Of a stretch of 64,000 nucleotides of DNA, positions 1-64,000 are shown in pieces. Positions within the stretch are counted from its first letter, which is position 1; each line of letters starts with the position of its first letter. This DNA comes from Solibacillus merdavium. Its GTDB lineage: Bacteria; Bacillota; Bacilli; Bacillales_A; Planococcaceae. Where the stretch lies: assembly GCF_014836935.1 (NCBI RefSeq), contig NZ_JACSPW010000003.1, positions 1 through 64,000 on the forward strand, in the 5' to 3' direction. Under the pieces are notes generated by a model, which was given only the letters and a program-made list of their open reading frames with translations, was not told where the DNA came from and did no database searches. The translations under genes and the position numbers were made by a program.

Positions 1-57
1 TTTAGTTGGAGCCGTGCCCGCGGAAAGCGTCCGCCGCAATGGAAATCAACGGCATCG
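1..57 (-). repeat. Interspersed GC-rich repeat, copy A (cut by window edge)
   Basis: The reverse complement carries the string GACGCTTTCCGCGGGCACGG preceded by a GTTGATTTCCATT block. The same order and near-identical sequence occurs at 34356-34494, and a diverged form at 62719-62826. It is GC-rich against an AT-rich background and lies between genes. Its function is unknown, and the copy continues outside the window. Confidence 0.7.
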
Positions 58-62
58 AAGAA

Positions 63-102
63 AAGGGCATGTTGGAAAGAATTTTCGTTCCAACATGCCC
101 TT
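63..102. terminator. Strong intergenic hairpin
   Basis: A perfect 15-bp stem (AAGGGCATGTTGGAA paired with its complement) closes a 10-nt loop. It lies right after repeat copy A. The plus-strand side is followed by CCTTATAATT, only a weak T tract, so the orientation is uncertain. It most likely ends a transcript from a gene outside the window. Confidence 0.5.
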
Positions 103-270
103 CCTTATAATTGAATGACTTTTTCAGTGCCCTCAAATGATTTGGTAGCCGTTTTTTTATATTCGGAAGTAATGTATGCGTTTTTCTTTCATGGGTTCCA
201 CGTCCTTTTTTAGATATCTTAATCTTAAAGAGTCTCTTAAGGCGTGTCCATTTTTTATACTAACCTCAGT

Positions 271-444
271 TTTTCTAATAAAAACTGAAATGTTCTAATA
301 TGAGCGGAACATTTCTAATAAATCGTCCATTTTCTAATATAAGGAACATTTGTTCTAAAATAGATGTACAATATGCTAATATACTACGTAAATGTTCTAA
401 AATCGTAAACAACTATTCTAATATCCCCGACAAATGTTCTAATA
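271..444. repeat. Nine phased decamers, consensus TGTTCTAATA
   Basis: Nine copies of a TnTTCTAATA-like decamer start at 271, 291, 311, 330, 351, 372, 393, 414 and 435. The start-to-start steps are 20, 20, 19, 21, 21, 21, 21 and 21 bp, about two helical turns each. The 10-12 bp between copies is not conserved. The array ends just beyond the stop codon of the minus-strand HtrA-like gene. No function is known to me. Phasing suggests a protein-binding array on one DNA face, but this is inference. Confidence 0.75.
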
Positions 445-458
445 ATTAAGCGAGAAAC

Positions 459-1277
459 TCATTGCTCTAAATGTTCCTGGAATTGCTCATGAACACTTTC
501 GATTGGTATAAATAAACCGACTTTCCCATGGTTTTCCCGTGTACCAGTTGCAAAAATCACACCTATTACTTGTCCCTCTTCATTAATCACTGGGCTCCCG
601 CTATTCCCTCGATAAACGGGTGCGTTCATCATAATAATTTCTGTTTGAATATCGACAGCGTTTGTATAACCTATCACTTGACCTTCATTCGCAATACCGC
701 TAAATGCTAGCGGGTTGCCGATAAAATAAACAGGCTCATTTTGACGGAATTCGCTTGTTTCTGCGAGTGTCAAATACGGTAGGTTCTCCGCATCCACTTT
801 CAAAAGTGCTAAATCATATTCCTCATATGCCTCCACAACCTCGGCTTTATAAAGTGAATCATCTGGAAATACTACGGTAATTGTTAAAGTATCATCAATC
901 ACATGTTCATTTGTTAATATGTAACCATTTTCCGTTACAGCAAACCCAGTTCCTTTCCCGGAGTCGGTGTTTATTGTTACGATCGATTGCTTATATGTTT
1001 GGATATTTTCCTGACTAGAAAGCTTAGTTGATACTTTTAAGAATTCAATTGCCGGAATGGAATAAATATTGAAAATTACTGCAAAAGTATTAAAAACAAG
1101 TGTCAATGCCATCAACCATACGACAATCCGGACAACAGGCTTTTGCTTTTTTGGCTTTTTTTGTTGCGGATTTTTTCGTGCCTCCCGCTCTTTTGCCAGT
1201 GCCTTTTCCTGTTCTTCTAAAACAAGCTCTAAAAATTCTTCTTCTGTCAGCTGCTCGGTGTTTGTTTTATCTGTCAT
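459..1277 (-). CDS. Membrane-anchored HtrA/trypsin-like serine protease
   Basis: A predicted extracytoplasmic S1C serine peptidase of 272 aa. A charged cytoplasmic N-terminus rich in Glu, Lys and Gln (about 1-48) is followed by one membrane helix (about 49-72) and a trypsin-like domain. The catalytic triad is visible: His125 in TNEHV, Asp155 in EYDLAL and Ser226 in GNSGSP. No PDZ domain follows, so it is shorter than DegP or HtrA and cannot use PDZ-based substrate recognition. The ATG at 1277 was chosen because GGAGGGG lies 5 bases upstream; the GTG two codons earlier overlaps that site. It is monocistronic and divergent from the malic enzyme gene. Its substrate cannot be told from sequence. 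Confidence 0.88.
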   Translation of the reverse strand: MTDKTNTEQLTEEEFLELVLEEQEKALAKEREARKNPQQKKPKKQKPVVRIVVWLMALTLVFNTFAVIFNIYSIPAIEFLKVSTKLSSQENIQTYKQSIVTINTDSGKGTGFAVTENGYILTNEHVIDDTLTITVVFPDDSLYKAEVVEAYEEYDLALLKVDAENLPYLTLAETSEFRQNEPVYFIGNPLAFSGIANEGQVIGYTNAVDIQTEIIMMNAPVYRGNSGSPVINEEGQVIGVIFATGTRENHGKVGLFIPIESVHEQFQEHLEQ

Positions 1278-1665
1278 TTTCACCCCTCCGATAAATTAAG
1301 TTTAACAAAAATGTGAAAAATTTGTGATGAAAAGCTTTGTGACATTTTTTTTATGTAAGTTTGTGAAAAGTTTCATATTAAGCATTAGAAAGTACTTCGT
1401 GCAATTCATCACATACTTTAGCCTGATAAAGCGCCATTTTCAAAATGACAGCCCTTACATTTATTTTTCTTATATAATAGATTGTGTATGAATTCACAAT
1501 TAGGTCTTTGCATAATAAACCTCATAAACGTTATTAAATCAACGTCTATACGCAATTATCTGAATATTTAATTTAGAATAAATATTATCGTTGACAAAAG
1601 AAATTAAAAGGAATAACATACGTAAATATAAAGAAAATTACTAAAATTAGAAAGGGTTGGTAAAA
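1278..1665. other. Divergent intergenic region with operator-like dyad
   Basis: This region separates the protease gene (minus) from the malic enzyme gene (plus). Besides the promoter at 1591-1619 it holds a dyad, ATTGTG-N8-CACAAT, at 1481-1500. A TATAAT hexamer lies just upstream at 1473-1478, without a clear -35 box. The dyad could bind a regulator, but no matching regulator is next to it. Confidence 0.35.
1591..1619 (+). promoter_or_regulatory. Sigma-A-type promoter of the malic enzyme gene
   Basis: TTGACA at 1591-1596 is a perfect -35 box. After 17 bp comes TAACAT at 1614-1619, four of six matches to the -10 consensus. It lies about 45 bp upstream of the start codon and faces the malic enzyme gene. 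Confidence 0.55.
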
Positions 1666-2880
1666 ATGGATTTAATGAAGAGGTCACTAGAAATGCATGA
1701 AAACTTCGGAGGGAAGATGGAAATTCGTGCAAAAGTGCCGGTGCAAGATAAATATGATTTAAGTTTAGCGTATTCACCTGGAGTTGCAGCACCTTGTTTA
1801 GCTATTGAACAAAATCCTTCAACAGTATATGACTATACGATGAAAGGGAATTTAGTAGCGGTCATTACAGATGGTACTGCTGTGCTAGGTTTAGGGGATA
1901 TTGGTCCGGAAGCTGCTTTACCGGTAATGGAAGGAAAAGCTTTATTGTTAAAGCGATTTGCGAATGTTGATGCTGTACCGGTTTGCTTAAATACAAAAGA
2001 TGTTGATGAAATCGTCAACGTAGTGAAGGCAATCTCTCCTACATATGGGGCGATCAATTTAGAGGATATTTCAGCACCACGCTGTTTTGAAATTGAAGAT
2101 CGGCTGCGTGCAGAATGTTCAATTCCAGTATTTCATGATGATCAGCATGGTACCGCAATCGTTGTCGGTGCAGGGATGATTAATGCCGTAAAGCTTGTAA
2201 ATAAGGAAGTTGGGCAAATGAAGGTTGTCATTAATGGAGCAGGGGCTGCAGGTATTGCCATTTTACGAATTTTAATTCAGATGGGGTACACGAATGTTAT
2301 TATGTGTGATACGAAGGGGATTATTTACGAAGGACGCCCTGAAGGAATGAATCCAGTAAAAAATCAAGTCGCTAACTTAACGAACCCGTATCAACTACGC
2401 GGAACCTTGGATGATGCGTTAGTGGGAGCTGATGTATTTATCGGTGTATCTGCAGCGAATATTTTAAATGAAGCCCATATTAAGTCGATGGCAAAAGATC
2501 CAATCGTTTTTGCATTGGCTAATCCAGATCCTGAGGTTACTCCTGAAAATGCAAAAAAATGGGGCGTTAAAATTATTGGTACAGGGCGCTCGGACCACGC
2601 GAACCAAATTAATAATATGCTAGCATTTCCAGGGATTTTCCGTGGGACGTTGGATGTGCGAGCGAGAGATATTAATGAAGCCATGAAGCTGGCGGCGGTT
2701 GAGGCAATCGCTTCACTTGTGACTGACGAGGAGCTCCATGAAGACTTTATTGTTCCTAGCTCGATGGATGAACGTGTTGCAGGAGTAGTTGCAAAGGCAG
2801 TCGGGTCAGCTGCAATTGAATCAGGAGTATCTGACTTATTCCAACAAGTAGATGTAGTGAAGCGATCGATTGCGATTTAA
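1666..2880 (+). CDS. NAD(P)-dependent malic enzyme (YtsJ-like)
   Basis: Oxidative decarboxylation of malate to pyruvate in the cytoplasm, linking the TCA pool to pyruvate and giving NAD(P)H. The 404 aa match the short bacterial class (YtsJ type, about 400-410 aa). Visible features are Tyr36 in the AYSPG motif, Lys91 in MEGKA, metal-binding Glu133-Asp134 and Asp158-Asp159 (VFHDDQHGTA), and a Rossmann GAGAAG motif near 192. It ends with FALANPDPE-type motifs. The ATG at 1666 follows AAAGGG by 9 bases; an in-frame TTG at 1657 is less likely. Cofactor preference cannot be decided by eye. The gene is monocistronic and shares a terminator with convergent pepF. Confidence 0.93.
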   Translation: MDLMKRSLEMHENFGGKMEIRAKVPVQDKYDLSLAYSPGVAAPCLAIEQNPSTVYDYTMKGNLVAVITDGTAVLGLGDIGPEAALPVMEGKALLLKRFANVDAVPVCLNTKDVDEIVNVVKAISPTYGAINLEDISAPRCFEIEDRLRAECSIPVFHDDQHGTAIVVGAGMINAVKLVNKEVGQMKVVINGAGAAGIAILRILIQMGYTNVIMCDTKGIIYEGRPEGMNPVKNQVANLTNPYQLRGTLDDALVGADVFIGVSAANILNEAHIKSMAKDPIVFALANPDPEVTPENAKKWGVKIIGTGRSDHANQINNMLAFPGIFRGTLDVRARDINEAMKLAAVEAIASLVTDEELHEDFIVPSSMDERVAGVVAKAVGSAAIESGVSDLFQQVDVVKRSIAI

Positions 2881-2914
2881 CTGTTGAAAGTAGTTTGTAG
2901 CTAAAAAAATAAAA

Positions 2915-2941
2915 GGATGTGCAAAGTATTTTTGCACATCC
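2915..2941. terminator. Bidirectional terminator, malic enzyme / pepF
   Basis: An 11-bp stem (GGATGTGCAAA and complement) with a 5-nt loop. Read on the minus strand it is followed by TTTTATTTTTTT; on the plus strand by GAGGTTTTT. It lies between two convergent genes and can end both transcripts. Confidence 0.85.
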
Positions 2942-2948
2942 GAGGTTT

Positions 2949-4754
2949 TTATACTGTGTGTAGTTCTTCTGTCAATTGCTCTAAATGTGTAACTAAATTT
3001 CCGATAAATGCGATTGTATCACGCAATGGTTGTTCAGTCGTAATATCGACACCAGCCATTTTCGAAAGCTCAACAGGTGTTTTTGTACCACCGGCTTTCA
3101 ACACTTCAATCCATTCTCCAACAGCTGATTCATCACCATTTAAAATACGTTGTGAAACTTGTGTTGAAATTGTTAAGCCAGCTGAATAAGTATATGGATA
3201 TAAGCCCATATAGTAGTGAGGCTGACGCATCCAAGTAAGCTCAGCGCCTTCTGTGATTTCAACTGTATCTCCCCAGAATTGCTCCAGTACTTCGCGTTTT
3301 AATTCATTTAATTTCGGAGCATTCACATTGCCTCCGCCATCGATAATATCGTACACTTTGCGTTGGTAAGCGGCTTCCAATAAATGTGTTACGAAGTTAT
3401 GGTAATACGTACGGCTAATGATTGATGAAATAACCCAACGTTTAAAACGAGCATCTGATGAATTTTTTAATAAATGATTTGCCATTAACATTTCATTCAT
3501 TGTAGAAGGTGCTTCAATAAAGTATAACGACGGGCGTGCGTTGTAAATATTTTGAGCTTCATTTGCTAAATAGAAGTGACCTGCGTGACCTAATTCATGT
3601 GCAAGGACAAATACTTCGTTCATACGGCTTGTCCAAGAAATCAATACATATGGGTGTACACCATATGGGCTTGAACAGAATGCACCTGTTGATTTACCGG
3701 CATTTTGGGCAAAATCAATCCAACGCTCATCAAATGACCGGTCAATCATTTTGATATAGTCTTCACCCATAATAGATAGACCGTCTTTCATATATTGGCG
3801 GGATTCTTCTACAGTAATAGTAGGCTCGTATGATGGATCCAATGAAATTTTAAGATCTGCAAAAGTCATTTTATCCAAATCATGCGTTTTTTGAAGCAGC
3901 TTTGCATAGCGACGCATATGTGGTGCTAACTCATTCATGATTAAATCAATTTGACGGTCATACATCGTACGGTCAACTTGCTGAGATTCTAGTAACGAAT
4001 CGAAAATTGTTTCGTATCCACGCAAATCTGCATCGGTTTTTTCGATTTTCAAATGTGTATTATACGTTTTGGCCGTGGTATGTTGATAGTCACGTAGTTT
4101 TGAAGAGAATGCTTTAAATGCTGCGCGACGTTTTTTCGTATCTGTTTCCAATTCCCAATCGCCTTCGAATAAATTATAGCTAAGTGGGAATTGTTCGCCA
4201 TCTACTTCAAAATTCGGGAAATCCATATCCACTAATTTTGTTGTATTGTAAAGTTCATATGGTGCATCAAATGTTGCCCCAAAAGCAGCCAATGCTTTTT
4301 CGGCTTCGGGATGGAGCTGGTATGGCTTTTGGATTAGTAGCTTATTAATATAGTTTTCATATGCTGGATTTAATAGTTGCGCTTCTTTTAAAATTGCTTC
4401 GTCTAATGCCAATAGGTCACTTTTTACAAAGGAAAGCTTAGTGGCAATGCTCGCAGCAAGTGATCCAAACTGGGCTGAACGCATTTGATTTTCTGTGTTC
4501 GTTTGATCTACACTGTGTGAAAGACTTGCATAGGTACCAATTGGCACTAATTTCAGCTGGATTTTTTCAGTTGCTTCGATGGCTGCAATGGCACCTTTGG
4601 CATCCGTAATTGTTCCTGGCAACTGCTTGGCGCTTGTATCAACAAGCTCTTTCACTTCCTCTATTGCTTCTAAGTAAGCTTCTTCTGAAGAAAATAAATC
4701 ATTTAAATTCCACGTTTCCCCGACAGGTACTTCATTACGTTTCAACATTGACAT
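2949..4754 (-). CDS. pepF: Oligoendopeptidase F (peptidase family M3)
   Basis: A cytoplasmic zinc metallopeptidase that trims oligopeptides. The 601 aa are the usual length of PepF. An N-terminal helical region typical of M3 (about 1-200) precedes the catalytic part with HELGH at 386-390 in the context VLAHELGHAGHF, where the two His are zinc ligands and the Glu is the base. The third ligand is expected in the following FIEAPSTMNE stretch. The ATG at 4754 has AGGAGG 6 bases upstream. It is transcribed alone and convergent with the malic enzyme gene. Related M3 enzymes of this class in Bacillus affect peptide signalling, but nothing here points to a special substrate. Confidence 0.95.
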   Translation of the reverse strand: MSMLKRNEVPVGETWNLNDLFSSEEAYLEAIEEVKELVDTSAKQLPGTITDAKGAIAAIEATEKIQLKLVPIGTYASLSHSVDQTNTENQMRSAQFGSLAASIATKLSFVKSDLLALDEAILKEAQLLNPAYENYINKLLIQKPYQLHPEAEKALAAFGATFDAPYELYNTTKLVDMDFPNFEVDGEQFPLSYNLFEGDWELETDTKKRRAAFKAFSSKLRDYQHTTAKTYNTHLKIEKTDADLRGYETIFDSLLESQQVDRTMYDRQIDLIMNELAPHMRRYAKLLQKTHDLDKMTFADLKISLDPSYEPTITVEESRQYMKDGLSIMGEDYIKMIDRSFDERWIDFAQNAGKSTGAFCSSPYGVHPYVLISWTSRMNEVFVLAHELGHAGHFYLANEAQNIYNARPSLYFIEAPSTMNEMLMANHLLKNSSDARFKRWVISSIISRTYYHNFVTHLLEAAYQRKVYDIIDGGGNVNAPKLNELKREVLEQFWGDTVEITEGAELTWMRQPHYYMGLYPYTYSAGLTISTQVSQRILNGDESAVGEWIEVLKAGGTKTPVELSKMAGVDITTEQPLRDTIAFIGNLVTHLEQLTEELHTV

Positions 4755-4913
4755 AAGTTGCCTCCTAGTATTACGATATTCGAAATAAATAATAACATAT
4801 TTCAGAAAATTTAGGAAGTATCCAATAGTATAATAAATTTACTCCTTTTATCATTAATAGTCTAAAACGTATAATAAAATAAAAGATATGTATATGAAGA
4901 AAGAGTGATATGG

Positions 4914-5792
4914 ATGAATGAAGTGAAGGATTGCAGTTTAATTTTGGAAGGTGGAACGTTTCGAACGGTATTTACAGCAGGAGTATTGGATGCTTTAATG
5001 GAGCAGAAGATAGTTATGCCATATATTGCGGCAATTTCAGCAGGGGCGATTAATGCTGTTTCGTATATGTCGAATCAGCCTGAACGCACGATGCGAGTAT
5101 TGACAACGTATCGCAATGATCCGCGTTATATGGGTGCGCGGAATTTCCTAAAGGAGAAAAGTCTTTTTGGTTTAGATTTTGCTTACAATATCGTTCCTAA
5201 TCAGCTCGATCTGTTTGATTGGGATGCGTATTATAACTATCCTGGGGAAGTGGAATTTGGACTGACTAATGCTTTTACCGGCAAGGTGGAATATAAGAGT
5301 GCACATACGATGACGCGTACATGTGATATATTGCAGGCGACGTGTGCTATCCCGGTATTATTCCCGGAAATTAAAATTGATAATATTCCTTACTATGATG
5401 GTGGACTAGCGGATTCGATTCCTGTAAAGCGGGCAATTGAGAAAGGCTATTCTAAACATCTGCTCGTACTGACAAGGGAGCCAGGCTATATCAAACAGCC
5501 ATCAAGATCAAACAAATGGGCAACTAAACTTTTTCAAAAGCGGTACCCTAGACTTGCTGCTGCAATGAACGACCGTGCGACGATGTACAATGATACGATG
5601 AAATATATTGGGGAATTGGAACAAAATAACGAAGCTTTTATTTTCAAACCGGATCGTGCAATAAAAAGCTTCGAAAGCAAAATTGATCAAATGAAAGCAA
5701 ATTATGAAGTCGGGTATGAGCAGGCATTAAAACAAATGCCTGAGTTGAAAGAGTTTTTGGGGGTTCAAAAGGATACACCGATCCCTCTGTGA
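4914..5792 (+). CDS. Patatin-like phospholipase family protein (YjjU-like)
   Basis: A 292-aa protein with the patatin alpha/beta fold: an oxyanion-loop region EGGTFRTVFTAGVLD at 12-26, a nucleophile elbow AISAGA with Ser42, and the catalytic Asp in a YYDGGLADSIP motif near 163. In the YjjU/RssA subfamily the elbow is normally G-x-S-x-G and the oxyanion loop has three glycines. Here the first Gly of the elbow is Ala40 and the third loop Gly is Thr15, so lipase activity may be altered. The ATG at 4914 was preferred to the GTG at 4905 because the AAGAGTGAT site precedes it. The stop overlaps the region just before the next gene, suggesting an operon with the phosphotransferase and the small membrane protein. 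Confidence 0.82.
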   Translation: MNEVKDCSLILEGGTFRTVFTAGVLDALMEQKIVMPYIAAISAGAINAVSYMSNQPERTMRVLTTYRNDPRYMGARNFLKEKSLFGLDFAYNIVPNQLDLFDWDAYYNYPGEVEFGLTNAFTGKVEYKSAHTMTRTCDILQATCAIPVLFPEIKIDNIPYYDGGLADSIPVKRAIEKGYSKHLLVLTREPGYIKQPSRSNKWATKLFQKRYPRLAAAMNDRATMYNDTMKYIGELEQNNEAFIFKPDRAIKSFESKIDQMKANYEVGYEQALKQMPELKEFLGVQKDTPIPL

Positions 5793-5806
5793 AAGGTGAT
5801 GACAAT

Positions 5807-6730
5807 ATGACAAATGGAAAAGAAATATTGGCACTATTTGGATTTGAAGCTAAAGAAGAGCCTATAAGTATCTACCCATATTCACCCGTCTACCGGGCAA
5901 AATACAGAGAAAAAGATGTTATTGTTAAACGTACGCAAACAAGAGCAGAGCATGTAATGTCCTATACGAACATGCTAAAAGATAAAGGAATCAATGTTGT
6001 AACACCAGTTAAGCTACAAGTTGATAACCCGCAAAAATATGAGGATACGAACTTTGTTGTTTATCCATTTATAGATGGTAACAAATACTCAGGCAAAGAA
6101 AAAGAAATATATGAAGCAGGAAAGATGCTGGGACAAATTCATAGTGTTTCACCGACTTCAAATATCTATGATCTTATTGACTACGATGTTTACGATTTTA
6201 ACAAACAGGAAGTAGAAGAGAGTATGGAAGCTATTATGCAACATGCTGGCAAAGCTGGGATTGAAATTGACCCAGCATTAAAAATAAAATTACTGGAAAG
6301 TGTTGCAGCTCAGCAGGAACTTTATGAGGCGGGATTACCGCACGTCGCAACGCCCCATGATTTTAAAGCGAATAATCTGGTGTTAATCCCGGAACCGTAT
6401 TTAATTGATCCGGATAATGCAACTTGGATACCAAGAGTTTTCGATTTAGCACTTGTCTTAATGCTCTTTCATAATGAGCATGAATGGGCCCCAGACAGAG
6501 TTTTTACAATAGATGAATGGGAACTGTTTTTATCAGGGTATAAAGAATACAGTGTTTTAACCGATCAGGAAAAATTATTTTGGGAAAAGGCGAAGCAGCA
6601 TGTTTTTCTTGATGAAGTCATGTGGTTAATGGCTGAGTATGAAGAGGACTGGCAAAATCCTTCTCAGCAAAAACTGTTTAATAGCTTAATCCGAGTTGTA
6701 ATTGACAGTGCTGACTACAGACTAATATAA
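5807..6730 (+). CDS. APH-type phosphotransferase family protein
   Basis: A 307-aa kinase-like protein of the aminoglycoside/choline phosphotransferase (APH) superfamily. The catalytic-loop pattern appears as PHDFKANN (Brenner-type H-D-x4-N) near residue 187, followed by the metal-binding LIDPDNA segment. A Lys-containing strand IVKRTQTRAEH near 45 matches the N-lobe. The substrate is unknown; related Bacillus proteins include CotS-like spore-coat kinases and small-molecule kinases. The ATG at 5807 follows AAAGGTGAT by 6 bases. It sits 14 bp after the patatin-like gene and 22 bp before a small membrane protein gene, so the three are probably co-transcribed. Confidence 0.75.
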   Translation: MTNGKEILALFGFEAKEEPISIYPYSPVYRAKYREKDVIVKRTQTRAEHVMSYTNMLKDKGINVVTPVKLQVDNPQKYEDTNFVVYPFIDGNKYSGKEKEIYEAGKMLGQIHSVSPTSNIYDLIDYDVYDFNKQEVEESMEAIMQHAGKAGIEIDPALKIKLLESVAAQQELYEAGLPHVATPHDFKANNLVLIPEPYLIDPDNATWIPRVFDLALVLMLFHNEHEWAPDRVFTIDEWELFLSGYKEYSVLTDQEKLFWEKAKQHVFLDEVMWLMAEYEEDWQNPSQQKLFNSLIRVVIDSADYRLI

Positions 6731-6752
6731 AAAGTTGAAAGGAGGCAATACT

Positions 6753-7073
6753 ATGGATAGTTTGGCAGAAATAATGCGTATTGTATTTCCGTTAATTATC
6801 GTAGGCGCGATAAGTATATTTGTCATTTTAAGACTTCAAAATAAACATAAAAAAAATCAGCTAGGAAAGAAAAACACACAAGGTGCTCAACTTTTATTGG
6901 ATAGTTTAATACCTTGGGGGACATTTTTAGGCATCTTTATCGGGGGGATGATTAGTTTTTTTTACCCGATGTCTATGTTAAATATGGTTAGTATAGGCGG
7001 AGGCGCGGGGATGTTAATTGGGTATTTTGCCTATGAAATTTATAGTAGGTCAGAGGGAAGTTCTTCAAGTTAG
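6753..7073 (+). CDS. Small membrane protein of unknown function
   Basis: A 106-aa protein with about three hydrophobic helices (about 5-27, 51-68 and 73-93) and a Lys/Asn-rich loop after the first (LQNKHKKNQLGKKN). I do not recognise a family. The ATG at 6753 lies 7 bases after AAAGGAGG. It closes the apparent three-gene unit that starts with the patatin-like gene and is followed by a hairpin with a T run. Confidence 0.7.
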   Translation: MDSLAEIMRIVFPLIIVGAISIFVILRLQNKHKKNQLGKKNTQGAQLLLDSLIPWGTFLGIFIGGMISFFYPMSMLNMVSIGGGAGMLIGYFAYEIYSRSEGSSSS

Positions 7074-7102
7074 TCATTAAGAATATTTTTACATTAGTAG
7101 TG

Positions 7103-7133
7103 CAAACCGGGGTTCTGGTTTGTGCTTTTTTTT
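7103..7133 (+). terminator. Terminator of the patatin-like operon
   Basis: GCAAACC and GGTTTGTGC form a short stem around a GGGGTTCT loop, followed directly by eight T residues. It lies 30 bp after the small membrane protein gene. Confidence 0.65.
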
Positions 7134-7217
7134 GCAGAAGTGAAAGGGCGAAGGGCAAACGTATCTAGGTCTAAGTTAACACGTAGATGACATAACTTTG
7201 TTCAAAGAAGAACACAT

Positions 7218-7259
7218 TAAAAAGGAAACGCTACTTTTAACTGTAACGCTTCCTTTTTA
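7218..7259 (-). terminator. Terminator of the downstream SASP gene
   Basis: A 16-bp imperfect stem (AAAAAGGAAACGCTAC against GTAACGCTTCCTTTTT) with an 8-nt loop sits directly after the stop codon of the minus-strand SASP gene. The A/T-rich flank gives a T run on the minus strand. The stem resembles the one after the neighbouring SASP gene, so the two loci share their 3' ends too. Confidence 0.75.
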
Positions 7260-7263
7260 TTTA

Positions 7264-7470
7264 TTATTGGTTTGATTTTCCGCGTAATTGTTGTTCTGCC
7301 ATCTGAACTAGGCGTTTCGTAATCTCTCCGCCTACAGATCCGTTTGCACGAGATGCTGCTTCAGATCCTAATTGCACATTAAATTCTTGTGCAATTTCGT
7401 ATTTCATTTGGTCAACCGCTTGTTGTGCACCAGGTACACGTAATTTATTTGAGCTGTTTTTGTTTGCCAT
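7264..7470 (-). CDS. Alpha/beta-type small acid-soluble spore protein (copy 1)
   Basis: A 68-aa SASP that coats spore-core DNA in the A-like form and is degraded at germination by the GPR protease. The family signature is plain: [13 protein letters not shown] around the GPR cleavage site (about 24-36), then [17 protein letters not shown]. The start has GGAGGCG about 9 bases upstream. It is nearly identical to the SASP at 7673-7873 over protein, upstream region and terminator, so the pair arose by tandem duplication. Expression is expected in the forespore under sigma-G, from family knowledge. Confidence 0.97.
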
Positions 7471-7630
7471 CTGTTACTCGCCTCCTTGTAACATTAGAAT
7501 GCACAAGGAAGCAAGTATCATACTACATCGAAAATAGGTAATTTACAGTTTAATTAGGTAGTAATTTAAAAATGGGGAATTTATAACATAATTTGCACTT
7601 CCGAATCAAATTCTATAAAGAAGTCAAAAT

Positions 7631-7668
7631 AAAAGGAAACGCTACATATTACTGCAACGTTTCCTTTT
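7631..7668 (-). terminator. Terminator of SASP copy 2
   Basis: A perfect 11-bp stem, AAAAGGAAACG with CGTTTCCTTTT, and a 16-nt loop, directly after the stop of the SASP gene at 7673-7873. Confidence 0.8.
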
Positions 7669-7672
7669 TTAA

Positions 7673-7873
7673 TTATTTAGATTTTAATTGTTGCTCAGCC
7701 ATCTGAACTAGGCGTTTCGTAATCTCTCCGCCTACAGATCCGTTTGCACGAGAAGATGCTTCTGCTCCTAATTGTACACCAAACTCTTGTGCAATTTCGT
7801 ATTTCATTTGGTCAAGCGCTTGTTGTGCACCAGGTACACGTAATTTGTTTGAAGAACTATTGTTGTTTGACAT
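7673..7873 (-). CDS. Alpha/beta-type small acid-soluble spore protein (copy 2)
   Basis: A 66-aa SASP with the same GPR-site segment ([13 protein letters not shown]) and the [15 protein letters not shown] signature as the copy at 7264-7470. They differ mainly at the termini. The ribosome site is GGAGGTGAG. About 90 bp upstream of the start codon is nearly identical between the two genes, including a CTATTTTCGAT block, so both promoters were duplicated with the genes and should share regulation. Confidence 0.97.
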
Positions 7874-8044
7874 GAGTGCTCACCTCCTTGTGACATTAGA
7901 ATGTACAAGGAAGCAAGTTTCATACCATATCGAAAATAGGTAATTTATAGTTTAATTAGATAGCGATATTTAAATTGGTAAAATTTTATAATTGAAAGTA
8001 TTTTAAACTTTACACTCAGAACTTCATTTAAATTTGAAAGACCA

Positions 8045-9421
8045 TTAGCTCGCCTTTGTAATCGTAATATTCAACCAGCCAAACAGTATCGTCAAGACGG
8101 GGCTGAGTAAACAGAAAAACGCAAACGGTACATAGTCTAGTACAGATACATTTAGAGTAGTTGCAATAAACAGACCGCAGACACTCCATGGAACAAGCGG
8201 ATTGATAACTGTACCTGCATCTTCAATTGTACGAGCCAAGTTTTTAGGGTGAAGGTTAAGCAATTTAAATTTTTCTTTGAATGCTTCCCCCGTTAATAGG
8301 ATTGATAAATATTGCTCACCAATTGTAAAGTTAATACCGATTGCAGTAAATGCTGCTCCGCTAATAACGGAACCAACTGATTTCAATTTGTTTTGCAATG
8401 CTTCAAGCAATGATTGAATAATGCCGAGTGCAAATAGCAAACCTCCCATTGAAAGTGACAGCACGATTAAAATAATTGTAAACAGCATACTATTCATACC
8501 GCCGCGGGATAATAATGAATCAATTGCCACTATACCTGTTTCTATTGAATAGCCGTTGTATAAAATTGAAAAGAGTTCATTTAACGGAATAGTACCGTGA
8601 AAATATGATAAAATAACTCCGGAAATGGCACTAATGGCTAATGTTGCAAGGCTCGGAATTTTTAAAAAGGTGCAAACAATCAGAATGACTAACGGTAGCA
8701 CAGCGTACCAATGAATTAAATTTGTCGCAAGCAGAGTTTCTTTATAGCTCGTAATCAGTGTGTTATCCATAAGCTGACTACTTGGTGACAGCACCGCATA
8801 AATGATAAGCGAAATGATAAAAGCCGGAATTGTTGTGTACATCATATTTTTAATGTGTGTAAATAAATCAATTCCCACAACCGTTGCTGCCAAGTTGGTT
8901 GTGTCCGAAAGCGGCGACATTTTATCCCCAAAAAAGGCTCCTGATACAATCGCACCTGCTGTAATGGCAAGTGAAGCATCAATCGAACTTGCCACACCAA
9001 GCATTGCAACTCCTACAGTTGCAACTGTAGTTAGTGAGCTACCAATCGCTGTTCCGATAATGCTCGTAATAATAAATACAATGGCATAAAAAAAGCTCGC
9101 AGAAATAATAGAAATTCCTAAATATAGTAATGTAGGAATCGTCCCGCTAATTAACCAGCTACTAATTAAAACACCGATTAATAGAAAAATATAAATCGCG
9201 CCGATACTCGTTGAAACAGAAGCAATCATACTTTTTTCCATCGTACGGTAAGGCACTTTTTTTATTGTACCATAACCAAAAAGTACAACAATCGACATTA
9301 AAATAGGTATATGCGGCACACTGTCAAGCTTCATAATAGAATAGGATATTAGTGCAATAATAAAAATGATTATAATAAGAGCTTCCAGTAAATGTGGTTT
9401 TACATGCTGTTTTGCATTCAT
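8045..9421 (-). CDS. nhaC: Na+/H+ antiporter, NhaC family
   Basis: A 458-aa integral membrane antiporter that exports sodium in exchange for protons, important for pH and sodium homeostasis. About eleven to twelve hydrophobic helices span the whole length. Conserved family stretches include SGAFFGDKMSPLSDTTNLAA near residue 160 and INPLVPWSVCG near 410. Length fits NhaC (about 450-480 aa). The ATG at 9421 has GAGGT about 9 bases upstream. No neighbour suggests an operon. Related arginine/ornithine or malate/lactate exchangers share this fold, so the transported ions are inferred from family similarity. Confidence 0.85.
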   Translation of the reverse strand: MNAKQHVKPHLLEALIIIIFIIALISYSIMKLDSVPHIPILMSIVVLFGYGTIKKVPYRTMEKSMIASVSTSIGAIYIFLLIGVLISSWLISGTIPTLLYLGISIISASFFYAIVFIITSIIGTAIGSSLTTVATVGVAMLGVASSIDASLAITAGAIVSGAFFGDKMSPLSDTTNLAATVVGIDLFTHIKNMMYTTIPAFIISLIIYAVLSPSSQLMDNTLITSYKETLLATNLIHWYAVLPLVILIVCTFLKIPSLATLAISAISGVILSYFHGTIPLNELFSILYNGYSIETGIVAIDSLLSRGGMNSMLFTIILIVLSLSMGGLLFALGIIQSLLEALQNKLKSVGSVISGAAFTAIGINFTIGEQYLSILLTGEAFKEKFKLLNLHPKNLARTIEDAGTVINPLVPWSVCGLFIATTLNVSVLDYVPFAFFCLLSPVLTILFGWLNITITKAS

Positions 9422-9522
9422 GATGAGATGACCTCGCTATATAGTTTCGCACTTCAACGCGTCGAAGTACGAAAGTAAGTGTATCATTATATATAGAAAA
9501 AAGGAAGAGGGTACAATAGAAA

Positions 9523-9551
9523 AGGTACAAATCGAATAATGATTTGTACCT
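9523..9551 (-). terminator. Terminator of purC
   Basis: AGGTACAAATC and GATTTGTACCT make a perfect 11-bp stem with a 7-nt loop, 9 bp after the purC stop codon. On the minus strand it is followed by TTTTCTATTG. Confidence 0.8.
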
Positions 9552-9560
9552 AGAATGAAT

Positions 9561-10247
9561 TTATTCAGATAACATAATACGTTCTAACTCTAATGGTGCG
9601 ATATATGTATCACCTTTATACGCTCGCATATTTCCACCCGAAATCTCATCAATCAATAAAATTTCGCCAGTTTTTGAATCGCGGCCAAATTCCAATTTAA
9701 TATCATAAAGCGTTAACCCTTTTTTCTCTAATTCTGAAGCGACGAATTTTGAAATCTCAATTGTACGCTCCTTTAAAATGGCATATTCCTCATGTGTTAA
9801 AATATTCAGCATTGCTAGTGCATCTTCTGAAATAGGAGGGTCCAGACGCTCATCATCCTTGATTGTAACTTCTACAAATGCATTTAATTCTTGTCCTTCA
9901 TTTACATATGCACCATAGCGTCGTAAGAAAGAACCGACTGCTTTAAAACGACATATTACTTCTAGTCCTTTTCCGAAAACAGTGGCAGGCTTTACTGTCA
10001 TTGTCGCCTCTTCAAAATTCGCATCTATATAATGAGTCGGTACATTCAATTCATTCAGTTTCGAATAGAAGAAAGATGTTAATTTCAGTCCAGCTAAACC
10101 GGCGCCATCAATTGTTAAACCGACCGTGTTTGCTCCTGGATCGAATACGCCGTTTTCTCCAGTTACGTCATCTTTGAACTTTAATAGATATAGTTCGTTT
10201 TCAAGTTTATAAACATCTTTTGTTTTGCCTTTATACATCAATTCCAC
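9561..10247 (-). CDS. purC: SAICAR synthetase (PurC), stand-alone
   Basis: Phosphoribosylaminoimidazole-succinocarboxamide synthase, which joins aspartate to CAIR in de novo purine synthesis. At 228 aa it has the compact bacterial length. The N-terminal YKGKTKDVY motif binds the nucleotide, and the C-terminal stretch DIKLEFGRDSKTGEILLIDE is characteristic. The GTG start at 10247 is supported by GGAGG 9 bases upstream; the next in-frame ATG is 18 bases away. In Bacillus purC normally lies inside the pur operon. Here it stands alone with its own promoter and terminator, so it is either a relocated or a second copy. Confidence 0.92.
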   Translation of the reverse strand: MELMYKGKTKDVYKLENELYLLKFKDDVTGENGVFDPGANTVGLTIDGAGLAGLKLTSFFYSKLNELNVPTHYIDANFEEATMTVKPATVFGKGLEVICRFKAVGSFLRRYGAYVNEGQELNAFVEVTIKDDERLDPPISEDALAMLNILTHEEYAILKERTIEISKFVASELEKKGLTLYDIKLEFGRDSKTGEILLIDEISGGNMRAYKGDTYIAPLELERIMLSE

Positions 10248-10278
10248 GTCTTAAAACCTCCAATATGTATTCTATTTG

Positions 10279-10306
10279 ATTATAACACGAATATTTTAAC
10301 GGTAAA
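10279..10306 (-). promoter_or_regulatory. Probable purC promoter
   Basis: On the minus strand a perfect TATAAT (10279-10284) follows TTTACC (10301-10306) at 16 bp spacing. It is 32 bp upstream of the GTG start. The -35 box matches four of six consensus bases. Confidence 0.4.
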
Positions 10307-10424
10307 TATAAAATAACGTTCGTATTTAAAAGAAGGACGTCTAACTTCTGTTAGTTTATAGGGGTTTAGTTTAAAGTGATGGAAACATTTGTTATACTAC
10401 CTTTAAGACAAAGGAGTGATCAAA

Positions 10425-10847
10425 ATGGTTGAAACGTATAAAAATGTAGTTGTTGCTGTAGATTTTTCAGAAAAAGCACAAATCGCCTTTGAGCGCGGAG
10501 TACGCATTGCGAACCTGACAGGTGCTACACTGAATTTAATTTGTGTTATTGATACACATTCTTTCGGATCAGTAGAGGCCTACGATTTGAAATATGCAAA
10601 AGCTCTAAAGGATAAAGCAATTGATCATTTAAATGAATTTAAAACTCAAGCAGAACAATCCGGCGTAGCAAACGTTCAGATTGTAGTCGAAGAAGGCTCT
10701 CCTAAAAATGTGTTAACAAGCTTAACAACGGCTGATCTAATCATTGTAGGGGCAACAGGACTTAACCGTGCAGAACGCTTCTTACTCGGCTCTGTTTCAG
10801 AAAGCGTTGTCCGCAATGCTAATTGTGATGTATTAGTAGTACGATAA
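10425..10847 (+). CDS. Universal stress protein, UspA family
   Basis: A 140-aa single-domain cytoplasmic USP. The N-terminal strand VVVAVDFSEKAQIAFERG and the C-terminal ATP-loop pattern G-x2-G-x9-G-S/V are visible as GATGLNRAERFLLGSVSESVV, residues about 110-130, so it belongs to the ATP-binding type. The ATG at 10425 was chosen because AAGGAGTGAT lies 4-9 bases upstream. It is monocistronic and convergent with gdhA, with a shared terminator. Its precise role is not predictable. Confidence 0.93.
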   Translation: MVETYKNVVVAVDFSEKAQIAFERGVRIANLTGATLNLICVIDTHSFGSVEAYDLKYAKALKDKAIDHLNEFKTQAEQSGVANVQIVVEEGSPKNVLTSLTTADLIIVGATGLNRAERFLLGSVSESVVRNANCDVLVVR

Positions 10848-10857
10848 TGTAAACTTA

Positions 10858-10896
10858 AAACCCGCAAAATTCGATGGATGAATTTTGCGGGTTTTT
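10858..10896. terminator. Bidirectional terminator, usp / gdhA
   Basis: CCCGCAAAATTC pairs perfectly with GAATTTTGCGGG around a short loop. An A run precedes and a T run follows, so it can terminate both convergent transcripts. Confidence 0.9.
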
Positions 10897-10901
10897 GCTG
10901 T

Positions 10902-12269
10902 TTAATAAACGCCTTCTACAAGCATTCCGTTTGCTACTTTAATAAAGCCGGCAATGTTTGATCCGACAACTAAATTTCCTGCATAGCCGTATTTCTTTGC
11001 AGCTTCAGAGCTTTCATTGAAGATAGACTTCATAATGTCATGTAATTTGTTGTCTACTTCCTGCGCTGACCAATAACTACGACCTGAATTTTGTGCCATT
11101 TCTAATGCAGATACAGCAACACCGCCTGCATTTGCAGCTTTACCAGGTCCAAATAATACATCACTAGCTAAAAATTCATTGATGGCATCTAAGTTAGATG
11201 GCATATTGGCACCTTCTGCAACTACTTTAACACCATTGGCAATTAAAGTACGTGCCTGTTCACCGTTGATTTCATTTTGCGTAGCACATGGTAGGGCGAT
11301 GTCACATGGAATTGTCCAAATTCCATCGCAGCCTTCTGTATAAGTTGCGTTTGGACGATGAGTGACATATTCTTTAATACGCTTACTTTGGACTTCTTTT
11401 AATTCTTTTACGATTTTTAGATTAATACCCTCTGGATCGTAAATATAGCCAGAAGAGTCTGAGCAAGCAACGACTTTTGCACCGAAATGCTGTGCTTTTT
11501 CAATTGCATAAATTGCAACGTTTCCTGAACCAGAAACAACAACTGTTTTGTCTATAAAAGATTGTTTTGCTTCACGCAACATCTCTTCAACAAAGTAGAC
11601 TAATCCATATCCTGTTGCTTCCTTCCGACCTAAAGAACCACCATAGCCAGGTTTCTTGCCTGTTAATACGCCTGCTTCATATGAACCTTTAATGCGCTTG
11701 TATTGACCCCATAAATAGCCGATTTCCCGCGCACCTACACCAATGTCTCCGGCCGGAACATCGACATCCGGACCGACATAGCGGTATAATTCTGTCATAA
11801 ATGCTTGGCAGAAGCGCATAATCTCTGCATCGGATTTTCCTTTAGGATTAAAATCCGAACCACCTTTACCACCGCCGATTGCCTGACCAGTTAAAGCGTT
11901 TTTGAATATTTGTTCGAATGCTAAAAATTTCATAATAGATTCGTTTACGGTCGGATGGAAACGTAATCCTCCTTTATAAGGTCCGATTACGTTGTTGTAT
12001 TGAACGCGGTAGCCACGGTTTACTTGTACTTGGTTTTGATCATCCTGCCAAGCTACACGGAATGATATAATGCGATCAGGCTCTATAATACGCTCTAAAA
12101 TGTTATGTTCTATGTATTCAGGATGTTGCTCGAATACAGGCACCAATGAGATGAAAATTTCCTCAGCAGCTTGTATGAATTCTATTTGATGAGCGTTCTT
12201 TTCTTTTAATTTTAAAAATACACCGTCAACATATTGTTGTGCTTTTGTCTTAGTTGAAATTGTCGTCAT
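10902..12269 (-). CDS. gdhA: NADP-type glutamate dehydrogenase
   Basis: Reductive amination of 2-oxoglutarate with ammonia to glutamate (EC 1.4.1.4 type). The 455 aa match the hexameric small-subunit class, and the sequence is closer to the GdhA type than to the catabolic RocG/GudB type. The glutamate-binding region GPYKGGLRFHP (about 96-106) and the catalytic Lys135 in GGGKGGSDFNPKG are present. The Rossmann motif SGSGNVA lies near 246, and the GANMPS motif near the end of the dinucleotide domain. The start has GGAGG 7 bases upstream. It is transcribed alone. Cofactor choice is inferred from overall similarity. Confidence 0.94.
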   Translation of the reverse strand: MTTISTKTKAQQYVDGVFLKLKEKNAHQIEFIQAAEEIFISLVPVFEQHPEYIEHNILERIIEPDRIISFRVAWQDDQNQVQVNRGYRVQYNNVIGPYKGGLRFHPTVNESIMKFLAFEQIFKNALTGQAIGGGKGGSDFNPKGKSDAEIMRFCQAFMTELYRYVGPDVDVPAGDIGVGAREIGYLWGQYKRIKGSYEAGVLTGKKPGYGGSLGRKEATGYGLVYFVEEMLREAKQSFIDKTVVVSGSGNVAIYAIEKAQHFGAKVVACSDSSGYIYDPEGINLKIVKELKEVQSKRIKEYVTHRPNATYTEGCDGIWTIPCDIALPCATQNEINGEQARTLIANGVKVVAEGANMPSNLDAINEFLASDVLFGPGKAANAGGVAVSALEMAQNSGRSYWSAQEVDNKLHDIMKSIFNESSEAAKKYGYAGNLVVGSNIAGFIKVANGMLVEGVY

Positions 12270-12440
12270 TGTGTAACCTCCAAATGAATTAATAAGTATA
12301 CATTAGTACGAATTATCGGACAATTCAATTATATTTTATATAACATGACCTTGTTATGATGATGTTAGAAACAATAAATACCATGTAATTATTATATTAG
12401 AATAATTTATTTTAAATGTTTTCTGAAAGGATGAGAGATT

Positions 12441-12896
12441 ATTTTACAACTATTAATTGATGCGGATGCTTGTCCGGTTGTTGATTTAGCGCTATTTATT
12501 TCATCTCAATATGAGATTGAACCGTTCTTATTCTGCGATACATCACATCGTATAGAACGAGATAATATAAAAACAATTATTGTCGACAAAGGACCTGATT
12601 CAGTCGACTTTAAGCTTTTAAGTGTATTAAAACGAGGAGATATTGTTATTACAGGTGATTATGGGCTCGCTGCGATGTGTATTGCAAAAGGTGGAATTGT
12701 TGTTACTCATAACGGTAAAGAACTGACGTCTGACAATATCGATCAACTGTTGGCATATCGCTTTGAAAGTGCGAAAATAAGACGTGCAGGGGGTCGTACA
12801 AAGGGACCTAAAAAACGCACTGAAGAAAATAATTTAGAGTTCGAATATAAATTTCGACAAATTTGTGAACGAGCGATTTTTCATAGGGAGGAATAA
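12441..12896 (+). CDS. UPF0178/DUF188 (YaiI/YqxD) protein with non-ATG start
   Basis: The reading frame encodes a complete YaiI/YqxD family protein of about 151 aa with the hallmark DADACPV motif at its N-terminus, a mid-protein GDYGLAAMCIAKGG stretch and a basic C-terminal GGRTKGPKKR motif. No ATG, GTG or TTG exists before the DADACPV motif; a TGA at 12432 closes the frame upstream. A ribosome site AAAGGA at 12426-12431 is followed by two ATT codons at 12438 and 12441. The ATT at 12441 gives six residues before the motif, close to the family's usual four to six. It may start at this rare codon, or a base may be wrong or mutated. It precedes dsdA by 4 bp, suggesting coupling. Confidence 0.8.
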   Translation: MLQLLIDADACPVVDLALFISSQYEIEPFLFCDTSHRIERDNIKTIIVDKGPDSVDFKLLSVLKRGDIVITGDYGLAAMCIAKGGIVVTHNGKELTSDNIDQLLAYRFESAKIRRAGGRTKGPKKRTEENNLEFEYKFRQICERAIFHREE

Positions 12897-12900
12897 TTAT

Positions 12901-14229
12901 ATGAACAAACAAAAGATAAATATAAAAGAATTAATAAAGCAATTTCCACTTATTGAAAAGCTACAGACAGAACAGTATGTATTTTGGGAAAATGAAAAAT
13001 TGACAGCTGAAAAACTAGAAAATCCAAGCATTACTATGGAAATGATACTTGATGCGGAAAAGAGACTCCAACGCTTCTCTTCTTATATAAAAGCTGCTTT
13101 TCCAATAACAAAGTTTACAAATGGTATTATTGAATCCGAACTAAAAGAAATTGCAGCGATGAAAAAACTCATTGAAGGTCGACGTGGCTTTAATATACCG
13201 GGCACATTATATTTGAAGTGTGATCATGCTTTGCCGATAGCCGGTTCGATTAAAGCGCGCGGTGGCATATATGAAGTGCTGAGCCATGCTGAAAACCTCG
13301 CATTAGAAGCCGGTCTCATTACAGAAGTTGAAAATTATGAAAAGTTCCATAGTGAAGAGTTCCGCCAATTCTTTAGCCGTTATAAAATTGCGGTTGGGTC
13401 TACGGGTAATTTAGGGTTAAGTATAGGCATTATCAGTGCTAAGCTCGGTTTTCAGGTAACGGTGCATATGTCTAGCGAGGCGAAAGTATGGAAAAAAGAA
13501 CTGCTAAGAGAAAAAGGCGTTGAAGTAATCGAGTATGAATCGGATTATACGTCAGCTGTTGAAAACGGCCGCAAAGCTGCGGAGCAAGATGAAACTTGCC
13601 ACTTTATAGATGATGAAAACTCGATGTATTTATTTTTAGGCTATGCCGTAGCAGGCCTACGTCTGGAAGAACAACTTCAACAGGCGAAAATTAAAGTGAA
13701 CGCAAATCACCCGTTATTCATTTATTTACCTTGTGGAGTCGGAGGAGCTCCGGGAGGGATTGCGTATTCTCTCAAGCAAATTTATGGGGATTATGTTCAC
13801 ATTTTCTTCGCAGAGCCCTTTGCGTCTCCGAGTATGCTTTTAGGAATGATGACGGGTCTGCATGACAACATCAGTGTGAACGATATCGGTTTAACAAATC
13901 AAACTGAAGCTGACGGGTTGGCGGTAGGTCGTCCTTCACGGTTTGTCGGGACATTGATGGAATCCGTAATTAGTGGATGCTATACTGTAGATGATAGCTT
14001 TTTATTTAGAAGTTTAAAAGGTATGTTTGAAACGGAAAACATATTTATGGAGCCATCAGCGCATGCAGGTGTTTATGGACCGATTGAATTGATGATGCAA
14101 GGTACATCGTATATTGAAAGGCATGGGCTGAAAGATAAAATGGAAAATGCAACACATATTATTTGGTCAACCGGCGGGGATTTGGTGCCTGAAGAATCAC
14201 GCCAGCATTATTTACAAACAGAGATATAG
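12901..14229 (+). CDS. dsdA: D-serine ammonia-lyase (D-serine dehydratase)
   Basis: A PLP enzyme that converts D-serine to pyruvate and ammonia, detoxifying D-serine. It has 442 aa, the usual length. The PLP lysine is Lys118 in AGSIKARGG, the same position as in the E. coli enzyme. A glycine-rich phosphate cradle (CGVGGAPGG) lies near 281. The ATG at 12901 sits 9 bases after GGGAGG, whereas an earlier ATG at 12865 falls inside the UPF0178 gene without a good site. It is probably co-transcribed with the UPF0178 gene and a small membrane protein gene. Confidence 0.93.
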   Translation: MNKQKINIKELIKQFPLIEKLQTEQYVFWENEKLTAEKLENPSITMEMILDAEKRLQRFSSYIKAAFPITKFTNGIIESELKEIAAMKKLIEGRRGFNIPGTLYLKCDHALPIAGSIKARGGIYEVLSHAENLALEAGLITEVENYEKFHSEEFRQFFSRYKIAVGSTGNLGLSIGIISAKLGFQVTVHMSSEAKVWKKELLREKGVEVIEYESDYTSAVENGRKAAEQDETCHFIDDENSMYLFLGYAVAGLRLEEQLQQAKIKVNANHPLFIYLPCGVGGAPGGIAYSLKQIYGDYVHIFFAEPFASPSMLLGMMTGLHDNISVNDIGLTNQTEADGLAVGRPSRFVGTLMESVISGCYTVDDSFLFRSLKGMFETENIFMEPSAHAGVYGPIELMMQGTSYIERHGLKDKMENATHIIWSTGGDLVPEESRQHYLQTEI

Positions 14230-14243
14230 AGGGGAAGTAGCTT

Positions 14244-14594
14244 GTGCTAATTGTAGTAGTCATCGCAGCATTTATAGGAGCAGGTTTGCTGGATTTAAAT
14301 TTACGTAAAAAATTCAATATCGAAAAAAATGAGAAATTTATGGATCAGTACGTAGGTATTTGGCATTTCCTGTTAGAAATCGTACTTTGCTTCTTATTTT
14401 TATCATTCGTTACAGTGAACTTATTTGATCAAAATACGCTATATGCTCTATTATTTGCATTTATTATGGTGTTATTTATTGTTCGTGGTTTGTTGGAGTT
14501 TTGGTTTAGAAGAGAAAAGGGTCGACATATTATTTCATTCACATATGTTGGACTTTGTGCAATAATCAGTGTTGCAATTTCAATAATTTTGTAA
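14244..14594 (+). CDS. Small membrane protein, DUF4181-like
   Basis: A 116-aa protein with four hydrophobic helices (about 1-17, 37-60, 66-84 and 97-116). A charged segment RKKFNIEKNEKF after the first helix resembles the DUF4181 family common in Bacillaceae. The GTG at 14244 follows AGGGGA by 8 bases, 14 bp after dsdA. The function is unknown; family assignment is tentative. Confidence 0.65.
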   Translation: MLIVVVIAAFIGAGLLDLNLRKKFNIEKNEKFMDQYVGIWHFLLEIVLCFLFLSFVTVNLFDQNTLYALLFAFIMVLFIVRGLLEFWFRREKGRHIISFTYVGLCAIISVAISIIL

Positions 14595-14596
14595 AA

Positions 14597-14639
14597 AAGA
14601 AGTGTGGCGAAAGTTATAACTTTCACCGCACTTCTTTTT
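14597..14639. terminator. Bidirectional terminator after the dsdA unit
   Basis: A long stem (AAAAGAAGTGTGGCGAAAG against CTTTCACCGCACTTCTTTT, two wobbles) lies between the DUF4181-like gene and the convergent squalene/phytoene synthase-like gene. An A run and a T run flank it. Confidence 0.85.
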
Positions 14640-15459
14640 AGTCTGCCTGTACTTCTTCTACCGTTGCTTCAACTTCTGCACGTGACATTTTATCGCGTCC
14701 TTCTCTCATCGCTTGTAATGTTTTGTGCGCTAATGCTAAAGGTAGTTTACAAAATAGTTTAATTGAACGCTTGTCTAAATCTTTCATATATAGGTCAGCT
14801 TTTGCCAAGTTTTCTTCTGCATAGGCAAATAGTACAGCGCGTGTCCAGTCATCTGGAACGAAACTCACACCACGTTCGTCTAAATCTTCTTGCTCATTAC
14901 GTAAAATATTAACTGCCTGAAGTCCTCGACCATAGCCAATTGCCAGCTCGCGGTCTGTTTTAGTACCTGCACTCCATTCCCACAACTCTGAAAGCATGAC
15001 ACCTACTAATCCTGCCACGTAATACGTATAGTCATCTAAATCTTCTTTCGTATGTACTTGCCAGTTGGCTAGTGCCCATTTCGCCATACCTTCAGCCATT
15101 TCGCTCGTTGCAGAAGTTACAATCGACAATGCACCTTGTGGACATACTTGTAGCCAATCTGCTAAACGGATTGTCACTTCAGGCATTTTTTCCTTTACAG
15201 GATCCAATGCTTCTAAATAAGCATTGTTATCGAAAGAGGGTGCCTTTAATAGGTCTGCAACCTTTAAAAGTGTTGCATGTTTTACTTCATTTGATACTTC
15301 TTCATGATCTTCAATCTCGTCAATGGCACGCATAGCTAAGTATGCAGCTGCTACCGTTAGTTTTAATTCTTTTTCTAAAAAGGTAATGGGGATATAAAAT
15401 GTACGGCTCGTCTCTTTTAGAACGCGCATCGCATCTTTTTGTAATTGTTTCGTTGTCAT
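14638..15459 (-). CDS. Squalene/phytoene synthase family protein
   Basis: A 273-aa all-helical prenyltransferase-fold protein of the squalene/phytoene synthase family. The first Asp-rich motif is intact (D47-EIE-D51). The second, usually D-x3-D, reads NEQED (near 188-192), with Asn in place of the first Asp, in the context NILRNEQEDLDERG. The start ATG at 15459 follows GGAGG by 11 bases; the frame is open for 85 more codons upstream, but that part looks non-coding. Related Bacillus proteins such as YisP act on farnesyl diphosphate without making squalene, so the product here is open. No carotenoid or hopanoid genes are adjacent. Confidence 0.82.
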   Translation of the reverse strand: MTTKQLQKDAMRVLKETSRTFYIPITFLEKELKLTVAAAYLAMRAIDEIEDHEEVSNEVKHATLLKVADLLKAPSFDNNAYLEALDPVKEKMPEVTIRLADWLQVCPQGALSIVTSATSEMAEGMAKWALANWQVHTKEDLDDYTYYVAGLVGVMLSELWEWSAGTKTDRELAIGYGRGLQAVNILRNEQEDLDERGVSFVPDDWTRAVLFAYAEENLAKADLYMKDLDKRSIKLFCKLPLALAHKTLQAMREGRDKMSRAEVEATVEEVQAD

Positions 15460-15670
15460 AAGGAAGACATCCTCCAATCTAAATTGCATCCACCTCTTAT
15501 CGTAACGCAAATTTGTAAAAAGGGAAAATAAAAGTTCTGTCTCAAAATAGAACATGAGCATGCAATTAGAAAGTTTTAGCTTAAAAGTATAACGGGGGCG
15601 GTGGAAAGTAGAAAGTGCCCGGCCTAATATAAACCGGCCCTCCCTAAACAGAGAAATTTTCAGCATAAAC

Positions 15671-16012
15671 CTACATACTCGAAATAAATTTTGCAAACAT
15701 ATAAAAACTACCATTAATAAAGCAAATTATTAACGCGGAAAATGCGTATGCCTTATTCTTTTTAAATTCATATAAAAACGCTATGAAACCTAGAATCAGT
15801 ATTCCAATCCAGCTACCTTCCCATAATACATTTGCCAGCCTATCAGGGAGAAGTGTGAAAACTCCTGTCAAAAAGCTGGTCCAAATAGCAATCGTTAAAC
15901 ATAAGAGAAGGTAACTTAACTTTGATGGTTTTCCTGAATCACCTCCCCAGTAATAAAGAGCTACTATAGGGAATATACAAAGAATTGCAACAATCAGAAA
16001 TAAGATGAACAT
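15671..16012 (-). CDS. Small membrane protein of unknown function
   Basis: A 113-aa protein with four predicted helices (about 1-20, 30-50, 57-78 and 86-112). No family recognised. The ATG at 16012 follows AAAGGGGGCGG by 5 bases; an ATG seven codons earlier lies upstream of that site. It is transcribed towards the squalene synthase-like gene, with a 211-bp gap in which I see no other gene. Confidence 0.6.
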   Translation of the reverse strand: MFILFLIVAILCIFPIVALYYWGGDSGKPSKLSYLLLCLTIAIWTSFLTGVFTLLPDRLANVLWEGSWIGILILGFIAFLYEFKKNKAYAFSALIICFINGSFYMFAKFISSM

Positions 16013-16043
16013 TATACCGCCCCCCTTTATCATTTTTAAATTT

Positions 16044-16276
16044 GACGTAGTAATTGGGTGATAGTTCCAATAAAAAATAATATCTCTCTAACTTTTCAAT
16101 GGATACAGCCGCTAAGTACAATTGCTACGTTTTTGATTAATGTTACGGATGGGATTTTACTGGAAACACACCTAGCTGGAAAAGAGGAAGCAGATACAGA
16201 AGGCCAGCTAGATGCTTTAAAACTATATCTTAAAACAGTGCTGCAAATAAATGAACAAGGTGTAAGTATGATATGA
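16044..16276 (+). pseudogene. Remnant of a TetR-family regulator (C-terminal part)
   Basis: This frame encodes about 75 residues ending in DGILLETHLAG...GQLDALKLYLKTVL, which resembles the ligand-binding C-terminal helices of TetR/AcrR regulators. No helix-turn-helix region, proper start or ribosome site precedes it; a TGA at 16043 closes the frame. It appears to be the 3' end of a regulator gene whose 5' part was deleted. It might also be a short orphan peptide, but the composition and helix pattern favour a remnant. Confidence 0.45.
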
Positions 16277-16284
16277 AACAAAAA

Positions 16285-16314
16285 ACGGAAACGCTAATAG
16301 TGCAGCGTTTCCGT
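16285..16314 (-). terminator. Terminator of the NUDIX gene
   Basis: A perfect 11-bp stem (ACGGAAACGCT and complement) with an 8-nt loop, followed on the minus strand by TTTTTG. It lies just after the NUDIX gene stop. Confidence 0.8.
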
Positions 16315-16325
16315 CGACTTTACTC

Positions 16326-16769
16326 TTATGAAATATATCCAATCTTTTTGAGAAAGATTTTAGAAATGTAATTCAATTGGGGCAGGTTATCTAAAGGGAA
16401 ATATTGCAGCGCCTTCGTTTCATCTTTTTCCTTAAGGTTCCCAGTAATTTTTATTGCTTCATATATAGCGGTTGCATTATAAATTTCATCGCCATTTGGG
16501 TATTTATAATAGGTTTCTTTTCCGGAGGCTATGCCAATTAATTTCAATTCCTCGGCGTTTAAACCAGTCTCTTCATGTAATTCTTTTTGGGCAGTTTCTT
16601 CAAAGCTGTCACCAAGCTCCATCCCACCACCCGGAAGACCCCAATCATTAGTATCTTCCCGTAATTGCAACAATAGCTCATTGTTATCATTCAAAATAAT
16701 CACGGCGGATCCAGGTGCGATGATAGGTCTTTCTCCAATATATTGTCGTAAAGTTTCAATGTAATCCAT
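16326..16769 (-). CDS. NUDIX hydrolase
   Basis: A 147-aa NUDIX protein that should hydrolyse a nucleoside diphosphate linked to another group. The NUDIX box is clear: GGGMELGDSFEETAQKEL followed by HEETGL, residues about 47-70, with Lys instead of the usual Arg before the EL pair. The catalytic Glu pair in HEETG is present. The start follows AAAGGAGTG by about 10 bases. The substrate is not predictable; similar small NUDIX proteins in Bacillus act as housecleaning enzymes. Confidence 0.92.
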   Translation of the reverse strand: MDYIETLRQYIGERPIIAPGSAVIILNDNNELLLQLREDTNDWGLPGGGMELGDSFEETAQKELHEETGLNAEELKLIGIASGKETYYKYPNGDEIYNATAIYEAIKITGNLKEKDETKALQYFPLDNLPQLNYISKIFLKKIGYIS

Positions 16770-16923
16770 AGTAGTTTCACACTCCTTTATCGCAATTAAC
16801 TAAATACTAACACATATTTAGTATTGGTAAGTAATGATATATGTTAAATTTGTTTAAATAGGTATTTTAAGTTTTTTCAGGAAATACTTAGAATTTTAAA
16901 GATTGAAAGAAGGAGCTATACAG

Positions 16924-17364
16924 ATGAATAAGATTGATACATATTGGCAGCAGTATTGTGAGTTGGAAGGTTTATCAAATATACGTTATACGGAAGCATT
17001 TCAATTCGGTGAGAAGGCGGATTGGTTGGCGAGCCTCGTTGTTACAGGCACTAAAACGGCAACTTGTTCAAGCTATCCGTTGTATGAATTAGAAGGAGAT
17101 CCTTTACCAAAAGTGGGCGACTATCAAATTGTATTAAATAGTCAGGATGAGCCGGTTGCCATTATAAAAACCTATTCCATAGAAATTTATCCATTCAATG
17201 AAGTGCCTGTTGATTTCGCGTTAGCTGAAGGGGAAGGAACGTATGACGAGTGGAAGGAGGCACATATCGCATTCTTTGGTCGACTACTGCCTGAATATGA
17301 TTTGGTATTTTCTGAAGAGATGCTTACTGTTTGTGACAGGTTTGAAAAAGTATATCCAAAATAA
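16924..17364 (+). CDS. ASCH domain protein
   Basis: A 146-aa single-domain protein of the ASCH family (PUA-like fold). The typical GTKTATCSSY motif lies near residue 39, followed by a strand with GDYQIVLNSQDEPVAII and a C-terminal TYDEWKEAHIAFF segment. ASCH proteins are thought to bind RNA; the E. coli relative YqfB hydrolyses N4-acetylcytidine, but this longer form has not been tied to that activity as far as I know. The ATG at 16924 follows AAGGAG by 9 bases. It is monocistronic. Confidence 0.88.
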   Translation: MNKIDTYWQQYCELEGLSNIRYTEAFQFGEKADWLASLVVTGTKTATCSSYPLYELEGDPLPKVGDYQIVLNSQDEPVAIIKTYSIEIYPFNEVPVDFALAEGEGTYDEWKEAHIAFFGRLLPEYDLVFSEEMLTVCDRFEKVYPK

Positions 17365-17370
17365 AGATTG

Positions 17371-17411
17371 GCAAGTATTTCGTATATACGGAGTACTTGC
17401 TTTTTTTTGTC
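17371..17411 (+). terminator. Terminator of the ASCH gene
   Basis: GCAAGTATTTCG pairs with CGGAGTACTTGC (two wobbles) around a 6-nt loop and is followed by eight T residues. Confidence 0.85.
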
Positions 17412-17931
17412 GAAAATAAAGTACCCAAAAATCAGAGTATAAAAAAACTTTTGGATGCACATAGGATTAGTTCTAAAATTCTATTCAATTGATAGTTTTA
17501 AAATGAGTAATTGTACTGATAGTCATGTTATGTAGAATTAAATTAGAACTATGGAAAAACATCTGATTACGTTATTTGCCACCGTTATTTTCCCTCAAAT
17601 TCCTCCAAATATCCGTTATGCAACATTTCGTTAAACCACCGTAAATATTATATTGAAATTTTTATTTAATCTTTTAAATGTTATTCAATCAATAATAAAA
17701 ATGGGAGGAGAAGAGGATTTATTATTTAGGGATATTACCTTATTTAGAATATTTTAACCTAAATTTATATATATAAGTTAAGAGTACTTTTAAATATTAA
17801 CTTCGTAGGTTGTAATGTTTTTTGTTATGCAACATATAGTGATTTTGGAGTAAAGGGCACATGCATTTTTTACAGAAGGTGATATAAAGGAAGCTTCAAA
17901 AACCAATTAAACTTGAAGGGGGAATGTGAGT
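17412..17931. other. Long AT-rich region upstream of the catabolic block
   Basis: No gene is apparent. A 12-mer, GTTATGCAACAT, occurs exactly twice, at 17615-17626 and 17824-17835, 209 bp apart. The second copy is about 100 bp before the first thiolase start. The region also holds a ribosome-site-like GGGAGGAGAAGAGGA at 17704-17718 with no start codon after it. It is the natural place for the operon promoter, but I could not find a confident -35/-10 pair. Confidence 0.5.
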
Positions 17932-19050
17932 ATGAGAGAAGCGGTAATCGTTGCAGCAACGCGAACAGCAGTAGGGAGAAGAAATGGAGCATTAGCCGAG
18001 GTACGGGCAGATGATTTAGCTGCTGATGTACTGGAGGATATAGTAAAGCGAGCAGGAATTGAAAAGGCGCTAGTAGAGGATATTATTTTTGGATGTGTTA
18101 CACAAACGCTCGAACAAGGTGGAAATATTGCACGTATTGCGGGATTGATGGCAGGTTTTCCAATTGAGGTGCCAGGTGTGACGATTGACCGGCAATGCGG
18201 ATCAAGTCTGCAAGCAGTTCATTTTGCAGCGCAAGCGATTTTAGCAGGTGATATGGATATTGTCATTGCAGGTGGGATTGAAAGCATGAGCCGTGTACCG
18301 ATGGGATCGAATGTTCAAGGGAGAGGCAAAAGCGAACGTATAAAAAAATACGAGCTTATTAATCAAGGGTTATCAGCAGAGCGGATTGCAGAACAATGGG
18401 AGTTAACAGAACAGGAAATTAACGAATACTCTGTGCTCAGCCAAGAACGGGCCATCAATGCGATTAAAGCGGGTAACTTCAAAGAAGAAATTGTGCCGGT
18501 TGGAGACGTGGATACCGACGAGGGACCGAGACCAGGAACAACAGTTGAGGTACTGCAAGGATTGAAAAAGGTATTTAAGGAAGGCGGATTAATTTCTGCG
18601 GGAACTTCTTCACAAATGAGTGATGGTGCATCAGCTGTACTCATTATGTCCAGTGAAAAAGCGAAGGAGCTTGGTGTGAAACCGATGGCGAAAATCATTG
18701 CACGCACAGTCGTAGGTTCTGATCCTACACTTATGCTAACTGGTCCAATTGAAGCGACAAAACGTGTACTTGAAAAAGCGAATTTAACGATTGAAGATAT
18801 GGATACTTATGAAGTGAATGAAGCATTTGCCCCTGTGCCGATTGTTTGGGCAAAAGAGCTTGGAGCGGATTTGGATAAATTAAATCCAGACGGTGGAGCA
18901 ATTGCACTCGGTCATCCACTTGGTGCAACAGGAACAAAATTATTAACGACGATGCTTTACCGTATGGAACGTAATAACCAGCGTTATGGCTTACTTGCAA
19001 TATGCGAAGGCATGGGTATGGCAAATGCAACAATTATAGAAAAGCTCTAG
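17932..19050 (+). CDS. Acetyl-CoA acyltransferase (thiolase) 1
   Basis: Thiolysis of 3-ketoacyl-CoA to acetyl-CoA and a shortened acyl-CoA, the last step of beta-oxidation (or the reverse condensation). The 372 aa are slightly short for the family. The acyl-accepting Cys89 sits in DRQCGSSLQA, the NEAFA motif near 286 and the [14 protein letters not shown] motif near 322 are present, and the C-terminal Cys is in CEGMGMANA rather than the usual CIGGG. The ATG at 17932 follows AAGGGGG by 9 bases. It is the first gene of the co-directional catabolic block. Confidence 0.92.
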   Translation: MREAVIVAATRTAVGRRNGALAEVRADDLAADVLEDIVKRAGIEKALVEDIIFGCVTQTLEQGGNIARIAGLMAGFPIEVPGVTIDRQCGSSLQAVHFAAQAILAGDMDIVIAGGIESMSRVPMGSNVQGRGKSERIKKYELINQGLSAERIAEQWELTEQEINEYSVLSQERAINAIKAGNFKEEIVPVGDVDTDEGPRPGTTVEVLQGLKKVFKEGGLISAGTSSQMSDGASAVLIMSSEKAKELGVKPMAKIIARTVVGSDPTLMLTGPIEATKRVLEKANLTIEDMDTYEVNEAFAPVPIVWAKELGADLDKLNPDGGAIALGHPLGATGTKLLTTMLYRMERNNQRYGLLAICEGMGMANATIIEKL

Positions 19051-19120
19051 ATCAAAAGTATTGCTTAATTATGAATAATGTACGAAATAAATTCATAGTT
19101 AATAGAATATAAAGGAAATA

Positions 19121-19134
19121 TGTAATCGCTTTCA
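19121..19134 (+). promoter_or_regulatory. CcpA cre site
   Basis: TGTAATCGCTTTCA matches the cre consensus TGWAANCGNTNWCA at every defined position. It lies 48 bp upstream of the first acyl-CoA dehydrogenase and 70 bp after the thiolase gene. By established knowledge, CcpA with phospho-HPr binds such sites and represses catabolic genes when glucose is present. It suggests carbon catabolite repression of the genes from 19183 onward. Confidence 0.7.
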
Positions 19135-19182
19135 ATAGATAAAAACTTTAAATCAGAACATGGGGAAGAGAGAGTGAAGAAT

Positions 19183-20358
19183 ATGAATAAAACATTGACG
19201 AAATCCAGAAAAGAATCACGTACTTTCTTAAATGACGAACATATTATGTTTAGGGATTCTCTTAGAAAATTTGTAGAAAAAGAAATTGATCCTTATTTTA
19301 CACAATGGGAAGAAGATCGTATTGTTCCCCGTGAATTATGGACAAAGTTAGGTAGCCAAGGATTTTTATGTCCAAGCGTTGAGGAAAAGTATGGTGGAAC
19401 GGGGCTAGACTTTATTTTTGATGTAGTTCTATCAGAAGAGCTGTCTAAAGTTGGCGGCGGCTTAAGTGGCATTGGTTTGCATAGTAATGTAGTAACACCC
19501 TATATCACGTCATTTGGTACAGAAGAGCAGAAGATGAAGTACTTGCCAAAGTTTGTTAGTGGTGAATGGATTTCTGCCATTGCAATGACAGAGCCGGGTG
19601 CGGGATCCGATTTGCAAAAAATTACTACTACAGCGATTAAAGATGGCTCTGACTATATTGTTAATGGTACAAAAACCTTCATTACAAACGGAATTCTTTC
19701 AGATGTGATCATCATCGCCTGCAAAACTGATCCAAAAGCGGTACCTGCCCATAACGGGGTAAGCTTAATGATTATTGAACGAGGGATGGAAGGATTTTCA
19801 CGCGGCAGAAAGTTAGACAAGGTTGGTATGCATAGCCAGGATACAGCTGAACTAATATTCGAGAATGTTAGAGTCCCTGCAGAGAACTTGCTTGGGGAAG
19901 AAGGTAAAGGGTTCTTGTATTTAATGCAAAAACTACAGCAAGAACGACTGCTCACTGCAGTAGGTGCTATTACGGCTGCAAAGGATATGCTGGATCTGAC
20001 TTTGCAATATGTAAAAGAGCGTGAGGCATTCGGTAAACCAATTGGCAAATTCCAAAACACACAGTTTGTATTAGCTGAAATCGCGACACAAGTACAAATC
20101 GGCCAAACATTTGTGGATGATTTAATTGTGCGCCATTTGGACGGACAGGATATTGTGACCGAAGTTTCCATGGCCAAATGGTGGGTGACGGATATGGCCC
20201 GGAAAATTTCTGCAGAGTGTATGCAATTACATGGCGGCTACGGCTATATGGAGGAATATAAGATTGCGAGACGCTTCAGAGATATTGCTGTTACACCGAT
20301 TTTCGCAGGTTCCAATGAGATTATGAAAGTTATTATTGCTAAAAATATGGGGCTGTAA
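19183..20358 (+). CDS. Acyl-CoA dehydrogenase 1
   Basis: An FAD enzyme that forms the trans-2-enoyl-CoA double bond and passes electrons to ETF. The 391 aa match the family. Visible are the FAD/substrate segment AMTEPGAGSDL (about 133-143), the QLHGGYGYMEEY motif near 350 and the C-terminal FAGSNEIMK, whose Glu is at the catalytic-base position. ATG at 19183 with a GGAAGAGAG site; an in-frame GTG lies three codons earlier. It follows a cre site, so a separate promoter may start here. Confidence 0.92.
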   Translation: MNKTLTKSRKESRTFLNDEHIMFRDSLRKFVEKEIDPYFTQWEEDRIVPRELWTKLGSQGFLCPSVEEKYGGTGLDFIFDVVLSEELSKVGGGLSGIGLHSNVVTPYITSFGTEEQKMKYLPKFVSGEWISAIAMTEPGAGSDLQKITTTAIKDGSDYIVNGTKTFITNGILSDVIIIACKTDPKAVPAHNGVSLMIIERGMEGFSRGRKLDKVGMHSQDTAELIFENVRVPAENLLGEEGKGFLYLMQKLQQERLLTAVGAITAAKDMLDLTLQYVKEREAFGKPIGKFQNTQFVLAEIATQVQIGQTFVDDLIVRHLDGQDIVTEVSMAKWWVTDMARKISAECMQLHGGYGYMEEYKIARRFRDIAVTPIFAGSNEIMKVIIAKNMGL

Positions 20359-20396
20359 TTGTACCAAAGAGTATGAATTTGCGAGGTGATATGAAA

Positions 20397-21590
20397 ATGA
20401 GAAATGTTGTAATCATAGATTCCGTCCGAACAGCAGTTGGCCGGATGGGGGAGACATTGAAAAATGTAGAGGTTGATTATCTCGCGGCAAAAGTGCTGGA
20501 TGAAATCATCGTACGTACCGGTATTAGTAAAAGTGAAATCGATGAAGTTATTCTCGGGCAGGCGAAGCAAAGTACAGACTCGCCAAACTTAGCTCGCTTG
20601 GCGCTTTTACGTGCCGGCTTTCCGATTGAAATTACGGGATACACAGTTCATCGGCAATGTGGCTCAGGTCTGCAGGCAATGAATAGCGGTGCACAGCAAA
20701 TAATGTGTGGTCTATCGGATATTATTATCGCTGGCGGCGCTGAAAGTATGAGTACGGCACCGTACTATCTCCGAAATGCCCGCTACGGCTACGGTGCAGG
20801 CAACGGTGAAATTCTGGACTCAAACACGGAAAGTCAGCCAAGGGCACAGCCTATTGAAACATATGGGGCATTAACAATGGGGATGACCGCTGAAAATTTA
20901 GCTGTCAAATACTCGATTTCCCGAGGTGAACAAGATGAATTTGCCTTAAGAAGCCAGGAAAATGCGAAAAGAGCTATTGAATCAGGTTTGTTTACGCAGC
21001 AAATTGTACCTTTCGAAGTCAAGACGAAAAAAGGATCAGTCGAATTTAAAGTAGACGAGCATCCTAGAGAAACAACTTATCAAAAGTTAGCCCAGTTAAA
21101 GCCTGTCTTTAAAGAAAACGGCACCGTTACTGCGGGTAATACAAGTGGCCGGAATGATGGCGCGGGTGTTGTCATGTTAATGTCAGAAGAAGCGGCTGCA
21201 CGATATGATAAAAAGCCTAAAGCAAAAATTATTGCGCAGGCTGTTGCAGGGGTTTCGCCGGAAATTATGGGAATTGGACCTGCGCCAGCCACGAGAAAAG
21301 CGTTGAAAATTGCGGGTTTAACACTTGATCAAATCGGGTTGATTGAACTGAATGAAGCCTTTGCTGCACAATCTTTAGCAGTTATTAAAGAACTTGGTCT
21401 GGATATGAACCGCGTAAATGTAAATGGGGGAGCGATCGCCCTTGGTCATCCAATTGGCGGCACGGGCGGTGTTTTAATAACAAAGCTGCTTCATGAAATG
21501 GAAAGACGCGGAGAAAAGTATGGTTTAGCAACATTCTGCATTGGCGGCGGTCTAGGTATTACGACAATTATTGAAAATATGCAGTTGTAG
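20397..21590 (+). CDS. Acetyl-CoA acyltransferase (thiolase) 2
   Basis: A 397-aa thiolase of the biosynthetic/acetoacetyl-CoA type. The nucleophile is Cys88 in [10 protein letters not shown], with the NEAFAAQ motif near 318, the [15 protein letters not shown] motif near 350 and the C-terminal FCIGGGLG carrying the second Cys. Two in-frame ATGs (20391 and 20397) follow the GAGGTGAT site; 20397 has the better spacing. It lies 38 bp after acyl-CoA dehydrogenase 1. Together with the CoA-transferase that follows, it could handle acetoacetyl-CoA. Confidence 0.92.
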
Positions 21591-21611
21591 AACAAGCCGG
21601 AGTTGATAAAG

Positions 21612-22901
21612 ATGATTGATTTAGATTGGAAAGACATTTATAGAAAAAGATTTACCACCACTGAGAAAGCAGTCCAGCATATTGAATCCTTTCAAAAGAT
21701 TTTTTTGGCACCGATGTGTAATGAACCTCAAGCACTTGTAGAAGAATTAATTCGTCAAAAGTCACGGTTGCAAGAAATTTCATTATATACCGTCGTTTTA
21801 GGTAGTCCGTGTAAATATGCGGATATAGCCTGTCACCCTCACTTTAACATTCGGACATTTTTAAGTTCTCCATTACTGAAAAAAGCTTATGAAAATAAAA
21901 AATGTGATTATCTTCCGGTGAATTTTTCGGAAATCCCTCGGTGGATTAAAGAAGAGCACATTGATGTCGCCCTCATACAAGTTTCACCACCAAATGCAGA
22001 TGGGTTTTGTAATCTCGGTCTTTCTGTAGATGTGGTGCCAACATTGATAAAAGAAGCGAAGATTGTCATTGCAGAAGTAAACAGCAATCTTCCTGTAACA
22101 TTCGGGGAAACACTAGTCCATGTATCAGAAATCAATTTTTTCGTTCATTCCGACAGGTCGTTACTCACGATTCGTAATAGTCAACCTTCAGAAGAGGATT
22201 TGAAAATTGGGCGGTACGTTGCAACACTTATACCTGAATATGCAACGATTCAAGTAGGCGTTGGCAAAATTGCTTCCGGTATTATTCAATCACTTCATTC
22301 GAAAGTAGGTTTGGGTGTGCATTCCGGTTCTATCTCTGACGACATTATGGAGCTCATAAATATCGGCGTTGTTACAAACGAGCGAAAAGAAATCAACCGT
22401 AATCGAACTGTGTGTACAACACTTACCGGAACGAACGATTTATATGAATTTTGTCATCGAAACGAATACATTGAACTTTACCCGATAAATTACACACATA
22501 ATGCAGCGGTTATATCGAAAATAAGCAATTTCCATTCGATCAATTCAGCGATGGAAGTTAGTTTATCGGGGCAAATAAATGCAGAACAAATTGATGAAAA
22601 TCATGTAGTGGCGGGGGTTGGCGGACAAATGGATTTTATCCGGGCATCAAAGCTATCACCCGGTGGAAGAGCAATTATTGCCATGCCTTCTACGGCACAA
22701 TTCGGGATGGTATCACGGATTAAGGCGCACACACAGTATGTTACATCATTAAAGTCTGATGTTGACTACGTTGTCACGGAGTATGGCATTGCAAAATTGT
22801 TTGGGAAATCCATGAAAGAGAGAGCAGAAAGCTTAATTGCCATAGCTCACCCAAAATTCCGTACTTCTCTTTTAGAGGAGTTCGAACAATTGCAGCAATA
22901 A
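21612..22901 (+). CDS. Acetyl-CoA hydrolase/CoA-transferase family protein
   Basis: A 429-aa member of the family that includes 4-hydroxybutyrate CoA-transferase and acetyl-CoA hydrolase. It moves CoA between acyl groups through a glutamyl-CoA thioester. Recognisable segments are the N-terminal SSPLLKKAY region, SPPNADGFCNLGLSVDV near 122, and the C-terminal VVTEYGIAKLFGKSMKERAESL motif typical of the family. The ATG at 21612 follows GGAG by 11 bases; an in-frame TTG lies at 21603. It is tightly placed after thiolase 2 (21 bp), so it belongs to the same transcript. The acyl donor and acceptor are unknown. Confidence 0.85.
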   Translation: MIDLDWKDIYRKRFTTTEKAVQHIESFQKIFLAPMCNEPQALVEELIRQKSRLQEISLYTVVLGSPCKYADIACHPHFNIRTFLSSPLLKKAYENKKCDYLPVNFSEIPRWIKEEHIDVALIQVSPPNADGFCNLGLSVDVVPTLIKEAKIVIAEVNSNLPVTFGETLVHVSEINFFVHSDRSLLTIRNSQPSEEDLKIGRYVATLIPEYATIQVGVGKIASGIIQSLHSKVGLGVHSGSISDDIMELINIGVVTNERKEINRNRTVCTTLTGTNDLYEFCHRNEYIELYPINYTHNAAVISKISNFHSINSAMEVSLSGQINAEQIDENHVVAGVGGQMDFIRASKLSPGGRAIIAMPSTAQFGMVSRIKAHTQYVTSLKSDVDYVVTEYGIAKLFGKSMKERAESLIAIAHPKFRTSLLEEFEQLQQ

Positions 22902-22945
22902 GATTCCTTGTCTTATTGATTTTTAAACGAGAAAGGGTGGTAAAT

Positions 22946-23857
22946 TTGGCTAACTTAAAAGATAAAGTGGCGATTGTCACAGGTTCCGGCCGAGGGATTG
23001 GACGAGATATTGCTTTGCTTCTAGCAAAAGAGGGAGCGAAAGTTGTAATCAATGATTTAGGTGGCGGATCTGATGGACAAGGAAACGATACAAAAATTGC
23101 AGATGAAGTTGTCGAGGAAATACAGGCACTGGGCGGAGAGGCTGTTGCCAACTACGATTCGGTTGCTGACTATGAATCTGCTTCAAACATTATAGATACA
23201 GCTCTATCAAAATTTGGCCGGTTGGATATCGTTGTAAATAATGCAGGCATTTTAAGGGACCGAATGCTCTTTAAAATGAGTGAGGAAGAATGGGATGCGG
23301 TCATTGCAGTTCATTTAAAAGGATCGTTTAATATGACGCGAGCTGCTGCTCCATTCTTTAAGGAACAAAAAAGTGGGCGCTTTATTCATTTTACTTCCAC
23401 TTCAGGTTTAATCGGAAACGTTGGTCAGGCTAATTATTCTGCTGCCAAATTAGGAATTGTCGGGTTGAGTAAAAGCACGGCGTTGGATATGGCTCGCTAT
23501 AATGTAACGTCTAATGCGATTGCCCCATTTGCATGGAGCCGTTTAATTGGAACAATACCTGCAGAAACAGATGATGAAAAAGTAAGAGTTGAAAGGCTTA
23601 AACAGCTTTCGCCAGCCCATATTGCCCCATTGGTTGGTTTTTTAAGTTCGGATGAGGCAGCCGATGTTTCCGGACAAATTTTTGGTGTACGAGGGAAGGA
23701 AATTATGGTATTTTCTCAGCCACGCCCCGTCCGCTCGGTATACAATGCAGACGGTTGGTCTGTAGACAGCCTAAGTGCAATTAAAGGTTCGCTTCAATCG
23801 AGTTTTACACCGCTTGAAGTAAGTGCAGATGTCTTCCCATATGAGCCATTAGTGTAA
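22946..23857 (+). CDS. SDR oxidoreductase, peroxisomal MFE-2-like dehydrogenase
   Basis: A 303-aa short-chain dehydrogenase with TGSGRGIG at 12-19, NNAG near 97, and the catalytic YSAAK near 162 with a Ser about 13 residues earlier. It is longer than usual SDRs, with a C-terminal extension rich in Ser and Pro that resembles the 3-hydroxyacyl-CoA dehydrogenase domain of multifunctional enzyme type 2 (HSD17B4). The start is TTG at 22946, supported by AAAGGGTGG 5 bases upstream. The MaoC-type genes at 25113 and 25532 would supply the hydratase half of that enzyme. Its role is inferred as oxidising (3R)-hydroxyacyl-CoA. Confidence 0.85.
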   Translation: MANLKDKVAIVTGSGRGIGRDIALLLAKEGAKVVINDLGGGSDGQGNDTKIADEVVEEIQALGGEAVANYDSVADYESASNIIDTALSKFGRLDIVVNNAGILRDRMLFKMSEEEWDAVIAVHLKGSFNMTRAAAPFFKEQKSGRFIHFTSTSGLIGNVGQANYSAAKLGIVGLSKSTALDMARYNVTSNAIAPFAWSRLIGTIPAETDDEKVRVERLKQLSPAHIAPLVGFLSSDEAADVSGQIFGVRGKEIMVFSQPRPVRSVYNADGWSVDSLSAIKGSLQSSFTPLEVSADVFPYEPLV

Positions 23858-23892
23858 AGGATATGACTGCTAAATTGTAAAGGGGGGAAATG

Positions 23893-25068
23893 ATGGACTT
23901 TCGACTGTCGCCAGATTTAATGGAAATGAAAAACTCAATTAGAGATTTTATAGACAATGTAGTTGATCCACTTGCTGGCCAAATCGATCAGGATGACCAC
24001 ATTCCGGAACATATTATGAAACTTACAAAGGATATTGGATTATTTGGTCTTAGTATACCTGAAGAGTACGGCGGTACAGGCATTGATATGGTTGGAAAGT
24101 GCAGTATTTATGAAGAAATTGGTCGTACATCTAATGGATATACAACTGTAATTGGAGCACATACAGGAATAGGAACTGTCGGAATTGTAGATATGGGAAC
24201 TGAAGAGCAGAAGCGAAGATATTTGCCTGGGATGGCGTCGGGTGACATTATTGGTGCATTTGCTTTAACTGAACCAAGTGCAGGTTCCAATGCGGTGGCG
24301 TTAAAAACAACGGCCGTTCGCAAAGGAGACAAATATATTTTAAATGGCTCGAAGCATTATATTACAAATGCTTCGATTGCGGATCTCTTTACTGTAATGG
24401 CCGTCACTGATTCAAGTAAAGGCGCAAAAGGAATTACTTCCTTCCTCGTAGATAAAAGCGCGCCAGGTTTTATTATTGGAAAAACAGAAGAAAAGATGGG
24501 TCTTCGTGGATCGCATTCTTCTGAAATCTTTTTTGAGGATTGTGAAGTTCCAATCGAAAATGTTCTGGGGGTAGAAGGGTTAGGTTATGTCAATGCCTTA
24601 ACAATTTTGGCCAATGGTCGTGCAGGACTCGCTGCAAGGAATTTGGGCTCATCGCAGAAGCTATTTGAGTTATCCGTCAAATATGCGCACGAGCGTGAAC
24701 AGTTTGGTAAACCAATTTTTGAGCAGCAGATCATTCAGCACTACTTAGCAGAAATGGCGATGGATATTGAAACTCTAAGATCCTTTACGTATCGGGTCGC
24801 ATGGATGGTGGATCAGGGGATGAATGTCATCAAAGAGGCAGCTATGGCAAAACTTCTAGGATCGGAAATTTATAACCGCATAGCGGATAAAGCAGTTCAA
24901 ATCCATGGGGGTTTGGGTTATATGAAAGATTTTCCGATTGAAAGATATTATCGTGATGCGCGTATTACAAAGATTTATGAGGGCACATCCGAAATTCAAA
25001 AAAATATCATTGCTGCTCAAATTCATAAAGAATATATGAAAACCGCATCGCCAGCGCATATCAAATAA
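23893..25068 (+). CDS. Acyl-CoA dehydrogenase 2
   Basis: A second FAD-dependent acyl-CoA dehydrogenase of 391 aa. The motifs are canonical: FALTEPSAGSNA near 121, the QIHGGLGYMKD motif near 339, and YEGTSEIQKNII near 366 with the catalytic Glu. The second ATG of an ATGATG pair (23893) has the better distance (5 bases) to the GGGGGG site. It follows the MFE-2-like SDR by 35 bp. With acyl-CoA dehydrogenase 1 it gives the block two dehydrogenases, possibly for different chain types. Confidence 0.93.
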   Translation: MDFRLSPDLMEMKNSIRDFIDNVVDPLAGQIDQDDHIPEHIMKLTKDIGLFGLSIPEEYGGTGIDMVGKCSIYEEIGRTSNGYTTVIGAHTGIGTVGIVDMGTEEQKRRYLPGMASGDIIGAFALTEPSAGSNAVALKTTAVRKGDKYILNGSKHYITNASIADLFTVMAVTDSSKGAKGITSFLVDKSAPGFIIGKTEEKMGLRGSHSSEIFFEDCEVPIENVLGVEGLGYVNALTILANGRAGLAARNLGSSQKLFELSVKYAHEREQFGKPIFEQQIIQHYLAEMAMDIETLRSFTYRVAWMVDQGMNVIKEAAMAKLLGSEIYNRIADKAVQIHGGLGYMKDFPIERYYRDARITKIYEGTSEIQKNIIAAQIHKEYMKTASPAHIK

Positions 25069-25112
25069 TGAATCTTCATTTATCTAATAATAACTTTAAG
25101 GAGGTGAGTTAC

Positions 25113-25520
25113 TTGAGTACAGAGCTTGAGGAAAAAGTTGGTATGAAAATAGAATCCTATACCTTTAGAGTAGAAAAAGGAAAAATTAGAGAACTTGCAT
25201 TAGCGATTGGAGATTTGAAGGAAGAGTATATGAATGGAGAAGCTGTCCCACCTACCTTCCCAACAGTCATTGATTTTTGGGGCGGGGGTTCCTCCTCATC
25301 TGAACTTTTGAATTTAAATATGAAAAAGGTACTGCACGGTGAACAGGAGTATGAATATTTCAGGGAAATCATACCCGATGAAGAGATTACTGTACATGGC
25401 GTTATTGAAAAAGCATATACGAAAGCCTCCATAAACTTTTTTGTCTTACGTAAGGACTATTTGAACGAACAGGGTGAAACGGTACTTATCAGTCGTTCTA
25501 CAATTATTGAAAGGCATTAG
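25113..25520 (+). CDS. MaoC-type dehydratase, N-terminal (FAS1-like) half
   Basis: A 135-aa hot-dog-fold protein resembling the FAS1-like dehydratase domain found as the N-terminal half of double hot-dog MaoC hydratases. It has the strand FPTVIDFWGGG and the helix segment LNLNMKKVLHGEQEY typical of that half. It lacks the catalytic Asp/His pair, which fits a structural partner of the next gene product. The start is TTG at 25113 behind a very strong AAGGAGGTGAG; the ATG at 25068 has no site. It lies 11 bp before the MaoC gene, so the two are translated together. Confidence 0.8.
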   Translation: MSTELEEKVGMKIESYTFRVEKGKIRELALAIGDLKEEYMNGEAVPPTFPTVIDFWGGGSSSSELLNLNMKKVLHGEQEYEYFREIIPDEEITVHGVIEKAYTKASINFFVLRKDYLNEQGETVLISRSTIIERH

Positions 25521-25531
25521 GGGGGGATTCT

Positions 25532-25912
25532 ATGGAGGTCGGCTATATGTTTGAATCTTTACAAAAGGAAGAAATAACGCATACACAGCTTGTTCGATAT
25601 GCAGGTGCATCCGGAGATTTCAACCAGATTCATACCGTTGTACCTTATGGGGAAGCAGCTGGTTTAGGTGGGGTCATTGCACATGGCATGTTAATTATGG
25701 GCTTCGTCGGTCAGGCAATTGGACAATGGTTTGAGGCGAAGGATCTGAGAAAATTTACAGCAAGATTTAAAGCGATGACAAGACCAGGTGAAAAAATTAC
25801 GGTGCATGGCCGGATTGTCGATGAAAAGGACGATTGCTGGATTTGTGAGGCTGAAGCAATAAATGAAGACGAGGAAGTAAAAGTAAAAGCGTTTTTCGAA
25901 ATCAAGAAATAA
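25532..25912 (+). CDS. MaoC-type enoyl-CoA hydratase 2
   Basis: A 126-aa hot-dog-fold hydratase. The hydratase-2 motif is present as RYAGASGDFNQIHT (about 22-35), with the catalytic Asp and His, and HGMLIMGFVGQ near 57 forms the active-site helix. With the FAS1-like half at 25113 it likely forms a heterodimer equivalent to the double hot-dog fold of MFE-2 hydratase. It would give (3R)-hydroxyacyl-CoA, matching the SDR at 22946. The start ATG is placed at 25532 after GGGGGGATT; an ATG five codons later also has a site (GGAGGTCGG). Confidence 0.88.
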   Translation: MEVGYMFESLQKEEITHTQLVRYAGASGDFNQIHTVVPYGEAAGLGGVIAHGMLIMGFVGQAIGQWFEAKDLRKFTARFKAMTRPGEKITVHGRIVDEKDDCWICEAEAINEDEEVKVKAFFEIKK

Positions 25913-25944
25913 AGGCTTTAATTTAGACTTCTTAGACAGACAAG

Positions 25945-26001
25945 AGAGATTCATTTCGTAAAAGTTGTTGTGGTGACTACTAATTTACATTGAGAATCTC
26001 T
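25945..26001 (+). terminator. Possible terminator or leader hairpin before the R2lox gene
   Basis: AGAGATTC and GAATCTCT form an 8-bp stem around a loop of about 41 nt, followed by ATTTTTTATG. It lies between the MaoC gene and the R2lox gene. The loop is long, so it may be a leader structure rather than a simple terminator. Confidence 0.35.
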
Positions 26002-26061
26002 ATTTTTTATGCTTTTTTAATAGACTCCATCAATAAACATAAATTTAAGGGGGATAAAGCA

Positions 26062-26946
26062 ATGAGAGAATATGTAACGACAAAACAGCAAATCAACAAA
26101 AATTCACTTCCGTATATTTTATATCAAAAGGCGAAAAAATTCGGTATTTGGAATCCGGTAGATATCGATTTTAGCCAAGATAAAGAAGACTGGAAGAAGC
26201 TAACGGAAGAGCAACAATTAGAGGTTTTGACGCAATTTGCTCAATTCATTGGTGGCGAAGAGGCGGTAACACAAGATATCCTGCCAATGATTATGGCAGT
26301 TTCCAAAAAGGGCTGGTTTGAAGAAGAGTCTTATTTAACAACTTTCCTGTTTGAAGAAGCAAAGCATGCTGAGTTTTTCAGCCTGTTCTTGGAAGAAATC
26401 GGTGTAACCGAAGATTTAACGCATTTACTAACTCCAGGCTATCGCAAGTTGTTTGATGAAACGCTGCCGGCTGTTATGGGGAAATTAATTGACGATCAAT
26501 CACCTGAAGCGATGTTAGATGCAGCGGTTACTTACAATATTTTTGCAGAAGGCGTTTTAGCCGAAACAGGTTACTGGTTCTTCCATGAAGCATTATCAAA
26601 GGCCAATCTGTTCCCAGGATTTATTTCAGGAATTCGAAATGTAAAGCGTGACGAAGGACGCCATATCGGCTTTGGTACCTTCCTCATTCAGCGCTTAATT
26701 AGTGAAAATCCTGAACTGGATCTGTTTGAACGCGTACAGCAAAGACTTCAGGAGCTGTTACCGATTGCGATGATGCTAACAGAACGAAAAGAAGGCGAAA
26801 CAGTAACAAGCCTTGGAATTGAAGCAGGAAAATCAATGGAGTTTGCGATGAAACAATTGCAGGCGCGTTTAATGGTTCTTTCACGTGCAAAAGGAAAAAC
26901 TTTGGAAGAGATCTACGATACAGAAGTTGTTTTTGAAGAAGTGTAG
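26062..26946 (+). CDS. R2-like ligand-binding oxidase (R2lox)
   Basis: A 294-aa ferritin-like Mn/Fe oxidase of the R2lox group. All metal ligands expected from characterised R2lox are present: Glu66, Glu99, His102, Glu163, Glu198 and His201. The residues that form the Val-Tyr ether cross-link in the known structures are also here, as Val69 and Tyr158. Known R2lox proteins bind a long-chain fatty acid and activate oxygen at a heterodinuclear Mn/Fe site, but no substrate is established. ATG at 26062 after AAGGGGGAT; the upstream extension of the frame lacks a site. It sits between the MaoC gene and the aldehyde dehydrogenase gene, in the same direction. The lipid role is inferred. Confidence 0.93.
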   Translation: MREYVTTKQQINKNSLPYILYQKAKKFGIWNPVDIDFSQDKEDWKKLTEEQQLEVLTQFAQFIGGEEAVTQDILPMIMAVSKKGWFEEESYLTTFLFEEAKHAEFFSLFLEEIGVTEDLTHLLTPGYRKLFDETLPAVMGKLIDDQSPEAMLDAAVTYNIFAEGVLAETGYWFFHEALSKANLFPGFISGIRNVKRDEGRHIGFGTFLIQRLISENPELDLFERVQQRLQELLPIAMMLTERKEGETVTSLGIEAGKSMEFAMKQLQARLMVLSRAKGKTLEEIYDTEVVFEEV

Positions 26947-27019
26947 GATAGATCCGATCAAAAGGCTTTGCTGAATAACAGGTACAGACTACAGTTTTTT
27001 ATTTAAAGGGGGATGAAGG

Positions 27020-28537
27020 ATGACTACGGAAGTACAAGTAAAGATCTTTCCACAGTTTATTAATGGTGAATGGACACCAGCAGCTTCAGGTGAATTCTTT
27101 GATGTAATTAATCCAGCTACATCAGAGGTAATAGCGAAAGTTTCAAAAGGCAATGCCGAAGATGTTAACAGAGCTGTTCAAAATGCGAAAGAAGTATTTG
27201 AATCAGGCGTTTGGTCAGGAAAAACTCAGGCAGAACGTGCACAAATTATGATGCGGTTTGCAGGGAAGGTTAGACAACACGCACAGGAAATCATCTTTTT
27301 GGAAGGCATTAGTACGGGGGCGACACTGCGTAAATTGGGTGGTGCGGATATTCGTCAGTTAATACTGTCTCTTACACAGACGGCAGATTTATCGTTGAAG
27401 TATGAGGCAGTAACGGCACTGCCTGTTAATGAACAACTAGGGGCGAATCGCAGCTTGCTTGTTCGCGAGCCGCTAGGGGTAGTGGCGGCTATTACGCCAT
27501 TTAACTTCCCATTGGTATTAGCAATGTGGAAAATTGCACCGGCCATTGCAATGGGGAACTCCATTATTATTAAACCTGCTTCAAATACACCATTAGGTAC
27601 ATTAAAGCTTGCCCAATTAGCAGTTGAAGCAGGTATTCCACCAGGTGTTATCAATGTCGTCACAGGTCCAGGGGCTGAAGTGGGGGATGCCCTCGTAACA
27701 CATCCGGATGTATCGAAGGTTGCATTTACGGGGTCTACAGAAGTAGGTAGAAAAATTATGGCGCAAGCTGCAGGTACTGTTAAGAAAGTGACGCTTGAAC
27801 TTGGAGGGAAGGCGCCGGCAATTGTGCTTCCGGATGTTGATCTTGAAGTGGCCATTCCAGGAATCCTGCTCGGAGTATTTTTCCATTCAGGGCAAGTATG
27901 TGAAGCGAGTACGCGTCTAATTGTCCATGAATCAATTTATGATATCGTCGTTCATCAGCTAGCTGAAACGAGCAAGAAAATTAAACTCGGTCAACCACTT
28001 GATATGGCTACGGGGATGGGGCCGGTTATTTCTGAATCACAAATGAATAAAATTCTTGACTATATTCAGTCCGGCATCGATGAGGGAGCAAGACTTGTAT
28101 GTGGCGGTAAACGTGCAACAGAACCAGGGCTTGAAAATGGATTCTTTATCGAGCCGACAATCTTTGCGGATGTTACGAATGATATGAAGATTGCACGAGA
28201 AGAAATATTCGGTCCAGTTCTTTCTGTCATTAAATATTCAACAGAAGAAGAGGCAATCGCCATCGCAAATGATACAGAATACGGGTTAACAGGCGGCGTT
28301 TGGGGTCGTGATGTGACAAAAGCAAATGAAATTGCGACGAAAATTAAAGCCGGAACAATTTGGATTAATGACTGGCATATTTTCCGTACAGATGCTCCAT
28401 TTGGTGGCTATAAGCAAAGTGGAGTTGGTCGTGAACAAGGAGCTCAAGTATTTGATGACTACACAGAATTGAAGAATATTTGTACGTCATTAACGACTGA
28501 AAATTCACAGCGCCCAGCTTTAGGGTTAATTTTCTAA
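27020..28537 (+). CDS. Aldehyde dehydrogenase family protein
   Basis: A 505-aa NAD(P)-dependent aldehyde dehydrogenase that oxidises an aldehyde to the acid. The cofactor region has TPFNFPL (about 157-163) and FTGSTEVG near 238. Glu260 lies in LELGGKAP, and the catalytic Cys294 in GQVCEASTR. ATG at 27020 follows AAAGGGGG by about 7 bases. It is immediately followed by an iron-type alcohol dehydrogenase and an acyl-CoA ligase, which together give alcohol to aldehyde to acid to acyl-CoA. The natural aldehyde is unknown. Confidence 0.94.
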   Translation: MTTEVQVKIFPQFINGEWTPAASGEFFDVINPATSEVIAKVSKGNAEDVNRAVQNAKEVFESGVWSGKTQAERAQIMMRFAGKVRQHAQEIIFLEGISTGATLRKLGGADIRQLILSLTQTADLSLKYEAVTALPVNEQLGANRSLLVREPLGVVAAITPFNFPLVLAMWKIAPAIAMGNSIIIKPASNTPLGTLKLAQLAVEAGIPPGVINVVTGPGAEVGDALVTHPDVSKVAFTGSTEVGRKIMAQAAGTVKKVTLELGGKAPAIVLPDVDLEVAIPGILLGVFFHSGQVCEASTRLIVHESIYDIVVHQLAETSKKIKLGQPLDMATGMGPVISESQMNKILDYIQSGIDEGARLVCGGKRATEPGLENGFFIEPTIFADVTNDMKIAREEIFGPVLSVIKYSTEEEAIAIANDTEYGLTGGVWGRDVTKANEIATKIKAGTIWINDWHIFRTDAPFGGYKQSGVGREQGAQVFDDYTELKNICTSLTTENSQRPALGLIF

Positions 28538-28587
28538 TCATATTACGCCAAGGCGAAATTGATTAACAATAAGAATGGAGAGATACG

Positions 28588-29790
28588 ATGAAAACAACTT
28601 CCTATTTTGAATTCACTCATCGCCCTGAAATCCGAAGCGGTGCAGGTTCACATGTTTTAGTGCCAGATTTAATTCAAGGTTTAGGTGGAAAGCGTCCGGT
28701 ACTTTTTTCAGATAAAGGGTTAACGGATGCAGGCTTAACACAAAAAATTAAAAGCTTATTTGATATGGTTCCAGGCATAAAGCTTGCTGGCGTATTTGAT
28801 GATATTCAGCAAGATGCTAAATCGAGCAATATTAATAGAGGCTTGAAGTATTTTAAAGAATGTAATGGTGACTCCATTATTGCAATTGGAGGAGGCAGTG
28901 TTTTAGACACAGCCAAAACAGTTAAATGGGCCCTTTATAATGGGGTTAACCAGGTTGAATATGTATTGACTGGGAATGTACTTGAAGTTTGGCCAGATGC
29001 CAAGCCACTTGGTATTCCGCATATTTCAATCCCGACTACTGCTGGTACGGGTGCTGAGATTTCCAGTATTTCAGTAGTTTTCAATGAAATGCTGAACTTA
29101 AAATGCAATTTAATGAATCCGTATTTAACTTCTGATATTGCTGTGTTAGATCCTGATTTAACGGTGGGTTTACCGCCAAGAGTAACCGCTTTTACAGGTA
29201 TGGATGCATTAACGCATGCAGTAGAAGGATTTTTCTCGACAAAAGCTACGAATTTTTCGGATGCATTTGCCCTGCATGCTGCCAAAATCATTGTCGCAAA
29301 TTTAACAACAGCAGTGCATGAAGGAAAAAACGTTGCAGCCCGTGCGAATATGCTTCAGGCAAGTGCAATGGCGATCACAAGTTTCCAATCGGCAATGGCC
29401 AATATTCCAATCCACAATATAGCGCATACGTATGGTGCGAGATACGGTATCCCACACGGTTTAGCAAATGCTGTGTTAATGCCGAGTGTGATGAAAAATC
29501 TGTCTGGCGTGTATTTACCGAAAATTAATGCATTTGCCCCTGCTTTAGGTGTAGTTCCGAATGAGGCAAATCCGCAGGAAACATTGGATGAGTGCATTAA
29601 TGTAATTGTTGAATTAAGAAATGCAGTAAATTTACCGGCAAGCTTTGAGGAGTTTAATATCGATACAGCTGAGATTCCGCAACTTGTACCAGCAGTTCAA
29701 AATGACCCTTCCTCACTAAGTTTCCGTATTCCTGAAGATGTCATCGTAAACGTATCTCAAGAAGTGATTAGTTCTAAGGTAAGTATTTAA
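28588..29790 (+). CDS. Iron-containing alcohol dehydrogenase
   Basis: A 400-aa group III alcohol dehydrogenase. The GGGSVLDTAK motif near 97 binds NAD. Metal ligands are expected in the Asp before LTVGLPP (near 193) and in the His residues of TGMDALTHAVEG (near 207-218) and GIPHGLANAVL (near 289-299); all are present. It follows the aldehyde dehydrogenase gene by 50 bp with a GGAGAG site. It would oxidise an alcohol, perhaps one arising from an oxygenase reaction or from wax-ester or alkanol catabolism. Confidence 0.92.
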   Translation: MKTTSYFEFTHRPEIRSGAGSHVLVPDLIQGLGGKRPVLFSDKGLTDAGLTQKIKSLFDMVPGIKLAGVFDDIQQDAKSSNINRGLKYFKECNGDSIIAIGGGSVLDTAKTVKWALYNGVNQVEYVLTGNVLEVWPDAKPLGIPHISIPTTAGTGAEISSISVVFNEMLNLKCNLMNPYLTSDIAVLDPDLTVGLPPRVTAFTGMDALTHAVEGFFSTKATNFSDAFALHAAKIIVANLTTAVHEGKNVAARANMLQASAMAITSFQSAMANIPIHNIAHTYGARYGIPHGLANAVLMPSVMKNLSGVYLPKINAFAPALGVVPNEANPQETLDECINVIVELRNAVNLPASFEEFNIDTAEIPQLVPAVQNDPSSLSFRIPEDVIVNVSQEVISSKVSI

Positions 29791-29874
29791 TTTTATAAGA
29801 CAATTGCTCTTAAATGGGGGAGGGGGACATACCTCCTTTCCTTGATCGATTATTTGAAAGTAGGAGGTTATAAA

Positions 29875-31398
29875 TTGAACATTGTTGAATTGCTTACTTC
29901 GACAACTTCACGTTTGCCAAATCAACCTGTCATCCACTTTAAAAGAGCTCGACTAACTTATAAAGAATTACAAGATAAAGTTTATAATTTTGCTGGTGGT
30001 TTAAAAGATCAAGGAGTCAAAAAAGGTACAAATGTTGCTCTAATGATGACTAACCGTCCGGAGTATATCATTACGTATTTTGCTATTTTAGCAAATGGCG
30101 GTACGGTCGTTCCGATTAATCCCACCTTCAAGGAACAAGAAGTGACCTATATAGTAAATGACGCCGATGTTGAACTATTAATTATAGAAGATGCATCCAA
30201 ACCAGTAGTAGAAAACGCAATGGACCAATTCAAAACAGTCGGAAAGATTATTAATTATAGTGAGACAGAAGATGACCGATTTTTATCATGGCATCAACTG
30301 GAGACATCTTCCCCCATTTCCGAAATCATCCCACTTCATGAATCTGATGTAGCACAAATTATTTATACGTCTGGTACAACGGGCAATCCGAAAGGTGCCA
30401 TGATTACCCATGGAAACTTAAATTGGATGGCAATTACAGCTGCTGTCTACAATCAATTTGTTCCTAGTGATCGTGTTCTGTGTGTATTGCCATTATTCCA
30501 TGCTTATGCAAAGCTGCAAGGTTTCCTGGCACCAATCGCTCATGGCTGTACGATCTATTTAGTGGAACGCTTCCATCCGGTAGAAACTTTAAAAGCGATT
30601 GCAGAATATGAAATAACGATATTCCTAGGTGTTCCAACAATGTATGCCTTTTTTGCCCAAGTTCCTCAAGTAGTGGAGCAACTGGATTTCTCAAAATTAC
30701 GTACTGCTGGTTCTGGTGGTGCAAGCTTACCAGCAGAGCTATTGCATAAAACAAATGAATCGTTCGGTGTAAGTATTTCTGAAGGATATGGCCTAACGGA
30801 AAGTACGGTTATGCTCATGACAACGCATCGAAGCTTACCGAAGAAAGTCAATTCTGTCGGTATGCCATTACCGGGAATTGATTTAAAGTTGGTAGACCCT
30901 GAAGGTAATGAGGTTGTAAACCATGAAGTAGGAGAAATCCTATTTAGAGGTCCGAACATGATGAAGGGCTACTACAAAAAACCGGATGAGACAGCGAATG
31001 CGATTCAAGATGGCTGGCTGCATACAGGTGACTTGGCGTACCGTGATGAAGAAGGCTATCACTTTATCGTTGACCGGAAAAAAGACATTATCATCCGCGG
31101 TGGATTTAATATTTACCCTAGAGAAATCGAAGAGCTATTGTATCAGCACCCAGCTGTAGTAGAATGCTCTGTCATTGGAAGACCTGATCCTGTATTCGGA
31201 GAAAAGACGGTTGCCTATGTAGTAACGAAGGACGCCGGGCTAACAGAAGAAGCTGTCCGAGACTACTGTAAAGAGAAACTTGCTGAATATAAAGTGCCAG
31301 ATTATGTAAGCTTTATTGAGGAAATTCCTAAATCCGGAACGGGTAAAATCCTGAAAACGGCTTTAAAAGATTTAGATAAAAATGTACTGTCTAATTAA
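29875..31398 (+). CDS. Acyl-CoA ligase (AMP-forming)
   Basis: A 507-aa member of the ANL superfamily that activates a carboxylic acid with ATP and CoA. The P-loop motif YTSGTTGNPKGA lies near 164-175, the YGLTES motif near 300, TGDLAYRDEEGY near 383, DRKKDIIIRGG near 399, and the C-terminal catalytic Lys in SGTGKIL near 493. The start is TTG at 29875 with GGAGG 7 bases upstream; an earlier TTG at 29842 has no site. It completes the alcohol-to-acyl-CoA segment of the block. A long-chain or medium-chain substrate is likely but not proven. Confidence 0.92.
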   Translation: MNIVELLTSTTSRLPNQPVIHFKRARLTYKELQDKVYNFAGGLKDQGVKKGTNVALMMTNRPEYIITYFAILANGGTVVPINPTFKEQEVTYIVNDADVELLIIEDASKPVVENAMDQFKTVGKIINYSETEDDRFLSWHQLETSSPISEIIPLHESDVAQIIYTSGTTGNPKGAMITHGNLNWMAITAAVYNQFVPSDRVLCVLPLFHAYAKLQGFLAPIAHGCTIYLVERFHPVETLKAIAEYEITIFLGVPTMYAFFAQVPQVVEQLDFSKLRTAGSGGASLPAELLHKTNESFGVSISEGYGLTESTVMLMTTHRSLPKKVNSVGMPLPGIDLKLVDPEGNEVVNHEVGEILFRGPNMMKGYYKKPDETANAIQDGWLHTGDLAYRDEEGYHFIVDRKKDIIIRGGFNIYPREIEELLYQHPAVVECSVIGRPDPVFGEKTVAYVVTKDAGLTEEAVRDYCKEKLAEYKVPDYVSFIEEIPKSGTGKILKTALKDLDKNVLSN

Positions 31399-31400
31399 AA

Positions 31401-31541
31401 CTACTTGGTTGGGGTTCATATAGTTTAGCTACAGCTTCAGTACATGAATTAGAACGCAGATAATGTCGTTATGGACTAATCGCAATTTGCGTAGGCCGAG
31501 GAATGACAAATGGGTTAATTATTGAAAGGAACGAGGAGTGA
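31401..31541 (+). pseudogene. Decayed C-terminal fragment of a thiolase
   Basis: One frame reads ATASVHELERR, then a TAA stop at 31461-31463, then CRYGLIAICVGRGMTNGLII and ends at TGA 31539-31541. This matches the order at the C-terminus of thiolases (LLHELERR, RYGLATMCIGGGMG, then the hydrophobic end). Upstream the expected GHP motif is degenerate. It overlaps the ribosome site of the following SDR gene. It is best seen as the 3' remnant of a third thiolase that once stood between the ligase and the SDR. Confidence 0.7.
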
Positions 31542-31548
31542 ATAAAAA

Positions 31549-32310
31549 ATGAATTTTGACCAAAAAGCAATTATTATTACTGGTGGCGGTTCTGGTTTAG
31601 GGGAAGCAACTGCACGAACGGTCGCAGCTGCAGGCGGCTATCCTGTCATATTGGACTTAAATGAAGAAAAAGGTCAAGCAATCGCAGAGGAATTGAATGG
31701 CCTGTTTTTCAAAACGAATGTTGTAAAGGAAGAAGATGTACAGCTGGCAATTAATGGTGCTGTAGAAAAATATGGTTCTATTCAAGGTGTTGTTAACTGT
31801 GCTGGGCTTGGTACGTCAACACGTGTAGTAGGCAGAAAAGGTGTGTTTCCGTTAGATGAATTTAACTTTATTATACAAGTTAATTTAGTTGGAACATTTA
31901 ATGTGATTCGTTTAGCCGCAGCTGCCATGATGACAAATGAAACGAATGATGATGGAGAGCGCGGCGTCATTGTCAACACAGCTTCTGTAGCTGCATTCGA
32001 TGGGCAAATTGGTCAGGCTGCTTATTCTGCATCTAAAAGTGGGATTGTAGGGATGACTTTACCGATAGCAAGGGATTTAGCTAGCTATGGTATTCGTGTC
32101 ATGACCATTGCTCCGGGGATTTTCGATACACCGTTAATGGGGAAGGCACCCCAGGAACTAAAAGAGGCTTTAGGAAAGCAAATTCCATTCCCACAACGTT
32201 TAGGTGAAGCAACTGAATTTGCACATTTAGTAAAAGCTATTTTTGAAAATCCAATGCTAAACGGTGAAACGATTCGACTCGATGGTGCAATTCGTATGGC
32301 CCCGAGGTAA
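31549..32310 (+). CDS. SDR 3-hydroxyacyl-CoA dehydrogenase (HSD10-like)
   Basis: A 253-aa classical SDR resembling type II 3-hydroxyacyl-CoA dehydrogenase (HSD17B10). TGGGSGLG lies at 11-18, the catalytic Ser in NTASVAAF near 145, and AAYSASKSGI near 160 gives Tyr and Lys. The VNCAG and APGIFDTPLM motifs are typical of this subgroup, which acts on (3S)-hydroxyacyl-CoA of straight and branched chains. The GAGGAG site is 11 bases upstream. It is paired with the enoyl-CoA hydratase 12 bp downstream. Confidence 0.88.
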   Translation: MNFDQKAIIITGGGSGLGEATARTVAAAGGYPVILDLNEEKGQAIAEELNGLFFKTNVVKEEDVQLAINGAVEKYGSIQGVVNCAGLGTSTRVVGRKGVFPLDEFNFIIQVNLVGTFNVIRLAAAAMMTNETNDDGERGVIVNTASVAAFDGQIGQAAYSASKSGIVGMTLPIARDLASYGIRVMTIAPGIFDTPLMGKAPQELKEALGKQIPFPQRLGEATEFAHLVKAIFENPMLNGETIRLDGAIRMAPR

Positions 32311-32322
32311 GGAGGAAACCAG

Positions 32323-33117
32323 ATGAAACTTGAAACAATGATGGTAGAAAAGCTAGATTATGGTGTACATGTCGTAACGATTAATAATCCACCGGCTAAT
32401 ACATTAAATGCGGGAATTCAACGTGATTTACTGCAACTGTTAGAAGAAGTTGAAAAAAATCCAGCAATCCGTGCAATCGTGTTTAAATCAGCGAATCCGA
32501 AAATCTTTATTGCGGGTGCCGATTTAGGATCAATGGGAAGCACTGAGGAAAGAGTGGATATCGCAGAAAGTTCAAAACATGTGCAGGATATTTTCAATCG
32601 TTTAGAATCCTTGAGAGTACCGACAATCGCTGCTATTAATGGTCATGCTTTAGGGGGTGGCTGTGAATTTGTGCTAGCCTGCGATTTTCGAATAATGGGT
32701 GGTGGCACAATCGGATTAACAGAAGCGTCGTTAGGTCTGTTGCCTGGTGCTGGCGGGACGCAGCGTATGACAAGGTTACTAGGTGGAGCAAAAGCACGCG
32801 AGTTAATGTATTTAAGTAAACGTTTGAAGGCGGAAGAAGCGGCAGCTATCGGCTTAATTACAGAAGCGGTATCTCCGGAACAGGTAGAGGAAAAAGCAAT
32901 TGCATTCGCTACAACACTCGCTCAGAGTGCAATCGGAGCAATTGGGCTAATTAAAGAGAGTATTTTAGCCGCAGAGGAATTACCGTTGGAACAAGGCTTA
33001 TTAGTAGAACGGGAAGCTTTTGCGAAAACATTTACAACTGGCGAGGTAGAAGAAGGCATCCGTGCATTCTTTGAAAAACGCCCTCCTAATTTTTTGAAAC
33101 CAGTAACAAATCAATAG
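32323..33117 (+). CDS. Enoyl-CoA hydratase (crotonase family)
   Basis: A 264-aa crotonase-fold hydratase that adds water to trans-2-enoyl-CoA. The oxyanion-hole segment FIAGADLGSM and the two catalytic Glu residues are present: Glu115 in HALGGGCEF and Glu134 in EASLGLLPGAGG, with the same 20-residue spacing as the mitochondrial enzyme. It should give (3S)-hydroxyacyl-CoA, matching the HSD10-like SDR just upstream. The AAGGAGG site is excellent, and the gene follows the SDR by 12 bp. Confidence 0.94.
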   Translation: MKLETMMVEKLDYGVHVVTINNPPANTLNAGIQRDLLQLLEEVEKNPAIRAIVFKSANPKIFIAGADLGSMGSTEERVDIAESSKHVQDIFNRLESLRVPTIAAINGHALGGGCEFVLACDFRIMGGGTIGLTEASLGLLPGAGGTQRMTRLLGGAKARELMYLSKRLKAEEAAAIGLITEAVSPEQVEEKAIAFATTLAQSAIGAIGLIKESILAAEELPLEQGLLVEREAFAKTFTTGEVEEGIRAFFEKRPPNFLKPVTNQ

Positions 33118-33132
33118 CGATGACAAATATGC

Positions 33133-33165
33133 GGCCGTTTTGAAAGTTTACCTTTCATTACGGCC
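33133..33165 (+). terminator. Hairpin between the hydratase and CaiB genes
   Basis: GGCCGTTTTGAAAG pairs with CTTTCATTACGGCC (one T-T mismatch) around a 5-nt loop, followed by CTGCTTTTTAG. It may end transcription or reduce read-through into the CaiB/BaiF gene. Confidence 0.65.
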
Positions 33166-33230
33166 CTGCTTTTTAGTGGAACGGAAAAAAGTTTTCAATA
33201 TGACCCGGATAATGAAAGGATGATGGAACG

Positions 33231-34331
33231 ATGCTTTTACAAGGATTGAAAATATTAGATTTCTCTACAATGCTGCCCGGTCCGTTTGCAACAATGATGT
33301 TAGCAGACCTTGGAGCAGAAGTTTTGCACGTCACAAAACCATTAGAAGGAAAGCAATGGGACAAAGATGACTATTTACAGCGCTCTAAAAAGTCAATTGC
33401 CGTTGATTTGAAATCGCCGGAAATAATTACTTCATTAAAAGAGCTTGTAAAGGAATACGATATTGTCGTTGAACAATTCCGACCAGGCGTTATGACACGT
33501 CTTGGTCTAGGATACGAAACACTTAAAGAAGTCAATCCACGGTTAATTTATTGCTCCATAACAGGCTACGGTCAGACAGGCCCATATCGCGATCGGGCAG
33601 GTCATGATATCAACTATGTGTCGATGACAGGGATGCAAGGCTATTCCGGAACAAAAGAAGGCGGCCCTGCAAATTTAGGCATTCAAGTCGCTGATTTGGC
33701 AGGTGGTTCATTGCATGCTGTAGTCGGCATTTTATCGTCCGTCATTTACCGAAATCGTACTGGAATAGGGCAACATCTTGATATTAGTATGACGGATTGT
33801 GCTTTAACTTTAAATGCGTTATTTGCACAGGATTTCTTATCACAAGGAAAACCGCTTCATCGTGAAGAACTATTATTAAACGGTGGCTCGTTTTATGGCT
33901 ATTATGAAACGATGGATGGTCGCCATATTTCTGTTGGCAGTCTCGAGCCGAAATTCAGGCAGGAATTATGTGAGGCGATCGGCCGTCCGGATCTGCTCCC
34001 ACTCGTAATGAGTTTTAAACCAACTGATGACTCGAAGCTAAAAGAACAGTTACAGCAAGTGTTTTTAAAGAAAACATTTAATGAATGGCAAAATATTTTT
34101 ACAAAAGTAGATACTTGTGTAGAGCCGGTTTTAAGCTTTGAAGAAACGGTCACCCATCCACTTTTTGTAGAACGTGAGATGTTTGTCGATGTTGCAAAAC
34201 CGGATGGTACTACACAAAAGCAAATGGCGTGCCCGATTAAGTCCGATATTTTTAAAGCAACTTATACCGCAGTTGGTGTGAAATCAGGGACACATAATGA
34301 GGAGATTCTGGGGATTCCATTAAATAGATAG
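33231..34331 (+). CDS. CaiB/BaiF family CoA-transferase
   Basis: A 366-aa class III CoA-transferase or alpha-methylacyl-CoA racemase-like protein. The N-terminal GLKILDFSTMLPGPFATMMLADLGAE is typical, as is YCSITGYGQTGPY, followed by the catalytic Asp126 in AGHDINYVS. The family includes racemases that convert (2R)- to (2S)-methyl-branched acyl-CoA, which would fit branched-chain lipid degradation, and true CoA-transferases. Sequence alone does not decide. The start is ATG at 33231 with AAAGGATG upstream. It is the last gene of the block, after a hairpin. Confidence 0.9.
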   Translation: MLLQGLKILDFSTMLPGPFATMMLADLGAEVLHVTKPLEGKQWDKDDYLQRSKKSIAVDLKSPEIITSLKELVKEYDIVVEQFRPGVMTRLGLGYETLKEVNPRLIYCSITGYGQTGPYRDRAGHDINYVSMTGMQGYSGTKEGGPANLGIQVADLAGGSLHAVVGILSSVIYRNRTGIGQHLDISMTDCALTLNALFAQDFLSQGKPLHREELLLNGGSFYGYYETMDGRHISVGSLEPKFRQELCEAIGRPDLLPLVMSFKPTDDSKLKEQLQQVFLKKTFNEWQNIFTKVDTCVEPVLSFEETVTHPLFVEREMFVDVAKPDGTTQKQMACPIKSDIFKATYTAVGVKSGTHNEEILGIPLNR

Positions 34332-34355
34332 AATTAAATTAATATTAATATTAAA

Positions 34356-34494
34356 CCGTTGATTTCCATTCCAGGACGCTTTCCGCGGGTACGGCCTGAG
34401 CCTGTAGTCTCAGGCGTCGGTGCTCCTGCGGTTACTCGTCGCAAAATAAATTTTGCTGTTCCCGCAGGAGTCGCCCTCCATTCCAATCAACTTT
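34356..34494 (+). repeat. Interspersed GC-rich repeat, copy B (full)
   Basis: About 139 bp, GC-rich, starting CCGTTGATTTCCATT and ending CCATTCCAATCAAC. The ends carry a short inverted repeat (GTTGATT and AATCAAC). Internal stretches TGAGCCTGTAGTCTCA and CCCGCAGGAG are shared in type with the copy at 62719-62826, and its left part with copy A at the window start. No reading frame is apparent. Function unknown. Confidence 0.75.
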
Positions 34495-34601
34495 TCAGCG
34501 CTTTAAATAAAGTGAGATACGATATCTACGATGACTAGTAATCAATTCAAATTAATAAACGTGAACAACTTATTCCTGCTAAGCAGCTATAATAAAAAGA
34601 T

Positions 34602-34636
34602 AAAAGGTCTCGAGAGACAAACTCTCGAGACCTTTT
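34602..34636. terminator. Perfect 15-bp hairpin
   Basis: AAAAGGTCTCGAGAG pairs perfectly with its complement around a 5-nt loop. The A and T tracts at the ends allow termination on either strand. No clear gene ends here; the nearest is the CaiB gene 270 bp upstream, across repeat copy B. Confidence 0.65.
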
Positions 34637-34649
34637 GTCGACAATCTGA

Positions 34650-34675
34650 GGGTGCCTTCTTTTATGAAGGCGCCC
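34650..34675. terminator. Second hairpin of a tandem pair
   Basis: GGGTGCCTTC and GAAGGCGCCC (one wobble) form a 10-bp stem with a 6-nt loop, followed by TTTCG. It lies 13 bp after the preceding perfect hairpin. Why two strong hairpins stand in tandem without an obvious gene is unclear. Confidence 0.5.
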
Positions 34676-34843
34676 TTTCGCATTGGGGAAAATTTGTTAT
34701 TATCATAGATGAGGAATTTTAAATCCATTTTTGTCTATTTTTACCTGGAAAAAGCTGATTTATAGATTTTAAACAAGTGTGTCACTTTGAATTAATTAAG
34801 TTGGACGGGCGCTTCTCGGGAGATTGAATTGTTTGATGAGATA

Positions 34844-35032
34844 AATAGAGGAATGAATTTCCCTTATTTCGAAAATAAAATAAAAAATAGTGAAAATAAG
34901 GGAAGGGATTTCCGTTATTGGCCTAAAAAACATGATATTTCGCGATTTTATTTAAAATAGCGGTAAAACGTCCCCTTATTTATCCAAAAAATGAGTAACA
35001 TCATTGAAATAACGGTAAAATTTCCCCTTATT
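34844..35032 (+). repeat. Array of four 25-bp semi-palindromes (array 1)
   Basis: Four 25-bp units at 34844-34868, 34895-34919, 34956-34980 and 35008-35032. Each begins AATA(A/G) and ends CCxTTATT, making an imperfect dyad around the middle. Start-to-start steps are 51, 61 and 52 bp. The array is an inverted copy of the one at 44940-45127, including parts of the spacers (for example CCTAAAAAACATGA). It lies about 200 bp upstream of the ECF sigma gene. It is not a CRISPR: units vary and spacers are partly conserved between arrays. Confidence 0.8.
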
Positions 35033-35198
35033 TCTTTGCCTATTTCTTCCCTTTTCGTTAAGTTTCAATATTCGCTTCAGATTCAATGCGAATACCGTAC
35101 GAGTACAGTATAGTAACAGAATTTTTACGATTTTTCAGTGCTCCATATGGCTATATATACCGGTTATTTAAATTAATAGAAATATTTTTGCGATAAAC

Positions 35199-35225
35199 TG
35201 CAACTTTATAGTGCATTTAATCGAG
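35199..35225 (+). promoter_or_regulatory. Possible ECF-type autoregulated promoter
   Basis: TGCAAC followed by TTT resembles the -35 element of ECF sigma factors (TGAAAC type), and CGAG lies 17 bp further, at a -10-like position, 24 bp before the sigma gene start. ECF genes in Bacillus commonly activate themselves through such elements. The match is by eye only. Confidence 0.35.
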
Positions 35226-35248
35226 GATAGGGTGAAAGGTGGGAAGTA

Positions 35249-35737
35249 ATGAAGCTGGAACAATTATATTCGTTGTATGTAAAAGATTTATACAATTATT
35301 TATTCTCTCTTTGCCGCCATACGCAGACGGCTGAGGATTTATTGCAGGATACATTTTATAAAGCCCATGTAACATTACTTGCTCAGCCGATTAAAGAACT
35401 CAAGCCTTGGCTCTTTAAAGTCGCATATTACACGTATATCGATTATTGCCGCAAAGAAAAACGGAGTGAGCCGTATGAGGAAATTGTACGCATCGATCAT
35501 ACAACACCTGAGATGGTCTTTATGCAGGAGGACAGCTTTACAACTCTTTTAAATTTATTGGACCAATTGGCACCAATTGAAAAACAGGCGATTTTATTAT
35601 GTGATGTACAGGATTGTACGAATGAACAGGCAGCAGAAATTTTGGACTTGAAGCTTAATACGCTAAAAAGTCATTTGTTAAGAGGGCGAAAAAAAATGAG
35701 ATCTATTATCGAAAAGGGAGGCATTAAAAATGGATGA
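35249..35737 (+). CDS. ECF-type RNA polymerase sigma factor
   Basis: A 162-aa sigma factor with only regions 2 and 4. Region 2 covers about 10-70 with the core-binding helix AEDLLQDTFYKAH, and region 4 covers about 105-155 with the NEQAAEILDLKLNTLKSHL helix-turn-helix. The stop overlaps the start of the next gene, an anti-sigma-like membrane protein, by 8 bp, the usual arrangement of an ECF factor with its antagonist. The ribosome site is AAAGGTGGG. The stimulus and regulon are unknown, but a cell-envelope signal is typical of this architecture. Confidence 0.92.
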   Translation: MKLEQLYSLYVKDLYNYLFSLCRHTQTAEDLLQDTFYKAHVTLLAQPIKELKPWLFKVAYYTYIDYCRKEKRSEPYEEIVRIDHTTPEMVFMQEDSFTTLLNLLDQLAPIEKQAILLCDVQDCTNEQAAEILDLKLNTLKSHLLRGRKKMRSIIEKGGIKNG

Positions 35738-36719
35738 GTATGAAAAATTAATTGCGAACTCAAAAAAACAGCAATTGTCCGATTCGCAGCAACAAAAGCT
35801 AAATCAACAGATGAAACGTACTGTGTCACTTTCTAAAATGAAATTGATGGTAGGTACGATTACGATTATTTTAATGATTCTTCCTGTCAGCTATATTTTT
35901 ACTTTTCTTTATTATGCATTTGGTACAAAATCGACAACTTTAATGGATGTCACGAGTCAAACGTTATATGTAACAGAGCCGAATACATCGCTTGAGGAAA
36001 TTGAATTTGATATGGAATTTTCACCTTTTTCCATGCAGCTGCAGTTTGAGCAGTATAAACGTATTGGGAAAGAAGATTATACAGTAAATACGTACGATAT
36101 GCGCTATACACTAGGAAATTTAACGAGCAAAGAAGTGAATTCCAGATTGGAACGTGCCCAAAGGAAAAATCCAAATGAAACAAGTCCGTGGCTCACACAT
36201 CCAAAAAATCAATCTGATGTAGATACGTGGAGGGAATGGGAAGTTTTAAGAGGTCTTCCGGATGAAACGGTCGTGGAAGCATATATTTCCTTACATGATT
36301 TACATACAGTAGATGAAATCCGCCGCAGCTTTGCAAATGTAGATGTTGTTTGGGCCGCGGTTGATACGGGGGTAGAGGAGAAAAATCTTAGTAAAGATGG
36401 CGATGTCGTATCGCCAATCGGTTATCCGGTGCAGGTCGATAATACGACTTGGTCACCTTTTAGGGATGCATACAGTAATGAGCAAGTGTTTATTGATATA
36501 TTAAACTATATTGTGCAATATGAGGACTTAGCGACAAAAGTATCGAGCCATAAAAATTTGAAGCTGCAGGAGCGAATTGACTACATTAATAAAAACGGAA
36601 TTAAAACCTATGGGGTAGTTGTAACAGGACCAAAAAATGAAATTGAAAAACTAGAGGATATAAACTTAATCCGTAAAATAAAATTAGGTGAGGTGAAATT
36701 ATGGAACTGGACAAATTAA
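35730..36719 (+). CDS. Membrane anti-sigma factor (Sigma_reg_N/C type)
   Basis: A 329-aa protein: a cytoplasmic N-terminus of about 38 residues rich in Gln and Lys, one membrane helix (about 39-63) and a large extracytoplasmic part. The layout and the mid-protein EWEVLRGLPDETVVEAYISL plus later VVWAAVDTG stretches resemble the sigma-factor regulator N- and C-terminal families of Bacilli, which hold ECF factors at the membrane. It overlaps the sigma gene at its start and a small membrane protein gene by 19 bp at its end, so translation is coupled. Confidence 0.8.
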   Translation: MDEYEKLIANSKKQQLSDSQQQKLNQQMKRTVSLSKMKLMVGTITIILMILPVSYIFTFLYYAFGTKSTTLMDVTSQTLYVTEPNTSLEEIEFDMEFSPFSMQLQFEQYKRIGKEDYTVNTYDMRYTLGNLTSKEVNSRLERAQRKNPNETSPWLTHPKNQSDVDTWREWEVLRGLPDETVVEAYISLHDLHTVDEIRRSFANVDVVWAAVDTGVEEKNLSKDGDVVSPIGYPVQVDNTTWSPFRDAYSNEQVFIDILNYIVQYEDLATKVSSHKNLKLQERIDYINKNGIKTYGVVVTGPKNEIEKLEDINLIRKIKLGEVKLWNWTN

Positions 36720-36994
36720 AGAAACTTCAAATACCGGCAATTGCAGGGTGGATTTCAGTTGCCAGTGGACTTTTCACATTATTATTACTAAATATAAGTA
36801 TGCTAACAAATAATTCTATTTTATTTGAGTATTTCAGCCTTATTTTAGGAATTGGCTTTATATTTGCCTGGCCGGCCATATTTTCAAAGAAATCACGTTT
36901 TTTAGGTGTATGGGCATTAGGGATTATTTTATTTTTAATAATATTCTTATTTAATATTTTTTTTCTTAGTTGGATTATAGTACCATTCCCTTGA
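36701..36994 (+). CDS. Small membrane protein of the ECF operon
   Basis: A 97-aa protein with three hydrophobic helices (about 13-35, 42-59 and 68-92). I recognise no family. The start lies inside the end of the anti-sigma gene, after GGTGAGG, so it is translated with it. It may help sense or transmit the signal to the anti-sigma factor, which is inference from position only. Confidence 0.7.
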   Translation: MELDKLKKLQIPAIAGWISVASGLFTLLLLNISMLTNNSILFEYFSLILGIGFIFAWPAIFSKKSRFLGVWALGIILFLIIFLFNIFFLSWIIVPFP

Positions 36995-37026
36995 AGTGAA
37001 TTTATTCTGAATAGTGTAAATATAGG

Positions 37027-37056
37027 TTGACACGACTTTATGTTAATGGATATAAT
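37027..37056 (+). promoter_or_regulatory. Sigma-A promoter of the argS T-box leader
   Basis: TTGACA (37027-37032) and TATAAT (37051-37056), both perfect, with 18 bp between. Transcription would begin near 37064, giving a leader of about 260 nt that contains the T-box. Confidence 0.85.
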
Positions 37057-37079
37057 TCTATAAATTAAATTCGATGAAA

Positions 37080-37303
37080 AAGACAGTAATTTACATAAAT
37101 TTTGATTAGCGAGCCAGGGAAGGTGAAAGCCTGGTGCAAAATATGTAAATGAAACGCACTTTGGAGAAGCAACCTGAAATGAAGTAGGGAAGCCGGGGAG
37201 TCACCTCGTTAGCAATGGAAAGTGGTCACAATTTTGTGGCAACTAGAGTGGTACCACGGGATTCCTCGCTCTCGTCTCTAATATTGGAGACGAGGGCTTT
37301 TTA
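37080..37303 (+). promoter_or_regulatory. T-box leader controlling argS
   Basis: The T-box sequence AGAGTGGTACCACGGG lies at 37245-37260. It is followed by a terminator stem CTCGTCTC/GAGACGAG and a T run ending near 37302. Stem I is visible upstream, with a GCCAGGGAAGGTGAAAGCC distal part. In the specifier region the string GAAACGCACTTT offers CGC (37155-37157), an arginine codon at the usual position before ACTT. Uncharged tRNA-Arg would stabilise the antiterminator and turn on argS. The class is certain; the specifier is inferred. Confidence 0.92.
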
Positions 37304-37322
37304 TATTGGAGGGGAATAGCTG

Positions 37323-38999
37323 ATGAACAGAAAAATTGCGGAAATTTTATTGCATGCAGTAGAAGAGGATTTCACAGTTCAGGAAATCGAAAAGCTGTTG
37401 GAAAAACCAAAGTATGAGCACTTAGGAGATGTCGCGTTTCCATGCTTTACATTGGCAAGAAATTTCAAAAGATCACCGAATAGCATTGCGGAAGAAATAG
37501 GCAGCAACATCAACGATCCATTTATTCAAAAGGTTCAAGTTGTTGGCGGCTATATTAATTTGTTTTTAAATAAAGTACAAGTAACAAAAGAGGTATTGAG
37601 AGAAATTACATTATTAAAGGGAAAGTATGGTCAAAAACAAAATAATAATGAGAATGTGGTAATAGATTTTTCATCACCAAATATTGCAAAGCCATTTTCA
37701 ATGGGGCATTTGCGCTCTACTGTAATAGGGAATGCACTCGCAAACATTGCAGAGAAAAATGGTTATTATGTTTTGCGTGTCAATCATTTAGGTGATTGGG
37801 GTACACAATTCGGGAAATTAATTGTGGCATACCGACTATGGGGCGCTAAAGAACAAGTGGAAGCTGCACCGATTGAGGAGCTATTAAAGTTATATGTAAA
37901 GTTCCACGACGAAGCGGAAATGTGTGAAGATTTAAATGATAAAGCAAGAGCAGCCTTTAAAGCACTGGAAGAAAATGAACAAAGTGCACTTGAATTATGG
38001 AGTTGGTTTAAACGCGCTTCGTTACAGGAATTTATGCAAATTTATGAGCAACTTAATATTCAATTTAATGCGTATGAAGGAGAAGCTTTTTACAATGACA
38101 AAATGCAGTCGATTGTCGATGAATTAAAAGATAAGCAGTTACTAACACAATCTGATGGTGCGAATGTCGTCCGTCTAGAAGATATGCCTCCTTGCTTGAT
38201 TACGAAGCAAGATGGGGCCACGTTATATGCAACACGGGATTTAGCAGCTGCTTTTTATAGACAGGCAAACTATAAACCATCAAAAATCTATTATGTAGTA
38301 GGAAATGAGCAGACACTGCATTTTAAACAAGTGTTTCATGTTATTGAGAAAATGGGCTATTCATGGTCAAAAGATTTACAGCATGTACCATTTGGAATGA
38401 TGCTTAAAGACGGTAAAAAGATGTCTACACGTAAAGGTAGAGTGATTCTTCTAAAAGATGTATTAAAGGAAGCAGTGGAAACGGCCTCTAAAAATATTGA
38501 AGAGAAAAATCCGAGTTTACGAAACAAGCAGGAGATTGCCAAGCAGGTTGGAATTGGTGCAGTTATATTTAATGATTTAAAAAATTATCGTTTGAACGAT
38601 GTTGAGTTCTCTTTACAGCAAATGTTGAATTTTGAAGGGGAAACAGGACCATATGTGCAATATACGCATGCGCGAATTCATTCTATTTTAGAAAAGGCGA
38701 AATTTACGGTTCATGAAGAAATACCGATAGAAGAGCTGGAGGAATCAGCATGGGGGATTGTTCTGCTGCTCGAGCAATATCCACAAGTTATATCAGATAG
38801 CCTTGAGCAGGCGGACCCTTCCATTGTGGCAAAATATGTACTGCAATTAGCACGAGTATTTAATAAATATTATGCTCATACGAAAATATTAGTTGAAGAT
38901 GAAAAAATGGAAAGTCGTTTAGTATTATGCTTTTCTGTGGCAACAGTTTTGAAGGATGGAATGAGACTGTTAGGGGTGCAATCTCCGGAAAGTATGTAA
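37323..38999 (+). CDS. argS: Arginyl-tRNA synthetase
   Basis: A class I synthetase that charges tRNA-Arg. The 558 aa are usual. An N-terminal ArgRS-specific domain (about 1-100) precedes the Rossmann fold with the HIGH-type motif FSMGHLRST at about 126-134. The KMSKS loop appears as KKMSTRKG near 365, and a DALR anticodon-binding domain ends the protein, with YVQYTHARIHSIL and the YYAH region near 510. The start has GGAGGGG upstream, directly after the T-box leader. It is the only argS in this window; T-box control means it responds to arginine supply. Confidence 0.95.
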   Translation: MNRKIAEILLHAVEEDFTVQEIEKLLEKPKYEHLGDVAFPCFTLARNFKRSPNSIAEEIGSNINDPFIQKVQVVGGYINLFLNKVQVTKEVLREITLLKGKYGQKQNNNENVVIDFSSPNIAKPFSMGHLRSTVIGNALANIAEKNGYYVLRVNHLGDWGTQFGKLIVAYRLWGAKEQVEAAPIEELLKLYVKFHDEAEMCEDLNDKARAAFKALEENEQSALELWSWFKRASLQEFMQIYEQLNIQFNAYEGEAFYNDKMQSIVDELKDKQLLTQSDGANVVRLEDMPPCLITKQDGATLYATRDLAAAFYRQANYKPSKIYYVVGNEQTLHFKQVFHVIEKMGYSWSKDLQHVPFGMMLKDGKKMSTRKGRVILLKDVLKEAVETASKNIEEKNPSLRNKQEIAKQVGIGAVIFNDLKNYRLNDVEFSLQQMLNFEGETGPYVQYTHARIHSILEKAKFTVHEEIPIEELEESAWGIVLLLEQYPQVISDSLEQADPSIVAKYVLQLARVFNKYYAHTKILVEDEKMESRLVLCFSVATVLKDGMRLLGVQSPESM

Positions 39000-39004
39000 A
39001 TTTA

Positions 39005-39032
39005 GAGGCATCAGTAATCTGCTGGTGCCTTC
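39005..39032 (+). terminator. Terminator of argS
   Basis: AGGCATCAG and CTGGTGCCTT pair with one wobble around a 7-nt loop, 6 bp after the argS stop, followed by CTTATTATG. The T tract is short. Confidence 0.65.
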
Positions 39033-39270
39033 TTATTATGAAATGCGAAGGGTAAAATAGTTAAAATTTCCAATTAACATTGTGTAAGGTGGTAAACTAT
39101 GCGAAAATTTATTTGAATATTTAAAATTTATAAGGGGGATTTGGAAAGGCTTCCGAAGTTATTACAGACGTATTTAAAAATATAATTAAGGAAAATAAAA
39201 CCTTTGATTATAATGACAATGTATTTAAAATAGCGGAAATTTAGAGGAATTCACAGGAGGGGGAGATTAT

Positions 39271-39852
39271 ATGGAAAACATACTTTTAGAAAATGAAATT
39301 GTCTTATTAAAGCCTATTGAAATCGGTGATATCGAAGGCATAACGAAAGCAGCTAACGATGAGCGGATTTGGGAGCATATGTCGGTTAGTTTACTTGATC
39401 TTGCGTCAGTTGAAAGCTATGTAAAAAACGCTATCGCAGAACGTGAAAAAGGCATTACATATACATTTGTTGTAATCGAAAAGAAAATGAATAGGATTGT
39501 TGGTTGTACATCTTTTCTGGATATATCCCTTCCTCATAGACGAGTGGAAATAGGGTCTACATGGTATCAACCAAGTGTTTGGCGTTCGGCTATAAATACA
39601 AATTGCAAGTTTTTATTGTTGCAGTATTGTTTTGAGGAGCTCCAGCTGAATCGTGTACAGATTAAGACAGGTCATGAAAATTTCCGATCTCAAAAAGCAA
39701 TCGAGCGGATTGGGGCAGTGAAGGAAGGGGTACTCCGCAGCCATATGATTCGAAAGGAAGGGACAATTCGCCATACTGTTATGTATAGCATTGTTTCAGA
39801 AGAGTGGGAAAAGGTGAAGGCAAAGTTTACCACAGAATTATTCAATCTGTGA
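39271..39852 (+). CDS. GNAT family N-acetyltransferase (RimJ/RimL-like)
   Basis: A 193-aa acetyl-CoA-dependent acetyltransferase. The fold order fits RimJ/RimL-like GNATs: N-terminal LENEIVLLKPIEIGDIEG, a strand with FVVIEKKMNRIVGCTSF near 75, the acetyl-CoA helix around LLLQYCFEELQLNRVQIKT near 120, and NFRSQKAIERIGAVKEGVL near 140. The start follows GGAGGGGGAG. The substrate is unknown. The 234 bp before it hold a short open frame without a start codon, perhaps gene debris. Confidence 0.88.
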   Translation: MENILLENEIVLLKPIEIGDIEGITKAANDERIWEHMSVSLLDLASVESYVKNAIAEREKGITYTFVVIEKKMNRIVGCTSFLDISLPHRRVEIGSTWYQPSVWRSAINTNCKFLLLQYCFEELQLNRVQIKTGHENFRSQKAIERIGAVKEGVLRSHMIRKEGTIRHTVMYSIVSEEWEKVKAKFTTELFNL

Positions 39853-40056
39853 GATGAAATCTATTAACATAGATGAATGTTTATTGTTGAAGATAGATAA
39901 TATTCCAACATAAAAATACATGTTTTTTATCTTTTAGCGTTATTAATGCAGAATATACGAACATACCGTGTCAGACGCTGTTTTTTCATATACAATAGAA
40001 AGAGCATTATTTTATTTTAAATAGGATCGGTTATTAAAATAGTAGGTGAAAAAAAA

Positions 40057-41118
40057 TTGGGAAGAACAAAAACATATATAAGTATTGATGTAGAAGCTGC
40101 GCTTATTCGAGGTAAGCAATATATTATCGAAATCGGTGCGGTAAAATGGTTGCCTGACGGTACTACCGAAACTTTTACACAATTAATACAACCATATAAA
40201 TTTAAAAGGCTGAATGTACATATTCAAAAATTAACGGGTATTACAACAGAGCAACTACTGGATGCACCTTCATTTAAGGAAGCATTTTATAAATTTAAAC
40301 GCTGGTGTAAGCAGGATTATATATTTTTAACATTTGGGGAATTTGATCGGAAAGTGTTGGAAGAAGAATTATCGCGTAATTACATAAAAAATGATTGTCT
40401 ATATCCAATGATTGATTTTCAGCAAAAATATATGATTGCAAATGGTATAAAAGAGCAGCCTTCATTAGGTGGATTAATGGCACAGCTTGGATTGGAAAAT
40501 GAAACACAGCATCGTGCTTTAGCGGATGCAGCAAGTCTTCTTTCAATTTTTATGGAAGTAGATGGAGAAAATTTAATCAAACAGCAGCAAACTAACGATT
40601 TTTTATTATTATTGACGAATTTCCGTATGCTTGAAACAACATATGAATTGGTGATTTCGACTACATATTGTAAAGTTGAAGATGAGCAAGTACATATCCA
40701 ATCAATGCAAACATTTCGAGATGAACTCCCTTTTACCGTTTATACGGTTGAACAACAAAATGAAGAGGGAGAAGTCACAACAATAGAAAGAATCAACATT
40801 AAACCAAATGAGCAGGCGAAGCAGCTGTTGCAGCAAATCTCTTATGATGCAAAGGGTAAAATTCTAATTTCCCGAACACCTTTGCGTTCTATGTCAAAAA
40901 TATTAAAGTTGCACAATGTAGCTTTGCCAAAAACAGAAGTTATGACCTTAACAAATTTATTGAAAAAAGAAGAGATAATTGGGCTTTTTCATTTAGTAGA
41001 AGAATCTACTCATGCCTATGAATCAAAAATTTTACGCCTAGTGCGCCAGTATGAGCATGTATTTGTTGAAGAGTTTCATAAACGTGCTTTAACCGAAAAG
41101 CATACAATTCAAGTATAA
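40057..41118 (+). CDS. DEDDh 3'-5' exonuclease domain protein
   Basis: A 353-aa protein. The N-terminal 175 residues form an RNase T/DnaQ-type exonuclease: Asp and Glu in SIDVEAA (about 9-15), an Asp in TFGEFDRK near 97, and the His-x4-Asp pair in QHRALADAAS near 155. The second half has no domain that I recognise. The KapD and YpbR-like exonucleases of Bacilli share the first half only. The start is TTG at 40057 after TAGGTG. It stands alone with a terminator after it. RNA or DNA as substrate is undecided. Confidence 0.85.
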   Translation: MGRTKTYISIDVEAALIRGKQYIIEIGAVKWLPDGTTETFTQLIQPYKFKRLNVHIQKLTGITTEQLLDAPSFKEAFYKFKRWCKQDYIFLTFGEFDRKVLEEELSRNYIKNDCLYPMIDFQQKYMIANGIKEQPSLGGLMAQLGLENETQHRALADAASLLSIFMEVDGENLIKQQQTNDFLLLLTNFRMLETTYELVISTTYCKVEDEQVHIQSMQTFRDELPFTVYTVEQQNEEGEVTTIERINIKPNEQAKQLLQQISYDAKGKILISRTPLRSMSKILKLHNVALPKTEVMTLTNLLKKEEIIGLFHLVEESTHAYESKILRLVRQYEHVFVEEFHKRALTEKHTIQV

Positions 41119-41119
41119 T

Positions 41120-41145
41120 AAATTCTCCACTCGTGGGAGAATTTT
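41120..41145 (+). terminator. Terminator of the exonuclease gene
   Basis: AAATTCTCC and GGGAGAATTT form a 9-bp stem with a small loop, followed by TTTCTTTATT, directly after the stop codon. Confidence 0.8.
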
Positions 41146-41221
41146 TCTTTATTGCGCCAGTCCATTAAGTTATGATAGGGTAGTACGAATTACTCGTGGG
41201 AATGATAAAGGAGATTATTTT

Positions 41222-42058
41222 ATGTCAACATGGATTGGAATTGATACAGGGGGTACGTTGACAAAGCTTGCCTATATGAATGATCAGCAAGAGCTTACAT
41301 TGACAGTCTTTCCATCTAATGAAATGCACTTAGTTAAAGAATGGTTGGAAAAACATCCTCAAGTAGAAGAGATTGGCTTAACAGGGGGACGAACTGAACA
41401 ATTACGAGACGTTTTAAAAACGATGAAATCGATTCAATATATTGTAGAGTTTGAAGCAACATTAAAAGGTGTGCGCTATTTACTGGAAAAAGAAGGCCAT
41501 ACTATCTCTCAAAGTATCATTACAAATATCGGTACGGGGACATCAATCCATTATATGGATGGGAATTTCCATAAGCGTGTTGGAGGTACGGGCGTTGGTG
41601 GGGGGACATTAATTGGACTTGCTACGATTATGACAGGTATTTCCGATTTTGATGAGATCAAATCAAATGCTTTTGAAGGTAGCCGTGATGGAATCGATTT
41701 ACTTGTAAAGGATATATACCAAGGGATGGATACACCGATTGACGGAAATTTAACAGCTAGTAATTTTGGTAAAGTAGGCATTACTGAACGACGTGAATTT
41801 GACCAAAATGATGTTTTGGCGACAACTCAAGGGCTGATTGGTGAAGTAATCTCAACTTTAAGCATTCAGCTGGCAGAGCAACACCAAACGGATTATATTG
41901 TATATATTGGATCCACATTAATAGATAACATACAGCTAATAAAGGTAATAGAACATTATACAATTTTAAAAAAGCATAAACCGATATTTTTAAGAGATTG
42001 CGGATTTTCCGGTGCAATCGGTGCGTTAATGAATATTCGTGAGCATTATAAAATATAA
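41222..42058 (+). CDS. coaW: Type II pantothenate kinase
   Basis: Phosphorylation of pantothenate, the first committed step of CoA synthesis. The 278 aa match CoaW of staphylococci and Bacilli. The N-terminal IGIDTGGTLTKLAY is the actin-fold phosphate loop; a Glu-containing FEATLKG stretch near 80 and NIGTGTSIHYM near 102 follow, then GGTGVGGGTLIGL near 122. Unlike type I and III kinases, type II enzymes are usually not feedback-inhibited by CoA. ATG at 41222 after AAAGGAG. It is monocistronic between two terminators. Confidence 0.92.
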   Translation: MSTWIGIDTGGTLTKLAYMNDQQELTLTVFPSNEMHLVKEWLEKHPQVEEIGLTGGRTEQLRDVLKTMKSIQYIVEFEATLKGVRYLLEKEGHTISQSIITNIGTGTSIHYMDGNFHKRVGGTGVGGGTLIGLATIMTGISDFDEIKSNAFEGSRDGIDLLVKDIYQGMDTPIDGNLTASNFGKVGITERREFDQNDVLATTQGLIGEVISTLSIQLAEQHQTDYIVYIGSTLIDNIQLIKVIEHYTILKKHKPIFLRDCGFSGAIGALMNIREHYKI

Positions 42059-42060
42059 AT

Positions 42061-42103
42061 TAAAGCATTTAAGCTAGTAAAATAGTTTAAATGCTTTTTT
42101 TTC
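42061..42103 (+). terminator. Terminator of coaW
   Basis: AAAGCATTTAAGCTA and TAGTTTAAATGCTTT pair (one wobble) around a 6-nt loop, followed by a run of T residues. Confidence 0.85.
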
Positions 42104-42111
42104 AATCTTAC

Positions 42112-42140
42112 TTTACATATTTTTTATAGAGGCGTAATAT
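42112..42140 (+). promoter_or_regulatory. Promoter of the marR-MFS operon
   Basis: TTTACA (42112-42117) and TAATAT (42135-42140) are separated by 17 bp. A dyad operator follows within the expected first 25 transcribed bases. Confidence 0.5.
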
Positions 42141-42150
42141 AGAGATTAAA

Positions 42151-42170
42151 TTATTTAGGTAGGTAAATAA
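42151..42170 (+). promoter_or_regulatory. Probable MarR operator
   Basis: A perfect inverted repeat TTATTTA-N6-TAAATAA lies just after the promoter at 42112-42140 and just before the ribosome site of the marR gene. Size and place are typical of a MarR dimer site that represses its own operon. Confidence 0.6.
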
Positions 42171-42186
42171 ATTGGAGGTAAATGTG

Positions 42187-42585
42187 TTGAATGAGTTATT
42201 TCATATGTTTTTTCAACAAAATCGTTATTTAGTCAATAAATTAAATGAAGTATTAAAGCCACACGGTCTTTTTAGTTCACAATGGACAATACTCTTTTTG
42301 CTGCATCAAGATGGACCAATGTCACTGACGGCTATTTGGAAATATTTAAATGTAGAAGCACCAACTGTAACAAGAACAGTCAACCGTTTGGAAACACTAG
42401 GCTGGGTAGAAAGACAGTATGGAATGGACAAGCGTGAAAAAATAATATCCTTAACAAAGAAAGGGTTGGAACAGTTTCCGCCAATAGCAGCATCAGTCCG
42501 ATCGTTCGAACAGGAAATTGAAAAAAAATTATCGCAGCAAGATCAGGAACTCTTAAAGGGGATACTTAAAAAGATAGAAGGTTAA
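42187..42585 (+). CDS. MarR family transcriptional regulator
   Basis: A 132-aa winged-helix regulator. The wHTH is visible as GPMSLTAIWKYLNVEAPTVTRTVNRLE (about 45-71), and the wing follows with KREKIISLTKKG. The start is TTG at 42187, 7 bases after GGAGGT; GTG at 42184 and an upstream TTG are alternatives. The stop overlaps the next gene's ATG (TAATG), so the regulator and the MFS transporter are translationally coupled. It probably represses both genes until a ligand, possibly a substrate of the transporter, binds. Confidence 0.92.
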   Translation: MNELFHMFFQQNRYLVNKLNEVLKPHGLFSSQWTILFLLHQDGPMSLTAIWKYLNVEAPTVTRTVNRLETLGWVERQYGMDKREKIISLTKKGLEQFPPIAASVRSFEQEIEKKLSQQDQELLKGILKKIEG

Positions 42586-43778
42586 TGAGAATGGAGCAAC
42601 AAAATCAGCAAAACAAAATTTTTACTAAGCAATTTATTAGCTTATTTTTTACAAACATGTCAGTATTTTTTGTGTTTTACGGTCTAATCACGACATTGCC
42701 GCTATATGCAATCGGTGTGCTAGGGAAATCGGATGATGATTCAGGATTACTCGTTACAGTATTTTTAATCTCGGCAATAATTGTCAGACCGTTTTGCGGG
42801 AAATTGCTAGAAGTATTTGGAAAGAAAAAAATGCTTATCATCAGTCTTGCCTTTTATTTGGCATGCACAATACTATATATTTTCTTTAAACCATTTATTT
42901 TATTGCTGGCACTAAGATTTTTCCAAGGAATATGGTTTAGTATTGCTACAACAGCATCTGGCTCGTTGGCAGCAGATATTATTCCAGCTAAACGTAAAGG
43001 CACAGGGTTAGGCTACTTTACAATGTCGACGAATTTAGCCGTTGTATTCGGACCATTTATAGGGTTACTTATCATACAATACGCAAGCTTCAATGTACTA
43101 TTTATTGTGTTATCTGCTTTTGTTGCAGCTGGCGGTTTGCTGGCATTAACAATACCGGTTGAAGAAAATTATGTAACACCAGTGCAGGGAAGTAAATTTA
43201 AATTTTCATTTAATGATTTATTTGAAAAAAGAGCATTGCCGACTGCTGCCATAGCTTGTTTAATTGCATTTTCGTATGCCAGCATTTTATCATTTTTATC
43301 GTTATATGCAGAAGAACGAAATTTACTTACAGTAGCGAGTTATTTCTATGCTGTGTTTGCAGTCGCGATGATTGCAGTTCGTCCGTTTACAGGGAGAATT
43401 TATGATACATTCGGAGCAAAATACGTTATAATCCCATCGTTCGTTCTCTTTAGTATTGGTTTAGTAATACTTGCCAATGCTCAGCAGGCAATACCTTTTT
43501 TATTGTCGGCCATATTTATAGGGATCGGTTATGGGACATTAACAACGAGTTTTCAATCTTTATGCATCCAGTCGACTTCACCTATGCGCAGCGGATATGC
43601 AACAGCTACGTACTTTACGTTATTCGATATAGGGATTGCAGTTGGCTCGTATGTTTTTGGGGTTGTAGCAGTAGCTGCAGGCTATAAGACTGTTTACATG
43701 AGCTCAGCTGTTTTAGTTTTCATTATATTAGTGATTTACTTGCTGTCGCTTGGAAAACTGCAAAATCAATCGGAATAG
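42585..43778 (+). CDS. MFS transporter, drug efflux type
   Basis: A 397-aa major facilitator with 12 predicted helices. The loop after helix 2 has VRPFCGKLLEVFGKKKML (about 65-82), matching the MFS A motif, and a second similar loop, AVRPFTGRIYDTFGAKYV, lies in the C-terminal half. Such transporters next to a MarR gene are often exporters of toxic compounds. ATG at 42585 overlaps the marR stop; an ATG two codons later is possible. The substrate is unknown. Confidence 0.88.
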   Translation: MRMEQQNQQNKIFTKQFISLFFTNMSVFFVFYGLITTLPLYAIGVLGKSDDDSGLLVTVFLISAIIVRPFCGKLLEVFGKKKMLIISLAFYLACTILYIFFKPFILLLALRFFQGIWFSIATTASGSLAADIIPAKRKGTGLGYFTMSTNLAVVFGPFIGLLIIQYASFNVLFIVLSAFVAAGGLLALTIPVEENYVTPVQGSKFKFSFNDLFEKRALPTAAIACLIAFSYASILSFLSLYAEERNLLTVASYFYAVFAVAMIAVRPFTGRIYDTFGAKYVIIPSFVLFSIGLVILANAQQAIPFLLSAIFIGIGYGTLTTSFQSLCIQSTSPMRSGYATATYFTLFDIGIAVGSYVFGVVAVAAGYKTVYMSSAVLVFIILVIYLLSLGKLQNQSE

Positions 43779-43781
43779 TAA

Positions 43782-43824
43782 AAAACGATTCATTTATACC
43801 TTAGCTGGATAAATGAATCGTTTT
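43782..43824. terminator. Bidirectional terminator, MFS / RNase HI-like
   Basis: A perfect 16-bp stem, AAAACGATTCATTTAT with its complement, and an 11-nt loop between the convergent MFS and RNase HI-like genes, flanked by A and T tracts. Confidence 0.9.
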
Positions 43825-43825
43825 A

Positions 43826-44221
43826 TTATTGTTCTGAATTTTTAAGTATTGCTTCCCGTGCAAGGGCGTCGGCGGCTTTATTTTCTTTATCTGGAATCCA
43901 TTTAATAAAATACAGCTCAAATTGTTTAATGAGTGCCATTGCTTCCAATAAATACGGTTTAAATTCTTCATTTTTAACATATTCTTTGTCAACGGAGCTC
44001 ACTACAATCTTTGAATCCGACCGCATTGAAACGAAGGTGGCGCCAATTTTCAACGCTTCTTCTAATCCTCTTACCAATGCCGTAAATTCGGCTATATGAT
44101 TATTTGTAGTGCCTATTGGTTCACTTATCTTAATATGATGACCTTCACCTTTAATAAAAATGCCAATTCCGCTCGGACCCGGATTGCCGGCACTAGCGCC
44201 ATCAATATAAACTTCCAGCAT
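43826..44221 (-). CDS. RNase HI-like protein
   Basis: A 131-aa RNase H-fold protein. The four acidic active-site residues are present: Asp7 in YIDGASAGNPG, Glu45 in HIAEF, Asp69 in RSDSK and Asp118 in KAADALARE. It could therefore cut the RNA strand of RNA-DNA hybrids, although it is shorter than E. coli RNase HI and lacks the basic protrusion, like the YpdQ-type proteins of Bacillus. The ATG at 44221 follows AAAAGGAG by about 7 bases. It is divergent from the zinc-finger gene. Confidence 0.88.
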   Translation of the reverse strand: MLEVYIDGASAGNPGPSGIGIFIKGEGHHIKISEPIGTTNNHIAEFTALVRGLEEALKIGATFVSMRSDSKIVVSSVDKEYVKNEEFKPYLLEAMALIKQFELYFIKWIPDKENKAADALAREAILKNSEQ

Positions 44222-44334
44222 AAAACCGCTCCTTTTTAATTTGCTTATACTCAGTATAGCAAAACGTTTGAAAGTTGGAGAAAAATAAAAAAATAGCGTA
44301 CAATAGAAAATCATATTAAAAGGAGGTACATGAA

Positions 44335-44526
44335 TTGAATAAAGTGGATGTGATGAAAGACATTGATGAATTAATGGATACTTATTGTTCAGACTGTCTA
44401 GTCATTCGTGACCTTCGTAAAGAACGTGGAAAACACGGTGCTCATCGTTTTTGTATAGAATCTTGTACAGTGGGGGAACAACTTCAATTTCTAGGGCAAG
44501 AAATGATGAAAATTTACGAAAAATAA
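44335..44526 (+). CDS. Small zinc-finger protein (YpeQ-like)
   Basis: A 63-aa protein with CSDC near residue 18 and HRFCIESC near 37-44, the C-x2-C ... H-x2-C-x3-C pattern of the small zf-C2HCIx2C family seen in Bacilli (YpeQ). A TTG start at 44335 follows AAAGGAGGT; the ATG a little upstream runs into a stop after two codons. In B. subtilis a similar gene lies beside an RNase H-like gene, as here. The function is unknown; nucleic-acid binding is plausible. Confidence 0.82.
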   Translation: MNKVDVMKDIDELMDTYCSDCLVIRDLRKERGKHGAHRFCIESCTVGEQLQFLGQEMMKIYEK

Positions 44527-44546
44527 TAATTTTATGAAGCGTACTA

Positions 44547-44574
44547 TTGAAAAATAATGTTTTTTTGATATAAT
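44547..44574 (+). promoter_or_regulatory. Promoter of the candidate small RNA
   Basis: TTGAAA (44547-44552) and a perfect TATAAT (44569-44574), separated by 16 bp. There is no open reading frame downstream, only a structured segment and a strong terminator. Confidence 0.65.
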
Positions 44575-44580
44575 AATTAA

Positions 44581-44759
44581 GTATTTCTTATTTACCTATT
44601 TTAAATCTCTGGTACAGATTTATGCAATGTAGGTAAAGCCAATCGACGGAGTGGTATCCGTTGAAAAGTCTCTTCATTTTTATCCCTTTTATGAAAAAGG
44701 GAAAGGAACAATTTGCAATGAGCTGCGCATAACAGCTCATTTGCAAATTGTTTTTTTGT
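44581..44759 (+). ncRNA. Candidate small non-coding RNA, about 175 nt
   Basis: The segment between the promoter at 44547-44574 and a strong terminator has no credible reading frame but several helices. TTTACCTA and TAGGTAAA close an outer stem that encloses an AAATCT/AGATTT hairpin. A second stem-loop is ACGG/CCGT around AGTGGTAT. CCCTTTT/AAAAGGG forms a third. It ends with the stem AACAATTTGCAA/TTGCAAATTGTT followed by T7. I could not match it to 6S RNA, SRP RNA, tmRNA, RNase P or a riboswitch class I know. It may be a trans-acting sRNA or an orphan riboswitch. Confidence 0.55.
44709..44759 (+). terminator. Terminator of the candidate small RNA
   Basis: AACAATTTGCAATGAGCTG and CAGCTCATTTGCAAATTGTT form a stem of about 19 bp with one bulge, followed by seven T residues. 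Confidence 0.85.
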
Positions 44760-44823
44760 TATATTTAAATAGTAATTTTACCCTTATATTTTAAAAGTAA
44801 GGTTATCATACAAATATTGGACT

Positions 44824-44856
44824 CATCACCATAACATGGGGATGCTTTTTTTTATG
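44824..44856 (+). terminator. Short hairpin with eight-T run
   Basis: CATC-ACC pairs imperfectly with TGGGGATG and is followed by C and eight T residues. No gene ends here. It lies 65 bp after the sRNA terminator and may end a second short transcript. Confidence 0.45.
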
Positions 44857-44939
44857 AAATCTCTCTTAATTGATTGATGGGCAACGGTAAGACAACGATA
44901 AAGCCACGTGATAAAGTAAATTCATTAGTGCTCTCCTAA

Positions 44940-45127
44940 AATAAGGGGAGATTTTACCGTTATTTGAATAGTGTAGCTCATTTTTAAGGTAAATAAGGGA
45001 ACGTTTTACCGTTATTTTAAATAAAACTGTGAATTTCATGTTTTTTAGGTCAATAACGGAAATTCCTTCCGTTATTTTCACTATTTTTTATGTTATTTTA
45101 AAAATAACGGAAATTCGTTCCTCTATT
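44940..45127 (-). repeat. Array of four 25-bp semi-palindromes (array 2, inverted)
   Basis: Units at 44940-44964, 44992-45016, 45052-45076 and 45103-45127, with start-to-start steps of 52, 60 and 51 bp. Each reads AATAA(C/G)GG ... (T/C)C(C/T)(G/T)TATT; the third, AATAACGGAA...TTCCGTTATT, is the best dyad. Read on the opposite strand it matches array 1 at 34844-35032 unit by unit and partly in the spacers. The two arrays flank about 10 kb. Confidence 0.8.
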
Positions 45128-45160
45128 TTTCTTGTTACGCAATTAAATATATAAAAGCTT

Positions 45161-45187
45161 TGGAGCCACGCCGCCCGGAAAGCAGGT
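45161..45187 (-). repeat. Degenerate fragment of the interspersed GC-rich repeat (copy D)
   Basis: TGGAGCCACGCCGCCCGGAA resembles TTGGAGCCGTGCCCGCGGAA at the window start (copy A) with a few changes. It is short and diverged and lies between array 2 and a terminator. Confidence 0.45.
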
Positions 45188-45205
45188 ATAATCCAAAGCA
45201 AACTA

Positions 45206-45239
45206 AAAGCTACTTTCGACGTCTCGAAAGTAGCTTTTA
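45206..45239. terminator. Terminator of the SEC-C protein gene
   Basis: A perfect 15-bp stem (AAAAGCTACTTTCGA and complement) with a 4-nt loop, 10 bp beyond the stop of the minus-strand SEC-C gene. Confidence 0.8.
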
Positions 45240-45248
45240 GCTTTTGTA

Positions 45249-46232
45249 TTATTGCTTTTCTTTATAGAAAACCGATAATTCCTGATAGTATTTATTTAAA
45301 GAAGATGGTGATACGCTAAAGCTCTCACCGATTTCTTTGACAGTGAACTTTTGTTCAAATAGATCATGTTCTTGACCGAATCGTACAGCACCGGCAGCAA
45401 TTGCACCAGCTTTACGTGCAGAAGGCTGTTTTTCGATTAAATAATCTTCTACAACCATTACAAAGTCATCATTGTTAATCGACTTGTCGGCCATAAATTC
45501 TTTAAGCTGTTCCACTACTTCCTGCTCGAAAGGTGTAAACTCTTCACCTTCATAGCCATTCTCTACTAAACCTTCCCATAATAATAAATGGTTTTCTTTA
45601 GCAAATTGTTCGACAGATAATTTACTTGCTTTAAAAGCGTTTGTAAACTGTTCAAATGAGATTGCATGTTCTTTATGGAAGAAGATTAATGTTGATACAG
45701 CTAGTACATGATTTTTTTCGTTCGAACCATCTGGCAATAAAAATGCGAACACGCGCATGCCTAATGGAATCGATTTATGGCTTTCTCGTTGGATTTGATA
45801 AGTTGTTCCATCCAAAGCAGAAATCGCTGTAAAGTATTGATCTTCTACTTCTTCAACTGTCCCAATGAAGAAAATAGGCTGTTCCCATGATTTTAACAGC
45901 TCAATCATTGATGGGCGAACGGCTTTTTTAGCCACCTTTGCCAAGAAATTTTTCCAAATATCAGGGCGTTGGTGGAAGAAGTACTCATCCAATGCTACCG
46001 CTTCAACTAATTCCTTATGCAATTTCTTTTCAAGCTTTGGTGCCCATTTACGAACTAATTCCATAAATTCGCGAATATCTTTTCTTTCTGGGTAATTGCT
46101 ATAGAATGTTTGCAGTACATTTTCAATTTCTTCTTGGAAAACGTTCACAGAAGTTACTTGATTTTTACCTTCACAGCACTTCTTGTATTTTTTTCCACTA
46201 CCGCATGGGCATGGGTCATTTCGTCCAACCAT
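45249..46232 (-). CDS. SEC-C metal-binding motif protein
   Basis: A 327-aa protein with an N-terminal SEC-C zinc-binding motif, NDPCPCGSGKKYKKCC, at residues about 5-20, like the tail of SecA but here at the front. The rest (about 40-327) is mostly helical with one beta-rich stretch near 130-180, and ends in a region like a small helix-turn-helix (TVKEIGESFSVSPSSLNKYY, about 297-316). No enzyme domain recognised. Start ATG with AAAGGAAGTG upstream. Its partner and role are unknown. Confidence 0.8.
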   Translation of the reverse strand: MVGRNDPCPCGSGKKYKKCCEGKNQVTSVNVFQEEIENVLQTFYSNYPERKDIREFMELVRKWAPKLEKKLHKELVEAVALDEYFFHQRPDIWKNFLAKVAKKAVRPSMIELLKSWEQPIFFIGTVEEVEDQYFTAISALDGTTYQIQRESHKSIPLGMRVFAFLLPDGSNEKNHVLAVSTLIFFHKEHAISFEQFTNAFKASKLSVEQFAKENHLLLWEGLVENGYEGEEFTPFEQEVVEQLKEFMADKSINNDDFVMVVEDYLIEKQPSARKAGAIAAGAVRFGQEHDLFEQKFTVKEIGESFSVSPSSLNKYYQELSVFYKEKQ

Positions 46233-46416
46233 TGTAACACTTCCTTTAATACAACTTTTAAATACTAATACCGCAGTATTGCTACTATTAATAATAACGT
46301 CAGATTGTTATTATTGAAACTGATTATCTTTTTTGAACTATCAGAAAGATTGTTGCATTTTAGATTATATTAAATTATATACAAAAATAGAACAATAATA
46401 GATAGATTAAAAAAAA

Positions 46417-46449
46417 AAGAGACACCGCAAGCATTTTGCTATGTCTCTT
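46417..46449 (-). terminator. Terminator of the EamA gene at 46454
   Basis: AAGAGACA and TGTCTCTT with an inner GCAA/TTGC stem form a hairpin, followed on the minus strand by at least nine T residues. Confidence 0.8.
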
Positions 46450-46453
46450 CATA

Positions 46454-47365
46454 TTATATCATTGTTTCGGAATGTGGTGCTGCAGGTAACTTTTTCATGA
46501 ATATAAATTGTTCAAGTTGAGCAACAGTATTCCCAATTAAGATAAAGGCCCCTCCAATTACGAGCTGAGAAGTTAACCCTTCGCCGAGGAAAATTATTGC
46601 GAATATTGCAGCAAAAATTGGCTCAAGCGAAAAAATCAATCCAGTATGTGTCGGAGAAGTATATTGTTGTACAACAGCTTGGGCGATAAAGCAAAATGCC
46701 GTACATATAATACCTAAACCTAAAATAGCTACCCATCCGGATGAAGTTGAAGGAAGTTTAGGAGATTCATACAATATAGTAAAGAGTGCTCCAAATAGGC
46801 CTGCGACACCTAATTGATATACGCCATAAGAGATTGATTCTACATTTTTTGTAAATCTACTATTTAAGATTATGTAAATGGAATAGCATATGGCTGCAAT
46901 AGCAACTAATATATCGCCAGTTTTAAAAGCGAGAGAATCATCAAATGTTAAAATGGTAATACCGATCATTGTTGCTACAACGGCAAAACTGACTGCCCGT
47001 GATGGAAGGCGTTTTTCCATAAAGCTTGTAATAATCGGTACTAATACGACAGTTAGGCTTAATATAAAGCCCGCATTTCCTGCAGAAGTTGTTTTTAACC
47101 CAAATAATGATAAAGCAAAAACTGAAAATATCAAAAATCCTTGGACGGATGCGTACAGAATCGTTTTTATATTTACGCGTAACATTTTAGGTAAAAAGAT
47201 AAGCCCCGCGATAATAAATGCAATTAAACATCGTAATGCTACAACATTATACGCCTCTAAAACTTCCAATCCCATAACCATAAAGGTGTAGGATATGCCC
47301 CAGAACATTGTAACTATTACCATCAAAATATTTGCTTTTCCTTGTAAACTCACCGTCGTCACCAC
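46454..47365 (-). CDS. EamA/DMT family exporter 1
   Basis: A 303-aa drug/metabolite transporter with ten predicted helices in two EamA repeats (about 12-145 and 155-290). Motif-like stretches are WGISYTFMVMGLEVL in the first repeat and LEPIFAAIFAIIFLGEGLT in the second. It starts at GTG 47365, although two nearby GTG codons are possible and the ribosome site is weak. It is divergent from a LysR gene, so that regulator probably controls it. The exported compound is unknown, possibly an amino acid. Confidence 0.88.
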   Translation of the reverse strand: MVTTVSLQGKANILMVIVTMFWGISYTFMVMGLEVLEAYNVVALRCLIAFIIAGLIFLPKMLRVNIKTILYASVQGFLIFSVFALSLFGLKTTSAGNAGFILSLTVVLVPIITSFMEKRLPSRAVSFAVVATMIGITILTFDDSLAFKTGDILVAIAAICYSIYIILNSRFTKNVESISYGVYQLGVAGLFGALFTILYESPKLPSTSSGWVAILGLGIICTAFCFIAQAVVQQYTSPTHTGLIFSLEPIFAAIFAIIFLGEGLTSQLVIGGAFILIGNTVAQLEQFIFMKKLPAAPHSETMI

Positions 47366-47464
47366 ATTTCCAAAGTATCAATATATCACTGTTATAAAAC
47401 AGTATAAAACATGATATTGTTATTAGTAAAACGAATGTTTATAATGTTAATTATGAAAAAAATT

Positions 47465-47479
47465 CATGATGGAATCATG
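47465..47479. promoter_or_regulatory. Dyad between EamA and LysR genes
   Basis: CATGAT-GGA-ATCATG is a perfect inverted repeat, just upstream of the LysR ribosome site. It may be the LysR autoregulatory site, though it does not follow a clean T-N11-A pattern. Confidence 0.35.
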
Positions 47480-47497
47480 TGTTTGGAGTGAAATAGA

Positions 47498-48379
47498 ATG
47501 AGTCTCGTTAAATATGAAATTTTAAATAAAGTAGCAGAAGTGCACAGTTTTACTAAAGCGGCAACTAGTCTAGGGTTAACACAATCTGCTGTAAGCCATG
47601 CCATATCCAGCCTGGAAAAGGAATTTGGGTTTAATTTAATTCATCGAAATCGGACTGGTGTTACCTTAACGGAGGATGGAATGCAAATGCTGTATGAAAT
47701 GCGAAAAGTTCTGTTGGCTCAGGAGCATTTGCAACAAGCGGCCTCCAATATTTTAGGGGTAAGTAAAGGTACCGTTCGTATAGGTTTAATATCAACAATT
47801 TCGACCCACTGGATGCCTAATATTATTCATATTATGGATTCTCATTATCCAGGAATTCGCATCGAACTTCGTGAAGGGGATTACTATGAAATTGAACAGT
47901 GGTTACTAAAAGGAGAAGTGGACTGTGGTTTTTTGAATCGCACCAGCTCCAAACAGTTTGATTTTATGCCTTTAAAACGGGATCCTCTATTATGTATTGT
48001 GTCGTCACATAGTCCACTATATGATAGAACAGAGATAGATTTATTGGAAATAGGAGACACACCTATTATTATGCCTTCCTATAAAGGAACAAATGATGTA
48101 ATGACAACATTTGAGAAATACGGTGTGCAGCCGAATATACGCTTTGAACTTTACGACGAGAAGGCGATAGCATCCATGGTGGAGCATAATGTTGGTATCA
48201 GTATTTTACCTGAAATGGCGATATCAATGTTACCGGATAATGTTAAGGCATTACCGCTCGCTCAGGAAAGTTTTCGGACAATCGGTTTATCGACAAAGCA
48301 AAAACTTTCACCGGCCTCAAAAAAATTCGTGGAAGTACTAAAAAATTGGCTAGCAAATGCAGAAACAAAAGGGGAATAG
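47498..48379 (+). CDS. LysR family transcriptional regulator
   Basis: A 293-aa LysR protein. The N-terminal helix-turn-helix is clear (FTKAATSLGLTQSAVSHAIS, about 18-37). An effector-binding domain of the periplasmic-binding-protein fold follows, with VRIGLISTISTHWMP near 91 and a C-terminal NVGISILPEMAI near 231. It is divergent from the EamA exporter and close to a CoaB-like gene, whose start lies just 2 bp after its stop. It likely activates or represses the exporter gene. The ligand is unknown. Confidence 0.92.
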   Translation: MSLVKYEILNKVAEVHSFTKAATSLGLTQSAVSHAISSLEKEFGFNLIHRNRTGVTLTEDGMQMLYEMRKVLLAQEHLQQAASNILGVSKGTVRIGLISTISTHWMPNIIHIMDSHYPGIRIELREGDYYEIEQWLLKGEVDCGFLNRTSSKQFDFMPLKRDPLLCIVSSHSPLYDRTEIDLLEIGDTPIIMPSYKGTNDVMTTFEKYGVQPNIRFELYDEKAIASMVEHNVGISILPEMAISMLPDNVKALPLAQESFRTIGLSTKQKLSPASKKFVEVLKNWLANAETKGE

Positions 48380-48381
48380 CT

Positions 48382-49044
48382 ATGTTAACAGGAAAAAAGG
48401 TATTAATAACAAGTGGCGGTACATTTGAAAAGTGGGATAATGTGCGAGGCCATACGAACTTATCAAAAGGTACGATGGGCTGCTATTTAGCAGAAGCCGC
48501 CTTTGAAAAAGGTGCGGACATTACGTATATGCATGGTGTCTTTACACAGCTTCCAGAGCATAAAGATGATATGAAGCTTATAAAATTTGAAGGAATTGAA
48601 GACTTAGGGGAAAAGCTGAAACAATTATTGCAATCAGAGCAAATTGATTATGTCATTATGGCGGTAGCTGGATCCGATTGGCTTATAGATAAAGTGTTTG
48701 ATCAAAGTGGAAACGAGCTTACTGAAAAAGGGAAGATGCCGTCTGATGAACCGCCAATCATTCATTTTAAAAAGGCACCAAAAATATTATCGCAAATAAA
48801 AAACTGGTCACCGGATACAACGCTAATAGGTTTTAAACTGGAAGCAACCGATGATGAGCAATTTTTAATGGAACGAGCAACATTGCGAATGGAAACGGCA
48901 AAAGCGGATTATATGGTCGCGAATAGCTCAAAATCACTATATGGTGCGATGGAGCCGCATTATATTATTCACCGTTCAGGTAAGGTCGTAAAGATAGATG
49001 GTAAACAAGCAGCAGCAATAGCCCTAGTCAATTTATTTTCATAG
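48382..49044 (+). CDS. Stand-alone phosphopantothenate-cysteine ligase (CoaB-like)
   Basis: A 220-aa protein with only the DFP/CoaB domain: LITSGGTFEKWDNVRGHTNL at the N-terminus, a central VIMAVAGSDWL near 95, and KKAPKILSQIKNW plus IGFKLEATDD near 133-160. Most Bacilli carry a CoaBC fusion; a separate CoaB occurs in streptococci and some other lineages. It would join cysteine to 4'-phosphopantothenate, or it may be a paralogue with another role. ATG at 48382 after AGGGGAA. It is likely co-transcribed with the lysR gene. Confidence 0.75.
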   Translation: MLTGKKVLITSGGTFEKWDNVRGHTNLSKGTMGCYLAEAAFEKGADITYMHGVFTQLPEHKDDMKLIKFEGIEDLGEKLKQLLQSEQIDYVIMAVAGSDWLIDKVFDQSGNELTEKGKMPSDEPPIIHFKKAPKILSQIKNWSPDTTLIGFKLEATDDEQFLMERATLRMETAKADYMVANSSKSLYGAMEPHYIIHRSGKVVKIDGKQAAAIALVNLFS

Positions 49045-49127
49045 ATGATTTTTTATCTATTTAAAATTTAAGGATGATATTATAATTAGAATATTCTATC
49101 TATTTTAAATTGAAAAGAGGCTTAATA

Positions 49128-49940
49128 ATGTATCAATTCGATCACCTAGTTCACTTTGTAAAACAGCCAGAAAAAACGATGCAAAAACTTCAGCAGGATG
49201 GAATCCATGTCGTGCCCGGTGGAAGCCATGAAGCATGGGGTACATATAATACGTTAAGTTATTTTGATATGTCCTATATTGAATTAATCGGCATAGAAAA
49301 TGAAGAGAAGTTCAAGGAAGCGGCAAAACAGAAATATACATTACATGCCAGTTATGAACAAAATCGACGTAAAGATGGGTTGACACGATTTGCGATCCGC
49401 ACACAAACGATTGAAGAAGATTCCGAAAAATTTAAACAAGCAGGATTGGAAGTTTTTGGTCCGGAACATTTTACTAGAACGCGTGACGACGGTTCGATAG
49501 TAGGCTGGCAATTGTTGTATATTGGCCATCCGAATGCAAAAATTGAGCTGCCATTTTTCATTCAATGGGATGAGGCGGATTCGGTTCGACGTGAGGAACT
49601 AACAGAACGTGGTATAGTAGCACAGCATCCGTTAGGGAATTTAAAGCTGGATGCCATCCATTTTGCCGTCCCGAATTTTGATGATGTAGAGCAAATTGCT
49701 AAACTTTGCGAAGCTGAAATTTTGAAGAAGGAAGATCTGGAACAAAATGCTGAATACAGGATTGTTTTGTTAGGAGAGGTAAAACTCATTTTCATAAAGC
49801 AGGTCGGTGAAGGAATCGCCTGGAATTATATGATAGAAAATGGTTATGGCATAAAAAAGGCTGTACTTTCCGGGGGCACCGAGGACAAAACCCTTTCAAT
49901 TGATGGTGCACGATACGAAATTTGCAAAGCAGTAAAATAA
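49128..49940 (+). CDS. VOC/glyoxalase-like domain protein
   Basis: A 270-aa protein of the glyoxalase-like (PF13468-type) group. It starts with FDHLVHFV, the first metal-ligand His region; TYNTLSYFDMSYIELIGIEN near 40 is typical, and a second His-containing strand LDAIHFAVPNFDD lies near 177. The length fits a two-module VOC protein. Several Bacillus homologues are annotated only as VOC proteins. ATG at 49128 with AAAAGAGG upstream. The reaction is unknown. Confidence 0.82.
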   Translation: MYQFDHLVHFVKQPEKTMQKLQQDGIHVVPGGSHEAWGTYNTLSYFDMSYIELIGIENEEKFKEAAKQKYTLHASYEQNRRKDGLTRFAIRTQTIEEDSEKFKQAGLEVFGPEHFTRTRDDGSIVGWQLLYIGHPNAKIELPFFIQWDEADSVRREELTERGIVAQHPLGNLKLDAIHFAVPNFDDVEQIAKLCEAEILKKEDLEQNAEYRIVLLGEVKLIFIKQVGEGIAWNYMIENGYGIKKAVLSGGTEDKTLSIDGARYEICKAVK

Positions 49941-49945
49941 AAAAG

Positions 49946-49983
49946 AAGCTGTAAACGATATTTTACCGATTCGTTTACAGCTT
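49946..49983. terminator. Bidirectional terminator, VOC / csp
   Basis: AAGCTGTAAACGA pairs perfectly with TCGTTTACAGCTT around a 12-nt loop between two convergent genes, followed by TT and CTATTTTTTT. Confidence 0.85.
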
Positions 49984-49986
49984 TTC

Positions 49987-50187
49987 CTATTTTTTTATAA
50001 CATTCGATGCTTGAAGACCTCGAATGCCATCAATTACATCAAATTCAACGACTTGTCCCTCATCAAGTGAACGAAATCCTTCTTCTTTTATGCCAGTAAA
50101 GTGTACAAAAACATCTTCACCATTATTACTTTCTATAAATCCGTAACCTTTTTCATTATCAAACCATTTTACAGTGCCTTGGTGCAT
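49987..50187 (-). CDS. Cold-shock protein, CspA family
   Basis: A 66-aa OB-fold single-stranded nucleic-acid-binding protein, an RNA chaperone. RNP1 (KGYGFI) and RNP2 (VFVHF) are intact, and the opening [12 protein letters not shown] is typical. ATG with GGAGGAG upstream. As in other csp genes, the upstream region is AT-rich, but I see no clear cold-box. Confidence 0.95.
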
Positions 50188-50379
50188 CCGCTTTCTCCTC
50201 CGATACTGTCAAAATTCAATTGATGAAACATTAAGAGTACAGAATATTACGAATAAACTATATACTAAATCAACAAGTAATGTCAATAATTTGTCGATTT
50301 ATGCGTTTAAATTTATTTATCGATTCTGATAAAACAGACTATAATAAGAAAGACTATATAAATGAAAGCAGGGCGAGAT

Positions 50380-52059
50380 ATGTCAACAACAACGAAAATA
50401 CCGAAATCAGACATCGAAATAGCAAATGAGGCAACGATGAAGCCAATCGTTGAAATAGCTGAAAATGCAAAAATACCTTTAGATGCAGTGGAACAATATG
50501 GTCGCTTCAAAGCAAAAATTGATACGAGTAAAATTAGTGGTACAGCAAATGCAAAAGTGGTGCTTGTTACAGCGATTAGCCCTACACCAGCTGGAGAAGG
50601 AAAGTCTACAGTAACAGTAGGTTTAGCAGATGCCCTTCAACAATTGGATCAGCGTGTAATGGTTGCATTACGTGAACCGTCTTTAGGACCGGTAATGGGT
50701 GTTAAAGGTGGCGCAACAGGTGGAGGCTATGCACAAGTTTTACCGATGGAGCAAATTAACCTTCATTTTAATGGTGATTTCCACGCAATTACTACTGCAA
50801 ATAATGCGTTATCAGCATTAATTGATAATCATATCCACCAAGGTAATGAACTTCATATTGATCCTCGCCGGATTATTTGGAAGCGTGTTGTTGATTTGAA
50901 TGATCGTGCATTACGTCACGTTACAGTCGGATTAGGTGGACCATTACAAGGGGTACCTCGTGAAGATGGTTTTGATATTACGGTAGCATCGGAAATTATG
51001 GCGATTTTCTGTTTAGCAACTAGTATTCAGGATTTAAAGCAGCGCCTGGCACGTATCGTCATTGGTTATACATATGACCGTGAGCCTGTAACAGTAGGAG
51101 ATTTAAAAGTAGAAGGTGCTTTAACTTTAATTTTAAAGGAAGCATTGGACCCAAACTTAGTACAAACAATTGAAGGTACTCCAGCTTTAATACATGGCGG
51201 ACCGTTCGCAAATATTGCCCATGGGTGTAATTCAATTATTGCAACACAGACAGCCCGTAAACTTGCGGATATCGTCGTAACAGAAGCTGGTTTTGGATCA
51301 GATCTTGGTGCAGAAAAGTTTTTAAATATTAAAGCACGTGAAGCAGGCTTTGAACCGAGTGCTGTTGTAATTGTTGCGACAATTCGTGCCCTAAAAATGC
51401 ATGGTGGTGTAGCAAAAGCCAATTTAGTGGAAGAGAATGTATCAGCTTTACAGAATGGTATTGCAAATTTAGCGCAACATGTTTCGAATATACGTAATTT
51501 CGGTCTTGGGCCAGTCGTTGCGTTAAACCGATTTATTACGGATACGGAAAAAGAACTGCAAGCAGTATTACAATGGGCAGAAGCTAATGATGTTCGCATC
51601 GCTCGTACGAATGTGTGGGAAGAAGGCGGAAAAGGTGGAATTGAGCTTGCTCAACATGTGTTGGAAGTAATCGATCAGCCACACACTTACAAGCCTTTAT
51701 ATGAGCTTCAGGAAACGGTTGAGCAAAAATTAATTAAGATTGTACAGCAAGTATATGGCGGATTAGGAGTACAATTAACAGAAGTCGCAAAAAGACAATT
51801 GGCTGCTATTGAGAAAAACGGTTGGGATAACTTACCGATTTGTATGGCTAAAACACAATATTCATTATCTGATCAACCAGGCTTACTTGGTCGCCCGACT
51901 GATTTTGTTGTGACAATTCGTGAAATAATACCAAAACTTGGTGCAGGCTTCTTAGTTTGCCTAACTGGAGATATTATGACAATGCCGGGATTACCTAAAC
52001 AGCCAGCAGCATTAAATATGGATGTTGCGGAAGATGGCAGTGCTGTAGGTCTTTTCTAA
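50380..52059 (+). CDS. fhs: Formate-tetrahydrofolate ligase
   Basis: ATP-dependent formation of 10-formyl-THF from formate and THF, feeding one-carbon metabolism. The 559 aa match the family. The P-loop TPAGEGKST lies near 68-76, and family blocks such as [23 protein letters not shown] near 98 and the [14 protein letters not shown] region near 334 are present. The ATG at 50380 gives the usual N-terminus (SDIEIANEA); an in-frame ATG lies six codons earlier. Monocistronic, with a terminator after it. Confidence 0.96.
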
Positions 52060-52072
52060 TTAAAAAACCTAA

Positions 52073-52115
52073 AAAAGAAACGTATTCGTATATATTATGC
52101 GAATGCGTTTCTTTT
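52073..52115 (+). terminator. Terminator of fhs
   Basis: AAAAGAAACGTATTCG and CGAATGCGTTTCTTTT form a 16-bp imperfect stem with an 11-nt loop, followed by GTTTAG. Confidence 0.85.
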
Positions 52116-52152
52116 GTTTAGAAAATTATTATTAATCACTGGCTTTAGTCCT

Positions 52153-52305
52153 TTAAAACATAATTTGGAACAGGTTAGTCACAATCATAAAAGTTGCGCT
52201 TGCACCATAGGCTACTGACCCGATTAGTATTGGAGAAATGACGATTAGGCCTTTTCGTTGGTTTTCATTCATATTTGGTGTAACCGCTTGCATTATTCGT
52301 TGCAT
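52153..52305 (-). CDS. Hypothetical 50-aa membrane peptide
   Basis: A small protein with a polar N-terminus and one hydrophobic helix (about 22-48). The ATG at 52305 follows AAGGGGTG by about 9 bases; the longer frame upstream lacks a site. It stands alone between fhs and the HD-domain gene. I recognise no family. Confidence 0.5.
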   Translation of the reverse strand: MQRIMQAVTPNMNENQRKGLIVISPILIGSVAYGASATFMIVTNLFQIMF

Positions 52306-52542
52306 AAATAACACACCCCTTTTTTCTGTTTTGTGTTTCTGTAATGCTATTATATGTTTAATATTTGTATAATTCAATAGATATGTTCACATTTTTGACA
52401 AAAAGTTTCATTAAGTCCTATATTGAGAAAAGAGTTTTTAGGCGGAACTTATAGAATGGCATGCTAATAACTTATGTACGAATTGTGTTACATGTTAAAA
52501 TGAAAAGGTAAAAGAATCTAATTTGGAAATGGTGAATGATAT

Positions 52543-53175
52543 ATGAGAGAACAGTTACAGCAATGTGAAAAGCTTGTAAAAGGAATATATGAATCAATGG
52601 ATGCAAGTCATGATTTCCAGCATATTGAGCGTGTCTATAATAACGCATTGGCAATTTTAAAAACTGAACCTTCAGCAAATGAAAAAATAGTTTGCTTATC
52701 TGTACTGCTACATGATGTAAGTGATTCAAAATATACAACTGACAAGTCAAACGAAGAGCGGATTTTAAATGAACTGAAATTAACAGCAGAAGAAAGAAAG
52801 CATATTCAAACAGTTATTGCAGAAGTATCTTTTAATGGGGGCAATGAGTTACCGGCGACAACAATTGAATCGAAAATTGTACGGGATGCAGATCGCCTGG
52901 ATGCTATAGGTGCCGTAGGAATTGCACGTACTTTTGCATATGGTGGTGCAAAAGGGCGCAAGTTGTATGATGATTCAGAAGAAGTGCGTTTTCAAATGAC
53001 TGAAGACCAGTATCGTAGTCAATCAACGGCAAGTGTGACCCATTTTTATGAGAAACTATTATTATTAAAGGATTTAATGGTAACAGCAAAAGGGTGCGAA
53101 ATGGCTGAAGAGCGCCACAACTATATGGTACAATTTTTAGATCAGCTAAAAAAAGAAAGAGACGGGATTTTATGA
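52543..53175 (+). CDS. ypgQ: HD-domain phosphohydrolase (YpgQ-like)
   Basis: A 210-aa metal-dependent phosphohydrolase. The HD motifs are His23 in SHDFQHIERV, the His57-Asp58 pair in LLHDVSD, and the later Asp in RDADRLDAIGAVGIART near 118. B. subtilis YpgQ, next to ypgR, acts on nucleotides including dNTPs in published work. Here an ABC-F gene lies between the ypgQ-like and ypgR-like genes. The stop overlaps the ABC-F start by 4 bp (ATGA), so they are co-translated. Confidence 0.88.
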   Translation: MREQLQQCEKLVKGIYESMDASHDFQHIERVYNNALAILKTEPSANEKIVCLSVLLHDVSDSKYTTDKSNEERILNELKLTAEERKHIQTVIAEVSFNGGNELPATTIESKIVRDADRLDAIGAVGIARTFAYGGAKGRKLYDDSEEVRFQMTEDQYRSQSTASVTHFYEKLLLLKDLMVTAKGCEMAEERHNYMVQFLDQLKKERDGIL

Positions 53176-55058
53176 GTCATTTAATCGTATCAAATTTAAC
53201 TAAAACAGTAGGCGATAAAACGCTATTTCAAAATATTGAATTCACAATATATGAAGGGGAACGTGCAGGCTTAATTGGCATTAATGGAACAGGAAAGTCT
53301 ACATTATTATCCATTCTGGCTAAAAAGCAGGATGCGGATACAGTGGACTTTGACCATCCGAATAAATACCGCATAGCCTATTTGGAGCAAGATCCCCAGT
53401 TTTCAACTGATATAACAGTATTGCAGGCGGTATTTGATGGAGATTCTCCAATTTTACAATTAAACCGTGCGTATGAAGAAGCTGTTGCGGCATTATCACA
53501 AAATCCGCAATCAGAAAAATTGCAAAACGAGCTATTCCGTCTTCAGCTACAAATGGATACTGATAATGCATGGGACGTAAATGCATTGGCAAAACAAGCG
53601 TTAACAAAGCTTGGTATTGATATGTTTGATAAAAATGTAACGGAGCTTTCTGGTGGTCAGCAAAAGCGTGTTGCATTGGCGAAAGTATTAATTGAGCCAG
53701 CAGACCTTTATCTATTGGATGAGCCAACAAACCATCTGGATGTGGCATCTACAGAATGGCTGCAGGAGATGGTGTCACGGTTAAAAGGGGCTGTTATATT
53801 CATTACCCATGATCGTTATTTCCTCGATGAAACGGCTACCCATATATACGAGCTGGCAGATAAAACATTATATCGCCATACTGGTTCATATGGAGATTTC
53901 CTTGAAGCGCGGGCAATTCGTGAAGAGATGAACGCGGCATCACAGGCAAAAATGAGAAATCGATATCGTGCCGAACTAAAATGGATTCGACGTGGCGCAA
54001 AAGCACGTACGACAAAACAGAAAGCTCGTATTCAGCGTTTTGAAACGTTGGACGATTCGATTGACCGTTCAAATGACCAAACTGACTTAGAGTTAGGACT
54101 AGCAACAACGCGTTTAGGAAAAAAAGTGCTGGAATCTGACGGCATTTCCAAAGCATACGGAGATCGCACTATTATTAAGGACTTCCAATTCCTATTGCAG
54201 TCAGGAGATAGAATAGGGATAATCGGAGCAAATGGCTACGGTAAATCTACACTATTAAATATGCTTGCAGGCGAAATTGAGCCTGATGCAGGAGAAGTAA
54301 TTGTCGGCTCCACAGTGAAGCTTCTTCACTTTAAGCAAACATTGCCGCCGATGAATGAAAATGCGCGAATGATTGATTATATTCGTGAAGCTTCCAATGA
54401 CATTACGGATTCTGAAGGTGTACGATATTCTGCTTCCCAAATGCTGGAGCGCTTCCTATTTCCGCTTAATTCCCACGGGACACCGATAAGCAAATTATCG
54501 GGTGGGGAGCGAAAACGCCTGCATTTATTGCGCCTATTGATGGAGCAGCCGAATGTATTGCTATTGGATGAACCAACAAATGATTTAGATATCGAAACAT
54601 TGGGCGTGCTGGAAGACTTTATCGAAAATTTCCCGGGTGTCGTCATTACAATTAGTCACGACCGATTCTTTTTAGACCGTATTGCCAAAAAACTTTGGAT
54701 TTTAGATGGCAAGGGCGGTGTATCAGAAAGTCTGGATGTGTATACTGATTACTTAGCGAAACGAGAATCGGAGCTCCAGCAGGAAGCAAAGGAATTAAAG
54801 CAGGAAAAGCCAAAAGTAGAAAAGCAAAAAAATGAAAAGAAAAAGTTGTCATTTAAAGAACAAAAAGAGTGGGAAACTATAACAGAATCCATCGCAAAAA
54901 TGGAAGAAAAGATAATGCTTTTAGAAGAAGAGATTTCGACGGCGGGTTCTGATTTTACAATACTTCAGAAATTGACAGCAGATTTGGAACAAAATAATTT
55001 AGAGTACGAACAGTTGATTGAGCGTTGGAGCTATTTAGACGAAATAGTAAATGGATAG
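53172..55058 (+). CDS. ABC-F family ATPase (Uup/YfmR-like)
   Basis: A 628-aa soluble protein with two ABC domains and no membrane part. Walker A motifs are GINGTGKST (about 36-44) and GANGYGKST (near 351-359); signatures LSGGQQKR near 158 and LSGGERKR near 440 are both present, with an inter-domain linker rich in Arg/Lys (about 240-310). A C-terminal coiled coil (about 545-628) marks the Uup/YfmR type, which acts at the ribosome E site and helps resolve stalled translation. Length agrees with B. subtilis YfmR. It overlaps the HD gene by 4 bp and is followed closely by the ypgR-like gene. Confidence 0.92.
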   Translation: MSHLIVSNLTKTVGDKTLFQNIEFTIYEGERAGLIGINGTGKSTLLSILAKKQDADTVDFDHPNKYRIAYLEQDPQFSTDITVLQAVFDGDSPILQLNRAYEEAVAALSQNPQSEKLQNELFRLQLQMDTDNAWDVNALAKQALTKLGIDMFDKNVTELSGGQQKRVALAKVLIEPADLYLLDEPTNHLDVASTEWLQEMVSRLKGAVIFITHDRYFLDETATHIYELADKTLYRHTGSYGDFLEARAIREEMNAASQAKMRNRYRAELKWIRRGAKARTTKQKARIQRFETLDDSIDRSNDQTDLELGLATTRLGKKVLESDGISKAYGDRTIIKDFQFLLQSGDRIGIIGANGYGKSTLLNMLAGEIEPDAGEVIVGSTVKLLHFKQTLPPMNENARMIDYIREASNDITDSEGVRYSASQMLERFLFPLNSHGTPISKLSGGERKRLHLLRLLMEQPNVLLLDEPTNDLDIETLGVLEDFIENFPGVVITISHDRFFLDRIAKKLWILDGKGGVSESLDVYTDYLAKRESELQQEAKELKQEKPKVEKQKNEKKKLSFKEQKEWETITESIAKMEEKIMLLEEEISTAGSDFTILQKLTADLEQNNLEYEQLIERWSYLDEIVNG

Positions 55059-55068
55059 GAGCATAAAA

Positions 55069-56187
55069 ATGAAAATTTTATCAATTGAACCGACACCAAG
55101 CCCAAATTCAATGAAAGTAATAATTGATCAGGATCTGCCATTTGGCAAAAGCTTTAATTACACGAAAGATAATATTGTGGAAGCTTCACCTGAGTTACAG
55201 AGCATTTTTGCCGTGGAAGGCGTAAAAGGTATCTATCATGTATCGAACTTTTTGGCGATTGAACGCAATGCCAAATATGCATGGGAAAATATTTTAGCCG
55301 ATATTCGCCGTGCTATTGGTGGAGAGGCAACTGAAAGCACAGAGTTTGAGCTCAATGAGCATTATGGTGAAGTAAATGTCCATGTACAAATGTATAAAGC
55401 GATTCCGCTGCAAATTAAAGCATTTGACGGCGAAGGTGAAGTACGAATTAGTGCAGGAGACCGTTTTACAACAGCATTTAAACGTCTTCAGTTTAGCGTA
55501 GCAGATGAAAACTATATTTTCGAACGTAAATGGGTGGACTTTGGTGTTCGATACGGAGATAAGGAACAAGTGGCACAGGAAGTGTTAAAAGAAGTAGATG
55601 CACTTTATCCGCAAGATCGTGTTGAAACAATTGTCCATTCAGCCAATGAACAAGTGGTAACAGCCGCACAAGAGAGAAAAGAAGTGACTTTAGAACAATA
55701 TGAGCAAGTGGAAGATTGGCAGCAACGCTTCCAACTACTTGATCAACTACCAGATCCGGAAGTGAAGGATATTCCGTTATTGGAAAAAGCACTAGAAGAT
55801 GAACAGATGTCTGTTCGCCGACTTGCGACAGTTTATTTAGGGATGATTGAAGATGCAGCGGTAGTACCTGCTTTAACGAAGGCTTTAAATGATAAAAGTG
55901 CAGCTGTTCGCCGTACAGCAGGTGACTGTATGAGTGATTTAGGATTACCTGAATTTGAACAGGCGATGATTGCAGCACTCGGCGATAAAAATAAACTAGT
56001 ACGCTGGCGAGCAGCCATGTATTTGTATGAGGCCGGCACAGAGCAGGCGATTGACGCATTAAAAATAGCAAGTGAGGATAAAGAATTTGAAGTGAAGCTA
56101 CAGGCGAAAATGGCTTTAGCCCGTATTGAAGGCGGGGAAGAGGCAAAAGGATCTGTATGGAAGCAAATGACAGAGAGTCGTAAGTGA
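55069..56187 (+). CDS. ypgR: CvfC/YpgR-like protein (Nfu-N plus HEAT repeats)
   Basis: A 372-aa protein with an N-terminal Nfu/NifU-N-like domain (SIEPTPSPNSMKV at 4-16, to about 90), a middle region, and C-terminal HEAT-like repeats (about 225-365; MSVRRLATVYLG, AAVRRTAGDCMSD, LVRWRAAMYLYE). This architecture is that of conserved virulence factor C of Staphylococcus and YpgR of Bacillus. The role is not settled; the first domain suggests a link to Fe-S assembly. ATG at 55069 after a TAGGAG site that overlaps the end of the ABC-F gene. Confidence 0.88.
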   Translation: MKILSIEPTPSPNSMKVIIDQDLPFGKSFNYTKDNIVEASPELQSIFAVEGVKGIYHVSNFLAIERNAKYAWENILADIRRAIGGEATESTEFELNEHYGEVNVHVQMYKAIPLQIKAFDGEGEVRISAGDRFTTAFKRLQFSVADENYIFERKWVDFGVRYGDKEQVAQEVLKEVDALYPQDRVETIVHSANEQVVTAAQERKEVTLEQYEQVEDWQQRFQLLDQLPDPEVKDIPLLEKALEDEQMSVRRLATVYLGMIEDAAVVPALTKALNDKSAAVRRTAGDCMSDLGLPEFEQAMIAALGDKNKLVRWRAAMYLYEAGTEQAIDALKIASEDKEFEVKLQAKMALARIEGGEEAKGSVWKQMTESRK

Positions 56188-56221
56188 AATGTTAGTGGGA
56201 AAGGTTTGAAAGAAGCCGATG

Positions 56222-56248
56222 AGCGTCGCAATTTTGCGGCGCTTTTTT
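56222..56248 (+). terminator. Terminator of the ypgQ-ABC-F-ypgR unit
   Basis: AGCGTCGCA and TGCGGCGCT form a 9-bp stem (one wobble) with a 4-nt loop, followed by TTTTTACG. Confidence 0.85.
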
Positions 56249-56391
56249 ACGTTTTAACCATTGTTAATACAAATAGGATTTTAGTCAGTATTATTTAATT
56301 TGTTCCAATGTTTTTTTATAGATTAAATGGAAATTTTTTATAAATTAGTATATATTTAATATTATAAAAATTGAAAGGTGATTCAAGCAAT

Positions 56392-57588
56392 ATGGAGTTA
56401 TTATTGGAAAATTCGAGCGGTTTGGAGAATGAGCGAAAGGAAGCATTACTAAAATTATTGTATTCCACTTACTTTGAAGATCGTATTTTTTTAAAAAGCA
56501 GTGATTTTTATTTATATTTCCATGACTTATGGTCGCTTTTCGAAACAGGGCAAAAATATGAGCTAAATATCGTTGAAGATAACGTGAGGTTAAAGGATTG
56601 GCGAATTTTTATCCTGGAGTTTTTTGCTTCTAGAAATTTGGAAAAAATGCAATTTGAATATTTAACCAACTCTTCAGTCAAGAAGTTTCTCATATCTCTC
56701 TATATAATAAAAAAAATTGAAAAAAACTATATTACAGCCCTTGGTAAAACGCTGAAGCTAGAAACTATAAAAAAAGAATACTCATCGGACATCGATCTTG
56801 CTATAACTGGGGAACTATTATTACAGCAGGAAATACTGTTAAAAGTTCAAAGCAACTGGTATGTAAATTTATATAAGTTTAATACAGTATATGATCAAAT
56901 CATTGAAGAAATATTAGAAGAAACCCATGCGGTAGAGCAATTATTTGGTGAAAAAGTTTGGGATATTATTAGTAATGAGAATTTAAAAAAAATGATGGAT
57001 TTCCTGGAATCGAAACATTTTTCAGAAGTGTTATTCTGGAAATCGAAATTTCAGTCAGAGCAATTTCTGAAGATTGGTCTGGATTCTAAAAGTACATATG
57101 TGTTTTGCGTTCAAAAAGATATTTCAATGAGAAAAAGTATAAACTTACAAACAGCACTGGCATTGGCAGTAGCTGAATTCTCGCAAAAAAATGAACATAA
57201 TTTTGTTTATGTGCCTTTTGCACAAAGCATCGACCAAGAAATGATTGCACTTAACGGAAAGATAGATTTTAATGATTATGTTGGATTTAATAATACTTAT
57301 GATAATAAACTGCAACCAGTTGATTTTAAAAGTGTAATTAATTATGCCTTTACGTTGCTGAAACTTGGACTATCACATAGCAGTGGTGGAAAAGTTTATT
57401 TGTTATGCAATGAACTATTGTTTGAAAATTTCCCGCAGGAAGAAGAATGGAAGGAAGCTGTTACACAGTATAAACAATTGAAAATGATTGAAATTGTCGT
57501 TATTTTTATCGGCGATAAATCGAAGCTTCAGGATATTTGGTTTGCAGATAAAATATTGGTTCCAAAACAATTGGCTCAATTCAGATAA
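56392..57588 (+). CDS. Uncharacterised protein with a degenerate VWA-like domain
   Basis: A 398-aa cytoplasmic protein. The first 230 residues are helical and match nothing I know. Residues about 240-398 look like a von Willebrand A domain: a strand STYVFCVQKDISM, a helix NLQTALALAVAEFSQ and a strand NFVYVPFA, in the same order as in ViaA-type proteins. The metal site is broken: D-x-S-x-S is replaced by KDISMRK. The ATG at 56392 is the probable start, although the ribosome site (AAAGGTGAT) is 9-13 bases away. It stands alone; a MoxR-type ATPase partner is absent. Confidence 0.65.
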   Translation: MELLLENSSGLENERKEALLKLLYSTYFEDRIFLKSSDFYLYFHDLWSLFETGQKYELNIVEDNVRLKDWRIFILEFFASRNLEKMQFEYLTNSSVKKFLISLYIIKKIEKNYITALGKTLKLETIKKEYSSDIDLAITGELLLQQEILLKVQSNWYVNLYKFNTVYDQIIEEILEETHAVEQLFGEKVWDIISNENLKKMMDFLESKHFSEVLFWKSKFQSEQFLKIGLDSKSTYVFCVQKDISMRKSINLQTALALAVAEFSQKNEHNFVYVPFAQSIDQEMIALNGKIDFNDYVGFNNTYDNKLQPVDFKSVINYAFTLLKLGLSHSSGGKVYLLCNELLFENFPQEEEWKEAVTQYKQLKMIEIVVIFIGDKSKLQDIWFADKILVPKQLAQFR

Positions 57589-57589
57589 C

Positions 57590-57643
57590 AAAAAACTCTA
57601 ATTAGTATGAGTGATGCTTCACCTTACTAGTTAGAGTTTTATT
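57590..57643 (+). terminator. Terminator of the VWA-like gene
   Basis: AAAACTCTAA and TTAGAGTTTT close a longer imperfect stem, followed by ATTTTTG. It starts right after the stop codon. Confidence 0.75.
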
Positions 57644-57694
57644 TTTGTTAAGGAAATTATAGATTTTGGCATTATGGATAACTTTGAAATAAAA

Positions 57695-57890
57695 TGTTGT
57701 CCACGGCTAGGCTAAAGTGCCACCTCCTCGCACCATTAGGTCGCTCCGTGCAAAAATGGTGGCGCTTTTACTTTTGCGTCGGGCCCTCCAACGTCTTGAG
57801 GCTCACACGATGTGAGTCATTGTGGGCATGCCATAAGGTTGTTGCGTTTTGCCCACTCGAAGTTGAACGGGCTCTTTAGCGCTTTTGTTC
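57695..57890. other. GC-rich structured intergenic element
   Basis: About 195 bp whose GC content is clearly above its surroundings. It holds three successive stem-loops: AAAGTGCCACC with GGTGGCGCTTT (57714-57768), CTCACA with TGTGAG (57802-57816), and GTGGGC with GCCCAC (57822-57856). An open frame crosses it but has no ribosome site and unusual Cys/Trp-rich content, so it is unlikely to be coding. It may be a mobile non-coding repeat or a structured RNA. No second copy is in the window. Confidence 0.5.
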
Positions 57891-58781
57891 TTAGGAACTA
57901 TTTGACTTCACAGTTTCGGCATGTTGCGGGGGATAAAGAACGGTATAAAAAATACTGCCGAAAATAAGTATAATACCGGCTACTTGCAAGAAGCTGGGTC
58001 GGAATGACAGGAAGATGGCATCGAGTAAAATAGCTACGACAGGATCTACAAAAACAAGTACAGATACAATAACTGTCGGTAAATCTCGTATACTGTCAAA
58101 AAACAAGTAGTAGACAAATCCAGTATGAATAAATCCTGTTCCGAGTATATATAGCCAGTTCGTATTCGTTAAATTATTAAATGCAGTAAAATCACTTAAT
58201 GGAAACAGTATGACGATCCCTACAATGGTTTGGATGAAAGTTAACGCATAGGACGACATGCCCTGAATCGTTTTACTCGTAAACATTGTTAATGCATAGC
58301 ATATCGCTGATAGCAATGCCCATACAAAACCGGAATTCATAAATTGTGCAATACTTGTAAAACTATCGATGCCAACTATAAGGATGCTTCCAAAAAAACA
58401 GATGACTGTCGCACAAATTGAACGTATTCCCATTTTCTCCGCCAAAAAGACAGAACCTAACATCAATACAAATATAGGTGCTAGATTATAGATGGAAATC
58501 GCAATCGATATAGACATTACTTCAAATGCCTTAAATAAAAACACCCAGTTCAGGACGATAAATATACCGCATAATAAAGTCTTTAATACTTCTTTTCTTT
58601 CCCAAACTTCTGTTTTATGTCCACCAGTTATTAGCCAGAGCGCTCCTAAAAAGATAGTTGCGCAAATGCAGCGGATAAACACGAGTTCCACAGCAGGTAA
58701 GCCTGTCTGAGTAGTAAAAAAACCAATGGAACCGAAAATAGCCATAGAAATAGTGAGCTTAATCATTGAGCCGACATTCAT
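57891..58781 (-). CDS. EamA/DMT family exporter 2
   Basis: A 296-aa membrane protein with ten predicted helices in two EamA repeats. Motif-like segments are LPAVELVFIRCICATIFLGALW near 28 and VIVSVLVFVDPVVAILLDAIFL near 235. It differs clearly from the EamA protein at 46454. ATG at 58781 with GTAGG upstream. It is downstream of, and in the same direction as, proBA (30 bp after proA), so it may be read from the same proline T-box transcript. An export role for proline or a related metabolite would be consistent, but is inference. Confidence 0.88.
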   Translation of the reverse strand: MNVGSMIKLTISMAIFGSIGFFTTQTGLPAVELVFIRCICATIFLGALWLITGGHKTEVWERKEVLKTLLCGIFIVLNWVFLFKAFEVMSISIAISIYNLAPIFVLMLGSVFLAEKMGIRSICATVICFFGSILIVGIDSFTSIAQFMNSGFVWALLSAICYALTMFTSKTIQGMSSYALTFIQTIVGIVILFPLSDFTAFNNLTNTNWLYILGTGFIHTGFVYYLFFDSIRDLPTVIVSVLVFVDPVVAILLDAIFLSFRPSFLQVAGIILIFGSIFYTVLYPPQHAETVKSNSS

Positions 58782-58810
58782 AGTGGGAACCTACTTTCTG
58801 TAAACAGCAA

Positions 58811-60076
58811 TTATTGTCGAATTTGACCGTTACCATGAATGAAATATTTGGTAGAAGTTAATGCAGGTAATCCCATAGGTCCACGAGCATGCAATTTTTG
58901 TGTTGAAATGCCGATTTCAGCACCATATCCAAATTCAAAGCCGTCTGTAAAGCGGGTGGAAGCATTATGATAAACGGCAGCGGCATCAACAGAATTTAAA
59001 AATACATTTGCATTTTGTACATTATCTGTAATAATTGCCTCAGAATGATTTGTTCCGTAATGATTAATATGATGGACGGCCTCGAAAACATCTTCCACGA
59101 CTTTTATACTTAATGTTAGATCAAGAAACTCCTCAGCATAGTGCTCGTCCTCAGCAGGAATTGCGTCACTTAATAATTCACACACATGCTCGTCGCCATA
59201 AATTTTAATTCCGAGCTCATGATGCAGGAAATGTAAAAAATCTTTCCCATGAATATTGAAAAAATCCTTATGAATAAGCAGACTTTCCGCGGTATTGCAT
59301 ACAGAAAGGCGCTGTGTTTTTGCATTTTTCACTATTGATTTGGCCATCTCAACATTAGCTGAAATATCCAAATAAATATGGCAGTTGCCGGCCCCTGTTT
59401 CTAAAACTGGGACTGTTGATTCGCGAACTACTAAATCAATCAATTTTTTACCGCCTCGTGGAATGAGAACATCTAAATATTCGTTTAATGTAAATAGTGC
59501 TTTTGCAGTTTCGCGGCTCGTATCTTCAATGAGCAATACAGCATCGGTAGGGTAGTTCACTGCTTCTAAAGCGCGGTGAATAGATGCAACTAGGGCCATG
59601 TTGGAATATTTCGCTGAAGAGCTTCCACGTAATAGAACCGAATTGCCTGTTTTTAATGAAAGTGTAGCAGCATCGACTGTTACATTCGGTCTTGCTTCAT
59701 ATATCATGCCGATAACACCTATTGGTACACGTTTTTTTATAATGTGAAGACCATTTTCTTTCGTAATTTCCTCAAGGATTTCACCGACTGGATCTTTCAG
59801 TTGAATAAGCTGGATGATGGCATCGCTCATCGCTTTGATACGCGTTTCATTTAATAGAATACGATCAAGTGTGGCATCGTCTAATCCATTTTCTTTTCCG
59901 GAAATTATATCTTTACTATTTTCAGATAGGATTATGTCCATGTCAGTCAAGAGCTGATGCGCAATACTTTCCAAAGCTTTGTTTTTTTCGGATGTATCTT
60001 TTACATTTGTTTCGTAGCTTGCCTTTTTAGCGCGCTTTCCTTTTTCAATAACTTCATTTGCCATTACTTTTGTCAT
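58811..60076 (-). CDS. proA: Glutamate-5-semialdehyde dehydrogenase
   Basis: Second step of proline synthesis: NADPH reduction of glutamyl-5-phosphate to the semialdehyde. The 421 aa are usual. The catalytic Cys lies in [10 protein letters not shown] near 257, and the cofactor-binding [23 protein letters not shown] stretch near 130 is present. ATG at 60076 with AAGGAGGT 6 bases upstream. It follows proB by 12 bp in one operon controlled by a proline T-box. Confidence 0.96.
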
Positions 60077-60088
60077 AATCCTACCTCC

Positions 60089-61171
60089 TTATATTTTTAC
60101 CCATTGATTCCGGTGAATAACTTCAATTGGTACATGCATCAGGTCAGCGGTCTGTTTACCCATCGCGAGCTCTAATTCAGATGACGAATACATCACTTCG
60201 CCGCGTCCGATGCATGTATGGCGGTCATAAACTTCAACAACATCACCTTTTTCAAACTGACCTTCAAATGCATATATACCAGCAGGCAATAAACTTTTCC
60301 CGCCAAATTGTAGGGCCTTTACGGCGCCTTCATCGATAAATAGCTTACCTGAAGACTTTGTCAGCTTTACCCATTGTTTATTCGTGGGAATGGCTTTTTC
60401 ATTACATTTAAAATAAGTGCCGTCCCCTTTATTTTCTAAAATTTCAATTAATTTTTCCGAGCCGCATCCTGTACCGATAAACACATCTACACCGGCATTA
60501 GTCGCAAATCTTGCTGCCGCCAGCTTTGAACGCATACCGCCAGTGCCAACCTTTGATCCGGAACCGGAAGCAAATTCTAACATTTCATCCGTAATTTCCT
60601 CGATAACATCTATCCGTACGGCAGTCGGGTTTGTTAGGGGATTGGCCGTATACAATCCGTTGACATCCGTCAGAATTACTAATTGATCTGCATGTATTAA
60701 ACCACTTACTAAAGCAGAAAGCATATCATTATCACCAAAAGTTAATTCAGCAACCGAAACTGTGTCATTTTCATTAATGATCGGAATGATTGAACGTTCC
60801 AGCAGCTCCGTTAAAGTTTCATACGCATTTTTATAGCGCTGTTTATCGCTAAAATCGGAGTGGGTTAATAATATTTGTGCTGGTGTCACCTTATACGTGT
60901 CGAATTCATCTGAATAAGCTTGGATCAAAACACTTTGGCCAACAGCCGCAGCTGCCTGCCTACCTTTCAGTGTGACGGGTCTAGAGGAATAGCCCAGCTT
61001 TCTGAACCCGGCTGCAACTGCCCCTGAAGATACTAATATAACTTCATGACCGGCCTGTTTTAGTGCTGCAAGTGCCGCTACATGGTCCTGAAATTTTTCA
61101 TAATCGAGCTCACCTTTAGTGTTCGTTAATGAGCTGCTTCCAATTTTTACAACAACACGTTTTCTTTCCAT
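60089..61171 (-). CDS. proB: Glutamate 5-kinase
   Basis: First and usually feedback-controlled step of proline synthesis. The 360 aa comprise an amino acid kinase domain (VVVKIGSSSLT near 6, SSGAVAAGFRKLG near 51, INENDTVSV near 133) and a C-terminal PUA domain (about 275-360; KSLLPAGIYAFEGQFEKGDVVEV). The start ATG at 61171 follows GGAGGCG by about 6 bases; a longer frame upstream runs through the T-box terminator and is not translated. First gene of proBA. Confidence 0.96.
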   Translation of the reverse strand: MERKRVVVKIGSSSLTNTKGELDYEKFQDHVAALAALKQAGHEVILVSSGAVAAGFRKLGYSSRPVTLKGRQAAAAVGQSVLIQAYSDEFDTYKVTPAQILLTHSDFSDKQRYKNAYETLTELLERSIIPIINENDTVSVAELTFGDNDMLSALVSGLIHADQLVILTDVNGLYTANPLTNPTAVRIDVIEEITDEMLEFASGSGSKVGTGGMRSKLAAARFATNAGVDVFIGTGCGSEKLIEILENKGDGTYFKCNEKAIPTNKQWVKLTKSSGKLFIDEGAVKALQFGGKSLLPAGIYAFEGQFEKGDVVEVYDRHTCIGRGEVMYSSSELELAMGKQTADLMHVPIEVIHRNQWVKI

Positions 61172-61199
61172 AAAAACGCCTCCAATGACATACAAATAA

Positions 61200-61440
61200 A
61201 AAACACTTTTCATCCTAGAAATTAGGACGAAAAGTGCAGTTTCCGTGGTACCACCTAAATTGAATGTATAGTCATACATCCCACTTAATCTCATAACGCT
61301 GAGTCGGCGCCTATTTTTTAGGAGCTTGTTGAAGTAGGTTCAGTAGGTTTTGCTATGCCATTCTTACAGCCTATGGAATGTGCTCTCTTGTCTAGCCAAG
61401 TGCCACTTACTCGTCTTCAATATGCTTTTACTTTTTCTAA
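61200..61440 (-). promoter_or_regulatory. T-box leader controlling proBA
   Basis: On the minus strand the T-box GGTGGTACCACGGA (61243-61256) is followed by the terminator stem CACTTTTCGTCCTA with TAGGATGAAAAGTG and a T run. Stem I carries GACGAGTAA and AGAGAGCA strings. The specifier region reads GAACCTACTTC, giving CCT at 61336-61338, a proline codon, as in the proBA leader of Bacillus. Uncharged tRNA-Pro would permit read-through. Confidence 0.92.
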
Positions 61441-61444
61441 TAGC

Positions 61445-61473
61445 ATCATGCATGATAGGCCGTTTTTTGTCAA
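61445..61473 (-). promoter_or_regulatory. Promoter of the proBA leader
   Basis: On the minus strand a perfect TTGACA (61468-61473) and CATGAT (61445-61450) are 17 bp apart, just upstream of stem I of the T-box. Confidence 0.7.
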
Positions 61474-61677
61474 TACCAACACAAATTTTCGATTTTAAAA
61501 TTGTGCAGAAATTATCGATTTAGACGATTTTAATAGAGGAAAACTGCATTTTTAGGGTAATTATTATTTATTTTGTGCTATTTCCGTAAAAACTGCATTT
61601 TGCTCGTTTTCTCGAAATTTTTTAAGTTTGTACTACCTAGGAATATTGGTTGTGCACAGCTTAAAGGATTGGAATTT

Positions 61678-62172
61678 ATGCAGGAAATCGAGCAAATTAT
61701 TCTCGATCATGAAGAGTTAATAAAAAAGGCTATTTTTAAGTTGAAAATTTACCGTGATTTTGAAGAGTATATGCAGGTAGGGCGAATCGCTTTATGGAAA
61801 GCTGCTAAAAGCTTTGATAAAACGAAAGGGGAATTCGCGATGTTTGCCTATATGACAGTCAAGTATGCAATTACCCGGGAACTTTCCAGATCGATTGATG
61901 TGAGCGAAAATGAGATTTCTGTGGAAGAAGAGGTATATTCCAATGTAGAGCAACAGCCAGCTATTCAACCTTGTCTTGAGTGGCCAGAATGGTTTAGTAA
62001 ATTAAAGGAAGATGAACAGTTTTTACTAAAAGCGTTGTTTCTTGAAGACTTAAATTTAAAGGAAGTTGCGGATAAATATGGTCTTCCTTATGAGGCACTA
62101 AAAAAAAGGCGGCAGCGATTATTTACTAAAATCAGGAAGATAGTGGAGCAGAGAAAAGGGGAGACATATTAA
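61678..62172 (+). CDS. Sigma-70 family RNA polymerase sigma factor
   Basis: A 164-aa small sigma factor with region 2 (EYMQVGRIALWKAAKSFD and FAMFAYMTVKYAITREL, about 28-78) and region 4 (LNLKEVADKYGLPYEALKKRRQRLF, about 125-149). The region 2 type is that of SigH-like or YvrI-like factors rather than classical ECF. ATG at 61678 after AAAGGATTGGAA; the upstream frame extension has no site. No anti-sigma gene is adjacent. Its regulon is unknown. Confidence 0.82.
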   Translation: MQEIEQIILDHEELIKKAIFKLKIYRDFEEYMQVGRIALWKAAKSFDKTKGEFAMFAYMTVKYAITRELSRSIDVSENEISVEEEVYSNVEQQPAIQPCLEWPEWFSKLKEDEQFLLKALFLEDLNLKEVADKYGLPYEALKKRRQRLFTKIRKIVEQRKGETY

Positions 62173-62207
62173 AAAAAGTGGAGGCTATGACACATCCACT
62201 TGGTCTA

Positions 62208-62600
62208 TTATTGCAATAAATTTAAAAAAGTCGTTCGTTGTTCTTCAGTTTGCTGCTCTCCATTGACTAGCATGGCACCTAAGCGGTATTCTGTTTGTCC
62301 CTTTTCAACAACGTACTGCAAATTGATGGGCTGAACCGAATTTTCATACTCACATTCACCTTTAAATTCAACGACATGCTCCATCATTTTCGTTTGGAAA
62401 TATTCCCAGCGGCTTTTTTTACAATAATTTGTAAAGGCATCTCCAGTAGTAATAGTGCTATTTTCTATGACTGGAGTTGCTTTTATGTATGTAATATAGT
62501 CATTATCAGTAACTGCTTTTTGCGGACCAAAAAAGTAAAAGAATACACCAATAACTCCAATTGGTATAATCCAAAAGATTGTTCGCTTTCTTTTTTCCAT
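62208..62600 (-). CDS. Hypothetical membrane-anchored protein
   Basis: A 130-aa protein with a short basic start (MEKRKR), one membrane helix (about 7-25) and an extracytoplasmic domain of about 100 residues with two Cys (CKKSRW and GECEYEN) that could pair. No family recognised. The start has a GGGGGA site. Convergent with the sigma factor gene. Confidence 0.65.
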   Translation of the reverse strand: MEKRKRTIFWIIPIGVIGVFFYFFGPQKAVTDNDYITYIKATPVIENSTITTGDAFTNYCKKSRWEYFQTKMMEHVVEFKGECEYENSVQPINLQYVVEKGQTEYRLGAMLVNGEQQTEEQRTTFLNLLQ

Positions 62601-62718
62601 ATAATAAATCCCCCTTTTTCTATTAGTAGTATAACATTTGGTAGTTGTTATTTTCTACATTGCGATAATATATAACTCGTTAAAATTAAATTCTACTTTA
62701 TTAAGTGTCTACTTTGTA

Positions 62719-62826
62719 GCCGCTGTTCTCCGTTACGGCTGACGCTTTCCTGGGGGCACGGCTCGAGCCTGTAGTCTCTCCCACGTGCTTGTCCCCATGG
62801 AGTCGCCGCCTTCACTCCGAACAACT
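62719..62826 (+). repeat. Interspersed GC-rich repeat, copy C (diverged)
   Basis: About 108 bp with GACGCTTTCCTGGGGGCACGG, then GAGCCTGTAGTCTC and GGAGTCGCC, in the same order as copy B at 34356-34494. It starts CCGCTGTTCTCCG and ends ACTCCGAACAAC, so the outer ends differ from copy B while the core is shared. No coding capacity. Confidence 0.7.
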
Positions 62827-62921
62827 AATTTTACTTCCAAATAATGTGAATTTCTGCATAATTTCAAGCGGAAATTTGGATTTCTTAAAAGCTTATTTGG
62901 GTTTCATAGTAAAAATAAAAG

Positions 62922-62959
62922 AAAAGAGAAGTTGCAGATCACATTGCAATTTCTCTTTT
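62922..62959 (-). terminator. Terminator of the DegV gene
   Basis: A 15-bp stem, AAAAGAGAAGTTGCA with TGCAATTTCTCTTTT (one mismatch), and an 8-nt loop, 30 bp beyond the DegV stop. On the minus strand it is followed by CTTTTATTTTT. Confidence 0.8.
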
Positions 62960-62988
62960 GCATGAGCGGAACTATGTCCTGGCCTTAT

Positions 62989-63831
62989 CTATTTTTTCAT
63001 CCATGAAATTGCAAGGGTACCTTCACCCATATGTGTTACGAGGGATGGGCCGAAGTAGGCGAGTTTAAAATGGACAGTCGGAAATGTGGTTTGCAGCTTT
63101 TCCATCCATGTGCGACCTTGCTGCTCACAATTCGCATGCATAATGACAGCCTGCAATTCCCCATATGTTTCCACTGCTTGCTGTAGTAAGCCTCTTACTC
63201 GCAATACGGCTTTTCTTTTTGTCCGAACTTTTTCAAATACAGCAATTTTTTTATCTTTTATATGCAAAATCGGCTTGATTTGCAACAAGCTGCCGATCAC
63301 GGATGACGTAACAGATAACCGTCCGCTCCTTTGTAAATGGATGAGATCATCCACAATAAAATAAGCATCCAGCGATTTTTTTAAATCTTCCAGCCGTTCT
63401 AAAATTTGCTTGGCAGATGCGCCATTTGCAGCTAATTTAGCCGCCTCAATAACATATGACGCCAATGGACCTGCAGCAACTTCCGAATCGAATACAGAGA
63501 TTTTTACATTGTCGACCAATTGGGCTGCTTGCAGCGAACAATCGTATGTGCCACTCACACCACTTGATATATGGATTGCCAGTATTTCATCATATTCTTT
63601 TCCTAATCTTTCATAAAGTTCTACAAATTTACCGATAGATGGTTGTGAAGTCTTTGGGAATTCCTTAGTAGTATGTACAATTTCGTAAAATTGTTCTACG
63701 CTGAGTGTGAGTTCCTCTTCAAAAGTAGCATGATTAAAATGAACGTTAATCGGAACAACATGTATATTATATTGTTTAAGTTCTTCAAGCGGTAAATAAA
63801 CTGTACTATCAGTCACAATTGCAGTTTTCAT
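62989..63831 (-). CDS. DegV family fatty-acid-binding protein
   Basis: A 280-aa DegV protein. The opening AIVTDSTVYLP and the HISSGVSGTYDCSLQAA motif near 87 line the lipid pocket. In Gram-positive bacteria such proteins (FakB) hand a bound fatty acid to the kinase FakA; it may do so here, though no fakA is nearby. The C-terminal half has DDLIHLQRSGRLS near 160, typical of the family. ATG with GAGGAGTG upstream. Confidence 0.92.
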   Translation of the reverse strand: MKTAIVTDSTVYLPLEELKQYNIHVVPINVHFNHATFEEELTLSVEQFYEIVHTTKEFPKTSQPSIGKFVELYERLGKEYDEILAIHISSGVSGTYDCSLQAAQLVDNVKISVFDSEVAAGPLASYVIEAAKLAANGASAKQILERLEDLKKSLDAYFIVDDLIHLQRSGRLSVTSSVIGSLLQIKPILHIKDKKIAVFEKVRTKRKAVLRVRGLLQQAVETYGELQAVIMHANCEQQGRTWMEKLQTTFPTVHFKLAYFGPSLVTHMGEGTLAISWMKK

Positions 63832-64000
63832 GTTTTACACTCCTCAAAGTAATAATAGAACAAAAATAATCTTATTTTATATTTACGTAAGGATTGTACA
63901 ATTAGAACTATTTACAGATCATATAGAATATTTTATTGGTTACCCTAAAGATCGCTCAGCAATTAATGAATCACAGAATACAAAAAGAGACCTGGAATAT

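Follow-up and report, generated by a model that had tools for sequence, protein, structure and literature searches.

R2-like ligand-binding oxidases (R2lox) are oxygen-activating Mn/Fe (or Fe/Fe) proteins that are known to bind lipids, and the Mn/Fe chemistry of these proteins has been well studied. In the AlkB, LadA and CYP153 pathways, a hydroxylase is followed by an alcohol dehydrogenase (ADH), an aldehyde dehydrogenase (ALDH), an acyl-CoA ligase and beta-oxidation. These pathways are summarised also in PMC10867098, where an alkane to acyl-CoA route was already proposed in 2024 from a similar cluster, Geobacillus GK2771. In that work, alkane loss was reported for crude recombinant lysate containing GkR2loxI. 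The assay measured substrate loss in the lysate and showed no product. With the metal-ligand mutant E202A/H205A, much activity was kept, and the alkane left over was within 11-21 points of that with GkR2loxI (PMC10867098). The view of the earlier note that no substrate is established for R2lox is thus partly outdated, yet this paper is the only experimental claim of an R2lox substrate in the literature searched, on modest evidence.

The window analysed here is a stretch of 64,000 nucleotides from Solibacillus merdavium. Its region 17932-34331 holds 15 reading frames on the plus strand without internal stops (Table 1), so that the fifteen intact one-direction genes described earlier were borne out; they may be co-transcribed. 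The frame starts are mechanical, and since the first listed residues of SDR 1 contain a stop in 6/6 congeners compared, its true start is probably slightly downstream. Family matches and ligand residues also bore out the reported order, with R2lox between a MaoC gene and the ALDH and followed by the Fe-ADH and the ligase. The ligase scored above the long-chain ligase cut-off of its curated-family model. The curated-family scores listed for the Fe-ADH (13 scores) and the ALDH (the best 25 of 43) were all under cut-off and therefore carry little information on substrate. Among solved or curated proteins, lactaldehyde reductase and methanol dehydrogenases are among the nearest to the Fe-ADH, and betaine-aldehyde dehydrogenase is among the nearest to the ALDH; when the PDB was searched with the ALDH at the strict threshold of E 1e-140, there was no match. 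The last gene matched the racemase 1x74 at E 5e-56 and CoA-transferases at E 5e-44 or weaker; its NCBIfam matches name CoA-transferases, every one below cut-off. In the alignment to 1x74, its AGHDINY and VADLAGG segments align with the racemase, and we take these to be the catalytic His and Asp motifs of alpha-methylacyl-CoA racemase. Judged from sequence matches, the CaiB-family gene is alpha-methylacyl-CoA racemase-like and the second SDR is HSD10-like, and both hint at methyl-branched chains.

Table 1. Features of the R2lox gene block and its upstream region (window coordinates).
Feature	Coordinates	Strand	Basis
Conserved element GGTTGTAAT..GCAACATATAGTG, upstream of first gene	17806..17841	+	alignment, window and seven relative sequences
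Thiolase 1	17932..19050	+	frame and family matches
Acyl-CoA dehydrogenase 1	19174..20358	+	frame and family match
Thiolase 2	20373..21590	+	frame and family match
Acetyl-CoA hydrolase/transferase family CoA-transferase	21603..22901	+	family matches
SDR 1, 3-oxoacyl reductase / 3-hydroxyacyl-CoA dehydrogenase type	22916..23857	+	family matches; listed start probably too early
Acyl-CoA dehydrogenase 2	23890..25068	+	family match
MaoC-like hydratase A, FAS1_DH_region, MFE-2 hydratase 2 N-terminal domain	25068..25520	+	family match
MaoC-like hydratase B, PF01575	25532..25912	+	family match
R2-like ligand-binding oxidase (R2lox), 294 aa	26062..26946	+	NCBIfam model, structure match, ligand residues
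Aldehyde dehydrogenase (ALDH)	27020..28537	+	family matches
Iron-type alcohol dehydrogenase (Fe-ADH)	28588..29790	+	family match
Acyl-CoA ligase	29842..31398	+	curated-family model
SDR 2, HSD10/HADH2-like 3-hydroxyacyl-CoA dehydrogenase	31549..32310	+	sequence match
Enoyl-CoA hydratase	32323..33117	+	family matches
CaiB/BaiF-family gene, alpha-methylacyl-CoA racemase-like	33231..34331	+	1x74, E 5e-56

The R2lox protein scored 266 bits against the NCBIfam R2lox model NF006200 (cut-off 194), matched Pfam PF00268 as well, and had 4hr0 (G. kaustophilus R2loxI) as its best solved structure at E 3e-60. The key residues E69, V72, E102, H105, Y162, E167, E202 and H205 (Gk numbering) were all kept, and the six metal ligands together with the Val/Tyr of the ether cross-link were found in all 93 aligned R2lox rows, that of the window included. 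Sequence identity and metal ligands therefore settle the family assignment. The start is better read as ATG 26062 than as TTG 25990, since a good ribosome site precedes the former. The window protein is 41% identical to GkR2loxI, and in a quick tree with many open forks it was placed in a 35-row group (SH-aLRT 88), apart from the starred 7-row group that contains GkR2loxI.

The conserved element that precedes the first gene was recognised in an alignment in which two of the seven relative sequences, L002 and L183, are the same contig judging by length, and it is a possible promoter/operator. Two copies of GTTATGCAACAT upstream of the block were considered as a paired operator and rejected, since only the promoter-proximal copy lies in a conserved stretch. 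Scans for promoters (31 sites, 46.2 in shuffles) and terminators (12 sites, 14.5 in shuffles) both gave fewer sites than the shuffles and were not used. Hairpins were seen at 17370-17401 (+) and at 34636-34602 (found on the minus strand).

When congeners were compared, the block was collinear in all six that bear R2lox (79-91% DNA identity) and missing as a unit from all nine that are R2lox-free, indicating that it is not a chance arrangement. All 15 genes align along most or full length in five of these six. In G007, the sixth, only residues 51-200 of the 432 of the CoA-transferase align, with stops, and the ligase alignment ends at residue 293 of 518, so that both look broken in the alignment; its R2lox, ALDH and Fe-ADH align over their full length. 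One congener without R2lox (G003) retains a related thiolase/CoA-transferase/SDR/ACAD core at L135, a 20-kb stretch with no match to the R2lox, ALDH, Fe-ADH, ligase and MaoC genes of the window. Pairwise dN/dS values against two congeners were 0.01-0.23 across the 15 genes (0.057 and 0.033 for R2lox), which points to strong purifying selection on the block.

We then examined 67 non-redundant R2lox loci in Bacilli and 40 control loci within a 5 kb radius. ADH was found at 37/67 R2lox loci and 0/40 controls, ALDH at 31/67 and 2/40, and both at 30/67 and 0/40, while 29 of the 67 had neither. Around nrdF-type controls, ADH was near in 0/20, and nrdF itself was re-found in 16. Ligase (11/67 vs 3/40, p 0.24) and ACAD (14/67 vs 3/40, p 0.10) were not significantly enriched and were rejected as conserved neighbours. 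The conserved neighbourhood expected in the earlier note thus exists for ADH and ALDH and is not significant for the ligase, and the interpretation given in that note is partly supported. Zn-ADH replaces Fe-ADH at many loci of another R2lox clade; a distant clade has UbiD, MFS transporter, enoyl-CoA hydratase and ligase neighbours, and two scanned cases have the housekeeping-type neighbours ATP-sulfurylase (L083) and lipoate ligase (L080). No conserved redox partner was found among the identified neighbour families, which cover all but seven clusters of ORFs of at least 80 aa. Outside Bacilli, the ADH/ALDH linkage was hardly seen: it occurred in 0/3 loci of the Meiothermus group, and across a further 17 loci of greater distance, whose flanks were often short, a single ALDH and a single Zn-ADH came within 6 kb.

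Co-occurrence was measured in 398 Bacilli genomes, of which 77 carry R2lox. Fe-ADH orthologues (E <= 1e-80) are nearly restricted to R2lox genomes in this sample, with 30 of 33 genomes having R2lox (expected 6.4) and 19 of 20 by genus (expected 5.5). In 10 of these 30, the Fe-ADH lies >10 kb from R2lox (four at 21-26 kb) or on another contig, indicating that the co-occurrence is not merely operon drag. The racemase was rejected as a general R2lox partner (5/19 orthologues with R2lox, expected 3.7). One subfamily of UbiB/ABC1 ATPases was present in 29 of the 398 genomes. Each of these 29 also has R2lox, in part with the two genes physically unlinked, and the genes of the subfamily are often close to SCP2 and alkane-induced P21-type genes. 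This context suggests a function in lipid extraction for R2lox, and the subfamily is a new lead as a possible R2lox helper in many relatives. At a Geobacillus-type locus (L115), a P21 gene lies directly 3' of R2lox, and two of three published P21 peptides tried matched it exactly; P21 is induced by alkanes and not by palmitate (PMC2676291). A 142-aa protein between ADH and ALDH at the same locus was rejected as an SCP2 candidate, having no match in Pfam, PDB or an SCP2 HMM built from nine neighbouring-type SCP2 proteins. The genome of the window lacks the R2lox-linked UbiB subfamily, having only a distant UbiB, and no SCP2 match was found in it.

Based on these observations, we suggest, at slightly better than even odds (roughly 0.55), that the block serves to degrade a hydrophobic aliphatic compound, and that R2lox most likely hydroxylates a non-polar chain. 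This chain may be a lipid tail or a hydrocarbon (alkane, methyl-branched or isoprenoid), and the alcohol formed from it would be oxidised to the aldehyde by the Fe-ADH and to the acid by the ALDH, activated to acyl-CoA by the ligase, and degraded through beta-oxidation by the remaining genes. The racemase-like and HSD10-like genes would admit methyl-branched chains, which may be the preferred substrates. The reaction, the order of the steps and the electron supply are predictions. As counter-evidence, the host genome also encodes other oxygenases: two FMN monooxygenases of the NtaA/DmoA type, and a P450 that matches CypC over the 115 residues scanned.

R2lox could instead hydroxylate or desaturate a fatty acid, fatty alcohol or acyl derivative, with ADH and ALDH oxidising an in-chain or omega-hydroxyl. 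Purified R2lox proteins carry along long-chain (hydroxy) fatty acids (PMC10867098), a desaturase role has been proposed (PMC4118035), and the ligase and beta-oxidation genes would be present either way. However, the ADH/ALDH pair would fit a terminal alcohol best, the hydroxy acid bound to GkR2loxI is described as undergoing no further transformation and as having its hydroxyl distant from the metals (PMC10867098), and the response of P21 to alkanes rather than palmitate (PMC2676291) also speaks against a fatty-acid substrate, which we consider unlikely though worth keeping in view. It is more doubtful still that the product passed to ADH and ALDH is short or polar, R2lox cleaving or oxidising a side group, terpenoid or aromatic ring rather than a long chain. 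The kin of the Fe-ADH and the ALDH would agree with this, as would the surroundings of the distant clade with UbiD, which suggest use of an organic acid more than of an alkane. Against it, the curated-family scores listed for the two enzymes lie below cut-off, the strict ALDH search was empty, and the ligase clears the long-chain cut-off. That R2lox is a passenger in a fatty acid or alcohol block, with another co-regulated job such as metal/oxygen sensing or stress, seems very improbable. The loci with neither ADH nor ALDH and the housekeeping-type neighbours would fit a passenger, and the racemase at a loose cut-off (E <= 1e-60) is enriched in R2lox genomes (32/79, expected 15.3, p 6e-7; by genus 22/45, expected 12.4), so that co-occurrence may partly reflect a lipid-degrading lifestyle; the co-occurrence of Fe-ADH and the UbiB subfamily is far stronger and partly unlinked, and purifying selection is strong.

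Returning to hydroxylation of a non-polar chain, we tentatively propose, at somewhat less than an even chance, that R2lox in Bacilli is the oxygenase of a widespread system for hydrocarbons or lipids dissolved in the membrane. One large branch would have a UbiB/ABC1 ATPase of a dedicated subfamily, an SCP2 carrier, a family-less small protein and the alkane-induced membrane protein P21 to extract the substrate from the membrane and hand it to R2lox, in the way that UbiB and UbiJ assist ubiquinone hydroxylases, and Fe-ADH or Zn-ADH with ALDH would complete alcohol oxidation. The window would represent a second branch without the UbiB helper, linked to beta-oxidation genes for branched chains. 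The Fe-ADH and UbiB subfamilies are concrete candidates for R2lox partners. If this is true, a Mn/Fe oxygenase would be placed in hydrocarbon or lipid catabolism, and a UbiB-type ATPase would work there, outside quinone synthesis.

Among known systems, the small subunits of class I RNR (NrdB/NrdF) have the fold family and metal ligands in common with the window R2lox, which differs in its R2lox model scores and its Val/Tyr pair; no R1 (NrdA/NrdE) occurs among the 15 genes. The step order proposed here is that of the AlkB, LadA and CYP153 pathways, but the oxygenase is an R2-fold protein, and the 15 genes include no rubredoxin or other electron donor. The aerobic ubiquinone hydroxylation complex contains a UbiB ATPase and the SCP2-domain UbiJ (PMC6747719). 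In relatives, R2lox stands beside a UbiB-type ATPase and in many cases an SCP2 protein, unlike in the window's genome, and this resembles, by analogy only, the set-up of hydroxylases that act on a membrane lipid. Compared with the GK2771 cluster of G. kaustophilus HTA426, the block lacks UbiB, p110 and DUF6230/P21 among its 15 genes, has an ADH of the Fe type in contrast to the Zn-ADH of the Gk-type locus L115, and carries the racemase-like gene, the HSD10-like gene and the MaoC pair. It shares with GkR2loxI-type loci the ADH and ALDH beside R2lox, but not the clade or the adjacent P21. Both clusters have an R2lox with the same eight residues, ALDH and ADH beside it, beta-oxidation genes nearby and the same alkane to acyl-CoA logic (PMC10867098). 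The route from R2lox to acyl-CoA is therefore reasonable and not new, since it had already been published with a related bacterium as the example; comparing R2lox loci and genomes of Bacilli has strengthened it.

Family scans of all 15 proteins encoded by the block identified two thiolases, two acyl-CoA dehydrogenases (ACADs), a CoA-transferase, two SDRs, two MaoC-type hydratases, R2lox, an aldehyde dehydrogenase (ALDH), an iron-type alcohol dehydrogenase (Fe-ADH), an acyl-CoA ligase, an enoyl-CoA hydratase and a CaiB/BaiF protein, and the fifteen intact genes in one direction described in the earlier note were confirmed as open frames. The ligase scores above the cut-off of the long-chain acyl-CoA ligase family, and SDR 2 matches HSD10-type dehydrogenases. 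The best solved-structure match of the last gene is alpha-methylacyl-CoA racemase (1x74, E 5e-56), with CoA-transferases at 5e-44 or weaker. Judged from their sequences, the racemase-like gene and the HSD10-type SDR would be compatible with methyl-branched acyl chains. The R2lox protein shares 98% identity with its S. faecavium counterpart, and the six metal ligands and the Val/Tyr cross-link pair are complete in it and in 93/93 alignment rows.

Features of the window and of other R2lox loci
Feature	Source	Position	Strand	Observation
Lipid-degradation block	window	17932-34331	+	15 open frames
R2lox gene	window	26062-26946	+	ATG 26062 is the best reading of the start codon
GC-rich intergenic stretch	window	34359-34400		just 3' of the block; part is repeated across congeners: 42 bases with 95% identity at many sites, and a segment of 60 bases with 86-88% in G005
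Three R2lox genes	locus L005	6372-13196		in one locus, placed to either side of ALDH and Fe-ADH
LuxR-type regulator	locus L057	10221-10895		one of several loci with this regulator, which is often divergent and whose longer form has a GAF domain
LuxR-type regulator	locus L059	7851-9326		as for L057
PAS sigma-54 activator gene	locus L088	8887-10692		immediately 3' of the R2lox gene; possible regulator
Split R2lox	genome G204, contig C32	31248-34633		over two frames, beside an Fe-ADH orthologue; intact R2lox on another contig

When the block DNA was used as the query against 15 congeners, the gene order was found to be kept in all six that carry R2lox, at 79-91% DNA identity, and in five of these six each of the 15 genes aligned in full or for the greater part of its length. 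In congener G007, the CoA-transferase contains stops and is cut down to residues 51-200 of its 432, and the ligase can be aligned only as far as residue 293 of 518; R2lox, ALDH and Fe-ADH are all full length. With the same query, the block as a unit was absent from all nine R2lox-free congeners. G003, which is without R2lox, retains a related core (thiolase 2, SDR, ACAD and CoA-transferase at 86%, 82%, 84% and 61% protein identity, respectively), and R2lox, ALDH, Fe-ADH, ligase and MaoC gave no match in the one 20-kb stretch around it. Pairwise dN/dS values against two congeners, calculated with a crude Nei-Gojobori script, were 0.01-0.23 across the 15 genes. The window and 7/7 relative sequences share a conserved element of about 35 bases 5' of the first gene; two of the seven are, judging by length, one contig.

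A class-wide search (E <= 1e-20) detected R2lox in 77 of 398 genomes, with one internal stop in each of two matches (G148 and G125). For the neighbour analysis, 79 fetched R2lox neighbourhoods and 8 of the 25 loci of a further search gave 91 R2lox genes, several near relatives among the class-wide matches being left out; ten genes flanked by less than 5 kb on at least one side were excluded, and the other 81 were thinned at 85% identity to 67. The 40 control loci comprised 20 random loci from R2lox-bearing genomes and 20 loci at nrdF matches, of which four came from R2lox-bearing genomes and one spans 9 kb only; nrdF was not re-found in four of the latter 20, where the locus centre was used. 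Neighbour families were counted by searching with window proteins supplemented by a few neighbour proteins. Within 5 kb of R2lox, an ADH was found at 37/67 loci (Fe-ADH at 28, zinc-type Zn-ADH at 11), ALDH at 31/67 and both at 30/67, compared with 0, 2 and 0 of the control loci (p 1e-10 for ADH and 3e-6 for ALDH); the related genomes are not independent, which genus counts partly address. Because of this enrichment at 67 R2lox loci over 40 controls, we regard ADH and ALDH as conserved partners of R2lox. Thus, the conserved neighbourhood predicted in the earlier note was recovered for ADH and ALDH and not for the ligase (11/67 versus 3/40); neither the ligase nor ACAD (14/67 versus 3/40) was shown to be a conserved partner. 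UbiB (15/67), SCP2 (13/67) and UbiD (8/67) were each absent from all 40 control loci, and a LuxR-type regulator was present at 21/67 R2lox loci and one control locus. Neither ADH nor ALDH occurs at 29/67 R2lox loci, which counts against generality, as do 17 more distant loci (L010-L026, many short-flanked), where a wider query set found an ALDH at one locus and a Zn-ADH at one locus within 6 kb. With this wider set, 0/3 Meiothermus-group loci had ADH or ALDH within 6 kb.

Fe-ADH orthologues (E <= 1e-80) occur in 33 of the 398 genomes, and 30 of the 33 also have R2lox (expected 6.4, p 6e-21); counted by genus, the figure is 19/20 (expected 5.5). The exceptions are G194, G213 and G269, and three matches contain one internal stop (G131, G144 and G164). 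According to the match coordinates, 20 of the 30 pairs lie within 10 kb, including that of G204, where Fe-ADH adjoins a broken R2lox copy, and the remaining 10 do not, four of them being 21-26 kb apart on the same contig. The racemase gene served as a contrast. At E <= 1e-100, R2lox was present in 5/19 genomes with the racemase (expected 3.7), and its orthologues were rejected as R2lox-tied genes. At E <= 1e-60, the count was 32/79 (expected 15.3, p 6e-7), indicating that lipid-degrading genomes share some background association with R2lox, far weaker than that of Fe-ADH.

Pfam and neighbour rows place a UbiB/ABC1 ATPase gene within 6 kb of 24 of the 91 R2lox genes, and it is the next recognised downstream gene in 11. 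The R2lox-associated UbiB subfamily (E <= 1e-60 to the L059 copy) was found in 29/398 genomes, all 29 with R2lox (expected 5.6, p 1e-23; 18/18 by genus); by match coordinates it lies within 10 kb of R2lox in 22 and not in seven. K.GQ and the [HY][GA]DxH loop are kept in all 22 UbiB proteins of the neighbour cluster. Neighbours at these loci include an SCP2 protein, a small protein for which Pfam gave no convincing match, and DUF6230. The window's genome has a distant UbiB only (25% identity, E 2e-31) and gave no SCP2 match.

In a quick tree of 93 R2lox rows, with no support for 38 of its 89 inner branches, the window R2lox belongs to a 35-row group (SH-aLRT 88) that is rich in Fe-ADH loci and separate from GkR2loxI. 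A second, distant clade has UbiD, MFS, ALDH and Fe-ADH alongside; its loci (L067, L073-L075, L121-L127 and L131-L133) contain a UbiD decarboxylase, ALDH and Fe-ADH, in most cases also an MFS transporter, and often a ligase or enoyl-CoA hydratase.

We consider it most likely that R2lox hydroxylates a non-polar chain, that the alcohol would be converted to the acid via Fe-ADH and ALDH, and that the acid would enter degradation through the ligase and the remaining block genes. The window's genome also encodes two monooxygenases of the NtaA/DmoA type and a P450, part of which resembles CypC; by their family matches, these enzymes could be alternative oxidisers of hydrophobic substrates. No ferredoxin, flavodoxin or reductase was among the identified conserved R2lox neighbours, drawn from ORFs of at least 80 aa; seven further neighbour clusters (5-10 loci each) fall outside this set.

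The pathway idea of the earlier note is already in print, since a 2024 study, working from a gene cluster of this type, put forward GkR2loxI (GK2771 of Geobacillus kaustophilus HTA426) as an alkane monooxygenase (PMC10867098). Alkane loss was observed with cells and with crude lysate; the amounts of alkane left over with GkR2loxI and with the E202A/H205A mutant were 11-21 points apart, and no product is reported (PMC10867098). Hexadecane induces R2lox in a haloarchaeon (as cited in PMC10867098). Our literature searches found no follow-up to this proposal on R2lox, nor on alkane with GK2771 since 2024, and no publication on R2lox genomic context or treating UbiB together with R2lox. At L115, a Geobacillus-type locus with Zn-ADH, R2lox is 99% identical to GkR2loxI, and the DUF6230 gene directly after it matches two of three published P21 peptides exactly and the N-terminal peptide in its core only; one published P21 peptide is present at locus L114. 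P21 of G. thermoleovorans B23 is a membrane protein induced by alkane and not by palmitate (PMC2676291). From gene order, the UbiB gene at the G. kaustophilus locus should be GK2776, which PMC10867098 does not name. Beyond the published proposal, the present analysis adds a second R2lox clade, that of the window, statistical support from the comparison, and the UbiB lead; UbiB acts as an accessory factor in aerobic ubiquinone hydroxylation, as does UbiJ, an SCP2 protein (PMC6747719).
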